Shown here in pieces: positions 1-64,000 of a stretch of DNA of 64,000 nt. The DNA lies in the NCBI GenBank assembly GCA_947561585.1, contig CANNZV010001171.1, forward strand, positions 62,001-126,000. Direction: 5' to 3'. Both the position numbers and the translations under genes were made by a program. How positions within the stretch are numbered: position 1 is the first letter of the stretch; each line of letters starts with the position of its first letter. Under the pieces are notes generated by a model. It did not search any database, was not told where the DNA came from, and saw only the letters and a program-made list of their open reading frames with translations. This DNA is from Caprella mutica (taxonomy: Eukaryota > Arthropoda > Malacostraca > Amphipoda > Caprellidae).

Positions 1-230
1 ATCACTTATCTGTCGCATTTCAATTTTTATTACTGTAGTAGTGAATATAGCCAAAACATTGTACTGTATGCTATTAATTTATGTAATTGTGTCAATAGTG
101 TGTCCTATTGTAATCTATATTATTGTGATCACAGTTTCTCTTGTTTATATTACTGTGTCTCTTGTGTTTCTAAAGTTGTTCATTGTGTAAAACTGCCTCA
201 CAATTTAATAGTGAATCACTTGCTAGACCA
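1..230. other. 5' flank of LINE ORF2
   Basis: AT-rich sequence with repeated TATTACTGTG/TATTGTG words and no reading frame of note. It lies immediately upstream of the retrotransposon ORF2 and is probably its 5' UTR or the spacer after an ORF1 outside the window. No gag-like (ORF1) coding sequence is visible here. Confidence 0.4.
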
Positions 231-3125
231 ATGATAGGTATTTCCGATAACTTGGATGATTTGATGAGGCAGGATCTGTGTCGTTATTATGAATTCTCTG
301 AAATACAGAGCACGCAAGGTGAAACTAGTTTTATGATCATACACCAAAATATCCGGTCTTTCAATAAAAATTTTGATGAGTTTTCTGTTGCTTTAAAAAA
401 CGTAGAACGCACCGTAGACGTTATTGTGTTAACGGAAACTTGGTTTAGGAGCGATGAATTCTCAGAGATTGTAGGTTTTAGATCTTTTCATACTTGTAGA
501 GCGGATAGACTTGGAGGTGGAGTGTCTGTTTTTGTGAGGGATGGGTTGGATTTTGTAACGAGAGATGAACATTCTTATGTATCCGAATCTCTGGAAACAT
601 GTGCAGTGGAGGTGATTCTAGACAGGCAAAATAATAGAAGACTGTCTGTAGTGGGAATGTACAGACCTCCAAATTCTTCTAAACAAAGATTCATTGAACA
701 AACTCAGGGATTGCTTAATGTGTTTCAAAATAAAACGTGTGCTTTTGTAGGCGATTTCAACATTGACATTTTAAATGATGATGATAGTTCTGAATTGTCG
801 AATGAAATGCACACTCATGGGTTCTATTCATTAATAACAATACCAACGCGGGTAACGGATACTAGTTCTAAGTGCATTGATAACATTTGGTACAATAAGG
901 TTGATGTGTCTTTATGTGGCTCTTTTATTGTAGATATATCAGATCATTATCCTATTTTTGCCATTTTTAATATTTCTGTATCCACGTTTGTTGTCAAGAA
1001 TGTTATCCGCGATCTCTCTCCTAGTTCGATAGCTCGTTTTGTAGATTCGCTTTCACAATTAAATATTGATTATTCTACTCATTGCATGAATAAAAACGTC
1101 GACTATAAAACTGAATGGTTTACAAAATCTTTTTACACATTATATAACAAAAGCTGTCCTAAAAAAATCAAATATGTCTCGTCTAAAAGGCTGTCCAAGC
1201 CGTGGATTAATAATGTGCTTAGGAGGGAGATCAACGAAAAGCATTCTCTATTTAAAAGGTATAAGCAGGGTATGGTGTCCTTTCAGGTGTACAATCAATT
1301 TAAAAATAGACTATCTAAAACTTTATTAAATGCAAAAAAAGCCTACTTTACTTTTAAGTTCAATCAGAATCGAAATGATATTAAGGCAAATTGGAAAACT
1401 GTCAATGCTTTACTGAATAAAAGTAGAAAAACTCATCCTAATATTCTCATAATAGATGATCAAGAAATTGTTGATCCTAAAGATGTTGCAAATCATTTTG
1501 TCGACTACTTTTCTACTGTAGCAGTTGAGCTTGAAAGCACAATACCTGTCAGTGATGCCGATCCTTTGTATTTTGTTCCGCAACGTATAACTGACTCATT
1601 CTGGGCTTCGTCGGCGACAGCTGATGAGGTCATTACTATTGTTCGGAACATGAAAAATAAATCAGGTACAATTGACGTTATTCCTGTATTCGTATTTAAG
1701 TATGCAATATCTCCTATATCTTCTGTTATATGTGATATTTTCAACTCATCTATAGCTGAAGGCAATTTTCCGAAATCATTAAAATCAGCTCGGGTTGTAC
1801 CGATCTATAAGTCGAAGAATAGAAAGGTAGTGTCAAATTTTCGTCCTATATCTATTTTGTCGATTATGTCTAAACTTATGGAGAAATTAATGAAAAATCG
1901 TGTTGATTCGTTCCTTGAGAAGCATAAGATAATTTACAATAAGCAATTTGGATTTAGAGAGGGTTATGACACCTCTGATGCCATTTTGGAATTTGTTGAC
2001 AGGTGTGCGGATGCCATGAACGACAAATTGTATACTGTTGCTCTATTTCTTGATTTGTCAAAGGCATTCGACACCGTGAATAAGAGTATAATGTTAAAGA
2101 AACTCGACAGGTTAGGATTCAGGGGAGTTATTGGTGAGTGGTTTGACAGTTACTTGTCAAATCGTGTAATGTACGTTGATGTTGATGGTTCTCACTCATA
2201 TACTAGAACGCTTAATATAGGTCTCCCGCAGGGTTCTGTATCTGCTCCATGGCTATTCAGTTTGTACGTGAATGACATGCATAACGCGTCTGACAAACTT
2301 TCTTTCATTCATTTCGCAGATGACACCACAGTTTATAGGAGTGGTAAAGATTTGGATGTGCTGTGTCGTGAAATCAACGAGGAGTTAGACAATGTGTGTA
2401 AGTGGCTAAGAGCAAATAGACTCTCATTGAATATCAGTAAAACTAAATGTATGCTTTTTACCCACAAACGTGTCGACTCCAGTGCACTAAATATATCTAT
2501 TGATGGATGTAGGATTGATTTTGTTTCCAATATTAAATTTCTGGGTATAAATATTGACGATAAACTAAAATATAGTGAGCATTGTAGTAACCTTTCCAGA
2601 AAACTGTCTTATTCTGTCTGTATCCTGAAAAATGTGTCCTACTATGTTACAGTTAACGTGTTAAAATCTCTATACTATGCTCTATTTTATTCTCATATGA
2701 CATACGGTCTAGCTGTTTGGGGGGGATGTGGAGTGACTAATTCTAGTAAAATATCTTCATTAATCAGGAGAATTAGTACGCCATTTGAAAACCGCAGAGA
2801 CAGCATTTTCATCCCTTTATCTTTTGAACATGTTTATAAATATTTTGTAATTAAAAAATTCTTCACCATAGTAAATAATCATGCACATAACCAATATTTT
2901 AGTTTGAAGTTGTTGGAGTTATTTCCATCCCATAGTCACCTAACTAGATGTCACACTAATAACCTTCTTAACATTCCTATGTACAGCACTACAACTAGTC
3001 AGAGGCAATTCATTTATAATGCCGTTAAGATATGGAATGAGCTCCCTGTCGAGCTTAGAAGTATGGATAACCCTAAGAAATTCATTAGTGGACTTAAAGG
3101 GGGGGTGCGTCTAATTTTCATATGA
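231..3125 (+). CDS. Non-LTR retrotransposon ORF2 (AP endonuclease + reverse transcriptase), Jockey/CR1-like
   Basis: Encodes the polyprotein that nicks chromosomal DNA and reverse-transcribes the element's RNA at the nick (target-primed reverse transcription). About 964 codons from the first ATG; the frame stays open to a TTG at 183, but 231 is the first ATG. Residues about 35-245 form an APE-type endonuclease: HQNIRS near 38, LTETWF near 67, GGGVSVF, YRPPN, GDFNID near 174 and SDHYP near 237. The RT spans about 500-780: VVPIYKS near 520, DLSKAFDTV near 607, GLPQGS near 664 and the catalytic FADD near 695. The C-terminus has IWNELP near 930, usual in Jockey/CR1-type ORF2. I see no RNase H domain. 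The frame has no stop or frameshift, so the copy is young or under constraint. The 3' end lacks an obvious poly(A) or simple-repeat tail, so element borders are uncertain. Seen: motifs and open frame. Inferred: clade. Confidence 0.93.
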   Translation: MIGISDNLDDLMRQDLCRYYEFSEIQSTQGETSFMIIHQNIRSFNKNFDEFSVALKNVERTVDVIVLTETWFRSDEFSEIVGFRSFHTCRADRLGGGVSVFVRDGLDFVTRDEHSYVSESLETCAVEVILDRQNNRRLSVVGMYRPPNSSKQRFIEQTQGLLNVFQNKTCAFVGDFNIDILNDDDSSELSNEMHTHGFYSLITIPTRVTDTSSKCIDNIWYNKVDVSLCGSFIVDISDHYPIFAIFNISVSTFVVKNVIRDLSPSSIARFVDSLSQLNIDYSTHCMNKNVDYKTEWFTKSFYTLYNKSCPKKIKYVSSKRLSKPWINNVLRREINEKHSLFKRYKQGMVSFQVYNQFKNRLSKTLLNAKKAYFTFKFNQNRNDIKANWKTVNALLNKSRKTHPNILIIDDQEIVDPKDVANHFVDYFSTVAVELESTIPVSDADPLYFVPQRITDSFWASSATADEVITIVRNMKNKSGTIDVIPVFVFKYAISPISSVICDIFNSSIAEGNFPKSLKSARVVPIYKSKNRKVVSNFRPISILSIMSKLMEKLMKNRVDSFLEKHKIIYNKQFGFREGYDTSDAILEFVDRCADAMNDKLYTVALFLDLSKAFDTVNKSIMLKKLDRLGFRGVIGEWFDSYLSNRVMYVDVDGSHSYTRTLNIGLPQGSVSAPWLFSLYVNDMHNASDKLSFIHFADDTTVYRSGKDLDVLCREINEELDNVCKWLRANRLSLNISKTKCMLFTHKRVDSSALNISIDGCRIDFVSNIKFLGINIDDKLKYSEHCSNLSRKLSYSVCILKNVSYYVTVNVLKSLYYALFYSHMTYGLAVWGGCGVTNSSKISSLIRRISTPFENRRDSIFIPLSFEHVYKYFVIKKFFTIVNNHAHNQYFSLKLLELFPSHSHLTRCHTNNLLNIPMYSTTTSQRQFIYNAVKIWNELPVELRSMDNPKKFISGLKGGVRLIFI

Positions 3126-3440
3126 AATATTTTAACATAATATGATAGATAAACATTAATTAGTAACAGATATGAAATATTTCGGTTCAATTCACAGTAT
3201 TTTAAGAGAGAATAGGTTTTTTATTAGTTAACATGAAGTTATGCGATAGTCCGGTAGATGGCGTTACCTACAACTGCAATGTTTACAAATATCAGCTGAT
3301 AATGTAAACAAAAAATAGTGTCCTGATCGAAACTGGAATGTATGATAGAAAAAAATATGGCGTCACATGTATAGTTCATGACTCAGTGTCTACTATCTCT
3401 CGTTTTTGTATGTCAATATTTTATTGTTATCTTCTTTTAC
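3126..3440. other. LINE 3' UTR or unique flank
   Basis: AT-rich non-coding sequence after the ORF2 stop. It contains GGTAGATGGCGTTAC but no clear AATAAA plus tail, so I cannot say where the retrotransposon ends. Confidence 0.35.
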
Positions 3441-3593
3441 TTATATATAAGAATTAGGGTATTAATTTCTATTAAACTTGACTATATAGTATCTACGTGC
3501 TATGCCGCTACGACTAATGAGCCTAAACCAGCAGTATACAAATTACAGTGAACCGTGCAGTCAACAGAGTTGAGACTACAGTGCTAGGTAAGT
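3441..3593 (+). promoter_or_regulatory. Candidate TATA box, short leader exon and 5' splice donor
   Basis: TTATATATAA at 3441-3450 resembles a TATA box. About 140 bp downstream CTAG|GTAAGT (donor starting at 3588) is a near-consensus 5' splice site. A matching acceptor-like sequence occurs at 5336. No coding sequence supports a gene here, so a non-coding or UTR exon is the most that can be proposed. Inference only. Confidence 0.15.
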
Positions 3594-4018
3594 TGGCAAC
3601 AGTTAAACTCAAGTTTGTATGAATTTTTTTAGGCTTTCATAGCCTCATAGTCCTAACATCCTAATTCCTAGGTACATTTCACCCTGTACTGGCTTGTTAC
3701 TGTAGTCTTGTAGGTACACTACACTCTAGTCAGAACTCAGAACAGAATAGTCTCAGTATTTTATATGAAACTGAAAGTTTGAAACATATGACAGAGTCAG
3801 ATTATTATTATGCTGCCAGACACGAGACAGATAGGTTACCTAGGGGCTAGGAGTCGGAAAGGACTCAGGTGCACAGGCACTGAGCACACCCATTTCCCAA
3901 ACTACAGGAATTTGTATACTGTTCTCCAATGAAATTAATAAATTCTTCATTTTGCTTTTGTTCTCACTTCTCAGTAAAATTCTGTCTTATATTAATTTAA
4001 ATATAGGACAAAATAATG

Positions 4019-4100
4019 GATTGTTCGCACAGAAAATTGTCTCATTTTTCTTACTTGGTGCAGAATATGGGAAATTTTTACAATTTCTGTGCAAACAATC
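4019..4100. repeat. Imperfect palindrome (first of a stacked pair)
   Basis: GATTGTTCGCACAGAAAATT at 4019-4038 is complementary to CAATTTCTGTGCAAACAATC at 4081-4100, with a loop of about 40 nt. It abuts the next palindrome directly, giving two tandem stem-loops. Confidence 0.75.
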
Positions 4101-4194
4101 TTTGATTTCTTTCTTTATTTTAATAATTTACATGGATTTTACTCAGTAAAATCCCTGTAAATTATTAAAATATAGAAAGACATTAGAAATCAAA
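4101..4194. repeat. Long near-loopless palindrome
   Basis: Arms 4101-4143 and 4146-4194. Left-arm words TTTGATTTCT, TTTAATAATTTACA and GGATTTTACT recur reverse-complemented on the right, with a small insertion in the right arm. This is consistent with a small foldback element or an inverted duplication. Confidence 0.8.
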
Positions 4195-4206
4195 AATTGT
4201 AAAATT

Positions 4207-4223
4207 GGTAAACTAAGTTTACC
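4207..4223. repeat. Perfect short palindrome
   Basis: GGTAAACTAAGTTTACC: 7-bp perfect arms with a 3-nt centre, immediately following the larger palindromes. Confidence 0.7.
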
Positions 4224-4589
4224 ACTTCTTACAGTCTGGGTAAATTGCGGTCCTTTAATTTCTGATTGCGGCCCTCTTAAGAAAGTCTCTAAAAACTGCT
4301 GGCAGTTGAACGTAATTTATATTGAAATGTTACTATAAATTGTAGCTAATTTCAATTTAATGTGTGTTTTGAAACTGATAATTTTATTAGTGTTCTCTCT
4401 GTTCTGTAGTTTACAGTGGTTAGATCCCACAGTTAGCTACTGTGTCGCAATTTACCTGCTTTACCCCCCTACCTTCTGTTTTTCATTTTGAAAATATGTA
4501 CATTAAATTAAATTAATTAAATCAATAATAATAAAAATTCCAGTCTGCAAAATTTGGGACATTTTTAACAATTTCCTCCTTTTTTTACA

Positions 4590-4655
4590 TGTATTTTTAT
4601 TGAGAACAGAAGCCAAAATATAGGATTTCTTGGAGAACACTTTACCAGTTCCTGC
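4590..4655 (+). repeat. Dispersed repeat, copy 1
   Basis: The words GAGAACAGAAG, CAAAATA and GGATTTCTTGGAGAACACTT occur in this order here, and reverse-complemented at about 23187-23250. Neither copy has visible termini, so the family is unidentified. Confidence 0.65.
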
Positions 4656-5336
4656 AGTCTGAGTCTATGTACATTTACCTCCATTAGCCAGTGCATTATT
4701 GGTGATGTTTTTGAAAGATTCTTTGAAAGCAGATGCTTATTAACATCAATATCTGCATGTTAAATAAAGAGAAAAGAGTTTTTTTGAGAATAAATTATAC
4801 ATCTTATACAAGCTGATTAATTAGAATTGATCAATATCTTTAGTTAGATTTTATCCTATTTTCATTACTTTGAGAGACTGAAATTGAAACTATCTGCCAA
4901 AAGCTTAGTGGTAATTACTAATTTCATAAATAGGCTATATAAATTTTTTGATAGCTATTTTATATACAAACAAATATTATATCCCCTAGTTAGATGAGTG
5001 ACATCCATATTGAAGTAACTTGTTTTAAGACAATATCAGAGTCAGACCAGTCAATTTGAAATAAATCTCCACTACAACTAATTCCTAAATAATACTAATT
5101 GCAATTCAAGCAGATTTTATATTACAATGTTAAGTGGGCAGTTTTGTTTCAGTTACTGCATCTGATTATCAATTAATCTCAAAATTTGCAACTAACTATA
5201 TATATTTATACTTTTCTCATTGTTGTACAATTCATTTTCTATTAAAAATTCATATCAAAAGTGAAGTAAACATTATTTCTCATTTTGTGTATATAATTGA
5301 ATACACAATCTATAATCTCATTTTCTATTTCCACAG

Positions 5337-5520
5337 GTATCCTCTTAAGACAACAGAGCAGACTGATGCCTGATTACTTGCCATGCATCACAGCTCACTG
5401 TTGCCTGCACAATGGTTATTCAACACTCATCACTGCATGGAGAACTTGATCCCCTAATCCCAATTTCATCAAAATTTATAGTTTCCCAAAATTTAATAGT
5501 ATCCTGTGTTGAAAATAAAT
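5337..5520 (+). other. Candidate 3'-terminal exon with polyadenylation signal
   Basis: TTTTCTATTTCCACAG ending at 5336 is a good 3' splice-site consensus. The following segment is less AT-rich than its surroundings and stays open in one frame for about 38 codons to a TGA near 5450. AATAAA occurs at 5514-5519. It could be the last exon of a transcript starting near 3.5 kb, or chance. No homology recognised. Confidence 0.2.
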
Positions 5521-5714
5521 GGCAGCGATAAAGAAAGGAAAGAAATGGAGTAAAAGCACAAAAAATAGCTAGATAGTAGTTACATTCTGAATTAAGAAAT
5601 TTTTACTTTAATATTGGTATATTAGTGTTAATAAATAAAATGAAACTTTGCTAATTATACAGTTTATATAAATATCATCTTTTTTGTGAAAAATCATTCA
5701 ACAATAACTATCAA
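5521..5714. other. AT-rich non-coding
   Basis: Nothing recognised between the candidate exon and the 46-bp repeat. Confidence 0.4.
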
Positions 5715-5892
5715 TCATTAGGGGTCTATTTATGAATTGTTATTCTATATTTTTATTTAATCATTAGGAGTCTATTTATGAATAGTTATTCTATATTTTT
5801 ATTTAATCATTAGGAGTCTATTTATGAATAGTTATTCTATATTTTTATTTAATCATTAGGAGTCTATTTATGAATAGTTATTCTATATTTTT
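5715..5892 (+). repeat. 46-bp tandem repeat, about 3.8 copies
   Basis: Unit starts TCATTAGGAGTCTATTTATG at 5715 (variant), 5761, 5807 and 5853. Spacing is exactly 46 bp and the last copy decays into a poly-T run. The first unit carries GGGG and AATTG variants, while copies 2-4 are almost identical, suggesting recent expansion to the right. Confidence 0.92.
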
Positions 5893-8849
5893 TTTTTTTT
5901 GCATTATTGTTCATATTCAAGGATTTCCTATCAATAAAAGTTACCATATGTATATACAAGTTTTATTAAACAGTACAAATGTGACAAGATTTCAAATATT
6001 TATTATTTCCTTAAAACATTACAGAAATAAGATTCATTTTATAACAATTAATCCCATGATCATAAACATTTAAAAAACAGTTATATACCTACTGAATATT
6101 TTAGAATTTACAGAATTGTAATGGTTGATTAAATCAAGTTAAAATAACACAAGTTTGTGGATTCATCTTAATATGTGAATTAATAAATGGAACAAATACT
6201 TAGTAGAGAATCAGAGATATCTTCATTTAATGCCCATAATGACAATAAATTGATTTTTTGAAGGAGGAGAGTAAATTGTTCCAAACTTTATCATACACAT
6301 ATTTTTTGCAATATGAATCTCTTTTCAAGAAACGCTGCAAACCCTAGAAAATGTAATAGTAGTCTCAATCTTGGATGTAAGTATACTGAGGACAGATATT
6401 TGAATACTCAATTCACAGTTAGTAACCAAAAAAGTTTCCTTATTATAGATGCAGAAGCATCATTAAAATGTCACATTTCATTATTTGTATTTTAACTCTT
6501 ATGAGTGTATGTAGTGTGATGCCATTGACAATCGTTTCCTCCGAATATTTCCTAAAGCAAGTTTCACCAGCCATGAAAAATGTTATTTTTTAGAAGAGAA
6601 TAGAGTAGATAATAAATTTTTTTGCAGATTTCTTCACTGGCAGTTACTAGGGCTGAAGCATTGGAGCTAATTCTCTCTGTAGTTTTATATTGATTGTTCA
6701 GAGTTGAGTTCATTTTCCAACTTCCTTTATATTATCAACATAGCAGTGTCTCCTTCTTCACATAAAGTTATTTTTTCTTATAAGTTGTAAATGCTTACCT
6801 GAAAATGAATTTAGTTGGGTGTTATCAGTTATCTTGCAAAAATGTTTAACAATATATTTCAAGTACTCTCAAAAGATCCTAATTGAGGTAGGGTAATAAT
6901 AGATCAATAGTATTTACTCAATATGATGATGCCAAAGAATTTAATTTAGTAGCTACTAAAACGGCATGCGTTTCAATTGGGTCGAAGAGGAAACATCATA
7001 TGCTCTTTTGCTTATGTGAAAATTTATATAGCTAATAAGAATTTGTATGTATAGGCCAAATCTCATAATTACCTCTCATAGTAAATAATTCTGATTATTT
7101 ATCTTGTCAGGGAAATGATACTTTCCTTCAAAGAATGCTTCAAACTCAGTCCTTCATATCTCTCCCAAGTTCCTTCTTGCAACAATGGCTGAACCTGAGA
7201 AATATAATTATAAAATGATTAAAATCTTAATGCCACTTAATATCATTCTGGATAAAAAAAAGTTTAATATTATTTCTTCACTAACGTAGCTTGAGTAAAA
7301 TATTGTATTGGTTGATAAAAACTAATTGCTTTGTAATTACTTGACATACTGATTTTGACACTGTATCTAAATTTGGCTACCAGGTGAAGATTAAATTTGA
7401 GACAATTATATTCAAATTTCCTCCTTGGAATGTGTCTACTTAGTACTTGGCTGGCGACTTTGTGCTCAATTTGAAACCTGGAAACTCTAAATAGTATATT
7501 TAAGTTGACTAAGGTAAGTGTCTTAGGTACCTCAGTACCCAGTTGGCTAGTTCCTACAAGGCTACAAATACCTAACCTAGTAGACTGTAGAGAGTCTAGA
7601 GACTAGTCTATACTCTATATAACACTGTAACATACAATGATACATTGAAAAAGAAGCTAGACTATTAACTTATTAGTAGGTACCTATTCATAATTCAGGT
7701 AATCAACCTTAGCACAATAGGATACGTTTTTCTTTTTTTGTGTTATATCACAAATTCACACCTCTTGTTTAAATTGAAAAAATATTGCCTTTCTTAGTTG
7801 AAAATTGAAACATAAAAGTTTGATATTAAATAAATATTTTTCATGATATAGAGGGCTAACTTAGCCTAACTAATGTCTAATTAACTACTAACTAGGTATA
7901 TTTAGTTTAAAATTATTCAAGTTGGTAGGTACTATGTAGTAACAGTATGAGTAGCATAGGTTTCATCTAAGGTCATGGAATCTAAGTCCCAAGCTAGTGT
8001 TATCTACCATTTACCAACACCAACAGTATTACCTAGTATACCTACTACGGTACTATCTACCTAACTGTTATTAGTGTTAGGAAGCTTCTTGTTTTAGACA
8101 GTAACATGAAAGTAACAGTTATAAAACTCAAGGTAGATAGGAAAAATGGACTTACCCAGAGTGAGAATCAATCTTAGAAGTATGAAATGCCTAAAGTTGA
8201 GGGATTGAGGCTTCAGTATTAAACAAAATTTCTGTGACTTCCGTCCACTGATGAAATAGGTAGCCTAGTCAAAATTGTTGAAATCTTCCGGTTTAAAATG
8301 CCAATGGAGACAGCATATTTTCGAATTCTTCTTAGAGATTGAATGGAGTCCATAAAATAAAGTCACTTCTGTCTAACCCCAATTGGCAACAGAATCGTTT
8401 TTGTTTTCAATGGGAATCTTTTGAAATATCAGCCTAGTTTTGACTTCATATGGCATGAAGTGCAGTTTCTTATAATACATTTTCTAATCATTGACATTTT
8501 ACAATATTTAAAAAGGTACCTAGGCACTATTTTCAGTCAGTATCAGAACCGCGCCGCGTGATAGCCTAGATAGGGACTTGATATTCGGATACACCTACCT
8601 TAGGTAAACACGATCAAACTTGTTTAAATACAACAAAAATTCCACGAAGCTTGTGCTATTTGACACCAGATGGCGCAAACCTAATTTTAATTAAATATTA
8701 TTTTTTTAAATAGATTTTTCCCAGATGAACAAAGTATGTCATAATACATAATTAATTATGCTGATTCCAGTAAAACACATTTTAGCTAATGTTTGATTTT
8801 ACCCGCACCCTCCCTTTAAAGATCACCTCAGTTCGTTCTAGGAATATTT
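5893..8849. other. AT-rich intergenic or intronic DNA
   Basis: About 3 kb with no supported gene and only short chance open frames. 7500-8130 is rich in TAGGTA/TACCTA/CTAGT words, like 3590-3870. CTAAGGTAAGTG near 7508 resembles a splice donor but has no partner I can defend. Confidence 0.45.
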
Positions 8850-9130
8850 TAACTTCTTGTTATGTGTTCTCTTTTCTTGTTCTGTTTTCTTTTCTTGTTT
8901 TGTGTTCTCTTTTCTTGTACTGTATTCTCTTTTCTTGTACTGTATTCTCTTTTCTTGTACTGTGTTCTCTTTTCTTGTACTGTGTGTTTATTTTCTAGCT
9001 CTGTCTTTTAATAATCTGTGTATTCTAGTTCTGTGTTCTTTTTTCTTCGTTCTATCTTTTTCTGGTTCTGTGTAATCTTCTTCTTGGTCTGTTTTTTTCG
9101 ATGTTATCTGTTCTTTTTTCTTGATATATA
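8850..9130 (+). repeat. Pyrimidine-rich 20-bp minisatellite, degenerate
   Basis: Unit TGTTCTCTTTTCTTGTACTG. The central copies (about 8900-8980) are near-perfect at 20-bp spacing, and the flanks decay into TTCTT/TGTTCT words. Both frames open through it encode LFSFLVLC-like periodic peptides that simply reflect the repeat. Confidence 0.85.
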
Positions 9131-9139
9131 TATTTTGTC

Positions 9140-9421
9140 TTTTTTTCTGTGTTTTCTTGTTCTGTAGGATGATGTCACTAATCTATATAGTGTAGCATAT
9201 GAATATTCTTTGCCCTATACTAGCCGTAAAGGCTACCTGGACTGGGCTTCAGAAACTTAAAACTTTGCATTAACTTTTTTTAAGTGAACCATTGTTGTAA
9301 AGTTAGTATCCTTTTCTTTTATGTTTTGAATGTATGTGTTATGTATTATGTATCCTCTGTAAATTTTTTTTTTTTTTTTATAAGTTTCTGAATAAAGTTT
9401 ATTATTATTATTATTATTATA
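9140..9421 (+). mobile_element. 3' end of a non-LTR retrotransposon with (ATT)n tail
   Basis: Non-repetitive sequence containing CCCTATACTAGCCGTAAAGG, then CTGGGCTTCAGAAAC, a long T run, an AATAAA at about 9391 and a perfect (ATT)n tail to about 9420. An AATAAA followed by a simple-repeat tail is typical of CR1/Jockey-group 3' ends. No coding sequence of this copy is present, so it is 5'-truncated. The 22-bp array starts within a few bases of the tail. Assignment is inferred from structure. Confidence 0.5.
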
Positions 9422-12400
9422 TTATTAACAATAGTGAATGATGTTAATAACAATAGTGAATGATGTTAATAACAATAGTGAATGATGTTTATAACAATAG
9501 TGAATGATTTTAATAACAATAGTGAATGATTTTAATAACAATAGTGAATGATGTTAATAACAATAGTGAATAATGTTAATAACAATAGTGATTAATGTTA
9601 CTAACAACAGTGAATGATGTTAATAACAATAGTGAATGATGTTAATACCAATAGTGAATAATGTTAATAACAATAGTGAATGATGTTTATAACAATAGTG
9701 AATGATTTTAATAACAATAGTGAATGATTTTAATAACAATAGTGAATGATGTTAATAACAAAAGTGAATGATGTTAATAACAATAGTGAATAATGTTAAT
9801 AACAAAAGTGAATGATGTTAATAACAATAGTGAATGATATTTATAAAAATAGTGAATGATGTTAATAACAATAGTGAATGATGTTAATAACAATAGTGAA
9901 TAATGTTAATAATAATAGTGAATGATGTTACTAACAATAGTGAATGATGTTAATAACAATAGTGAATAATGTTGATAACAATAGTGAATGATGTTAATAA
10001 CAATAGTGAATGATGTTTATAACAATAGTGAATGATGTTAATAACAATAGTGAATGATGTTTATAACAATAGTGAATGATTTTAATAACAATAGTGAATG
10101 ATTTTAATAACAATAGTGAATGATGTTAATAACAATAGTGAATGATGTTAATAACAATAGTGAATAATGTTAATAACAATAGTGATTAATGTTACTAACA
10201 ATAGTGAATGATGTTAATAACAATAGTGAATGATGTTAATAACAATAGTGAATAATGTTAATAAGTATAGTGAATGATGTTAATAACAATAGTGAATGAT
10301 GTTTATAACAATAGTGAATAATGTTAATAACAAAAGTGAATGATGTTAATAACAATAGTGAATGATATTTATAACAATAGTGAATGATGTTAATAACAAT
10401 AGTGAATGATGTTAATAACAATAGTGAATAATGTTAATAACAATAGTGAATGATGTAACTAACAATAGTGAATGATGTTAATAACAATAGTGAATAATGT
10501 TAATAACAATAGGGAATGATGTTAATAACAATAGTGAATGATGTTAATAACAATAGTGAATGATATTTATAACAATAGTGAATGATGTTAATAACAATAG
10601 TGAATAATGTTAATAACAAAAGTGAATGATGTTAATAACAATAGTGAATAATGTTAATAACAAAAGTGAATGATGTTAATAACAATAGTGAATGATATTT
10701 ATAAAAATAGTGAATGATGTTAATAACAATAGTGAATGATGTTAATAACAATAGTGAATAATGTTAATAATAATAGTGAATGATGTTACTAACAATAGTG
10801 AATGATGTTAATAACAATAGTGAATAATGTTGATAACAATAGTGAATGATGTTAATAACAATAGTGAATGATGTTTATAACAATAGTGAATGATGTTAAT
10901 AACAATAGTGAATGATGTTTATAACAATAGTGAATGATGTTTATAACAATAGTGAATGATGTTAATAACAATAGTGAATGATGTTTATAACAATAGTGAA
11001 TGATGTTTATAACAATAGTGAATGATGTTTATAACAATAGTGAATGATTTTAATAACAATAGTGAATGATTTTAATAACAATAGTGAATGATTTTAATAA
11101 CAATAGTGAATAATGTTAATAATAATAGTGAATGATGTTACTAACAATAGTGAATGATGTTAATAACAATAGTGAATGATGTTAATAACAATAGTGAATA
11201 ATGTTAATAACAAAAGTGAATGATGTTAATAACAATAGTGAATAATGTTAATAACAAAAGTGAATGATGTTAATAACAATAGTGAATGATATTTATAAAA
11301 ATAGTGAATGATGTTAATAACAATAGTGAATGATGTTAATAACAATAGTGTATAATGTTAATAATAATAGTGAATGATGTTACTAACAATAGTGAATGAT
11401 GTTAATAACAATAGTGAATAATGTTGATAACAATAGTGAATGATGTTAATAACAATAGTGAATGATGTTTATAACAATAGTGAATGATGTTAATAACAAT
11501 AGTGAATGATGTTTATAACAATAGTGAATGATTTTAATAACAATAGTGAATGATTTTAATAACAATAGTGAATGATGTTAATAACAATAGTGAATGATGT
11601 TAATAACAATAGTGAATAATGTTAATAACAATAGTGATTAATGTTACTAACAATAGTGAATGATATTAATAACAATAGTGAATGATGTTAATAACAATAG
11701 TGAATAATGTTAATAAGTATAGTGAATGATGTTAATAACAATAGTGAATGATGTTTATAACAATAGTGAATAATGTTAATAACAAAAGTGAATGATGTTA
11801 ATAACAATAGTGAATGATATTTATAACAATAGTGAATGATGTTAATAACAATAGTGAATGATGTTAATAACAATAGTGAATAATGTTAATAACAATAGTG
11901 AATGATGTAACTAACAATAGTGAATGATGTTAATAACAATAGTGAATAATGTTAATAACAATAGGGAATGATGTTAATAACAATAGTGAATGATGTTAAT
12001 AACAATAGTGAATGATATTTATAACAATAGTGAATGATGTTAATAACAATAGTGAATGATGTTAATAACAATAGTGAATGATATTTATAACAATAGTGAA
12101 TGATGTTAATAACAATAGTGAATAATGTTAATAACAATAGTGAATGATGATAATAACAATAGTGATTAATGTTACTAGCAATAGTGAATAATGTTAATAA
12201 CAATAGTGAATGATGATAATAACAATAGTGATTAATGTTAATAACAATAGTGAATGATGTTTATAACAATAGTGAATAATGTTAATAACAAAAGTGAATG
12301 ATGTTAATAACAATAGTGAATGATATTTATAACAATAGTGAATGATGTTTATAACAATAGTGAATGATGTTAATAACAATAGTGAATGATGTTAATAACA

Positions 12401-15400
12401 ATAGTGAATGATGTTTATAACAATAGTGAATGATTTTAATAACAATAGTGAATGATGTTAATAACAATAGTGAATGATGTTAATAACAATAGTGAATGAT
12501 GTTAATAACAATAGTGATTAATGTTACTAACAATAGTGAATGATGTTTATAACAATAGTGAATAATGTTAATAACAATAGTGAATGATGTTAATAACAAT
12601 AGTGAATGATGTTAATAACAATAGTGAATGATGTTAATAACAATAGTGAATGATGTTTATAACAATAGTGAATGATGTTTATAACAATAGTGAATGATGT
12701 TAATAACAATAGTGAATGATGTTTATAACAATAGTGAATGATGTTTATAACAATAGTGAATGATGTTAATAACAAAAGTTAATGATGTTAATAACAATAG
12801 TGAATGATGTTAATAACAATAGTGAATGATGTTTATAACAATAGTGAATGATGTTTATAACAATAGTGAATGATTTTAATAACAATAGTGAATGATTTTA
12901 ATAACAATAGTGAATAATGTTAATAATAATAGTGAATGATGTTACTAACAATAGTGAATGATGTTAATAACAATAGTGAATAATGTTAATAACAATAGTG
13001 AATAATGTTAATAACAATAGTGAATGATGTTTATAACAATAGTGAATAATGTTAATAACAAAAGTGAATGATGTTAATAACAATAGTGAATGATGTTAAT
13101 AACAATAGTGAATGATGTTTATAACAATAGTGAATGATGTTTATAACAATAGTGAATGATGTTAATAACAATAGTGAATGATTTTTATAACAATAGTGAA
13201 TGATGTTTATAACAATAGTGAATGATGTTAATAACAAAAGTGAATGATGTTAATAACAATAGTGAATGATGTTAATAACAATAGTGAATGATGTTTATAA
13301 CAATAGTGAATGATGTTAATAACAATAGTGAATGATGTTTATAACAATAGTGAATGATTTTAATAACAATAGTGAATGATTTTAATAACAATAGTGAATG
13401 ATTTTAATAACAATAGTGAATGATGTTAATAACAATAGTGATTAATGTTACTAACAATAGTGAATGATGTTAATAACAATAGTGAATGATGTTAATAACA
13501 ATAGTGAATGATGTTTATAACAATAGTGAATAATGTTAATAACAAAAGTGAATGATGTTAATAATAATAGTGAATGATTTTAATAACAATAGTGAATAAT
13601 GTTAATAATAATAGTGAATGATGTTACTAACAATAGTGAATGATGTTAATAACAATAGTGAATGATGTTAATAACAATAGTGAATGATGTTTATAACAAT
13701 AGTGAATGATGTTTATAACAATAGTGAATGATGTTTATAACAATAGTGAATGATGTTAATAACAATAGTGAATGATGTTTATAACAATAGTGAATGATGT
13801 TTATAACAATAGTGAATGATGTTTATAACAATAGTGAATGATTTTAATAACAATAGTGAATGATTTTAATAACAATAGTGAATGATTTTAATAACAATAG
13901 TGAATAATGTTAATAATAATAGTGAATGATGTTACTAACAATAGTGAATGATGTTAATAACAATAGTGAATGATGTTAATAACAATAGTGAATAATGTTA
14001 ATAACAAAAGTGAATGATGTTAATAACAATAGTGAATAATGTTAATAACAAAAGTGAATGATGTTAATAACAATAGTGAATGATATTTATAAAAATAGTG
14101 AATGATGTTAATAACAATAGTGAATGATGTTAATAACAATAGTGTATAATGTTAATAATAATAGTGAATGATGTTACTAACAATAGTGAATGATGTTAAT
14201 AACAATAGTGAATAATGTTGATAACAATAGTGAATGATGTTAATAACAATAGTGAATGATGTTTATAACAATAGTGAATGATGTTAATAACAATAGTGAA
14301 TGATGTTTATAACAATAGTGAATGATTTTAATAACAATAGTGAATGATTTTAATAACAATAGTGAATGATGTTAATAACAATAGTGAATGATGTTAATAA
14401 CAATAGTGAATAATGTTAATAACAATAGTGATTAATGTTACTAACAATAGTGAATGATATTAATAACAATAGTGAATGATGTTAATAACAATAGTGAATA
14501 ATGTTAATAAGTATAGTGAATGATGTTAATAACAATAGTGAATGATGTTTATAACAATAGTGAATAATGTTAATAACAAAAGTGAATGATGTTAATAACA
14601 ATAGTGAATGATATTTATAACAATAGTGAATGATGTTAATAACAATAGTGAATGATGTTAATAACAATAGTGAATAATGTTAATAACAATAGTGAATGAT
14701 GTAACTAACAATAGTGAATGATGTTAATAACAATAGTGAATAATGTTAATAACAATAGGGAATGATGTTAATAACAATAGTGAATGATGTTAATAACAAT
14801 AGTGAATGATATTTATAACAATAGTGAATGATGTTAATAACAATAGTGAATGATGTTAATAACAATAGTGAATGATATTTATAACAATAGTGAATGATGT
14901 TAATAACAATAGTGAATAATGTTAATAACAATAGTGAATGATGATAATAACAATAGTGATTAATGTTACTAGCAATAGTGAATAATGTTAATAACAATAG
15001 TGAATGATGATAATAACAATAGTGATTAATGTTAATAACAATAGTGAATGATGTTTATAACAATAGTGAATAATGTTAATAACAAAAGTGAATGATGTTA
15101 ATAACAATAGTGAATGATATTTATAACAATAGTGAATGATGTTTATAACAATAGTGAATGATGTTAATAACAATAGTGAATGATGTTAATAACAATAGTG
15201 AATGATGTTTATAACAATAGTGAATGATTTTAATAACAATAGTGAATGATGTTAATAACAATAGTGAATGATGTTAATAACAATAGTGAATGATGTTAAT
15301 AACAATAGTGATTAATGTTACTAACAATAGTGAATGATGTTTATAACAATAGTGAATAATGTTAATAACAATAGTGAATGATGTTAATAACAATAGTGAA

Positions 15401-18400
15401 TGATGTTAATAACAATAGTGAATGATGTTAATAACAATAGTGAATGATGTTTATAACAATAGTGAATGATGTTTATAACAATAGTGAATGATGTTAATAA
15501 CAATAGTGAATGATGTTTATAACAATAGTGAATGATGTTTATAACAATAGTGAATGATGTTAATAACAAAAGTTAATGATGTTAATAACAATAGTGAATG
15601 ATGTTAATAACAATAGTGAATGATGTTTATAACAATAGTGAATGATGTTTATAACAATAGTGAATGATTTTAATAACAATAGTGAATGATTTTAATAACA
15701 ATAGTGAATAATGTTAATAATAATAGTGAATGATGTTACTAACAATAGTGAATGATGTTAATAACAATAGTGAATAATGTTAATAACAATAGTGAATAAT
15801 GTTAATAACAATAGTGAATGATGTTTATAACAATAGTGAATAATGTTAATAACAAAAGTGAATGATGTTAATAACAATAGTGAATGATGTTAATAACAAT
15901 AGTGAATGATGTTTATAACAATAGTGAATGATGTTTATAACAATAGTGAATGATGTTAATAACAATAGTGAATGATTTTTATAACAATAGTGAATGATGT
16001 TTATAACAATAGTGAATGATGTTAATAACAAAAGTGAATGATGTTAATAACAATAGTGAATGATGTTAATAACAATAGTGAATGATGTTTATAACAATAG
16101 TGAATGATGTTAATAACAATAGTGAATGATGTTTATAACAATAGTGAATGATTTTAATAACAATAGTGAATGATTTTAATAACAATAGTGAATGATTTTA
16201 ATAACAATAGTGAATGATGTTAATAACAATAGTGATTAATGTTACTAACAATAGTGAATGATGTTAATAACAATAGTGAATGATGTTAATAACAATAGTG
16301 AATGATGTTTATAACAATAGTGAATAATGTTAATAACAAAAGTGAATGATGTTAATAATAATAGTGAATGATGTTAATAACAATAGTGAATGATATTTAT
16401 AACAATAGTGAATGATGTTAATAACAATAGTGAATAATGTTAATAACAATAGTGAATAATGTTAATAACAATAGTGAATGATGTTACTAACAATAGTGAA
16501 TGATGTTAATAACAATAGTGAATAATGTTAATAACAATAGTGAATGATGTTAATAACAATAGTGAATGATGTTTATAACAATAGTGAATGATGTTGATAA
16601 CAATAGTGAATGATGTTTATAACAATAGTGAATGATTTTAATAACAATAGTGAATGATTTTAATAACAATAGTGAATGATGTTAATAACAATAGTGAATA
16701 ATGTTAATAACAATAGTGAATGATGTTAATAACAATAGTGATTAATGTTACTAACAATAGTGAATGATGTTTATAACAATAGTGAATAATGTTAATAACA
16801 AAAGTGAATGATGTTAATAACAATAGTGAATGATATTAATAACAATAGTGAATGATGTTTATAACAATAGTAAATGATGTTTATAACAATAGTGAATGAT
16901 GTTAATAACAATAGTGAATGATGTTTATAACAATAGTGAATGATGTTTATAACAATAGTGAATGATGTTAATAACAAAAGTGAATGATGTTAATAACAAT
17001 AGAGAATGATGTTAATAACAATAGTGAATGATGTTTATAACAATAGTGAATGATGTTTATAACAATAGTGAATGATGTTTATAACAATAGTGAATGATTT
17101 TAATAACAATAGTGAATGATTTTAATAACAATAGTGAATGATGTTAATAACAATAGTGAATGATGTTAATAACAATAGTGATTAATGTAACTAACAATAG
17201 TGAATGATGTTAATAACAATAGTGAATGATGTTAATAACAATAGTGAATGATGTTTATAACAATAGTGAATGATTTTAATAACAATAGTGAATGATTTTA
17301 ATAACAATAGTGAATGATGTTAATAACAATAGTGAATAATGTTAATAACAATAGTGATTAATGTTACTAACAACAGTGAATGATGTTAATAACAATAGTG
17401 AATGATGTTAATACCAATAGTGAATAATGTTAATAACAATAGTGAATGATGTTTATAACAATAGTGAATGATTTTAATAACAATAGTGAATGATTTTAAT
17501 AACAATAGTGAATGATGTTAATAACAATAGTGAATGATGTTAATAACAATAGTGAATGATGTTAATAACAATAGTGAATAATGTTAGTAACAAAAGTGAA
17601 TGATGTTAATAACAATAGTGAATGATATTTATAACAATAGTGAATGATGTTAATAACAATAGTGAATGATGTTAATAACAATAGTGAATAATGTTAATAA
17701 CAATAGTGAATGATGTAACTAACAATAGTGAATGATGTTAATAACAATAGTGAATAATGTTAATAACAATAGGGAATGATGTTAATAACAATAGTGAATG
17801 ATGTTAATAACAATAGTGAATGATATTTATAACAATAGTGAATGATGTTAATAACAATAGTGAATAATGTTAATAACAATAGTGAATGATTTCAATAACA
17901 ATAGTGAATGATGTTAATAACAATAGTGAATAATGTTAATAACAATAGTGATTAATGTTACTAACAATAGTGAATGATGTATATAACAATAGTGAATAAT
18001 GTTAATAACAAAAGTGAATGATGTTAATAACAATAGTGAATGATATTTATAACAATAGTGAATGATGTTTATAACAATAGTGAATGATGTTAATAACAAT
18101 AGTGAATGATGTTAATAACAATAGTGAATGATGTTTATAACAATAGTGAATGATTTTAATAACAATAGTGAATGATGTTAATAACAATATTGAATGATGT
18201 TAATAACAATAGTGAATGATGTTAATAACAATAGTGATTAATGTTACTAACAATAGTGAATGATGTTAATAACAATAGTGAATGATTGTAATAACAATAG
18301 TGAATGATGTTTATAACAATAGTGAATGATTTTAATAACAATAGTGAATGATTTTAATAACAATAGTGAATGATGTTAATAACAATAGTGATTAATGTTA

Positions 18401-20925
18401 CTAACAATAGTGAATGATGTTAATAACAATAGTGAATGATGTTAATAACAATAGTGAATGATGTTTATAACAATAGTGAATAATGTTAATAACAAAAGTG
18501 AATGATGTTAATAACAATAGTGAATGATGTTAATAACAATAGTGAATGATATTTATAACAATAGTGAATGATGTTAATAACAATAGTGAATGATGTTTAT
18601 AACAATAGTGAATGATGTTGATAACAATAGTGAATGATGTTTATAACAATAGTGAATGATTTTAATAACAATAGTGAATGATTTTAATAACAATAGTGAA
18701 TGATGTTAATAACAATAGTGAATAATGTTAATAACAATAGTGAATGATGTTAATAACAATAGTGATTAATGTTACTAACAATAGTGAATGATATTTATAA
18801 CAATAGTGAATAATGTTAATAACAAAAGTGAATGATGTTAATAACAATAGTGAATGATGTTAATAACAATAGTGAATGATGTTTATAACAATAGTGAATG
18901 ATGTTTATAAAAATAGTGAATGATGTTAATAACAATAGTGAATGATGTTTATAACAATAGTGAATGATGTTTATAACAATAGTGAATGATGTTAATAACA
19001 AAAGTGAATGATGTTAATAACAATAGTGAATGATGTTAATAACAATAGTGAATGATGTTTATAACAATAGTGAATGATGTTAATAACAATAGTGAAGGAT
19101 GTTTATAACAATAGTGAATGATTTTAATAACAATAGTGAATGATTTTAATAACAATAGTGAATGATGTTAATAACAATAGTGAATGATGTTAATAACAAT
19201 AGTGAATGATGTTAATAACAATAGTGAATGATGTTAATAACAATAGTGATTAATGTAACTAACAATTGTGAATGATGTTAATAACAATAGTGAATGATGT
19301 TAATAACAATAGTGAATGATGTTTATAACAATAGTGAATGATTTTAATAACAATAGTGAATGATTTTAATAACAATAGTGAATGATGTTAATAACAATAG
19401 TGAATAATGTTAATAACAATAGTGATTAATGTTACTAACAACAGTGAATGATGTTAATAACAATAGTGAATGATGTTAATACCAATAGTGAATAATGTTA
19501 ATAACAATAGTGAATGATGTTTATAACAATAGTGAATGATTTTGATAACAATAGTGAATGATTTTAATAACAATAGTGAATGATGTTAATAACAATAGTT
19601 AATGATGTTAATAACAATAGTGAATAATGTTAATAACAATAGTGATTAATGTTACTAACAATAGTGAATGATGTTAATAACAATAGTGAATGATGTTAAT
19701 AACAATAGTGAATAATGTTAATAAGTATAGTGAATGATGTTAATAACAATAGTGAATGATGTTTATAACAATAGTGAATAATGTTAATAACAAAAGTGAA
19801 TGATGTTAATAACAATAGTGAATGATATTTATAACAATAGTGAATGATGTTAATAACAATAGTGAATGATGTTAATAACAATAGTGAATAATGTTAATAA
19901 CAATAGTGAATGATGTAACTAACAATAGTGAATGATGTTAATAACAATAGTGAATAATGTTAATAACAATAGGGAATGATGTTAATAACAATAGTGAATG
20001 ATGTTAATAACAATAGTGAATGATATTTATAACAATAGTGAATGATGTTAATAACAATAGTGAATAATGTTAATAACAATAGTGAATGATTTTAATAACA
20101 ATAGTGAATGATGTTAATAACAATAGTGAATAATGTTAATAACAATAGTGAATGATGTTAATAACAATAGTGATTAATGTTACTAACAATAGTGAATGAT
20201 GTTACTAACAATAGTGAATGATGTTTATAACAATAGTGAATAATGTTAATAACAAAAGTGAATGATGTTAATAACAATAGTGAATGATATTTATAACAAT
20301 AGTGAATGATGTTTATAACAATAGTGAATGATGTTAATAACAATAGTGAATGATGTTAATAACAATAGTGAATGATGTTTATAACAATAGTGAATGATTT
20401 TAATAACAATAGTGAATGATGTTAATAACAATAGTGAATGATGTTAATAACAATAGTGAATGATGTTAATAACAATAGTGATTAATGTTACTAACAATAG
20501 TGAATGATGTTAATAACAATAGTGAATGATTGTAATAACAATAGTGAATGATGTTTATAACAATAGTGAATGATTTTAATAACAATAGTGAATGATTTTA
20601 ATAACAATAGTGAATAATGTTAATAACAATAGTGAATAATGTTAATAACAATAGTGATTAATGTTACTAACAATAGTGAATGATGTTAATAACAATAGTG
20701 AATGATGTTAATAACAATAGTGAATGATGTTTATAACAATAGTGAATAATGTTAATAACAATAGTGAATGATTTTAATAACAATAGTGAATGATGTTAAT
20801 AACAATAGTGAATGATGTTAATAACAATAGTGAATGATGTTAATAACAATAGTGATTAATGTTACTAACAATAGTGAATGATGTTTATAACAATAGTGAA
20901 TAATGTTTATAACAATAGTGAATAA
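9422..20925 (+). repeat. 22-bp satellite array, about 520 copies
   Basis: Tandem unit of 22 bp with core CAATAGTGAATGATG followed by TTAATAA. Recurrent variants include GAATAATG, GATTTTAAT, GTTTATAA, CAAAAGTG, GATTAATGTTACTAAC and GATATTTATA. Composition is strand-asymmetric: about 10 A, 7 T, 4 G and 1 C per unit, and no CpG. Every offset I measured between distant matching variants is an exact multiple of 22 (462, 594, 858, 902, 946, 1122, 1452, 2068, 2794, 7766, 9460), so the array appears almost free of indels. Reading frames of 61-83 codons on the minus strand are by-products of the unit (22 aa per 66 bp) and are not genes. Confidence 0.97.
10899..16372 (+). repeat. Higher-order duplication, period 2794 bp (127 units)
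   Basis: 10899-13578 recurs at 13693-16372. Rare variants coincide at the same offset, for example the single CTAGCA unit near 12175/14969, GATATTAAT near 11663/14457 and AACAAAAGTT near 12775/15569. I compared several stretches and both boundaries: identity held inside, and single-base mismatches resume at 10876, 10898 and 13579. Smaller related blocks recur at 1452 bp (10236 vs 11688) and elsewhere. Confidence 0.9.
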
Positions 20926-20954
20926 TCAACCATCATCTTGCAAATAAAGTACAG

Positions 20955-21117
20955 CTCCTCTATAGTGAATGTAGAGTCCTGAGTAAGAGAACTACCCGGT
21001 ATAGTGAACAAATTTTCTTTAGTCTACGATGAATGGCCATTTCATGGAAGAATAAAAAAATTGTTCACTATATAGGGCAGTTCTCTTACTCAGGACTCTA
21101 CATTCACTATAGAGGAG
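20955..21117. repeat. 163-bp imperfect palindrome at the satellite junction
   Basis: CTCCTCTATAGTGAATGTAG at 20955 pairs with its complement ending at 21117. The arms continue through CTGAGTAAGAGAACT and TATAGTGAAC to a centre at TGGCCA (21034-21039). The outer 45-50 bp are nearly perfect and the inner part imperfect. The right arm is continuous with the first unit of the 15-bp array. It looks like a foldback or MITE-type element. Confidence 0.88.
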
Positions 21118-21911
21118 TTCACTATAGAGGAGTTCACTATAGAGGAGTTCACTATAGAGGAGTTCACTATAGAGGAGTTCACTATAGAGGAGTTCACTAT
21201 AGAGGAGTTCACTATAGAGGAGTTCACTATAGAGGAGTTCACTATAGAGGAGTTCACTATAGAGGAGTTCACTATAGAGGAGTTCACTATAGAGGAGTTC
21301 ACTATAGAGGAGTTCACTATAGAGGAGTTCACTATAGAGGAGTTCACTATAGAGGAGTTCACTATAGAGGAGTTCACTATAGAGGAGTTCACTATAGAGT
21401 AGTTCACTATAGAGTAGTTCACTATAGAGGAGTTCACTATAGAGTAGTTCACTATAGAGGAGTTCACTATAGAGGAGTTCACTATAGAGGAGTTCACTAT
21501 AGAGTAGTTCACTATAGAGGAGTTCACTATAGAGGAGTTCACTATAGAGGAGTTCACTATAGAGGAGTTCACTATAGAGGAGTTCACTATAGAGGAGTTC
21601 ACTATAGAGGAGTTCACTATAGAGGAGTTCACTATAGAGTAGTTCACTATAGAGGAGTTCACTATAGAGGAGTTCACTATAGAGTAGTTCACTATAGAGT
21701 AGTTCACTATAGAGGAGTTCACTATAGAGTAGTTCACTATAGAGGAGTTCACTATAGAGGAGTTCACTATAGAGGAGTTCACTATAGAGTAGTTCACTAT
21801 AGAGGAGTTCACTATAGAGGAGTTCACTATAGAGGAGTTCACTATAGAGGAGTTCACTATAGAGGAGTTCACTATAGAGGAGTTCACTATAGAGTAGTTC
21901 ACTATAGAGGG
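21103..21911 (+). repeat. 15-bp minisatellite, about 54 copies
   Basis: Perfect tandem TTCACTATAGAGGAG with one common variant (AGAGTAG). Because 15 is divisible by 3, long frames stay open on both strands (HYRGV or NSSIV pentapeptides), but there is no codon-level signature of selection and the G/T variant is non-synonymous. The array grows out of the right arm of the preceding palindrome. Confidence 0.97.
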
Positions 21912-22773
21912 GCTCTAATACAGTGTGACAATGACAAACTGTAGCAACTATTCCACTAAATAAATGCGAATGTTTAGTTTCCGTCCTAGTTTTCTTTTAA
22001 ATATACAAAATATGATTTACAAATATCAATGAATCATAATAACCATTATAATGAAATATATAATGATACCAATAAATAGTATCTATGCTTTATAATTTCA
22101 AATCGTACTCTACTTAAAAAACGATTAAAATGGTAGTGTAATTCTTTTCAAGTTAGTATGTGGGACTAGAGTCACTCCTCCTGAACAGTTTTCATTAAGG
22201 TAATGCCTTGCTGTTCCAGATGAAGCCTACGCGTTTGTAGTCATGAAATACTCTGAAATGTAGGTATATATATATATATTTATATATATTTTATTCACAG
22301 CAGTGTCTGCGATGTTAGTGATTTTCAACTAATTGGAAAGCTTGCTTGATATATTGACTGAAAACCTGTGAACCTTTATTCTATTTGTTTTCACTGGTTT
22401 TTATTGATGTGAATGTAAGGGAATTTTAGTTGAAATAAATAAATATTTTTTTTAGAGAAAAAAAAATGGGAACTTTGTTAATAAAGTGGGAATTTTATTA
22501 ACCATATAGGAATTTTTTTGGGATCGTTTAATAATTGATTAGAATTGTTGAATTATATACTGAATTATTGATAATATATCATTTTTTAAACACGGTAGAT
22601 TAGACTCTCTCTCTCTGCTTGTACATCCCCCAATAATGCTCCGTAGAGTGCAGTAAAACAATCACGATTTACAGTCCCAAGTCAATCCATAGATTTACAT
22701 CCAATAAAGAAGGAAAGAAATAGCTAGAGTAAGAATCCGTACACTCATTTTGCACCACTAAAGGGCCGTTTCA
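21912..22773. other. AT-rich spacer
   Basis: No gene. Contains a TATATA microsatellite near 22265-22290 and poly-T/A runs. Confidence 0.45.
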
Positions 22774-23186
22774 ATGCCATCTTTAGTGTAATCAGGCCGT
22801 ACCCTTGCTTTGAACAGCTGATCTCCGAAATCATAACAAAGCGCGACGTGTCCATTAATTTAGATAGGAATAAATAGAAGAAACTGGTTGAATTCTCCTT
22901 TAATTAACTAATTTTTATAGTTACGAGTGGAATTTTGATTTAATTTTTTTACTGTAATCTTTAGAATCTCTGCTATCGAATGGAATATTTCTTTACCGTA
23001 AATTTAAATTTTTGACAGTGAAAATTTTGAATTACTTAAGTTTTATTCATTACTTATCTAGTATGATCAAATTGTCAGCAGTGTTTTACACATGAATAAT
23101 ATGTCTATGGATTATCAAAAATAATCCACTCCATTTGTGACTTGTTAAACTGTGCTACCATATTTAGCAGGCCAGCCTGTTACAAC

Positions 23187-23250
23187 TAATAAAGTGTTCT
23201 CCAAGAAATCCTCTATTTTGCCTTCTGTTCTCGCCAAAATACTTGGAAAT
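23187..23250 (-). repeat. Dispersed repeat, copy 2 (inverted relative to 4590-4655)
   Basis: The reverse complement carries GAGAACAGAAG, CAAAATA and GGATTTCTTGGAGAACACTT in the same order as at 4590. It lies within the larger foldback element, so it may be part of that element or a passenger. Confidence 0.65.
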
Positions 23251-23386
23251 AAAGAAGAATACATGCAATTGTTTTTTTAATTCTACTCTTTCAAATGAAC
23301 AGGTATCATAACATAATCATAACCTGAACAGAAGGTAAACCATAATTTCTGTAATTTCAATAGCTGTAGGATATGTACCTTTAAAA

Positions 23387-24451
23387 CGATGTCCCGGCAA
23401 TTGGGCCATTGGGCCCGCCGACAATTGGACCCAGGTCAATTGGGTCCCAACACAATTGGGTCCCGGACAATTGGGCCCATGACAATTGGGCCCACGACAA
23501 TTGGGTGACAGAAGACACAAAGAAGAAGTTTTACTTCGTTATTACTAGGGCAGTGACAATATTATCTTTGAAATATGATTTATATATCTTTAAAAATATG
23601 TTTACATTTTTGTAATTCGATTGATATGTTTGACAAGGTATATATTTGCAAGACCCATAAATCACATTTGGATGCTAATCTCATGTTTCAATGTAATGAA
23701 AATCTTTGAAGTATCTAAATAAGTCGCATTATTTGGAATCATGTCATTTGGATCCAATGTGTAGTGTACATCGTCTGACAAAGACAAATATTTAGTAAAA
23801 AAAATGGGTAAATTTCAAAGGTTATACGTTACATTGAACAGTTGTTGGAATAAAAGGAGATTGTGAGAATAAATTTTGTAATAATAATTCATAAAACTCT
23901 TCAATATTGAACACTAACAGGCTTTAAAAAACTCACATTAATTTGATTTCAATTTGTATGTTCCAATAATTTTGGCAAGTCTAAAATGCCTACATTCTTC
24001 ACCTAAAATAGCTACATTCTTATGTCCACTATATAGAGTTCACTAAATAAAGGTACTGTAACTAGGAAATTTGTTGCTTACATGACCTATCTCGGAACAG
24101 AAAATTATTGTAGTTTAAAAGAATAATAGTATTTATTCATGAAAAGAATATGTTCTATTAAAATATGTTTATTTTTCATAACAAGAATATTTTTCATGTA
24201 AGGAACATTCTTTATTTTAAATATGCTCAACACTATATTTTTTATACAAAACGCATATTGTCACAGCCCTAGTCATTACATTAGCAATGGTTTTTAATCA
24301 AGTTAATACAGTAAACTCTGGAAAAAATGGACAAATAATATAATTGTCTTGGGGCCCAATTGTCGTGGGGCCCAATTGTCACCGAGCCCAATTGTCATGG
24401 GCCCAATTGTCCTGGGCCCAACTGTCCTGGGACCAAGTGTCGGTCCACGCT
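23387..24451. mobile_element. Iteron-ended foldback element (GACAATTGGGCCCA unit)
   Basis: Left end (about 23395-23507) has seven or so tandem 14-16-bp units like GACAATTGGGCCCAC. The right end (about 24348-24445) has the same unit inverted, with about 840 bp of AT-rich non-coding sequence between. CTTTAAAACGATGTC just outside the left end and CTTTAAAACAATGTC just outside the right end are a candidate target-site duplication; its length is uncertain. Structure matches FB (Drosophila) and TU (sea urchin) foldback transposons, whose inverted ends are arrays of short direct repeats. No transposase is encoded, so mobility would be in trans. Confidence 0.75.
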
Positions 24452-24772
24452 TTAAAACAATGTCATTAATAGTCACTAATTCCAGGTACACAACATTGCA
24501 TTGAAGATTTTTACCTTTAAAATTGATTTTTTATCGAAAAGAAATATTCCAATCGATAGCAGAGATTCTAGAGAATACACTGTAAAAATTGTAAATCAAA
24601 ATTCCACTCGTACCTGTAAAAATAAGTAAATTAAATGAAAATGCAACCAGTTTTTTCTATTTATTCTTATCTAAATTAATGAAAATGTAGCGCTTTGTTA
24701 TGATTTCGACGATCAGCTGTTCAAACTATAAACGCCAGAATGGTCCGGCCTGATCAACTATAGATGGCCTTA

Positions 24773-25008
24773 GTGTACACACGTAGGGTTTTTCAGTCTT
24801 TCCACCAGACTTTTTGCTAAGCTCCTCCTACTTTTTTCGCGAGAATATAAGATAAAACGATATAATAATTATTTATTTTAGTTGGTATCATAAATACCAA
24901 CTAAAATAAATAATTATTTCATAGTTTTTTCTTATATTCTAGTGGAAAAAGTAGAAGGAGCTTAGCAAAAAGTCTGGTGGAAAGACTGAAAAAACCCTAC
25001 GTGTGTAC
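24773..25008. mobile_element. MITE with about 110-bp terminal inverted repeats
   Basis: GTACACACGTAGGGTTTTT at the left pairs with its complement at the right. The arms continue through CAGTCTTTCCACCAGACTTT, TTGCTAAGCTCC and TTAGTTGGTAT to a centre near 24894. The element is almost all inverted repeat, about 236 bp, and non-coding. GGCCTTA and GGCCCTTA flank it, perhaps a degraded target duplication. Superfamily not assignable. Confidence 0.85.
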
Positions 25009-25969
25009 GGCCCTTAAGACACTCGGAATAAGTTACATAATCACTTAGTGAATCAGTCTGCTTTTTAGGCACGATGATCTAGAAAAAGTTCTCATACCAC
25101 TGACAACTGTCACAAATTTCAGCACATCACGTAGCGAAACTATTCAGAGTACTAAATTAGAAAAAACGACACTGCCACAAATTGTAGCACTGATGGGGGA
25201 ATTACTGGTAAAAAACACTAGAGTGGTAAAATATATTATTATTTAACAATAATTATTTAATGACTAGCTACTAACAATCGTAACTAGTTGTTTTCTAACA
25301 TGAGTATATATAACTAAATGAAAATTAACATAAGGCAGATCACCTGATTAGGGTTCATAAATTATTAAGTTATATGTTATATAGAGAAACCAATACAGGT
25401 GCAAGAAAGTGTCTATTACGTTATGACAGACTAAAAACAAAATATTCAACATTCAGATTGACTAACGCCCCTCATCAGGTAACTCAGGTAACATGTTAGC
25501 ATACGGTAATTGAAAAGTTACACTATAACATGAAATATCAAATGGTGACTATAGTGACCGAAATATATATTTTCGATAGGATTCAAAAGTTTCAATAGGC
25601 TTTCGAAGTAATCCAAGACCTTAATGGAACGAACCTAATTACCTTTAGCAGTTAAATGGAACGTAAGTGATTTTTACTGTCACTCTGCGTGCTATCTTCA
25701 CTTTACTATAAGTCGGAAAATTAATAATAAGCAGCACAGCTATTGTCCATTACGGTTTATATTGATGGTATTTTATCGTAAAATATCATGATTGCTAAAA
25801 ATTGTCCGACGAAAGACGTTAGACTATATAAAAGGCTTTTAATTTATGATAAATCAAAATCGGATTAACTTTGGATCGTTGATCGTGATAGACAGATGAT
25901 CATCGTTTATAATCGACTAGCGGTTATAATTATCACCTGGATAACTCACTCCGTATGGTTGCTATCGTG
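25009..25969. other. AT-rich DNA with a TATA-like motif
   Basis: No gene. GACTATATAAAAGG at 25823-25836 is a good TATA match, preceded by GTCCGACGAAAGACG, a word also present inverted at 36703-36717. No open frame follows before the minisatellite. Confidence 0.4.
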
Positions 25970-26265
25970 CCCGTTCTATCCATTCCGTTCTATCGTGCCC
26001 GTTCTATCCATTCCGTTCTATCCGTTCCATTCTATCGTGTTCGTTCTATCCATTCCGTTCTATCGTGCCCGTTCTATCCATTCCGTTCTATCGTGCCCGT
26101 TCTATCCATTCCGTTCTATCGTGTCCGTTCTATTCATTCCGTCTTATCGTGTCCGTTCTATCCATCCCGTTCTATCGTGTCCGTTCCCTCGTGTCTGTTT
26201 CTTCGTGCCTGTTCTATCGTGTCCGTTCTAACGTGTCCGTTCTATCGTGTCCGTTCTATCCATTC
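25970..26265 (+). repeat. 14-bp minisatellite, about 21 copies, alternating as 28-bp dimers
   Basis: Unit CGTTCTATCNNNNC, with the variable block mostly alternating between CATT and GTGC/GTGT. Since three units make 42 bp, all three forward frames read as periodic PF/VLSIPFYR-like peptides; this is a repeat artefact, not a gene. Confidence 0.92.
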
Positions 26266-26825
26266 ATTACCTTTCTAATGTTGAGTGACGTTCCTAACCG
26301 TCTAACTGAGTTGTTATCTTCCATTCACTACACAGATAATTGCTATCTAACTCACACTCTGATACCACTACTCTCAGATGCAGTTAGTGTGTTTTAAAAT
26401 GATAAGGAAGATAAAGTAATGGAATGTATGCGTTATGTGTTTACTTTCAAATAGTTATAAATGATAATATATTTCTTGAAGTAAAATATGTTACAAAATT
26501 AAAGAAAACATTTATTTTTCATTTATTATATTTTTATATTTGCTATAGGAGCATATTTGTGTACGTTGATAAATTATAATTAATAATATATAGATTTAGT
26601 TGGTAAAATATTTTTCTAATTAGATCTCCATTAATTTTTTTTCAATTGAACTTCGACAATATCAATCGGTCATTTACTTTCAGTTAAAATCTATGGAAAA
26701 AATTATAAAATTCATTATTGGAAGAAACAGACAGTAGTTCACAGCAGGTAATTTTGACTGCAGTCACAAGCTGTCCTGTTTTACTGAATTGGACAACACT
26801 GTGTAAATGTAAAACATTTGTACTG
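26266..26825. other. AT-rich spacer
   Basis: No gene or repeat recognised apart from generic AT-rich sequence. Confidence 0.4.
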
Positions 26826-26965
26826 TTTAAACTGTTACTCATAATGCTGTTTAAAAGGCTATTTATGAGGCTATTTTTAATGTTAATTATAATGCCATTT
26901 ATAATGTTATTTATAGTGTTGTTTATGATGTTATTTATAATGCTGAATATAAAATATTTATAATG
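26826..26965 (+). repeat. Degenerate 15-bp tandem repeat
   Basis: About nine loose copies of a unit like ATGTTATTTATAATG, encoding an LFxML pentapeptide periodicity in one frame. Too diverged and low-complexity to be a coding exon. Confidence 0.7.
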
Positions 26966-26982
26966 TTATCTATGCCTAACAG

Positions 26983-26998
26983 GACGTTTCGTCGACGA
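26983..26998 (+). repeat. Single stray unit of the 16-bp CpG-dense repeat
   Basis: ACGTTTCGTCGACGAA matches the unit that is tandemly repeated at 63250-64000. Its presence here alone suggests a degraded end or a solo fragment of the same element family. Confidence 0.55.
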
Positions 26999-27025
26999 AT
27001 TTTATTAAAGGGGATATAAACAGAA

Positions 27026-27111
27026 TTATGGTGGGCCATAGAAGATTTAGAGGTGAAAGTTATGGTGGGGCTATAGAAGATTTAGAGGGGGAAGTTACGG
27101 TGGGAAGATTT
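27026..27111 (+). repeat. Dispersed hairpin family, copy 1 (tandem half-elements)
   Basis: Two direct copies of the left arm, TATGGTGGGCCATAGAAGAT at 27027 and TATGGTGGGGCTATAGAAG at 27061, and a third shorter one at 27096 (TACGGTGGG), spaced 34-35 bp. Unlike the other copies, this locus shows direct tandem arms rather than an inverted pair. Confidence 0.8.
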
Positions 27112-27981
27112 GAAGAGGTTTATCGGGTTATAACACAAACATTGGGAATTAAAAATACTATAGTCACCATCACAGAAGTTGTTATAAATTCCTACATAGG
27201 ATAATATATAATTATCCTGTCCCTTGTAATATAGTTATCTACTCCATATCCTCTTCATAGACTAGATAATTATCCAGTTGCTTTAGTAGTCAAGTTACTC
27301 CACTACATCTCTTTATAATGAGTGTTTATTTAGTCTTGTGAAACACTGATGAAGTGCTTTCTTAGCCTCATGAGAATATAAGGGATTGAAACTATCATTA
27401 AAATGAGCATTCATGATATTTTTGTAGGAAAATTATTATTCTCTATAAAAAATTTAGATTGAAAAAAAATCTACCGTAACTGATTTAATATGAAAGAGAA
27501 ACTTTAGTTTACATTTATGCATTAAATAGTCTGAAGATGGGAATAGTATATCCCCGAAACGTTGCAATTTTTTTTTTCTCTCTGTTTCTTAAATTAAAGT
27601 GTCAATAATGTTAGAATATAAATTCCTTACCAAATGACTTTCCAACTGCATCCTCAATATTTTAAATAGCGACGAAAAACATCAATTTAGGAAAATAGAA
27701 AAGGCATCACTAAAATTATTAGAATTAAAAGCTCATCGCCAATTCAATATTACCTGCCAAAGAAAAAAAAAATTATCTACATGTGTATAATTATCTTGTG
27801 GTTTTAGAACTTCACCTAGATTTAGGATGAGTATATAATTAGTAATAATTTAATAACATTAGCATAATATCATTTAAATGTCAAATTGGCTGATGTATAA
27901 ATAGATTTATGGTACACATCGTTAAAAGGTAAAATAACCACATTTATTTCCATCTTTGTATATTTATGCTTCATAATTATA
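27112..27981. other. AT-rich spacer
   Basis: No gene. CTGAAGATGGGAATAGTATA then TCCCCGAAACG (27530-27562) resembles the CUGANGA...GAAAC core of a hammerhead ribozyme, but stems I and III cannot be closed convincingly. CACTGATGAAGTGC occurs near 27345. Confidence 0.4.
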
Positions 27982-29164
27982 CAGGGTGGCGCAAAAAAAA
28001 GTAAACCCATTTTCAAACTAGTTTATTTTACAAACTATCAAAGGTAGAAATTTTCTAAAAACACAGTTTTATTCGTTTACTTTTTCTGCATCTATCTTGA
28101 TAATCTGTTAAGAGTTACGATGAAAATTAAACATCCTGCAGCGAATTAAAAAATGGTAAATAAAAAGGGCTTGCGCGAGGACGAAATATACGAAAAAAAA
28201 ATCATAAGAAATATAATTCATTTTATATGGATGTAAAAAAACTAAATTCTACTATTTTTTGTAACAAATAAGAGAAAATATATAAAAAATGAATTACCAT
28301 TTGAAATTTGGTTTTTGAGATAAAATTTATATCTTTACAAAATCATTTTGCCGTTAATTTTTATCTCCTATTCGAAACCCTCAAAAGGCAGCTTTCAAAA
28401 GAACAGAGTTTTGTTGTGACAAGTTACTTAAACACTGAAAGCTTTACACAGGTTCAACCTCATCTGAACAACACTTTCTGTAAAGATTTCCACCAACTAT
28501 AAAACCATTTTGACAAACGTTAATAAATTCAAAACCGAAGAAACCACTTTAAATTTGAACAAAAGGGATCATGTCGCAGTAGAAAAGAATGAACACATGA
28601 AAACATTAATCTTTTTCATTAACAGTTTATTGGGAACCCAAAAAATCAATCAGAAATTAAGGATTAGATATCATTTTAGAGACATTGCACCTAATTGTTA
28701 AACACGATTTGAGATATCATCCTTTTAAGAAGACTCGAACTCTTAGAAATGATTTACCGCACCGTCTAAATTTTGCAAAATGGTTTCTGTCAAGAAATGC
28801 ACATTTTGTAGAAGATATCGTGATTGGTGATGAAGATGTATATATTTCAATGAATGAAAGAGTCAATAATCAAAACGTTAATTGAATGATAAATAGTAGG
28901 ATTTGTTTTTACTACCACCATATGGAAATAAATTATACCAATTATGAACTTTTTGTGTTTTTCGTCCTCGTGCAAGCCCTTTTTATTCACCTTTTTTTAA
29001 TTCGCTGCAGGATGTTTAATTTTTGTCGTAACTCTTAAAAAATTAGCACAATAGATGCAGAAAAAGTAAAAAAATTAATTAGTGTTTTTAGAAAATTTCT
29101 AGATTTGATAGTTTGTAACATAAACTTGTTTGGAAATGGGTTTCCTTTTTTTTTGCGCCACCCG
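27982..29164 (+). mobile_element. Tc1/mariner-type transposon, copy 1 (1183 bp, about 210-bp TIRs)
   Basis: Starts CAGGGTGGCGCAAAA after a TA and ends TTTTGCGCCACCCG before a TA (one T lost from the right tip). Inverted ends extend about 210 bp, through ATCCTGCAG and GGGCTTGCGCGAGGACG. The interior holds a broken transposase. TA duplication and CAGGGTGG-type ends are characteristic of the IS630-Tc1-mariner superfamily. A second copy of exactly the same length lies at 34209-35391. Confidence 0.93.
28389..28885 (+). pseudogene. Tc1/mariner transposase remnant
   Basis: Frameshifted remnant spread over at least three frames. The N-terminal part (about 28398-28500) reads SFVVTSYLNTESFTQVQ, resembling the helix-turn-helix start of arthropod mariner-like transposases, and runs into a stop at 28499. 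A later frame (28685-28885) gives HDLRYHPFKKTRTL, then a WFLSRN stretch and DIVIGDEDVY around the expected first catalytic Asp, then VNNQNV, where such transposases usually have a VN-HN motif. Nothing downstream supplies the second and third catalytic acids, so the gene is dead and C-terminally truncated. Its position between the TIRs explains its origin. Seen: motifs. Inferred: superfamily. Confidence 0.75.
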
Positions 29165-29189
29165 TATACTCGCGATGATATAAAAGGTA

Positions 29190-31050
29190 ATTTTTTATTT
29201 GTCTCGATTCTAAACTCGAATAACTTTGCATTCAATTGTCCGATTTGAACAACTTGGTATTCGTGGACTCCCTATTATTTGAAGTTAATATTATGAAGAA
29301 ATTACGTTCATCCTTATTAAATTTCAACATGACCACTATTAGATTCAACAACTAAATTAAGACGCTTCACAAATTTAACTATGGCTGCAGAGATCATTTC
29401 TTGGGAAACCTGATTAAACCCAATTAATGATAATGGCGGCTTTTAAGCGAATTCAAATTTTCATGATTTCACAATTTCCTTTGACGTCTGCCGTGAGGCT
29501 AGTCAGGTGAGAAAGTAGGCCAGGTTATAATGTTAAGATGTTAATGTTATCTTCAGCACGGTTTCGTCCAATCCACCAGCCAGGAAACTTTTTATTGTGT
29601 CATGTCTTGGCGTCTTTTTGCCAGTGACTGAGTGCTCTATCCTGCATTAAAACAAGCTCTGATGCATTAGGGAAACAACCAAATTCTGGGAAGAAATTTT
29701 CCTTCAAGATATTCAAATTGGAGTTCCCGTCAACATTTTTCATCAAGAAATATGACACGGGGAATTTCCTATCGCAGCCCAAACAATCGATTCCGTAGAG
29801 TGCAACGATTTATCAATTAGTCAAATTCACAGACCAATGGGACAAATTGTGCACATTAAATCTTCCATAGAGGTTAAAGACTTCTTCATCCGAAAACAAG
29901 AGGAGTTTGACGAATATGGATTTTTTCGAGAATTACTGTGGAAAATTTATTCTCTCGCTTAAATCCGCTGGTTTTATATGCTGGTCAACTTTGCAATGAT
30001 AAAATTTTTCTCTCACACTTTTTACAGCACATCAAGTAGCATATACTGGTACCTCCAAATTTATATCCTCTTCTCAGCGACTGCCTTTGGTGCTCCACAA
30101 AATATTTGATGACTCCATCACGGTCGACACTCAGTGGTCGGATATGGCGAGTTTCTTCGGATGACCTCTTGATCATTTTTCTGCTTGATGTAGTTTCGTG
30201 CTATATCATTAATTTGTTCTAAACTTTCTCTGCAATCTTGTATCCTTAATTGCAGCCAAAGGAAGGGAAGCATTACATGCTTTTACTTTTTTAGAAAACA
30301 TTTTGAGAAGTAATACAACGATTTCAAACATACAGGTAAAGCTCATACAATAGACAGCACATGTGCCGGACAATAATTATCAGCTATGCCTATCAATGGG
30401 CGCTATGGTGGACTCAGCTTTTACTTCAGTTGGGGATTTTAACTTTACAAGTTAAATTTAACAGTATTTCAAAGAAACATTAATGAAAGTAAACAATCTC
30501 AAATTATTTTTATACGAAAATTTTAATGAAAATCTTATAATATTCATATAACTTACTTATATAAATTTACAAATTAATACGGTAGGTGTAACTGTAACTA
30601 TTCTAACTAAAATAGAATAGTTACACCTCTTTTTATTTTCTATAGAACTTTTCTAATCAAAGAAAATTTATAGGGAAAGGGTAACTGGATCATAATACTT
30701 GCAATTTGAAAACAATTCATTAAAGTGTTTATTGTAATTTTGTAAATTGTAATACATCTGAATATAACAAATGTTTGACTAGATACTTGGTAGACGGATA
30801 AAAAATATGTTAAACAATATAATTTGAAGAGGTCGTTTAAGCGAACTATAGTCCGGTAGAACAGACAATTTTTGTCCTTTGTAGAGTCGTCCGCTGCCTG
30901 GGATTCTCCTGTATATATAGGATACCTGTTTTATTAACCAAATAAAACTCAAAGCAGTTTAGAGTCGATTCAGACCAAGTTCGTTCAAATCGGCTAATTG
31001 AATGCAAAGTTATTCAAGTTTAAATTCGATTCAAATATAAAAAAAAACTC
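29190..31050 (-). mobile_element. Second Tc1/mariner-type transposon, about 1.86 kb, decayed
   Basis: Inverted ends: left about 29190-29265 and right about 30985-31050. The shared words, reading inward from each tip, are GAATAACTTTGCATTCAATT, CCGATTTGAAC and ACTTGGT. The right arm appears only reverse-complemented. The interior encodes transposase fragments on the minus strand. The left edge is only about 25 bp from the previous element. Terminal bases are not resolved. A separate 16-bp-arm hairpin (GGTGTAACTGTAACTATTCT / AGAATAGTTACACC) lies at 30585-30628. Confidence 0.8.
29530..30180 (-). pseudogene. Mariner-like transposase remnant, minus strand
   Basis: Reading leftwards: 30176-29985 carries RQSLRRG, reminiscent of the second helix-turn-helix region. 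Near 29895 one frame gives FSDEEVFNLYGRFNVHN, matching the first catalytic Asp block and VN-HN-type motif. Near 29790 another frame has VWAAIG. 29782-29600 is open and has YFLMKNVDGN and LMQDRALSHW, the usual QDxAxxH second-Asp block (Asp near 29636). Beyond it other frames show FPGWWIGR-like sequence. Several frameshifts and stops separate the blocks, so the gene is dead. The order and spacing fit a transposase of about 340 residues. It belongs to a different subfamily from the 27982 element, whose TIRs are unrelated. Confidence 0.78.
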
Positions 31051-31270
31051 TGTAGATAAATTATTTTATTATTTTTGTATCGTCATAGCCAATCAAATCA
31101 TTTAAAAGTGACTACTCTATATTGACTTGAGTAACTTCCTTTCGAACTGTGAGTTTGCTATTCATTAGCATCATTTGATGCCATGTACGGTGTCTAATTA
31201 ATCATTGAACTGCTTGGCAACAAATTAGCTAATAGGACTTCTAGAGATGGATGGCAATGGTAATGTTATA

Positions 31271-31320
31271 GTTATGGTGGGGGACACTGATGATTGATCT
31301 TCTATGGCCCCACCATTACT
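31271..31320. repeat. Dispersed hairpin family, copy 2
   Basis: GTTATGGTGGGGGACA (left arm) and GATCTTCTATGGCCCCACCA (right arm, from 31297) form an inverted pair with a very short loop. The right arm matches the family consensus almost perfectly. Confidence 0.85.
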
Positions 31321-32443
31321 TCACCCATTGGAAAGAAAAAATAGAATCCTACATCACTTTGTATGTTCATTACGAAGTATTGATTGGTATTTAAATATAT
31401 ATATTAATATTAAAAGTTCAAATATTTTATAATTTCAAATGTTCATGTATGTTGGGAGAATTGCAAAACACAAACACTAAAAGTTATCGGAAAAAGGACA
31501 TTGACATATATTCTAAAATTATGATTATTCTTCTATGTAGGATTTTAATTAACACCCACTTTCCAAGTACTGTGGCTGTCATATAGCTCTCCATATAATG
31601 AAATAGCATTTAACAATAGCCAAAAAATAGTCTCGTATCGCAATTAGATACTATTCCAGTTCACTTCATTTGCCTCATCTAAATTAAAAGTCCTAATCTA
31701 ATCAGAGTTAAGTTGATTAGAGATTTTATTTTAGCTGATTGGGTTAACAGAGAAGTTAATTGATTGCATGATTTATTTGGTAATTTAAAATTAAAACAAA
31801 GAACCTAACCGTAACGAACATAATGAATGATACCTTTAGGTTCTGATTTGTCCTTCAAGAAATATTTTCTTATAATCAGTACATTTGAAGTATATTAATA
31901 CGAATAGTTATTGTCATTGAAATTATGATCATGAATTTTTTCATATAGCGTTTTGTTTCAAGTACCCTGTCCTAACAACATTTATTATGTAGCCTTTTTT
32001 ACAATTATATTTCAGCAAATACTTTATTTCGTATTAATTAACATTTTAGAAAACCTAATGACCAAAATGATTTTACAGTTATTATAGTACTTTCATGTAT
32101 ATCTTGAAGTTTTCTTCAATTTTTTTACCAAAAGAAAACGGAAAGGAAAATAAATAATCTAGGTTCATCACATTGTTAGTAATATTAAAAGAATTCTAAA
32201 ACTGTCTTAGTTTTTATTCTTGTATATAATCTCATAGTTTTCTATTCCATGTATTTTGTAATTTACGAAAACAAATATAATATTTAGCTTCTAAAAACTA
32301 ATACCAACATCGAAAAAGTCATACAAACAAAATCAGTTCAATATACATTGCAAATCTCAGAACAATCAGTCCTCAAGTAAATAAGTTTTCTGAAACTGAC
32401 CATGAAAACCAAAGAATTCAGGAAAATATTTCAGAAAAAGTAT

Positions 32444-32480
32444 TTTATGGTGGGCCATAGAAGATTGAAGTGGGGCTGTT
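32444..32480. repeat. Dispersed hairpin family, copy 3 (left arm only)
   Basis: TTATGGTGGGCCATAGAAGA followed by TTGAAGTGGGG. The complementary right arm is missing or eroded. Confidence 0.7.
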
Positions 32481-32779
32481 TCCTCACTCTGACTTGACCG
32501 CTGTTTCACCTGTTCTCATTCTCAAGTTAGAACCTCTCCTCTAAGCTGTAAAGTAATTAACAACACATCTGGGACTCTGAGTAAAGAAATGAAACCTGAT
32601 GTAGATATCTTCTTTACATTTAATTAAGGGAGCTTTGAACACTCACAGTTCTCGAATTGTGGAGGTGAACAGGGAATTTTAATCGATTTGTCCTTATGAG
32701 TATCTACACACTTTAGAAAAGTCAAAAATGTCAATCCATCTAAAACCCACCAACAGTCCTACAGGTCTGTATACTGCAT

Positions 32780-33120
32780 AAATATTACAGTAATAGCTTG
32801 TCTGCAGCCCATACAGAAGGGTAAAAGGTGGAGGGCTGGCTAGGAACGCATCCGCTCTTCCACCCCCAGAGGGAATGTGGGTGTTGATTTGGGGAAAAAT
32901 AACCCCCTCAGCATTCCAGGCCCAAATGAGAAATCAGTGCCACAGTGACTTTTTAATGAGGAGAATATGTCGATAGTCTAAACGACACATCCTTCTAGAG
33001 TAGACTCTAGAGCGAGATGACCTGATGGTAGAGATGTTTCAGTCTCTCCTGACTTATGTTTTGTGATGATTGACGCTCTACATCTCTGTAAGTTTTTCTT
33101 GCAGAGAGGCGTTAACTGAT
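32780..33120. other. Compositional island, less AT-rich
   Basis: Noticeably richer in G+C than its surroundings (e.g. CTCTTCCACCCCCAGAGGG), with no long open frame and no recognised motif. It may be a fragment of an unrecognised retroelement or an old exon. Confidence 0.3.
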
Positions 33121-34208
33121 GCAATAACTGTACTAAATTTTGATGATAAGTAGTTGCATTTATTTTTTTATTTCTATATGATAATTGGACAATTATTATT
33201 ATTCACATATTTGCAAGAATATATAATATACAATGAAGTATATTAGGAATGAATGACTAATTCATTTGTTATTTAGTTATTTATATTTGAGCCTACTTAC
33301 GAGGTCAAAATACTGAGCAAGATAGGCCCTTTTCTTTCAAATCAATTTATTATTTTCCAAAATACTATAAATGAAGAACAGCCTACCATACTTTATTTGA
33401 ATTGTCCAGATTAACATCCTATTACGTACCTTAATATATATGTAAAAATATATTATAAGAGATAATAAAAAAGGATTTGTTTCAATGATTTAACGTTTTT
33501 TACAGCCATAATTCAACAGTAAAAGTATAAAAGTCGAAGATATTAACATCTTACTTAAAACTATATAATTGCCTTTAGATAAAGCTTCTTATTTATTATT
33601 TTTGTTGTAGTTTGAATATAGGCTTTGATACCTCCAAATTGGCTATCTATTGGTTATGCAAACGAATTTATTCCGTTTCAGAATAGAGCAACCGGAGGAT
33701 TTATGCTACCTTTAATTTAAGCCATATTGAATGGAAGGAATATATAAACTATCACCGACATTAATTCAGAAATGGTGGGAGGTTGGTGAAACCTATATAT
33801 CATTGTACGTTTGACCTTCAAATTATAAATATATATTCATTTTCATGAAAAACATCATCAATCAAACCTATAATAAATCAGCTCAAAAACCGTTATATAC
33901 TTTAAATTTTCATTAATTGAAAATTTTATTCTATTGAAATTATCAATAAAATAAAGAAGTTAAATTAAATGATCTAACAATAACTAACCCCAGTGTAGAA
34001 CGTTAACCTAATTTTTCCAGAGCTACTGTAGACAAAATTGTGGAACCATAACGTTCGCGTATAGTGGAGGAACGTAAATGAATTTGTAGCGGAAATAGTT
34101 CAGTTACCCCTACAGTTGTTATTCATTCATTATTGTTTTATTTAATAACTAATATAAGTCATAATGTATTTTCATTATTTAATTATTTGCTAAAAGTCAA
34201 TCATTATA
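33121..34208. other. AT-rich intergenic
   Basis: No gene or repeat recognised. Confidence 0.4.
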
Positions 34209-35391
34209 CAGGGTGGCGCAAAATAAAAGGAAACCCATTTTCAAATTAGTTTATTTTACAAACTATCAAAGCTAGAAATTTTCTAAAAACACAGTTTTAT
34301 TCGTTCACTTTTTATGCATCTATCTTGATAATCTGTTAAGATTACGACCAAAATTAAACATCCTGCAGCAAATTAAAAAAAGGAAAATAAAAAGGGCTTG
34401 CGCGAGGACGAAATAAACGAAAAAAAAATCATAAGAGGTATAATTCATTTTATATGGATGTAAAAACAATAAATTTTACTATTTTTTGTAACAAATAAAG
34501 AGAAGATAAAAAAATGAATTACCATTTGAAAGTTGTTTTTGAGATAAAATTTATATATTTATGAAATCATTTTGCCGTTAATTTTTATCTCCTATTCGAA
34601 GCCCTCAAAAGGCAGCTTTCAAAAGAACAAAGAGTTTTTGTTATGACAAATTTTTTAAACACTGAAAGCTTTACACAGGTTCAACATCATTTTGAACAAC
34701 GCTTTCTGTAAAGATTTCCACCAACTATAAAACCATATTGACAAATGTTAATAATTTCCAAACTGAAGAAACCACTTTAAATTTGAACAAAAAGGGATCA
34801 TGTCGCAGTAGAAAAGAATGAACACATGAAAACATTAATCTTTTTCATGAACAGTTTATTGAGAACCCAAAAATATCAATCAGAAATTAAGGATTAGATT
34901 TCATTTTAGAGACATTGCACCTAATTGTTAAACAAGATTTGAGATATGATCCATTCAAGAAGATTCGAACTCTCAGAACTGATATACCGCACAATCTAAA
35001 TTTTGCAAAATGGTTTCTGCAAAGAAATGCATATTTTGTAGAAGATATCGTGATTGGTGATGAAGATGTATTTCAATGAATGAAAGAGTCAATAAAAATA
35101 GCGTTAATTGAATGAAAAATAGTAGGATATAATTTTTACTACTACCATATGGAAATTTATTATTCTTATTATGAACTTTTTTGTGTTTTTCTTCCTCGCG
35201 TAAGCCATTTTTATTTACCTTTTTTATTTCGCTGCAGGATGTTTAATATAGGTCGTAACTTTTAACAGTTCATCAAAATAGATGCAAAAAAATTAAACAA
35301 ATAAAACTGCATCTTTAGAAAATTTCTAGCTTTGATAGTTTGTAAAATAAACTGGTTTGAAAATGGGTTTCCTTTTTTTTGCGCCACCCTG
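34209..35391 (+). mobile_element. Tc1/mariner-type transposon, copy 2 (1183 bp)
   Basis: Starts CAGGGTGGCGCAAAA and ends TTTTGCGCCACCCTG, both flanked by TA. Colinear with the copy at 27982-29164 along its whole length, including TIRs of about 210 bp (ATCCTGCAG, GGGCTTGCGCGAGGACG) and the broken transposase. Many point differences and small indels exist, so the two insertions are not a recent segmental duplication. Confidence 0.93.
34620..35100 (+). pseudogene. Tc1/mariner transposase remnant (copy 2)
   Basis: Same relic as in copy 1 with its own additional breaks. The DIVIGDEDV block is at about 35041-35070 and is followed by a stop where copy 1 continues to VNNQNV. Both copies lack the same C-terminal part, so they probably derive from one already deleted, non-autonomous progenitor mobilised by a transposase encoded elsewhere. 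Confidence 0.68.
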
Positions 35392-38300
35392 TATTTCTTT
35401 CGTAACACATTAGTTTAATTTTTTAGTTTAATTAGCGTAGTAAAAATTGTATAATTTCTAAGTGTTTTTGAAATAAATAATTTGGTGTCTCTTATGTTTT
35501 TCATTCTCTTTGATATGTTGCTATAAGAGATATTTGTAAGACGGTTACCACAGTCTGGGAAAGCATCTTGCCTTAACGGACTAACTACGGCGTTCAAGTT
35601 TGGCACACAAGGTTACCTTTAACGGACTAATAACGGCGACGGTAACACTCCCAACGTCCTACAAATTCATTCAAGATAGGTAATAATGTTCTTATCATTA
35701 AAAATTTGTTACTATTTTCGTACAGTGCTGCTCCAAGAGACATCGCTACCTGGGATATTCTCTTCCGATATTGATAATAAATGTTGCTTTAGAATTAACA
35801 GTAGAGCTACCACGCATTTGAAACCGCTAGTACTGTCAAAATGACTGCTATTTTTATATTTCGCAATCATTCGCGGTATGTTTAAATTTTCCGTTCATTT
35901 AATTTTATTGAATGATTGTTTATTAAATAAAGTTATATAACTATAGAACTATTTCCAGGTTACTATTGTTAATAAATAGTTATTGGATTAGGTTACTAAA
36001 AGTGTCACGAATCGGGAAACTACTAGAACAACCAGACAGTCAAAATGACTGCTTTCATATTTTACACAAGTGAGATTTACAAACATGTTGAGAAATCTCT
36101 GTCAAACACTGTTGGCAGATCCACGTTGTTTAAGATTTTTCAGATCATTTTACAGAGTATTGCTTCTAGATTTTGCCAGTTCGTTTCCGTCAAAATGAAT
36201 GCTCAACTATTCGTGTTACAAATATGCTATATCTTAAAATCAATGAAATGGATGCATAATAATTTTTTGAAAAAAAAACAGTCAAAGTGACTGGTTGGAA
36301 TTTCTAGGGCTAATTAGAACAGGTATGGTTCATGAGAACTAATTTTCCTTTCACGTTTTCGGACGTTTTATTTCATAACATTTAATTCCCACTAAAATTC
36401 CCTTTCAAAAGGGACTGACACACAATAGAATTTTATTTATCAAATGTGCACAAAATGTATTCGCACAGCTTGAAAATTCGAAAATGTTTTTACATTTTTC
36501 CCTTCTTCACATCTACGAAATAGAGAAGAAATAATATTGGAATGATAAAGAAAATTCGAAAAAGTTTTCATTCTTGAGCATCAATCCAAAAATAATTGAA
36601 CTCCTAAGTACTGATTAACTGTACCTTAATTTTTTTGATAATTTATAATCTACGGCAAAATCCAATATAGTGATCGATCAAGAATTTAAAACAATATATA
36701 TCGTCTTTCGTCGGACATATACGAATGAAAATCCCGACATTAATATTTGAAAATATGATATTTAACGAGAAATAAAAATCCATAACCGACAATCTGGAGA
36801 TTATAAATTCACTTACAGGTAATTATATATTCCACTCATAAATGATATTTAAATAAAAAGTTTTTCACTATTGATAATAGCATTGAGAGTAAACATTTCA
36901 AAGTTCATTATAGTTTGAAGAGAATTTTAGCAATTAGAGCCTCCTTCAATTTTTCCCATCAGTCCTTAGAAATATCTAGTCGTAAAAGTCGGAGAGAATA
37001 ATCACAACAATATTGTGCAATGGGATGTAAAACTAGTGGAGTTCATCAAGTGATCTTCAGACTCTGTAAAAGAATGAGAGATATTTTGAGGAGATTTATA
37101 ATCATGGCAGTGAATGAGATATTTGTTGAGAATTGAAAGAATCTGATATTTGTGAACATAATAGATAGGGTAAATGAAGTGTTCTTTTGGGTTACAACAA
37201 CGCTTTTGCCCAAAAGAAAAAGATGATCTATCGAATATTAACCGGAAATCTATAAAACCTAGATAGTTAGTTAAGATACAGGCCGTGTAAGATTAAGAGG
37301 GTTGCCAATGTCTTAAATACCCTAACAATATGTAAAAAATACAGTACTGTAGGTTTTTTAAATTTAAGACGTGTGTTTTTTAAACACATAGTCAAACCTT
37401 CCCGTACATTCTGATAGTCAAACTCATTAGGATTAATCTTAGGTGGTCTAAATCTTTCTAATAATCTTATAAGTCTACACCATAACTTTCCTCTTTTAGT
37501 AATAACAATTCTTTTTAAGAGACGGCAACATACATATCTATTACTATTCCTTTCAAAATCCCATGGGTATGATGTATATTGATCACAGTCACCGTTCACA
37601 AACTCTGATGTATATTGTGGACACTGTATTAGTACACTTTTTATTGCAAGGTATAGATAATGTGAACGTGAATCAGCAATTCCCTCTAAATAAAGATGAT
37701 TTCACTTAAAAAAAATTTCTGAATATATTTGACGAAAAAATTATTTAGGTAGAATAATATTCATATAAAATTTATATGATTTATATATATATACTTGTTG
37801 CAAGTATTAAAAATAAGTATATTTATAAATCTTTTGTTTTGAAAGAGGATTATGTAGGTAAAATGTTGTACACACATGAGGTAATAATTATGCAAGTGTC
37901 ACAGTGGTTTAATAAGATATAATTTTCTGGTTATTACTTGATAATAATACAAAATTAAATTGGCTAAATTTTACTTTATATCCAATACTCAAAATATTAT
38001 TTTAAAACGATATTATCTAATCGGGTAAATCGGTTCAGTAATAATATAATTTAAATTTTATTAAATCCTTCTCAAAATTTATTTTCAGGTCTCACGTTTC
38101 CGTTAATTCTATGATTAAGTTACCAATCAATTATAAAATTACAGGACTTCATTTCGTGGTATAACTTTCTAGATCTTCTCATGAGAAACCGTAGTATTTC
38201 ATCTTCGGTTTCGAATTGAATTTTTATCCTGTTTGTTTGTCCGAAAGCTCATTCGCCTCTTCTCTGAAGTCCATTTAATCTCTAGCTTCTTAATTGGTTT

Positions 38301-38734
38301 CAGTTTCTAATTTGTATGGATGGTTCACAGAAGACTTTCGGCAGACTCTAATCTGAATTCTGTTTATATTTTTGAAGAGTATAGAATTTCAGATTCGGAT
38401 TCACTAGCTTGAACATTGAATATAATTATTCTACCATATTAACAATGATAATTTTTAGTGAAAAATTTTTTTTTCCTTATAAACATTTTTCAATTTTTTT
38501 AATATTTCTCTAGTTTTATATACCAACTCAGATAATAAAATGCCTAAAATAGAAATAAACATATGGATTTAAATTATCTATATATAGAATTCATAAGGTA
38601 TTCTGGTGTTGGACTTTAAAAATTAGTTTCTACAATACACACCTCAAATGATCAGGTATAAAGTAATTAGTGAACAGGGTATCTATGATACTAATTGGAT
38701 GTACTAATTGGAACAGATATATCATCTTTGACCT
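35392..38734. other. AT-rich stretch without supported genes
   Basis: About 3.3 kb. 35575-35635 has a short direct repeat (TTAACGGACTAACTACGGCG / TTAACGGACTAATAACGGCG). GTCAAAATGACTG-like motifs occur near 35835, 36040, 36188 and 36281. An open frame of 110 codons on the minus strand (37599-37267) has ordinary composition but no recognisable family, and I cannot support it as a gene. GTCCGACGAAAGACG is inverted at 36703-36717. Confidence 0.4.
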
Positions 38735-39112
38735 ATTGTTATGAAAAGGGACCATTGGATTAATCATTGTTCTGAGAAGGGACCATTGGATTAATCATTG
38801 TTATGAGAAGGGACCATGGGATTAATCATTGTTATGAGAGGGGACCATTGGATTAATCATTGTTATGAAAAGGGACCATTGGAGTAATCATTGTTATGAG
38901 AAGGGACCATTGGATTAATCATTGTTATGAGAAGGGACCATTGGATTAATCATTGTTATGAGAAGGGACCATTGGGTTAATCATTGTTATGAAAAGAGAC
39001 CATTGGATTAATCATTGTTATGAGAAGGAACCATTGGATTATGATTAATCATTGTTATGAGAAGGAACCATTGGATTATGATTAATCATTGTTTTGAGAA
39101 GGGACCATTGGA
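38735..39112 (+). repeat. 31-bp minisatellite A, about 12 copies
   Basis: Unit includes GAGAAGGGACCATTGGATTA then ATCATTGTTAT. Variants include AAAAGGGACC, GGAACC and an inserted TGATTA near 39040. The array is interrupted at 39113 by a foldback element, and one and a half further units resume at 39975-40025. Confidence 0.93.
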
Positions 39113-39116
39113 GTGA

Positions 39117-39974
39117 GGGGGTCGTCCCCTGTTTTTGCTAGCTATCAATAATACTCGTCCGATTGAGTTGAGATTTTGACATAAGGTGTAAAATGCTCCA
39201 AATCTTTGAACCAAATCTTTGAAGTTGTTCCTGTAAATTTTTCATTTTGGGGCACCCCTCCACCGTGGAAAATATATGGACTCAATGGGGGTTGGTCCTA
39301 CAGCTGCAGAAAGATTTATTGAAGCTAATATGTTTAGCTCGAAATTACCTTGATATATCGTCTAGTGAGCTTTTTTTTTAATTTCAATCTCTAACTTATT
39401 TTTCTTTTTCATTTTGAATTTTTTTGTTAAGTTTTTCGTTCTTTTTTTTTCGTTTAAAAAAAACAGTTAGAGATCGGAATTCAAAAAACTCATTAGACGA
39501 TCTAGGTAATTTCGAGCTAAACGTATTAGCTTGTATAAATTTTTCTGTAGGAACAACCCCCATTCAGTCCATAGACTTGGCGCGAGTACAATTTCAGTAA
39601 AAAAGTAACCGAGATAATGGAGTAAACAAAAAAAGTTAAAAATTATAAAAAATCAGAAAAATCAAAAACATAAGCAAAAAAAAGGGAGCTTTTCGTCTCT
39701 GTCAGAGAACTCCAAGGTCCTCCAAGCCAACAACGAAGCCATCTACCAAAAATGGGAGGCTAAGCCCATTTTAGCAGTGGAGGAATACTGTGGCACACCC
39801 TAATTTCACCCCCTCCATTATTCAACACCCCCCCTCCCCCCCCTCCCTCCCACACTCACTTATAGTTATCACAGCAAAATGAAACTTTTTGTACGTTTTC
39901 TTTGGAATGTTTACTGGGGAACTAAAGTAAAAAGAGGAAATCGGTAAAATTACAAAAAACAGAGGACCATCCCC
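39117..39974. mobile_element. TTAA-flanked foldback element inside minisatellite A
   Basis: Terminal inverted repeats GGGGGTCGTCCCCTGTTTTT (left) and its imperfect complement at the right end (AAAAACAGAGGACCATCCCC). An inner pair of long inverted arms lies at about 39270-39395 and 39465-39590, with shared words TAGCTCGAAATTACCT and GTTAGAGAT. It sits exactly at the TTAA of a minisatellite unit: TTAA follows the right tip, and the left copy has decayed to GTGA. TTAA targets are typical of piggyBac-type elements. No transposase is seen. Confidence 0.8.
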
Positions 39975-40025
39975 TTAATCATAGTTATGAGAAGGGACCA
40001 TTAATTGGATTAATCATTGTTTGGA
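39975..40025 (+). repeat. Distal remainder of minisatellite A
   Basis: TTAATCATAGTTATGAGAAG, then GGACCATTAATTGGATTAAT and CATTGTTT: the continuation of the split 31-bp unit plus one more copy with a small TTAA-type insertion. Confidence 0.85.
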
Positions 40026-40357
40026 AAGAGGAAATAGGACTATAATTACGTTTTTTTTTAAATTGAAAAGTAATTATTCGGAAAATCGAAATTGTGTCAT
40101 TGTAGTTTCAAAGTACTTAAAATTCTTCTAACTATCATTGGTTTCATGTACTATTTATTTATTTCTATAGGTATATTAAATAAATCTATATTCTAAATTT
40201 TAATTATTTTTACAAGTTCTTAATACATAAATTCTATTAAATAAAGTGCCACTATTAAAGGGAAAATAGATTGTCTTTACTGGTATAAAGTAGCTCTTAT
40301 ATCTACAGTGAGTATCTCAGACCAGCAGGAAAGTGGCCCAGCTGATATTGCTGAGAG
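40026..40357. other. AT-rich spacer between the two 31-bp arrays
   Basis: Nothing recognised. Confidence 0.4.
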
Positions 40358-41137
40358 AACCTTATTAAAATAGTACTTTAATGTTGTAAACCTTATTAAA
40401 ATAGTACTTTAATGTTGTAAACCTTATTAAAATAGTACTTTAATGTTGTAAACCTTATTAAAATAGTACTTTAATGTTGTAAACCTTATTAAAATAGTAC
40501 TTTAATGTTGTAAACCTTATTAAAATAGTACTTTAATGTTGTAAACCTTATTAAAATAGTACTTTAATGTTGTAAACCTTATTAAAATAGTACTTTAATG
40601 TTGTAAACCTTATTAAAATAGTACCTTAATGTTGTAAACCTTATTAAAATAGAACTTTAATGTTGTAAACCTTATTAAAATAGAACTTTAATGTTGTAAA
40701 CCTTATTAAAATAGTACTTTAATGTTGTAAACCTTATTAAAATAGTACTTTAATGTTGTAAACCTTATTAAAATAGTACTTTAATGTTGTAAACCTTATT
40801 AAAATAGTACCTTAATGTTGTAAACCTTATTAAAATAGAACTTTAATGTTGTAAACCTTATTAAAATAGAACTTTAATGTTGTAAACCTTATTAAAATAG
40901 TACTTTAATGTTGTAAACCTTATTAAAATAGTACTTTAATGTTGTAAACCTTATTAAAATAGTACTTTAATGTTGTAAACCTTATTAAAATAGTACTTTA
41001 ATGTTGTAATCCTTATTAAAATAGTACTTTAATGTTGTAAACCTTATTAAAATAGTACTTTAATGTTGTAAACCTTATCAAAATAGTACTTTAATGTTGC
41101 AAGCCTTATTGAATTACTACTTTAATATTGTAAACTT
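40358..41137 (+). repeat. 31-bp minisatellite B, about 25 copies, with a 6-unit higher-order period
   Basis: Unit AACCTTATTAAAATAGTACT then TTAATGTTGTA, unrelated in sequence to minisatellite A. The series of one TAGTACC unit followed by two TAGAACT units occurs at 40619 and again at 40805, exactly 186 bp (6 x 31) apart. The right edge decays progressively to about 41285. Confidence 0.95.
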
Positions 41138-41416
41138 TAATTACTATAGAGTCTTTTACCACATAGAGATTTTATAATATCGATATTGCAAACCGTATTA
41201 ATATAGTTTCTTAATATTATGAACATTATTTCTTTGAGTATTACTAACTTTATTAAAATAGTTTTTATCATCATAAACCTTAATTTTCAGTGAAGGAGTT
41301 TGATGTTCAAATCATATTCTAATAAATATATTCTATAGTCTCTGTCTGTTGAAGCCTGTATATACGTATTCTTGGGATTACTCTATATTTGCCCGTTAGT
41401 TAGAAAATAGCATAAT

Positions 41417-41474
41417 GTTATGGTGAGGCCACAGAAGATTCCGAAATTTAAACTTCTATGGCCCCACTATAACT
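41417..41474. repeat. Dispersed hairpin family, copy 4
   Basis: GTTATGGTGAGGCCACAGAA pairs with TTCTATGGCCCCACTATAAC across a loop of about 17 nt. Confidence 0.88.
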
Positions 41475-41524
41475 GTTTCTTTATTTATAACTAGATTACG
41501 TGCAATCGATAGAACTTTCACCGC

Positions 41525-42085
41525 CGCTTTGACCTGTTCTATCCAAAACTATAATAGACTGGATAATAACCAATCGTCCCACCAAGTTTCATGCAATATG
41601 GTTCAATACTTTTTGAGTTATTGAGTTATAAATGATATTGACCTTGACCTTTGACCGAATCTCTCCCAAAATTCAACCAGATTGTTCCTGGACATTGACC
41701 AAACTTCATATCAAATTTCAGAAAATTTGGTTGAATACTTTTGGAGTTACTGAGTTGTAAATGGCCTTGACCTTGATCTTTGACTTTTGACCGGATCACT
41801 CCCAAAATCTAAAAAAATTGTTCCTGTATATTGACCAATCGTCCCATCAAGTTTCATGTAACATGGTTCAATACTTTTTGAATTATAAATAATTGATCAT
41901 GACCTTGACCTTTGACCGCGTCGCTCCCAAAATTGTATCAGAAGGTCACTGGACATTGACCAATCGTTTCACCAAATTTCAGGAAATTTGGCTGAACACT
42001 TTTTCAGTTAAGCGAATAACAAGATGATAAATAAATAGATAAATGCCGTCTGAAATATAACCATTCCGCATTCTGCGAAGGTTAT
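41525..42085 (+). repeat. Dispersed tandem repeat of about 125-135 bp carrying DR1-like TGACCTTTGACC words
   Basis: Three to four diverged units, recognised by CTCCCAAAAT (41664, 41799, 41925), preceded by CCTTGACCTTTGACCG and followed by GGACATTGACCAATCGT-like and AATTTGGTTCAATACTTTT words. The end has a hairpin-like AACCATTCCGCATTCTGCGA near 42059. A two-unit inverted relative lies at 59318-59525. The function and family are unknown to me. Confidence 0.78.
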
Positions 42086-42320
42086 AATACACATCGAACA
42101 CATGCATGTAAGACAATATTGATGTTTATATTATTTCCCATAAGCCCCTTACAATGTGTTTCCATTGGCGTAGTTCTATTAGCGACGCATGTAATAAGAG
42201 AAAAAGTTACCTTCATTAGCAGGGGAATAATCTCTGATTGCATTAGGAGAAACTTTATTGATCTTTGCTAACACAGATATTTCAAATGAGTACAGTTTCT
42301 TATGTCTCTACCAGAGGGAT

Positions 42321-42384
42321 ATTATGGTGGGGGTATGGGTGATTAAGAGGGGTAGTTTCTTAGCGATGGCCCACCATAAATTTC
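42321..42384. repeat. Dispersed hairpin family, copy 5
   Basis: ATTATGGTGGGGGTATGG (left) and CGATGGCCCACCATAAAT (right) form an inverted pair with a loop of about 26 nt. Confidence 0.82.
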
Positions 42385-42729
42385 TCCTATAGACTATATA
42401 ACCTTTTTATGGTGAATTTATGATAGTGATTTATAATCGGTAGGTATTTTCTGATAAATGCTATAATATAAAATCCGTAGTGACGTATAATGTCGATAAT
42501 TCGGACATTATCGTCCAAAGAAATCGTTTTAATATAATAGGGTAAGATCCGATTTACCGGTCAGTTCCATATCTTTGGTCATATAAGAAGAAACGATATT
42601 TTAATAATTATTTTATTTTCATTTTAATTGGTATCTTGACACCTGCAAAAAATATTTCAACTTTGTATTGATTACTGAATTTAAATTATGATGTATTGGA
42701 ATATTTTTAAATTATTTGCTTACGTTATA

Positions 42730-42923
42730 CAGGGTGGCCCACAAAAAAGTGTACCCAAGTTTGAATTAATATAAATATCTTACACGTACAATCTTAAGAA
42801 TGGATATATGAAAAAATCTGATTTTTAAATTTATTTCAACTCATTTTTCAACTAATTATATATATGATATTTCGATATTTATATTCATTCTAAGTTGGGT
42901 ACACTTTTTCGTGGGTCACCCTG
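42730..42923. mobile_element. 194-bp mariner-type MITE
   Basis: CAGGGTGGCCCACAAAAAAG at the left, complementary to the right end reading CTTTTTCGTGGGTCACCCTG, with TA on both sides. The tip CAGGGTGG is shared with the 1183-bp elements but the inner TIR differs, so it is a separate, non-coding family mobilised by a related transposase. Confidence 0.92.
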
Positions 42924-43536
42924 TATTCTAGCTACCGGTAATTTAAGTAAAATTAACAGTAGTTGAAAAAAAATGTATGTTAATTTTAACATAATATGAA
43001 ACTAAAACTAAAACATAAAATAATAATACGAATATAAGTACATATAACTCGTTCTCGCTTACTATTATTTCGACTTTATTTGCTTTGAAACAAATAAAAT
43101 TTCAATTTATTTATAATTCCATTCAAATGATATGTAAATTTGTCATGAAAACTTATAGGCATTATCGACTATTGCATAAATAAAGACAATAATCGACTTC
43201 AGAATTTCTCCGACACTTTTCGACAAGACTTGAGGTATCGACCAGCAACTTGCACTGCATGTTCCCCATCACACTATAGGCAAGTGTCACTCCTTCTTCT
43301 ATCCTATGGCTTACGATAATGCCTAAACAATATTTCGATACCATCCAATATTGAAGATTAAAGAAGCCGAGGTAAAAGTTGTCACTGGTCAATTTTTAAC
43401 AGAAGATGAATCAATTTCGATCAATTTATTATAGAGAGTTTTATTAGAACATGTTGATGCGAAATATTGGATGGAAATTTTAGAGCTGAAGGTATTATGA
43501 TATATAACATGATTCGACCATCAGTTCACCCCTTAA

Positions 43537-43745
43537 AGGTACGTTTTGCATACAGCGATTATTACGATGATCACTTAAGGATCATCGCCCGGCGATTATC
43601 ACTGAGCACTAGTTCAATGCTATTCCTATGGGGCTCTTTTGCAACGAGCGATTTTAGCTGAATACTATTTCAATGTATTCATTCCTATTGCTGGGCGATC
43701 ATCGCTGAGTGATGATCTCAACAATCGCTGCATGCAAAACGTACC
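43537..43745. mobile_element. 209-bp MITE flanked by TTAA
   Basis: AGGTACGTTTTGCATACAGC at the left pairs with GCTGCATGCAAAACGTACC at the right, and the arms extend inward through CGATNATT and GATGATCAC. TTAA flanks both ends (43533-43536 and 43746-43749). Non-coding. The TTAA target suggests piggyBac-type mobilisation, but the tip sequence is not diagnostic. Confidence 0.85.
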
Positions 43746-43792
43746 TTAAGGAAACTATCTTAAAAACGCGCAAAATACATCACAGTACTGGA

Positions 43793-44963
43793 AAAATTAT
43801 TATGGATTTTTCAAAATCAAAATTTTGTTTACAAAACGGTTAATTTAACCAATTTAGTTGATTGCAATTGGATTTATTGTTTATTGTTTATTGAAATTCT
43901 GTTCACATTAAAATACAAAATAAAAGTAATACAATTTTAAAATACAAACAGTTTGATTCTTTAAAAGTCTAACGTGACTTGTAGAATCTAAAAATATAAA
44001 ATCTACCTAAAAATAGAATACCTACTCAAAAATATAAATCTATCTAAAAATATAAAACCTACCTAAGTTACCGGTCTGCATAAGTCAATATTAAAAGTAA
44101 CAAATACAAAGTAAAAACATATTAAACAGGACTAGGGTTATAACGGTTAAGACAATATTTTCTATATTTTTTTTAAAACTGTAGTTGGACATAGGGTTAC
44201 ATAAAAATGCAGGTAAATTGTTAAAAGCTTCGATAGATCTAAAAATAGTGAAATTTCTCTCCATCTCTAATCTAATTCTTGGTAAAATTGATTCTATATC
44301 CTCTGGCTTGATGGTCATGTGCAGGAATAAAATCATTAAAATACTTTTCTAAAATCATGGGATCTTCATATAAAGATTTCTTTAAAAATGACAATAAAAA
44401 ATAATTACATACAAAATAATTACATACATTTATTTTAATACACTGATATAGTGATACGTCTTGATAATCCATTAACACTTAGTTTGACATTATTTAGTAT
44501 CCGTAAGTACTTCAACGGTTGTTTCCCTTTACTCTCACTTTCTCCAAATTCCCCATCATTTTCACTACAGTCACCATAATTGTTTAATAATTCCACATCA
44601 CTTTCTCCTCATTCCCCATCACTTTTTCCCCATTCCCCATCACTTTCAATATCATCAATTTCTTTTCCAAACTCAAACATTTTTTTTACAAAAAGGTGAA
44701 TTAAACAACAGTAAAAAGAGGTGCCTGGTTGGAGGATTTTTTCTCCTCCATCATCCTTACAGTGAAAATTGAAATAATTTTTTAATTTGATGGGGAGGAG
44801 AGAAAGTGATGGAGAATTGGAGAGAAAGTGATGTGAAATTTAAAAAAAATTACGGTGACTGTAGAGAAAATCATGGGGAATTTGGATACTAAATGTTGTC
44901 AAACTAAGTTTTTATAAACAAAATTTCGATTTTGAAAAATCCATGATAATTTTTCCAGTACTG
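43793..44963. mobile_element. Tc1-like MITE split by a LINE insertion
   Basis: CAGTACTGGAAAAATTAT at 43793 and its complement ending at 44963 are the tips; TA follows the right tip and CA precedes the left. The arms are long: AAAATTTTGTTTA, then TTAGTTTGACA, TTTAGTATCC, CTACAGTCACC and CACATCACTTTCTC occur on both sides. The left arm is interrupted between about 43838 and 44473 by a truncated LINE. Without it the MITE would be about 540 bp. CAGT-type tips are typical of Tc1-like elements. Confidence 0.85.
43857..44472 (-). pseudogene. 5'-truncated non-LTR retrotransposon, C-terminal ORF2 fragment
   Basis: On the minus strand, two overlapping frames carry the C-terminal end of a Jockey/CR1-type ORF2. 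44478-44272 has SLYEDPMILEKYF and HDHQARGYRINFTK; after a frameshift, 44336-44091 has ERNFTIFRSIEAFNNLPAFL and SFKKNIENI, matching the NxLP...FKxxL block near the end of such polyproteins (compare IWNELP in the intact ORF2 at 231-3125). The element's 3' end is at the left, marked by repeated TTTATTG (CAATAAA on the coding strand). The 5' part including RT is missing, as expected from incomplete reverse transcription. It sits in an arm of a Tc1-like MITE, so it inserted after the MITE. Confidence 0.72.
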
Positions 44964-45480
44964 TACATTAATTATGTTTTCGTATGTCATAATGGGTTAA
45001 TAGTATAATTATAATTATTTCAAAAATATCACTACCTTAGATACACCATGTCTGTGTTTCTCATTTACGGATGAGAAAAAAGTCAGTCTAATTAAATCTC
45101 TCAGAAACCTCACAGGTATTGCATGATATACCAGATCTCATTAACAACATCAATATCACCAGGTACATTACCTGTAATTAGCTCTATATGTGTATCTACC
45201 TCCTTCAATTACTGTAGAGGATAAACCAATAACAGTAGCAGTTATTGGTTCTGATATCAGACCTATAATCACATGACGTATCTTAAACGTAATATTATCC
45301 CTTCTTCAAAGCTATTATAGTTAAATTGGTAAGTGACATTATATAATGGTATTTCTAACTAATTATAACACTGATTACAATATATACGTTATGTATAGTA
45401 AATCTTATGTTCCGTTTGGTATTGTAAATTGTGTGTTCAGTTTGGTATAGTAAATGATATGTTCCTTTTGGTACATTAAA
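44964..45480. other. AT-rich spacer with a perfect hairpin and a 26-bp triplication
   Basis: AACCAATAAC / GTTATTGGTT (45224-45233 and 45241-45250) is a perfect 10-bp stem with a 7-nt loop. 45405-45475 holds three loose copies of a unit containing TATGTTCCGTTTGGTA. No gene. Confidence 0.6.
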
Positions 45481-46802
45481 TGGGTATAGGAAAAATTCTT
45501 CATGGAAAAAAGGTTCTAGGAAAATTCCACTAAGGAAAGTTCCATTGAGGAAAGTTCCACAGAGGAAAACTCCTTTAAGGAATATTCCACTGCGGAAAGT
45601 TCCACTGGGAAAATTCCACTGAGGAAAATTTCACTGAATATAAATCAATTTATAAACTGTACTGCTTATTTTCTAAAACAATACTTTAGAAATTATCATC
45701 TTCAAATTATATAAGCTTTTTGTGATATTCATTCCACCATTCCTTTTTAAGTGGTTTAATAAAATGTAAGTGAATCTCATTACATAAATTTTGTTAATGT
45801 TTATTTTCTTTGTGCATTGCTAAGCTCCTTCTACTTGAGATTAAGATAATTCTACTTACAAAAAAACACTAAAAAAAATATATTTAGCCTCTTGTTCTGC
45901 AAATCTGATTATAGTTAAATTAATTTGAATGTAAGTTCGAGTTCTAAGTAGAGGCAAATAAAATATTTGTTATACGAGACGATAGTTTGTAACAAAAAGA
46001 CAATGAGCACAAAGAATACATCAGTTTATATATTAATGATGTGGACAAATTCTACAATTTAGACATGTTAAATATAGAACAACAATAAAAATAAATTTAA
46101 AAGGAATGCACTATAAATTGTAAAAATAATAATCAAGCTCAGTCTTGATATCAATTTCCGTCTTGAAATCCACACACTTATCGTTTGAAGCGTGAGTGAA
46201 TTGCCTCGTATTTATATGAAAATTATATTTTCAACGTAATGTAATGTCTTTTAGTAATATTAATCCGTTTTCGTCTTGATATCCAAGCAGAATTAAAAAA
46301 AAACTTTAAATCTTTTAATTAAACTTTAAACATATTATTTTATTTAAAAACATAAATATAATAATGCAAGAATAGAAGTAGGACAAAAATACTTCACACA
46401 AATATAGTTCAAATTTCCATAGCCTTATTGGTTAAAGACACTATCCTACACCCTTCTAGTATAACATTGAACAGAGATAAATAATTATTTTAATGAAGTA
46501 AACGTTTACTAGCTATCAACTTACAGGAACAGTATCACCTGCTCAGCTAAAATAATTTATCAAAATATATTATGGACTGCTATTTGGAAGGAACTGTATC
46601 GATTGAGAATAAAATGAATACTACATATTATTTTTCCAGAGAAATCCTAGGAAAAAGTTCGTGGTCGATTTTTAAATATGGGATTTTGTTTAGGGGAATT
46701 TTCTCCAGTAGAATTTGCACAGTGGAACTTTCCGCAGTGGAATTTTCCTAAGTGGAATGTTCCGCGCACCGTAAAAAATCCCTATGTAGATTTTCCCCAG
46801 AA
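45481..46802. mobile_element. Iteron-ended foldback element (GAGGAAAGTTCCACTG unit)
   Basis: Left end 45482-45636: about nine 16-bp units like GAGGAAAGTTCCACTG. Right end about 46690-46766: the same unit inverted (CAGTGGAACTTTCC). The left tip reads GGGTATAGGAAAAATTC, loosely like the GGGTGACCGGAAA tips at 50557 and 53387. The 1.05-kb interior is AT-rich and non-coding. Borders and target duplication are uncertain. Confidence 0.72.
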
Positions 46803-47733
46803 GAAAATATCTCCATATTAATAATGGAATATGTTACAGTGACTCTCATACCGGTAAAAAAAAAGTCGGTCGATAAGTAGCCTTATTCACTGCTATTATT
46901 ATGCACGGAGGCTTTTTGACCACGGTTTTTTTGGCACTTTTTTTTTGTATACATAATACATAGTCATTCCAAAATTGGGAGAGGTATTTTCATTATTCGG
47001 AAAAAATCGGTGCTCCCATCAGCAGTGCCGAATTCGCAAAATTTACAAAATTACTCCACGTTGGCCTCAAGCAAATTGGCCTCAACCTTTAAAGGTCCTC
47101 TCCAGGCTCCGCGAAAAAAATGAGTTTATAACATAATATTATAGAACTAAGGTTTACGATCATTATTCTGCAAACAGCATAAAATTCTGTTTAATATATA
47201 TTTTATAATTTGTTTTTAAAGTTCTTTAATACTCTGTGAGCAACAATTGAGCGAATCACTAATCTGATGCTCAAGAAGAAGATTGTACACTCTTTATTTT
47301 GATTACAAATTTGAATATTATAAACAAACCATGCGTTTTCGGCCTTTATTTAAATTATTTTAGATATTAATTGTTTCTTAAAGTATATAAACGTTTCTAT
47401 TATAAGTTCATTCAATTTTATACCTTTACACGAATATTAAATGGATTTATTAAACCTAATGCCTAGTTGACAATCAAAACAAATGGTGTACATTCTTTTT
47501 CTTCAGCCTGAAAATTTCTTAAATTAATAAGTCAGAAGTAAAATAGGTTTTGTAGAGTTTTGATTATAAAAATCTTTAAAAGCATATAAAATTAAAAATA
47601 GGCTACCAAATTCGATGGGGTTTGCAGCAAAATGATAAGAAACATTAGCCTCGTTGAACAAGGCAATAAAAATATTTGCTTGGAGAGGACCTTTAATGAA
47701 GTCTATACAGTGTGCAATGTAAGAAAATAAATC
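46803..47733. other. Non-coding spacer
   Basis: No gene supported. TTAAAGGTCCTCTCCA at about 47088 recurs inverted at about 47680, suggesting a short foldback or an insertion border just upstream of the gypsy remnant. Confidence 0.35.
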
Positions 47734-48129
47734 ATGAAGAGATGTGCTAGAAACATTTCTATAGATTACAGAAGCACGAACAAAACTCCAAACAAACGTC
47801 TTTTCAATCGAAAAGTGCAAACCACTTTCCCCAATATCATCATTACTACTATCAACAAATCTGTGAGGGTAGAGAGGGAAAGAAATGAGATGATGAAACT
47901 GAAAATGAAAAGAGATTACGATAAAAGGAAATGCAAAGGAGAGTTTGTTAAGTTGAAAGTTGGAGACATGGTCCTACTGAAAAGAGAGATGAAGAGAAAG
48001 ACGGACACGATCTATTTTTAGGATTTATATGAACTAATCCAAATTATTGGAACAAAAGTGATTTCAAAAAGCACCGAAAGCGGAAGAATCGTTACCAGGA
48101 ATATCTCTTATTTTAAATTAGTTAAATGA
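47734..48129 (+). pseudogene. Ty3/gypsy-type integrase C-terminus, frameshifted
   Basis: Remnant of the last part of an LTR-retrotransposon pol. The first frame (to about 48018) has IDYRST and LFNRKV, the usual stretch following the integrase core. Then a basic helix ERERNEMMKLKMKRDYDKRK and KVGDMVLLKREMKRKTD, the GD-VLL motif of the integrase C-terminal domain. A +1 shift near 48018 is needed to continue into YELIQIIGTKVI and RIVTRNISYFK, ending at TGA 48127-48129; the RN-S-F/YK ending is typical of this domain. Upstream RT, RNase H and integrase core are missing. A polypurine tract and probable LTR follow, in the expected order, so this is the 3' end of a gypsy-type element. No envelope gene is present. 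Confidence 0.78.
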
Positions 48130-48200
48130 CAATAGGTACTCAATAGGGATCAGTTTTAATAATAGAAACAGGCAGGAGAAATGAAAAGAATTATTTTTAT

Positions 48201-48215
48201 AAAGGAAAGGAGAGA
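48201..48215 (+). other. Polypurine tract
   Basis: AAAGGAAAGGAGAGA, immediately 5' of the TGTG start of the presumptive LTR. In LTR retrotransposons this is the primer site for plus-strand DNA synthesis. Confidence 0.7.
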
Positions 48216-48554
48216 TGTGCCATCTTAAAATCTAATATTTAATTACATAAATTAGTACGGATATTATTATATTACATAAGGATTAGTCATGCACGTAAAT
48301 AGAATACAAGGCTGTATAAATATAGCAATTTCGTTTGTTATTATTAGTAAATCTTAACAAGGTTTTTCTCTGTGTTTAATTGAAACTAGAAACATCACAA
48401 CTACTAATGAACCCCTGATGCCATCCTTGTATAACTTCGGCTAATTACTTTTCACTCTTATCAAAAAAAACTTAGTTCTCCTTGATCCCCTATGTTGTCT
48501 TCCTATCCAGGTGTAAAGTGTCTTCGAGCTAGTCTGTAACTTATTTAAATCTAA
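48216..48554 (+). mobile_element. Probable 3' LTR of a gypsy-type element
   Basis: Begins TGTGCCATCTTAAAATC after the polypurine tract and contains a TATA-type promoter motif CTGTATAAATATAGC (about 48312). The end is uncertain; TCTAACA at about 48554 gives a CA terminus. The 5' LTR is not in the window, so the assignment rests on the order pol stop, polypurine tract, TG. Confidence 0.55.
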
Positions 48555-48935
48555 CATTTTCGTTAGTTTTATCAGCTGCAATAATTACAAAGCACAAAAA
48601 ATTGATGTTTCTTATTAGGTATTTAGCTTGAGACTGATGGTCAAGGATTGATACTAGGGATATGTAGCTATCAATAGACAAACAGGGCACAAAGGTGTTT
48701 TCAGGGGGATTTTTTCCAGATACCATATTAATGGTATACATTACGCTCAGTGTTTTAAATGGTATATTACGTATTGTATTAAATGGTATATTAAACTATA
48801 CATTGTAAATATTTTTATTCCAGTGAACAATGTTTGAAATTAGATACAATTTAATCTACATTTATTTCAATGCAATAATCAGATATCTAACACTCTTATT
48901 TCCGATAGTATATACAGTACATATTCAGAGAGAAA

Positions 48936-49010
48936 GTTATGGGGGGTCATAGAAGATTATGTATGGCATCTTTCACGTTTCGGTTGCCCAACATAACCCC
49001 CTTTTTAGTT
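48936..49010. repeat. Dispersed hairpin family, copy 6
   Basis: GTTATGGGGGGTCATAGAAG at the left, with an eroded right arm GGTTGCCCAACATAAC. Loop about 30 nt. Confidence 0.78.
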
Positions 49011-49387
49011 TATCACCAAATTCTAAGATCTCATTGACAAACTTTTTTAATAGGGAATGCTAATCTGCCGAAAAGTTTCGGATACTGCAGTGGAGAATTA
49101 AAAGAAACCATTGCGGTTGATATCGCTAGGGGAAATGAAAGTTTATTCATATTTACATAACTATTGTTAAATACATTGGTATCTAAAGGGGTTTTGATAA
49201 GTAATGGATTATGTAAACCATAATAATATGTAAATATAAATTATTTTATTAAAAAAATCTAGTAGCGATAATAATTTGGAAGTTTTGTATCATTCATATT
49301 GACTTAAATTTCGTATTTTCTTGAATTTTTTTTGAAAAAATGATAAAGAAATCTGTCAAAAGTGAAGCTTCATCGAATCATCATATA
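49011..49387. other. AT-rich spacer
   Basis: Nothing recognised. Confidence 0.35.
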
Positions 49388-50180
49388 GGAAGGGGTTGGT
49401 GGTACTCCAGAGGAAGGGGTTGGTGGTACTCCAGAGGAAGGGGTTGGTGGTACTCCAGAGGAAGGGGTTAGTGGTACTCCAGAGGAAGGGGTTAGTGGTA
49501 CTCCAGAGGAAGGGGTTAGTGGTACTCCAGAGGAAGGGGTTAGTGGTACTCCAGAGGAAGGGGTTGGTGGTACTCCAGAGGAAGGGGTTAGTGGTACTCC
49601 AGAGGAAGGGGTTGGTGGTACTCCAGAGGAAGGGGTTAGTGGTACTCCAGAGGAAGGGGTTGGTGGTACTCCAGAGGAAAAGGTTGGTGGTACTCCAGAG
49701 GAAGGGGTTGGTGGTACTCCAGAGGAAGGGGTTGGTGGTACTCCAGAGGAAGGGGTTGGTGATACTCCAGAGGAAGGGGTTGGTGGTACTCCAGAGGAAG
49801 GGGTTGGTGGTACTCCAGAAGAAGGGGTTAGTGTTACTCCAGAGGAAGGGGTTGGTGGTACTCCAGAGGAAGGGGTTGGTGGTACTCCAGAGGAAGGGGT
49901 TAGTGGTACTCCAGAGGAAGGGGTTAGTGTTACTCCAGAGGAGGGGGTTGGTGGTACTCCAGAGGAAGGGGTTGGTGGTACTCCAGAGGAAGGGGTTAGT
50001 GGTACTCCAGAGGAAGGGGTTGGTGGTACTCCAGAGGAAGGGGTTAGTGGTACTCCAGAGGAAGGGGTTAGTGTTACTCCAGAGGAAGGGGTTGGTGGTA
50101 CTCCAGAGGAAGGGGTTGGTGGTACTCCAGAGGAAGGGGTTAGTGGTACTCCATAGGGAGGGGTTAGTGGTACTCCAGAC
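49388..50180. repeat. 24-bp minisatellite, about 33 copies
   Basis: Unit GGTACTCCAGAGGAAGGGGT followed by TGGT or TAGT. As 24 is a multiple of 3, frames stay open on both strands: minus-strand WSTTNPFL (50330-49356) and SGVPPTPS, plus-strand VVLQRKGL. The minus-strand WSTTNPFL frame continues about 50 codons into non-repetitive sequence upstream, and its most frequent polymorphism (ACC/ACT) is synonymous, but single variants change residues. I recognise no family, and the frame could be chance. Confidence 0.93.
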
Positions 50181-50556
50181 TCTAGTGTTTTGACGATTAG
50201 GATGTAAGATCTGATATGGAACAACTTTTCGTTTGAAAATATTATCTTCTGTGGGTTTATGTAAGTCTTGGAAATCCCATGACAAAGATTTGGACGCTGG
50301 AATTTGTGTTTTACAATGAGTTCTTAGCATCTGTGTACTTTGTATGGTTTATGCTTTAAATCATACTTCATGGTCTTCTGAGTTGTCTATAGTAGGAAAA
50401 ATCTAATTTTCGTACCACTTGACGAATTGAATTTGCGTGTTTTCGTTCATTTCTTGCTGGTTTAGCGTTTGCACAGTTAGGTTAAAGCTTTAGTCATCCT
50501 GTTTACAAAGAATTTGCAATTCCTTTTTTTAAACGCTTCTAATACCCAAGTGAAAC

Positions 50557-50789
50557 GGGTGACCGGAAATTTCGGTTTCGAAATATTCGGTCTGGAAATT
50601 TTGGTCTCAGAATTACAAATGGCTTCTCAACATAAATGGCCGTTATGTAGTTTGTTGTATCCGCTAGTTTGTTGCATTGCAAACTTCATGATGGATGACC
50701 TGGCATGAGGGTTGGGGGGGCGGTTCATAAGTTCTATTTATTCCTCAGAGCGAATATTTCGAGACCGAATTTTCCGCTCAAATCTCAGG
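50557..50789. mobile_element. Short iteron-ended foldback element (15-bp unit)
   Basis: Starts GGGTGACCGGAAATTTCGG; three 15-bp units follow (GGAAATTTCGGTTTC, GAAATATTCGGTCTG, GAAATTTTGGTCTCA). The right end has inverted units (GCGAATATTTCGAGACCG, then AATTTTCCGC). Total about 233 bp. Its tip is the same as that of the element at 53387, although the internal units differ. Part of its core (TTTGTTGTATCCGCTAGTTT at 50650) recurs inverted near 54320. Confidence 0.75.
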
Positions 50790-53386
50790 TTAAATAAATG
50801 TCAAAACATCAAAATGAATAATATTACGTATCATTTTACACCGGTTAATGATGTTATCAGCTTTTAATAAATACACTACACATTTTAGTATCTATAATTA
50901 TAACATTTTCTATTATTGTTCTTTAATAAAATCATTACAATAAAATTCAAGACCTAATGCAATTGAAAGATTTTTTTGCTGTTATTCGATTTTTCAATAG
51001 AAATTTAATCTCACTTCGGCAGGTGATCCTCAGCTTCTATATTTAAGTACAATAAACTTTTTTACCCTCAGAAAATATTTTTATTCATGTGGAGAGAGAT
51101 AATTTTAATTAAAAAAGAAAATTCTCGTGGGCAACATAAACAGAAATCTTGTATTATGACTACCAGAAGATACATATATATATATGTTTAAATTAAAATA
51201 ATATTCTTCATTTCTTATGATTTATGAAATCAATTATTTCTATCACCCTTGTACATGCAATTTATTGAACCACTAGTGTATTCTCCCGGTAAAAATAACG
51301 GGTCCTCATCATTACCAATTTATTACCCGTTATTTCGTTTCTTTTAATGAATTCAATTAAAATTAAATTTTCTGCAAAGTCTAATTATTTTTAATACCCG
51401 TCGTGTAAAAGCGGACACCAAATAAATAAATAAACACACTAAGGAAATTATTAGTATGGATATTATCAAAATATCTTTCTATATAAATAAAAACCGATGT
51501 GAATAATTAAATGTATTTCGTGTCCACTTTAAGTAATTAGATAGGACTAAATAAAGTACGTAGCCATGGATACACACGGGAATATATTGATAATTTGATA
51601 TGATATTTAACTCTTATGTTTTTATTCCATTTTAAATGTTTTTCATTTATTGAATATATATCAGTCTATGCTGAAAACTAAATTTATTCAAAAAGAGTTT
51701 TTTAGCACTGCAGGAAATAATAAAATAGGGGTTTATATATAAATAATTAAATTTGAATACATGGAACATGTGTGGATTGTCTTTGAAAACCCTATATTTC
51801 TTAACGGGAAAGTACACTAATTATATTAATAATATTAATAATTAATTAATATTATTTAAATAAAATCTCTTACCAGAGTGATAGTTATGGTAGAGCAGTA
51901 GGAGATCAAGGTGGGATACCACTAAATCTTCTCAGGCCCCACCATAACTTTCTTCTCTGCTCACCACACTAATATTTCACTTCAAAAACCTATCCGACAG
52001 AAAGTCGATATCCTAAGAATTTCCCAAACACTTTATGAAATTTTGAATAGTTCAAATATTCTGATATTTCTCTCTGTGTAAATATTCCAGGGATGTTACA
52101 ATTCTCATGTAAACTATTCATAAATGATTTCCTGAGATTCAATCGCACAGCAATATTAGCAGATATCCAAGCAATTAGACTCTCGATTGAGTATAGCCTG
52201 ATCTAGAGCTGTAATTAACCAAGCAATTGGCTAGCAGTTAACTCTGCTAGGAACAATAACAGTTCCAATAATAATTGCAAGTGTCAGCTGCAGTTTCTAG
52301 CAAGACTCTTTGATAAAGTCCTTACGTTTGTTGTACTGCCAATTGCTTATATATTTAGCAGCACTCTTTGATAGCACCACCCCTTCTTGATCCACATCTA
52401 GAAATCATTTCTCAGCGTTATTAATTGGATCCTTGGACGCATGGGGGCATTCCTTTGAGTCAGAAGCTTCATTAGTAATATCAGATGTACAAATTCTTAA
52501 CGATAAATCTCTATTCTTCATGTCCACTTCTTTGTGATGAATGAATAACACCTAATTATAGGTCTCTGAACTACCTATAGTATTATACAAATATAATTAT
52601 TATGTAACAGAATTATTATAGTGTGATGTTTAAACCTTTCTGCTCGAAGTGGACATATAAAAGTAATGAATTATTATATTTTCCTAAAAAAATAAAAAAA
52701 TATGCGTACTATTTCTTTTATTCAAATACATATGTACGCTTACATTAGTTGAAGCACAATTTGTAATATACGGTATATATTTCTTCACATTTAAAAAAAA
52801 AATCTTGTTTTATTATTCAATATGCTTAGTTTGCCTGTATATTACATGAATTTCAAAACATTATTTTCTTTTTCATTTTCAAACTATTTCAGTGCATAAT
52901 GGCTTAAATGAGTTACAAAGAATTTTACAGTAGGTAGAGCATTTATCAGGCTTATAGAACTCCTCCACTCTTCAGTTTTTATAACTCTGATTTGTACCGG
53001 TCACTGAGAATAAATCTCTGCAAACCATTTCATTTGTTATCAATATTGCAATTTATGTTGTTCGTGTGAGTTTTGCAATACCTGCCGAATTTCTATGCTG
53101 ACTAAGCAAATAAAATGTATGGCGTACATCAGACTAATTCAAATCATTAAGATATACCTACACCGTTACCAAAATACCATTAGAAAAAATAACATTAGGT
53201 TCCAATAAAAGTACCTAATTACCACGAGAGATTGTTGGCATTCCTCCCTTGTTCTTCTATTTAATCTATTAGAAACTCGGACAGAGAAGGTTGAGAGTGA
53301 ATATTTCCTATATAATTAAATAGGAATTAAATACTGGTTGCACCTTTGAGGTTAGAAATTAAAAGGTTACTCCCACTAAGAATATA
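50790..53386. other. AT-rich intergenic stretch
   Basis: No gene. Contains a perfect 11-bp inverted repeat AAATAACGGGT / ACCCGTTATTT (51293-51303, 51325-51335) and one dispersed hairpin copy at 51883. Otherwise nothing recognised. Confidence 0.45.
51883..51953. repeat. Dispersed hairpin family, copy 7
   Basis: GTTATGGTAGAGCAGTAGGA (left) and AATCTTCTCAGGCCCCACCA then TAACTTTC (right). An internal GGTGGGATACCAC makes a second small stem-loop. Confidence 0.85.
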
Positions 53387-54165
53387 GGGTGACCGGAAAG
53401 AAGCCGCAGGAAAAATGAACACAGGAAAAATACTCACAGGAAAAAAGCACACAGGAAAAATGTCCCCAGGAAAAATACCCACAAGGAAAAATGCTCACAG
53501 GGAAAAATATCCACAAGGAAAAAAGCCCACAGGTATAAATATTAATGGAGATAGTGTCCCTTGCGTTCAGAACTGTTGTAATTTGGATTGTGTATCATGT
53601 TTTTCCATATTTACCATATTTATAATTTTTAAACGCTACTTGCAGTTTTAGAGGATAGCGCTAGGGTTATGCTCTTCAACTATGAGGTACTAGATTTTGT
53701 GTTAGGTAGGCTCGTAGGCTTCATTTACTATCACCTCTTCATTTTCCTCTTCCATCTGTGAGTGCAGCAACCTGTGCTTTTGCCTCTTTTCGTGTTATGT
53801 TACTGCATTCACGGAGTAGATATTTTTGCATCCATTAGTTTTGTCACCGACGGTAGTAGGTGACTTTGGTTCATGGAGCCACTTTCCTTTCTGACTGCTT
53901 CTTCCAATTCTTTTGTTAAATTACATTTCGACTTCGGTGATATAGTCAAATGGCTGAAAGCTGACGTTAAACCCTGTACTAAAATAAATTAAAAACAACT
54001 GTATTTTAGAATATTTGCCGTTAACTTAATACCTTTTTGGGCTTTTTTCCTGTGGGCCTTTATACCTGTGGGCTTTTTTCATTGTGGGTTTTTTTCCCTG
54101 TGGGAATTTTTCCTATGTTTTTTTTTCCTGTGGGCTTCTTTCCTGTTGTCTTCTTTCCAGGAACC
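53387..54165. mobile_element. Iteron-ended foldback element (CACAGGAAAAATACC unit)
   Basis: Left end 53387-53535 begins GGGTGACCGGAAAGAAGCC, then about nine 14-16-bp units such as CACAGGAAAAATACTC. Right end about 54035-54165 has the inverted unit (GGGCTTTTTTCCTGTG) and finishes TCTTTCCAGGAACC. The flanks AGAATATA and GAAATATA agree at 6 of 8 positions and could be a degraded 8-bp target duplication. About 500 bp of non-coding interior. FB/TU-like by architecture. Confidence 0.78.
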
Positions 54166-55835
54166 GAAATATAATTTTAAAAATATTGTTCTTGGCGGAT
54201 GAAATTTTTAAGAATGTGTTTTTAAGGTTAGTAACTCATTGATTGGCTATGGAGATTGACCAATGATAGTATCCATCCCTCTACCAGCTCATTATACATT
54301 CATGAAGTGTGAAGTACAACAAACTAGCGGATACAACAAACAACAAATCAGAATTCTCTTTTGATAGTTTCACAGTTTTTATTATTTGAAAATTAATTTT
54401 GTTCAACTCATAACTATATGCAAGGAGGATGAGCCAAGAAGAGGCGGAGCAATAACTGTGTAGTACTCCGTCCCCTGTTGGCTTCTCCTCGTTGCCGACC
54501 AATCAGAGAAGAGTTAACCTCAAAAAGTTATCCGTAAAAACAAGATTCTTGCGGAACACTATCGATAGAAACTTATGCGTAGTTTACTATAATTATGAAA
54601 TTTTAGACGGAAGCAACATAAACTTTTTGGGCAAACAGGCGAATACTTTATTAATTTCTTTTCTGTTAAGTGTGATATGTTATACAGCCTTAGCTCTCAT
54701 AAGATAAAGAATTTCTACATTTTTTATGTATCGTGGACTATGTAGGCGACTTTTAACTATCTTCTAGATTGTGAAACAGTGAAGTGATTTAGGTAAATTT
54801 AAATGAAATTCTTGTTGAAATATAGGATCAGTAACTTTATCAGAATAACTTAATAATTAAAAAAAATTCGTGTTAGAAAAAGATTAATTTTTGAAGAAAA
54901 ATGAGATTTTCAATTTTCACAGCATATTTTTTGTTATTCACATTATAGGTATAACAATCCCAAAACTTTCAATAGTGCACATCTATACATGAGCTAATTA
55001 TTAAATTCCGCGATACTATACTTCACTGAAGAATAAGAGTGCAGACAACTTAATCTTTTACCACCCCAACAATTTTCTCTCGGGGTCGCTGTATTCTTCA
55101 ACAAAAATGTTTTCCTTTCATCCAATTCTCTCAGAGTTCATCAACAGTTTTGACACAAGTGAACTTTGATCTTTGCCACAAGATGTTTGAATCTTTTCTC
55201 CTGTAAATTCACCTCAGGCTTTTAGCAAGAGTTCATCATTATGTGTACACATTCTTCTCCAGATAAATTATTTAGAGGATTTCTTCCCTGTGACAAGAGG
55301 CGTATTATCAGGCATTAAAATTGACTGGAGGTTATTTGAATTTATCAGGCATATCTTTATCATGAAGCTTATTAGTAACAGTTGGAGTTGTACCATTTAT
55401 CATACTGTGTCTGCCCTCATTTTTATGTGGATGTTTGTGTATAATGCAGAATACACATTTCACCTTTGAGGGACAAACATGCTGAAGGATCTAACGAAGA
55501 TTTGTGACTAAAGGGTATATTGTTCGATAGATCCTTTACAATCAGGTAGAAATTAAGTTTGGAAAATCGGTAGTATAAAGACTCTAGAATTCTTTATCCT
55601 GAATTGACTATAAGAACAAACAAAATGTTGGATCTTTCATTTGAAATCTGCATTTCCATGTTACTTAATGCAATTTTTCGAAATTTCATTATTCGTGAGA
55701 GATAATTCAGTATATGCCTTATGCAAAGAAATTAAAATTTTGATCTTATCGATGCATATTTTCGTAATCGAAATGAGTTATTCAATTCTAAACCAATCAT
55801 TGATCTCCTGGTTCCGTCGCGTTTCCACAGAGAAA

Positions 55836-55906
55836 AGTATGGTATACAGTAGATGTGTTAAATGGGGTACGTCCCCTTCTATTCTTCGATAGTCTCACCA
55901 TGACTT
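55836..55906. repeat. Dispersed hairpin family, diverged copy 8
   Basis: AAGTATGGTATACAGTAGA (left) and ATTCTTCGATAGTCTCACCA then TGACTT (right). The right arm aligns with the consensus over about 22 of 29 bases; weaker than the others. Confidence 0.5.
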
Positions 55907-56400
55907 CACTATTCATATAAATATCATTTATGAAACACATAAAAAACATATTTTATTTTTAGAAAAAAAGACAACTCTATCCTGAATATTAAACATTCAT
56001 TTTCCATTTTTTGTTTTAATTCATTGAAAAGCAATTAAATTAAATTAAATTACTATCAAATAATCAAATTTCCTATAAAAAAATTCAACTTCGTAAATCG
56101 TTCTATTCATTATTATTATCAATTTCTCTACCATAAAGCAGTTAGAGCAGTAAAAATAAGTTATATTTAATATTCAACTTTACAGTCATTAGTATATTTA
56201 GATAATTTATACAGAGACCGTAAAAGCAATTTGCAGTGAGGATTAAAACCAAAACATTATGCTTTCCATCATTTTTCTCTCTACTGTCGGTACTGAATCT
56301 CTTTTTAAAAACAAATTAAAGCAGTAAAAAATAAAAGATAAAATGTTTTAGAGAGGCATGGAAAAAGATGCTTTTTACAATTATTTGTTTAAATAAAAAA

Positions 56401-56460
56401 GGGCTACGAAGAATAAGGTGGGAAACGATTTATTCTTCTATGGCCCCACCATAACTTTCT
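56401..56460. repeat. Dispersed hairpin family, copy 9
   Basis: Truncated left arm GGGCTACGAAGAATAAGG and complete right arm TTCTTCTATGGCCCCACCAT then AACTTTCT. Confidence 0.85.
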
Positions 56461-56588
56461 CTCTTGGTATAAATGATATGCAATGATATGATAATGAACT
56501 ATAATTTATTATAAACTTTTGGAACAAAAATGAGCTAAAATGATATTTAAAGAGGACATGATAAGTGAAATATAAATTTTAATGAAAT

Positions 56589-57345
56589 AATGATAGTATG
56601 ACAATAATGATAGTATGACAGTAATGATAGTATGACAATAATGATAGTGTGACAATAATGATAGTATGACAATAATGATAGTGTGACAATAATGATAGTA
56701 TGACAATAATGATAGTGTGACAATAATGATAGTATGACAATAATGATAGTATGATAATAATGATAGTATGACAATAATGATAGTATGACAATAATGATAG
56801 TCTGACAGTAATGATAGCATGACAATAATGATAGTATGACAATAATGATAGTGTAACAATAATGATAGTATGACAATAATGATAGTGTGACAATAATGAT
56901 AGTATGACAATAATGACAGTATGACAATAATGATAGTATGACAATAATGATAGTATGACAATAATGATAGTATGACAATAATGATAGTATGACAATAATG
57001 ATAGTCTGACAGTAATGATAGTCTGACAATAATGATAGTATGACAATAATGATAGTATGACAATAATGATAGTATGACAATAATGATAGTATGACAATAA
57101 TGATAGTCTGACAGTAATGATAGTCTGACAATAATGATAGTATGATAATAATGATAGTATGACAATAATGATAGTATGGCAATAATGATAGTATGACAAT
57201 AATGATAGTATGACAATAATGATAGTCTGACAGTAATGATAGTCTGACAATAATGATTGTATGACAATAATGATTGTATGACAATAATGATTGTATGACA
57301 ATAATGATTGTATGACAATAATGATAGCATGACAATAATGACAAT
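56589..57345. repeat. 17-bp minisatellite, about 44 copies
   Basis: Unit TATGACAATAATGATAG with recurring variants (GTGTGAC, TCTGACAG, GCATGAC, GATTGTATG). The plus strand is very C-poor, like the 22-bp satellite. All three minus-strand frames are open for 265-322 codons because 51 bp (three units) contains no stop; the predicted IIIVILSLLSYYHYC-like repeats are artefacts. Confidence 0.96.
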
Positions 57346-59317
57346 TATACCAATAATATCTGTTCGACAATGTCCTCGTATTCCTCGGTACCGGCGGCTT
57401 AACCACATGGAATTATTTATAGAATGAGGAGAATTCAGACAATTTGCACGCATGGAATCACTCCAGTCAGCCGACAAATTCGCCCATTGAGCTTTGTTCT
57501 GAAATGACGAAAATGATTTACTGAAATGACATGAAATGTGACAAATTGCTGAGGGAAGAGTGTCCCAAAACCTACCAGAGTCATGTAAAACATGATATTA
57601 AAATTATCTACAGTGGCAAGCTATTATTGCTGGATATTTTGAAATATTGATTCGAGTTTTCCTTCATTATTGCACCAATAAATGGTATAGCCTGTTAGTA
57701 ACATTATTTATGAAATATTGTCTAAATAATGCAGCAATAATTATATAATTACCATTATAACAATATTGACGCAATGTTGTTTCAAAATTGGGCCAATAAC
57801 TCTGCAATAAAGCTGTTCATTAACAATATTAACGCAATATTGTTTCAGATATTGTCTCAATATTGTAACAATAAATATTGTTACCTAGGTTCATATCCTT
57901 CCATTTGTTTAAGAAAATAATAGTCATGTAACATTAAAACTAATGAATAAATCGGTGGCACATTTTATCTACAGTGCCGCCTCGTTATATAATTTAATAT
58001 GCATTTAACATTTCTCCAGTGAATCGTGCCTCATTTTCACTATAATATGATTATGAAGTTCCTTTTTATGCGTTGCAGAATAATGAACATTACCGTCCAT
58101 CAATCATGTTCATCATTTTAAATCACATTATGCTACTTTTACATTATAATATCAAATAGGACTGTAAATTCTCCTGCAAACCAGACAGTGAATTATAGTG
58201 GGGCTATGGAAGATTAAGTATGTTTCCTTTTCATTTTCGATGGTCCACCATAAATAATACCATGCTCATCTTTTTCAATCACATTAAGCTCTATTTAGTC
58301 TATAATATAATTGCTACAGGAGCGTTAAATAATTGACTAATCATAAGATTAAACCATTGCATGATCATACAGAGTAATCTGCATCAACATTCCAATCACA
58401 ATAAAGGGAAGATAAAACACCCACAGTATAGCTATTCTAATCATCTAAGCTAGATTGCATTATGGAACACCTACGGCTTGCAGGCAGCTCAATTTAATGT
58501 AAATTAATGCAATAAATTCTTTGACTTTCATTGTAGTGACACTTTTACGTCTATTTGGCTTCGGAACAATTTGTAAAATTGAATTTTTCATTGTAATATT
58601 AATATTTCTTCAAAGTTATATGATATTGGTGAAGATAGATAACTGTAATCATTGAAGTTTTTACTGGTTAGTGACTTAGTTTATGATTCCTGCATCTGGC
58701 AAAAGTTTTCGGTGTGATCGGCCACGTTGATGATGTTCTTGCTTTTCCCCAATCCAAGCTTACTCTAATCTATCAGTCCTAACAATTGTATACCTCTTCT
58801 ATTTAGAGAAATGAACCATCTTTGTACTAATCTGTATACTCTCTTAGAGCCATTCTTGTCGATCGTACCTAATACAGTGGGTCAAAAGAGGCCGTTTTTC
58901 AGGAGCAAGGATCCGTCCTAAGATAGAGTTAACGGCACCATTTGATTTCAAGCAGATTTACTTGTTCCAAAACTATTTTAATGTTCTCCAAGACTTCTTC
59001 AAAAGCTGCTCCTAAGGTAAGTACAATAGTTATTTGCTACAGTTTCTAGGAATTCAGCTTCTCTCCAGGTCTTCTTTGGAGATCCAAACCCGATGTCGCT
59101 TCTCCATATCAGCTGACTTTCCAAGCCATACAGGAAGAACAGATAATTTCAATCAGGTAATTACTGTGTAACTTTATCACATTGGCAAAATTACGGTTTA
59201 GATAAAGAAAACTTTTTTATTTCAAAAGACATAGGAGTGTTTCATATTTTTATTTGTAATCTTTTTAACTCAAAATTTATATATTTATTTATAATCTTGT
59301 TTCATTCGAAAAAATTT
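57346..59317. other. AT-rich stretch
   Basis: No gene. 57620-57895 is dense in AATATTG/CAATATT inverted words. One hairpin-family copy lies at 58193. Confidence 0.4.
58193..58253. repeat. Dispersed hairpin family, copy 10
   Basis: TTATAGTGGGGCTATGGAAG (left) and TTCGATGGTCCACCATAAAT (right), loop about 20 nt. Confidence 0.85.
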
Positions 59318-59525
59318 GAACCAAATTGTCTGAATTTTGGTTGGACGATTGGTCATCATCCAAGAACTATTTGATCAGATTTTGGGAGCGATCAGGTCAA
59401 AGGTCAAGATTAAAATAGCTCAAAAAGTATTGAAAAATTCATTAAAATTTGATAGGACGATTGGTCATTACTCAGGAACCATTTTATTAGATTTTGGGAA
59501 CGATCGGGTTGAAGGTCAAGGTGGC
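59318..59525 (-). repeat. Inverted relative of the DR1-like dispersed repeat
   Basis: Two units on the minus strand: GGACGATTGGTCAT occurs at 59343 and 59455, followed by ATTTTGGGA(G/A)CGATC and CAGGTCAAAGGTCAAG (59393) or GTTGAAGGTCAAGG (59508). Same words and order as 41525-42035 when reverse-complemented. An overlapping 66-codon frame is incidental. Confidence 0.8.
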
Positions 59526-60392
59526 CGTTTTAGTTAAATTTGTAATTGAAATTTGTTTACATTGCTATGGTAATTGGCAATTATCCTTTACATATTATTT
59601 GATAGAAGCTCATAGATGTTTGGAATTTAGTTTCCGAGTTAAATTTTAGCAGGAAAAAAAAATTCAAATTTATTTATAACTCAACAAGAATTAGAAAATG
59701 TAGCGGTGGTGAAGGTATGTGTGCTATTTACGAATTAGGCTCGAACGAAGATTATCAATAATCAGAAAAACAAACAAGTCTCACCAATTCCATAATGTAT
59801 ACGTTATTAACGGATAAATTTACAATGTCCCAGAAGAGTATATAGTTTGCTGAAAGTTAAGGAAATTAATTACATAATAGAGTGCTTTGTTTATACGGAG
59901 TCTGAATATTCATTAATTTCACATTATTATTTCCCAATTATGTTAATTGGCAGTCATTCTTCATTAAACATCAATAGAATGAACTTAATTGTTGTTGTTA
60001 TGTAGCTTATAATTAATATAATTTCAATATAATTCCTTATGCCGTGTTAATATATCCCAACAGGGCAATAAATTATGAATTGAAAAACTACTATTACATA
60101 TTCATTCAAATTATCAACTATGCAAGGCTATTTTTTATCTTAGTTTATCCCATAATTTATTCGTGTCTCTTCAGTACATCAATATTGCATTATTCTAGCC
60201 ACAGTAGGTTGTCGCGCCTGATTTATGGTGGAGAATTATGGGAGAGGGAACTAATGGTTTAATCAATCTAATTATGTGAGCAATAATTATTAACTGCTGG
60301 GCTTCGAGTGATGCAATGAAATGGAAGACTGGAGCCTGTAGCTTTAAGTTTACAAACGAATGAAATCAAACAGTGAGTTTGGAGAGATATTA
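59526..60392. other. AT-rich spacer
   Basis: Nothing recognised. TTTATGGTGGAGAATTATGG at 60223 is a weak resemblance to the hairpin-family arm. Confidence 0.35.
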
Positions 60393-60620
60393 GGCCCCCT
60401 TCACACTTGCGTTTCTCAGCGCCGCCTTTAAATAAAAGCTCATGGAATAAAGTTTAGCTGCAATTGATTTTAACGGAGCACTTCACACTTGCGTTAGAAA
60501 AAATGCTGTTGAAAAAAGGTGCAAGTGTGAAGGGCTCCGTTAAAATCAATTGCAGCTAAACTTTTTGCCATGAGCATTTTTTTAAAGGCGGCGTTGAGAA
60601 ACGCAATTGTGAAGGGGGCC
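60393..60620. mobile_element. 228-bp MITE with TTA flanks (PIF/Harbinger-like)
   Basis: GGCCCCCTTCACACTTGCG at the left and its near-complement at the right, flanked on both sides by TTA. Arms of about 110 bp share CTTTAAA, AAGTTTAGCTGCAATTGATT and TTAACGGAG. Internal copies of TTCACACTTGCG suggest a TIR fragment duplicated inside. Three-base TTA target duplications and GG-starting TIRs fit PIF/Harbinger MITEs. Confidence 0.9.
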
Positions 60621-61219
60621 TTAATTAGAATTCTGTAGTCAATATTCAATTTGCAGTTTGAGTATACTTAATATTCATTATAATTCAATATTGTTTATAA
60701 AATAACAAAGTGAGAATGTCATTTTTTATTTCATAGATACAGTTTTTTACAGTAAATAGGATAACGCAAATGCTCTTGGAAACATAACTGTGTACTTCAA
60801 GTACTCAGAAAGTGGGTACGTGATAACATAGGTCACGACAGGTCAATAATAAACGTCCAAAGGACAGAATGATTCATGACCAAAGAGTATAATGGGGTTA
60901 TTTTTATACCCCTTTTATGTACCCCTGAAAAAAGTTAGTAAATACAATGTATTTCTTTTCATTAGAATTAAAGTTTGTAATAACTGTAGTCCTAACTTTT
61001 ATTTGCCGACACTTGGCTAGGCCATCCTCTGTGATAGATGATAATCATTTTGTTCTTTTACCATTGAATAGGCAATGTGTTTCAGCTGCATTGTTCCCTT
61101 TTAATGGCCCAGACTCTTGTAGAGAATAATCATGATTATAACAATGGAAGCTAAGCTCTCATCATTCAGTGCCTTTCTGTCACTGCAATGAGTCAGTGCC
61201 ACATAATGAGTCTGTACCA
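60621..61219. other. AT-rich spacer
   Basis: No gene or repeat recognised. Confidence 0.35.
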
Positions 61220-61415
61220 CCACTGTGTCTATCCTCTGAAGTCTCCGGACAAAGAATTGGAATAGCCGTCATTCAGATTTCGATCGACAACTAGTGGGAC
61301 GTCCCAGAACTCGGACAGTCGCAGTAATCTGAAAATTGGTGTTTTCGTAGGTGAATCAGAATCATTTACTTATATAGGGTAATGGATAATTTCCCAGTCC
61401 TGTGATTCGAACCCT
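61220..61415 (-). mobile_element. Possible SINE fragment with a pol III B-box-like motif
   Basis: On the minus strand AGGGTTCGAATCACAGG (about 61384-61400) agrees with the tRNA-type B box GGTTCGANTCC at 10 of 11 positions, and the sequence after it (to about 61220) is less AT-rich than its surroundings. A matching A box upstream is not evident, so it would be truncated or diverged. Confidence 0.25.
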
Positions 61416-62860
61416 ATTCGAACAAAAGAAAATAATTTATCCACATGACAAATATCAATTCGGCAGTTATACGATTAAATTTTCGATGGCCTGTCGTCTT
61501 TCCTCGAATTTATTCACAGATGAAAATATATTTTAGGCCATCGCCAAAATATGAATTATTAAAGCTTAAGAATATGAAATATAGATGATCTACAGTTTAT
61601 ACTTTCCCGAGAGGGTATACGCCATACCACTGAGCAGTTCAATGACCTGAGTCAATTTATGAGCCCTAATAGAATGATTAAACCTCAGGTGTGAATTAGA
61701 ACACGCGATCTTGAAGGTACATACTACACCTTCTAGGGGATTAAACCAATTGATTGTTACGCAAAGAATTAGAGAGAAGGGGTTTTAGTGGGTAGCAGAC
61801 ATTTATGGGATAAAACTAAAAGTAGGGATTAGAGTGACACATTCAATTAAATGAAGAATACGGAATATGGTAGATAGCAAACATTTGAAGGAAATTTATA
61901 AAATAAAATTCTACAAAGCATGTAAAAGAATTAATCTTGTATGTAAAAATATTCAATGTTTACTTTTAATATATAATTGAATATTATGATATCATATACT
62001 ATGAGGATTAAAGGTAATAGCATCCAATTTGGCTATTAAGGACTAATGAGGTATCGCTGCAATCACACGGTGATTTGACTCGCGACAGCTGTGTACCTTG
62101 GAGTCTAATTGCGATATGAGCTTTTAATTGGTTAGTACATGCACCCAATTTGGAATATGATTTACTCCTAATTTGAAATATGATTTACTAGTAATATCTT
62201 TATCATAGCTCGTTAGGGTTGGTAAATCAGAACTTAATTAGAAAATTCTAATTACAGGCAGGTCCTGTTTTTATAACATCCGACTTAAATAATTAAGTAA
62301 GAGCTGTGATTAATCCTTCAAGGCATGACTAGAAGTTTTAATAAAATTGTAACTCCTTAGATATTTCATTTTCTATAAGTTAGATTAAAAGAAAATGACC
62401 TTGAGAGCTCGACTTAGCATATTTTTTCGAAATCAAATGTTGAATTCATGGATACCAATTAAAATTGCATTACTATATTCTTTTCTTATACCTACCTACT
62501 TGTCGAAAGTGTTTTAACATTTGTTAACTTAGAACTTACTCTACTGCCATAACTATTTCACAGTGCACAAAATTACTGTTTGTTCAAAATATGCAAAATA
62601 CGCAAAGTCGAACTCGAAGACCATATTATTTTAATCTAATTCTTAGAAAAATATTTAAGTGTTATGATTATATAATACCTATTATCTACAGTTCTTGTCC
62701 CACTCTTATAATCATTTCGATTAAGTGTGAGTCGTGATTTTGGTTATAAAAGCGGGACTTGCCAGTATAATATTATTGGTCTTTTCGCACATTGATACAG
62801 TAACTTCATTAGGATATTAGAATTAACTTTATAGAATTTTGATTATTGTTACTTCAATCT
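61416..62860. other. AT-rich stretch
   Basis: No gene. TCGATGGCCT / AGGCCATCG (about 61493 and 61535) is a short inverted pair with a 30-50-nt loop. Confidence 0.4.
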
Positions 62861-63227
62861 AAGATACATTAACTTACAAGGTATGCTTTGCCTTTTAGAC
62901 TCTTCTTCGCATAAACAAATAGGCACATACGAACGCACAGATTCTGTAGAAAAAGAATTAAGAGAAGGAAAACAAACTAACAATATGCTTATAGCTGACA
63001 AAATTCTGCACTAGTCAAAGAAAACCACACGAAAATACGATGGTTCCTGTTAAAGTTGTGAATATTTTAATTTCGTGCCCGCTTTTTTGACTCATACTGT
63101 ATATAGTATGTAATGTAATATTGCAGGGTCACATCTGTGCGTTCGTATGTTTGTATTTGTTTATGCGCAGAAGAGTCTAAAATTCATATCGAGGCATTTG
63201 TTATATCTTCTAAGTTAATATATCTTG
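62861..63227. mobile_element. Foldback element or MITE abutting the 16-bp array
   Basis: Left arm 62861-62945 and right arm 63131-63227 are inverted. Shared words are TTTTAGACTCTTCT, GCGCATAAACAAAT (one base differs) and CATACGAACGCACAGAT, with an outer AAGATA...TTAACTTA. About 185 bp lie between. The right edge is within 25 bp of the 16-bp array, mirroring the palindrome plus 15-bp array at 20955-21911. Confidence 0.82.
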
Positions 63228-63249
63228 AGGATAATCAAGTGTGGAGACG

Positions 63250-64000
63250 TTCCGTCGACAATACGTTTCGTCGACAAGATGTTTCGTCGACAAGACGTTT
63301 CGTCGACAAGATGTTTCGTCGACAAGACGTTCCGTCGACAAGATGTTTGGTCGACATGACGTTTCGTCGACAAGACATTTAGTCGACAAGACGTTTCGTA
63401 GACAAGACGTTACGTCGACAAGACGCTTCGTCGACAAAACGTTTCGTTGACGAGACGTTTTGTCAACAACACGTTCCGTCGACAAGACGTTCCGTCGTCA
63501 AAACGTTTCGTCGATAAGACGTTTCGTCGACAAGACGTTTCGTCGACAAGACGTTTAGTCGACAAGACGTTTCGTCGACAAGACGTTTCGTCGACAAGAC
63601 GTTTCGTCGACAAGACGTTTCGTCGACAAGACGTTTCGTCGACAAGACGTTCCGTCGACAAGACGTTCCGTCGACAAGACGTTCCGTCGACAAGACGTTT
63701 CGTCGAAAAGACATTTTGTCGACAAGACGTTCCGTCGACAAGACGTTCCATCGACAATACGTTTCGTCGACAAGACATTTCGTCGACAAGATGTTTCGTC
63801 GACAAGACGTTTCGTCGACAAGATGTTTCGTCGATAAGACGTTTTGTCGACAAGACGTTTTGTCGATAAGACGTTTCGTCGATAAGACGCTTCGTCGATA
63901 AGACGTTTCGTCGATTAGACGTTTCGTCGACAAGACGTTTCATCGACAAGACGTTTCGTCGACAAGAAGTTCCGTAGACAAGACGTTCCGTCGACAAGAC
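63250..64000 (+). repeat. 16-bp CpG-dense minisatellite, at least 46 copies, runs off the window
   Basis: Unit ACGTTTCGTCGACAAG, with three CpGs and a GTCGAC (SalI) palindrome per unit; variants GTTCCGTCGAC, GTCGATAAG and ATGTTTCG. Frames in both directions stay open (48 bp = 16 aa), giving RRQDVSSTR- or STKRLVDETSCRRNVL-like repeats; these are not genes. It may be the left iteron end of another foldback element whose inverted partner lies beyond 64000. Confidence 0.95.

What the first reader, a model, noticed from the sequence alone, without database searches (positions are those of the whole stretch)
27026..58253. A dispersed 60-75-nt hairpin family (about ten copies) not explained by any other element
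Loci at 27026, 31271, 32444, 41417, 42321, 48936, 51883, 55836, 56401 and 58193 share a left arm close to TATGGTGGGGCCATAGAAG and a right arm close to CTTCTATGGCCCCACCATA, separated by 5-30 nt. The arms are better conserved than the loop, and the G/C-rich stem stands out in very AT-rich DNA. Copies lie in unique sequence, not inside the transposons here, and none is seen in the first 26 kb. Hairpin size and shape resemble a pre-miRNA or a minimal TIR-only mobile element. One locus (27026) has tandem direct arms instead. Compensatory changes appear in places (GGCCACAGAAG opposite CTTCTATGGCC tolerates mismatches), but I cannot test selection.
Basis: seen in the sequence. Interest (0 to 1): 0.8.

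Follow-up and report, generated by a model that had tools for sequence, protein, structure and literature searches.

The report
Palindromic mini-transposon with tandem arms
The scattered hairpins look like worn copies of a very short palindromic piece of jumping DNA whose arm has also multiplied into tandem arrays across a large genome; it is a new family of a known kind, not an RNA gene.

Summary
The hairpins are real. An arm model built from copies outside the window matches all ten loci (best arm of each: E 1.9e-11 to 0.045), nothing in the first 26 kb and nothing in the reversed window. In the window's own 903-Mb genome the 19-nt arm has 35,827 matches with up to 2 mismatches (reversed control 4,502); a 32-nt end-plus-arm pattern has 3,068 (control 0).

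The composite consensus is a palindrome of about 89 bp: CCCAGAGAGAAAGTTATGGTGGGGCCATAGAAGATTAAGAGGGG, A/T, and the reverse complement. Close inverted neighbours converge at 632 places and diverge at 15. Direct tandem junctions number 10,136, so the tandem locus at 27026 is typical, not odd.

Arms of one copy pair no better than arms swapped between copies, in three samples: no sign of a selected RNA hairpin.

Best reading: a non-autonomous TIR-only element (like MADE1) whose arm unit expanded into minisatellite arrays (as reported for Xstir and Tetris). TA at the ends is only suggestive. Transposase, superfamily, target duplication, empty site and organism are not established.

The parts
27024..27118 (+). 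three head-to-tail arm units (27026, 27060, 27095), the third worn
   Evidence: nhmmer E 9.6e-6 and 3.5e-9 for the first two; TRF period 35; third unit by eye
31270..31322 (.). two-armed palindrome copy
   Evidence: arms 31270-31295 and 31297-31320; right arm E 6.9e-7
32439..32469 (+). left arm only; no right arm could be aligned
   Evidence: E 5.5e-5
37457..37495 (-). doubtful, very worn single arm
   Evidence: alignment score 20.3 against shuffle maximum 13.9 but nhmmer E only 0.93
41414..41481 (.). two-armed palindrome copy
   Evidence: E 9e-5 and 8.2e-8
42311..42389 (.). two-armed copy with CCAGAG left end
   Evidence: E 0.55 and 0.031; end
48925..48996 (.). two-armed copy, left arm good, right arm worn
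   Evidence: E 7.6e-7; right arm 5 mismatches
51873..51953 (.). two-armed copy with CCAGAG left end
   Evidence: E 0.04 and 1.3e-4
55825..55906 (.). two-armed copy, both arms worn
   Evidence: E 0.85 and 0.045
56401..56466 (.). copy with perfect right arm and a left arm that has lost its outer half
   Evidence: E 1.9e-11 for the right arm
58181..58253 (.). two-armed copy with CCAGAC left end
   Evidence: E 3.8e-6 left arm; right arm 3 mismatches

Best explanation
The hairpins are worn copies of a non-autonomous, TIR-only DNA element: a palindrome of about 89 bp in composite consensus with a recurrent outer end (CCCAGAG...CTCTGG(G)). Inferred: it was moved as DNA by a transposase supplied in trans that bound the inverted arms, perhaps at TA targets, so the stem is alike between copies by descent and as two transposase-binding ends, not because an RNA folds. 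Inferred: slippage or unequal exchange, helped by the palindrome, let one arm grow into head-to-tail arrays of 26-49-bp units, so that one element left single palindromes, lopsided foldbacks and one-way arrays. Shown: copy number, palindromic consensus, convergence of close inverted pairs, the same outer end on hairpins and arrays, absence of covariation. Not shown: transposition itself, transposase, superfamily, target duplication.
For: 35,827 arms with up to 2 mismatches, reversed control 4,502; 3,068 end-plus-arm matches, control 0. Palindromic centre 632 places, control 4; diverging pairs 15 places on six contigs, control 0, 11 of them in two arrays; direct junctions 10,136, control 0. In held loci: 312 direct, 23 converging, 0 diverging neighbours. 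Both sides share the same 35-nt consensus outward from the centre in 20 fetched copies (9 of those positions are fixed by the search pattern). The outer end occurs before single units and before arrays (15 of 40 end-selected loci show two or more direct units, by eye). Arrays can end in a centre and one inverted arm (L014, L018, L027). No covariation. TA directly outside 23 of 70 placed ends against 5-13 of 70 at the ten positions further out; the L063 flank probe overlaps by exactly TA.
Against: No transposase with these ends: none in 98 window ORFs, no arm in the 3' flanks of ten Tc1-like genes (best 9 mismatches of 24). No empty site: one probe returned only its own locus. TA is at only 14 of 40 end-selected loci and 7 of 26 other ends (AA 7, TT 6), too few for a strict TA target. 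No longer target duplication in 17 two-ended copies. Direct junctions far outnumber palindromic centres, which would also suit a minisatellite-first history. Some arrays share flanks (L024 and L025, 83% over 255 bp; L076 and L078), so some spread by duplication, not transposition. The reversed control is unexpectedly high and unexplained.
Confidence: 0.75

Rival explanations
1. A dispersed minisatellite came first: the 26-49-bp unit spreads as tandem DNA (ectopic exchange or circles), and hairpins are places where a replication error or inversion turned a unit round.
For: Direct junctions 10,136 against 632 palindromic centres; several periods; shared flanks of some arrays.
Against: Random inversion should make converging and diverging pairs alike; 632 places against 15 (the two patterns differ in length and gap range), 23 against 0 in held DNA. 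Most window copies are single palindromes. The consensus is palindromic to its centre.
Confidence: 0.12
2. Hairpin end of a Helitron or Helentron-like rolling-circle element: hairpin, short spacer, CTGG, then T, with tandem repeats carried inside, as in oyster Cg_HINE elements.
For: CTCTGG end 12-13 nt outside the hairpin, often followed by T; Cg_HINE elements carry arrays and a 3' palindrome (PMC7492417, section 7).
Against: The same end is seen on both sides of two-armed copies (L056, L063, L088 by eye), whereas Helitron ends are asymmetric (recalled); no shared flank such as the left and right modules of HINEs was seen in the aligned loci.
Confidence: 0.07
3. A family of hairpin RNA genes (pre-miRNA-like) kept by selection.
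For: Size and shape; palindromic MADE1 copies gave rise to human mir-548 genes (PMC1784062, passages), so single copies could be recruited.
Against: No covariation in three samples; in the window 32 of 45 one-sided changes break the pair; no Rfam match at threshold.
Confidence: 0.03

Closest known systems
MADE1 (human palindromic MITE related to Hsmar)
   Same: TIR-only, nearly perfect palindrome of like size (80 bp, two 37-bp TIRs around 6 bp; PMC1784062, passages), many dispersed copies, miRNA-like shape
   Different: Different sequence; MADE1 has a known autonomous relative, this one has none found; here the arm also forms tandem arrays; TA target only suggestive here
Xstir/Xmix MITE and miDNA4 of Xenopus
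   Same: MITE, tandem array and composite of both found in one genome (PMC12628747, passages; PMC9659126, passages)
   Different: There the repeated part is internal to a longer MITE; here the unit is the arm itself with part of the end and there is no other internal sequence
Tetris and Galileo (foldback-type elements of Drosophila)
   Same: TIRs with a variable number of tandem units that can grow into longer arrays, the two arms varying separately (PMC4079207 abstract and one section; PMC3573991 passages)
   Different: Units of about 210-220 bp, TIRs up to kilobases, target duplications of 7-10 bp; here a 34-bp unit, about 89 bp in all and no such duplication found
Cg_HINE Helentrons of oyster
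   Same: Short mobile elements that disperse tandem arrays and hold a palindrome (PMC7492417, abstract and one section)
   Different: Asymmetric modules, subterminal repeats and microsatellite are lacking in what was seen here

Membership tests
MITE / non-autonomous TIR element | short, no coding capacity | tested here: met
   about 89 bp in consensus
MITE / non-autonomous TIR element | terminal inverted repeats with fixed outer ends | tested here: met
   the right end is less regular than the left because loci were chosen by the left
MITE / non-autonomous TIR element | high dispersed copy number | tested here: met
MITE / non-autonomous TIR element | target-site duplication | tested here: inconclusive
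   TA 23 of 70 ends, TA on both sides in L056, L057, L063, L088 by eye; no longer duplication in 17 copies
MITE / non-autonomous TIR element | precise empty sites | tested here: inconclusive
   one probe, own locus only
Tc1/mariner superfamily | transposase gene with the same ends | tested here: inconclusive
   6 mariner-type matches, flanks not read; at least 150 Tc1-like matches, 3' flanks of ten read, no arm
Tc1/mariner superfamily | TA target duplication | tested here: inconclusive
Foldback element | inverted arms built of tandem units | tested here: met
   L009, L014, L018, L051, L060, L069
Foldback element | 7-10-bp target duplication as in Galileo and Tetris | tested here: not met
   offset scan of 17 two-ended copies, no offset stands out; copies are old, so power is limited
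miRNA gene family | hairpin kept by compensatory change | tested here: not met
miRNA gene family | precise small-RNA product | not testable with these tools
   no reads held
Helitron/Helentron | asymmetric ends and Rep-helicase partner | not tested
   symmetry of ends seen by eye only; no Helitron gene search was run

The most novel reading that the evidence does not exclude
Arrays of different period at different loci (26, 28, 31, 34/35, 47/49 bp) keep the core TATGGTGGGGCCATAGAAG while the spacer changes. Beyond common descent this could mean that the core is held as a binding site, of the lost transposase or of a domesticated host protein (compare the CENP-B box, recalled), so that a dead palindromic transposon became a genome-wide set of protein-binding arrays.
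Probability: 0.07. Interest if true: 0.6.

Novelty: new member of a known kind. Interest (0 to 1): 0.3.

Why it matters
It is a compact, countable case of a tiny palindromic element and tandem arrays of its arm living side by side: single palindromes, lopsided foldbacks, one-way arrays and, from the regular spacing at C6154, apparently arrays of whole palindromes are all in one genome. It makes the route from MITE to minisatellite testable with unit trees. It is also a reminder that hairpin finders can take such palindromes for pre-miRNAs. Otherwise it is an ordinary repeat family.

Tried and rejected
Rejected or lowered: pre-miRNA family (no covariation); part of the LINE at 174-3125 (no copy there); random inversion of a minisatellite (converging far exceeds diverging). 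Tried without result: text search of open-licence papers for three forms of the arm (0 papers); exact arm in IMG/VR (0); blastn of a 77-base probe in phages (no match); Rfam on 27000-58300 at E up to 0.5 (two matches, both far below threshold); target duplications by offset scan (17 copies, largest excess about 3.4 SD among 900 offset pairs per length); an empty site inside dispersed repeats (L085 abuts a repeat, but its other flank does not match it); empty-site probe of L063 (own locus only); arms near ten Tc1-like genes.
Full report
What was checked. The ten loci were read, aligned and scored against shuffled or reversed sequence. Each is a real relative: in the arm model built without the window, the best arm of each locus has E between 1.9e-11 (56401) and 0.045 (55836), with 0.031 at 42321; the reversed window gives nothing at E up to 1. 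The first 26 kb hold no match; 11.5 kb of that is one 22-bp satellite (9422-20923) and 3 kb a LINE ORF (174-3125, endonuclease and reverse-transcriptase domains).

Where it comes from. The window is G000:C1171:62001-126000 of an unnamed assembly of 903,207,152 bases in 7,200 contigs. The arm with up to 2 mismatches occurs 17,612 + 18,215 times; read backwards 2,349 + 2,153 times. I cannot explain that high control. The longer end-plus-arm pattern has 1,470 + 1,598 against 0. In 20 evenly spaced 10-kb stretches of contig C4, 8 arms with 4 or fewer mismatches were found, 3 of them in one stretch, and 0 controls; the window has 7 in 64 kb, so it is richer than that contig.

Anatomy. Eighteen two-armed copies, picked by eye from 40 loci chosen by a good left end, give TAC-CCAGAGAGAAAGTTATGGTGGGGCCATAGAAGATTAA...TTAATCTTCTATGGCCCCACCATAACTTTCTCTCTGG; the left end there is fixed by the choice. 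Of 50 palindromic centres listed out of 632, 24 have the full length of 35 that the pattern allows, and their consensus centre is AAGAGGGG-A/T-CCCCTCTT. Twenty of these, fetched with flanks, show the same 35-nt consensus outward from the centre on both sides. The 89-bp figure (44 + 1 + 44) is a composite of these results; I have not seen one copy that matches it throughout.

Tandem forms. Loci fetched after the first search hold head-to-tail arrays: L016 73 units of 28 bp, L018 16 units of 46-49, L024 40 units of 34 or 35, L027 76 units of about 26, L028 29 units of mostly 34 or 32, L014 7 units of 31; L024 and L027 run to the edge of the stretch. Exact direct junctions number 4,813 + 5,323 against 0, palindromic centres 632 against 4, diverging pairs 15 on six contigs against 0; 8 of the 15 lie at C6154 and 3 at C306, with the regular spacing of tandem copies of whole palindromes. 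The three patterns differ in length and gap range, so their ratios are indicative. In held DNA (L009-L088 and the window) the close neighbours were 312 direct, 23 converging and 0 diverging. Of the 40 end-selected loci, 15 show two or more direct units in the stretch read (by eye), so arrays and single palindromes share the outer end. Some arrays end in a palindrome centre and one inverted arm (L014, L018, L027). This is what growth of one arm inside the element would leave; that is inference. Against pure transposition, L024 and L025, both on C18, share 255 bp of flank at 83%, and L076 and L078 share flanks: part of the family spread by duplication of larger segments.

Structure as RNA. In the window's eight two-armed copies 185 cells were comparable (15 more had a gap): 132 unchanged on both sides, 45 changed on one side (32 break the pair, 13 keep a standard pair), 8 changed on both (3 pair, 5 do not). 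Pairing within copies is 0.800, with arms swapped between copies 0.801 (P 0.61). The 24 centres give 0.625 against 0.612 (P 0.30), the 20 fetched copies 0.577 against 0.593 (P 0.88). The last two samples overlap and were selected for a perfect 9-bp inner stem, which was left out of the tests. The arms wear independently, as expected of dead DNA elements. No Rfam family reaches its threshold in the window.

Ends and target. Seventy outer ends could be placed with an end model. TA directly outside occurs in 23, against 11, 10, 11, 7, 8, 5, 13, 7, 7 and 10 of 70 at the ten positions further out. Forty-four of the 70 lie in loci chosen by the end pattern; among the other 26, TA is 7, AA 7, TT 6. 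In the 40 end-selected loci the base before CCAGAG is C in 25, and TA precedes it in 14, AA in 7, TG in 5. L056, L057, L063 and L088 have TA on both sides by eye, L061 and L098 with worn ends. A strict TA target should show more often in loci with so well kept an arm, so I treat TA as a lead. No longer duplication was found in 17 two-ended copies. One empty-site probe (L063) returned only its own two flanks, overlapping by the two bases TA.

Mobilising enzyme. None found. In the window, 98 ORFs of at least 58 aa outside the arrays and the LINE match no transposase family at E up to 0.01 (one match, DUF1523 at 0.0045). In the genome there are 6 mariner-type matches, 4 with stops inside, and at least 150 Tc1-like DDE_3 matches out of 2,693 first-look candidates, many without stops. 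The 600-bp 3' flanks of ten of these hold no arm (best 9 mismatches of 24); 5' flanks, the other 140 and other superfamilies were not examined.

Comparison. MADE1 is closest in anatomy (PMC1784062, passages). Xstir is closest in behaviour: MITE, array and composite (PMC12628747, passages). Tetris and Galileo show the same on a larger scale (PMC4079207, abstract and one section; PMC3573991, passages). I therefore call this a new member of a known kind. That this family is not in print was tested only by searching open-licence full texts for three forms of the arm (0 papers), which would miss a family described by name or in a supplement.

Noticed in passing
window 23408-23505 / 24342-24441; 45518-45637 / 46695-46765; 53407-53541 / 54038-54158: Three further pairs of short tandem arrays (15-bp units) lie inverted to each other 0.5-1.1 kb apart, like foldback elements of other families.
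   Followed up: partly
window 9422-20923: An 11.5-kb array of a 22-bp satellite, 523 copies at about 92%.
   Followed up: no
window 174-3125: Long LINE-type ORF of 983 codons with endonuclease and reverse-transcriptase domains; nearest listed relatives 52% identical, mostly unnamed metagenome proteins.
   Followed up: no
window 63245-64000 and about 26990: A 16-bp array with GTTTCGTCGACA; a GTTTCGTCGACG stretch also stands about 40 bp before the tandem copy at 27026.
   Followed up: no
L012:1147-1254 and L032:366-480: A related hairpin (TTAGGGTG...) with a similar left flank in both places, perhaps a sister family.
   Followed up: no
G000:C6154:10910-11842 and C306:665712-665823: Regularly spaced diverging pairs: apparently tandem arrays of whole palindromes.
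   Followed up: no
G000:C1: At least a dozen intact Tc1-like/IS630-like matches, many of equal score and length, on a contig of over 4.4 Mb; it could be a bacterial symbiont or contaminant contig.
   Followed up: no
window 44592-44837: Rfam MIR7533 match of 34.9 bits, far below its threshold of 230, in a region with long inverted repeats.
   Followed up: no
G000, reversed control: The arm read backwards has 4,502 matches with up to 2 mismatches, far more than chance would give; some other repeat must resemble it.
   Followed up: no
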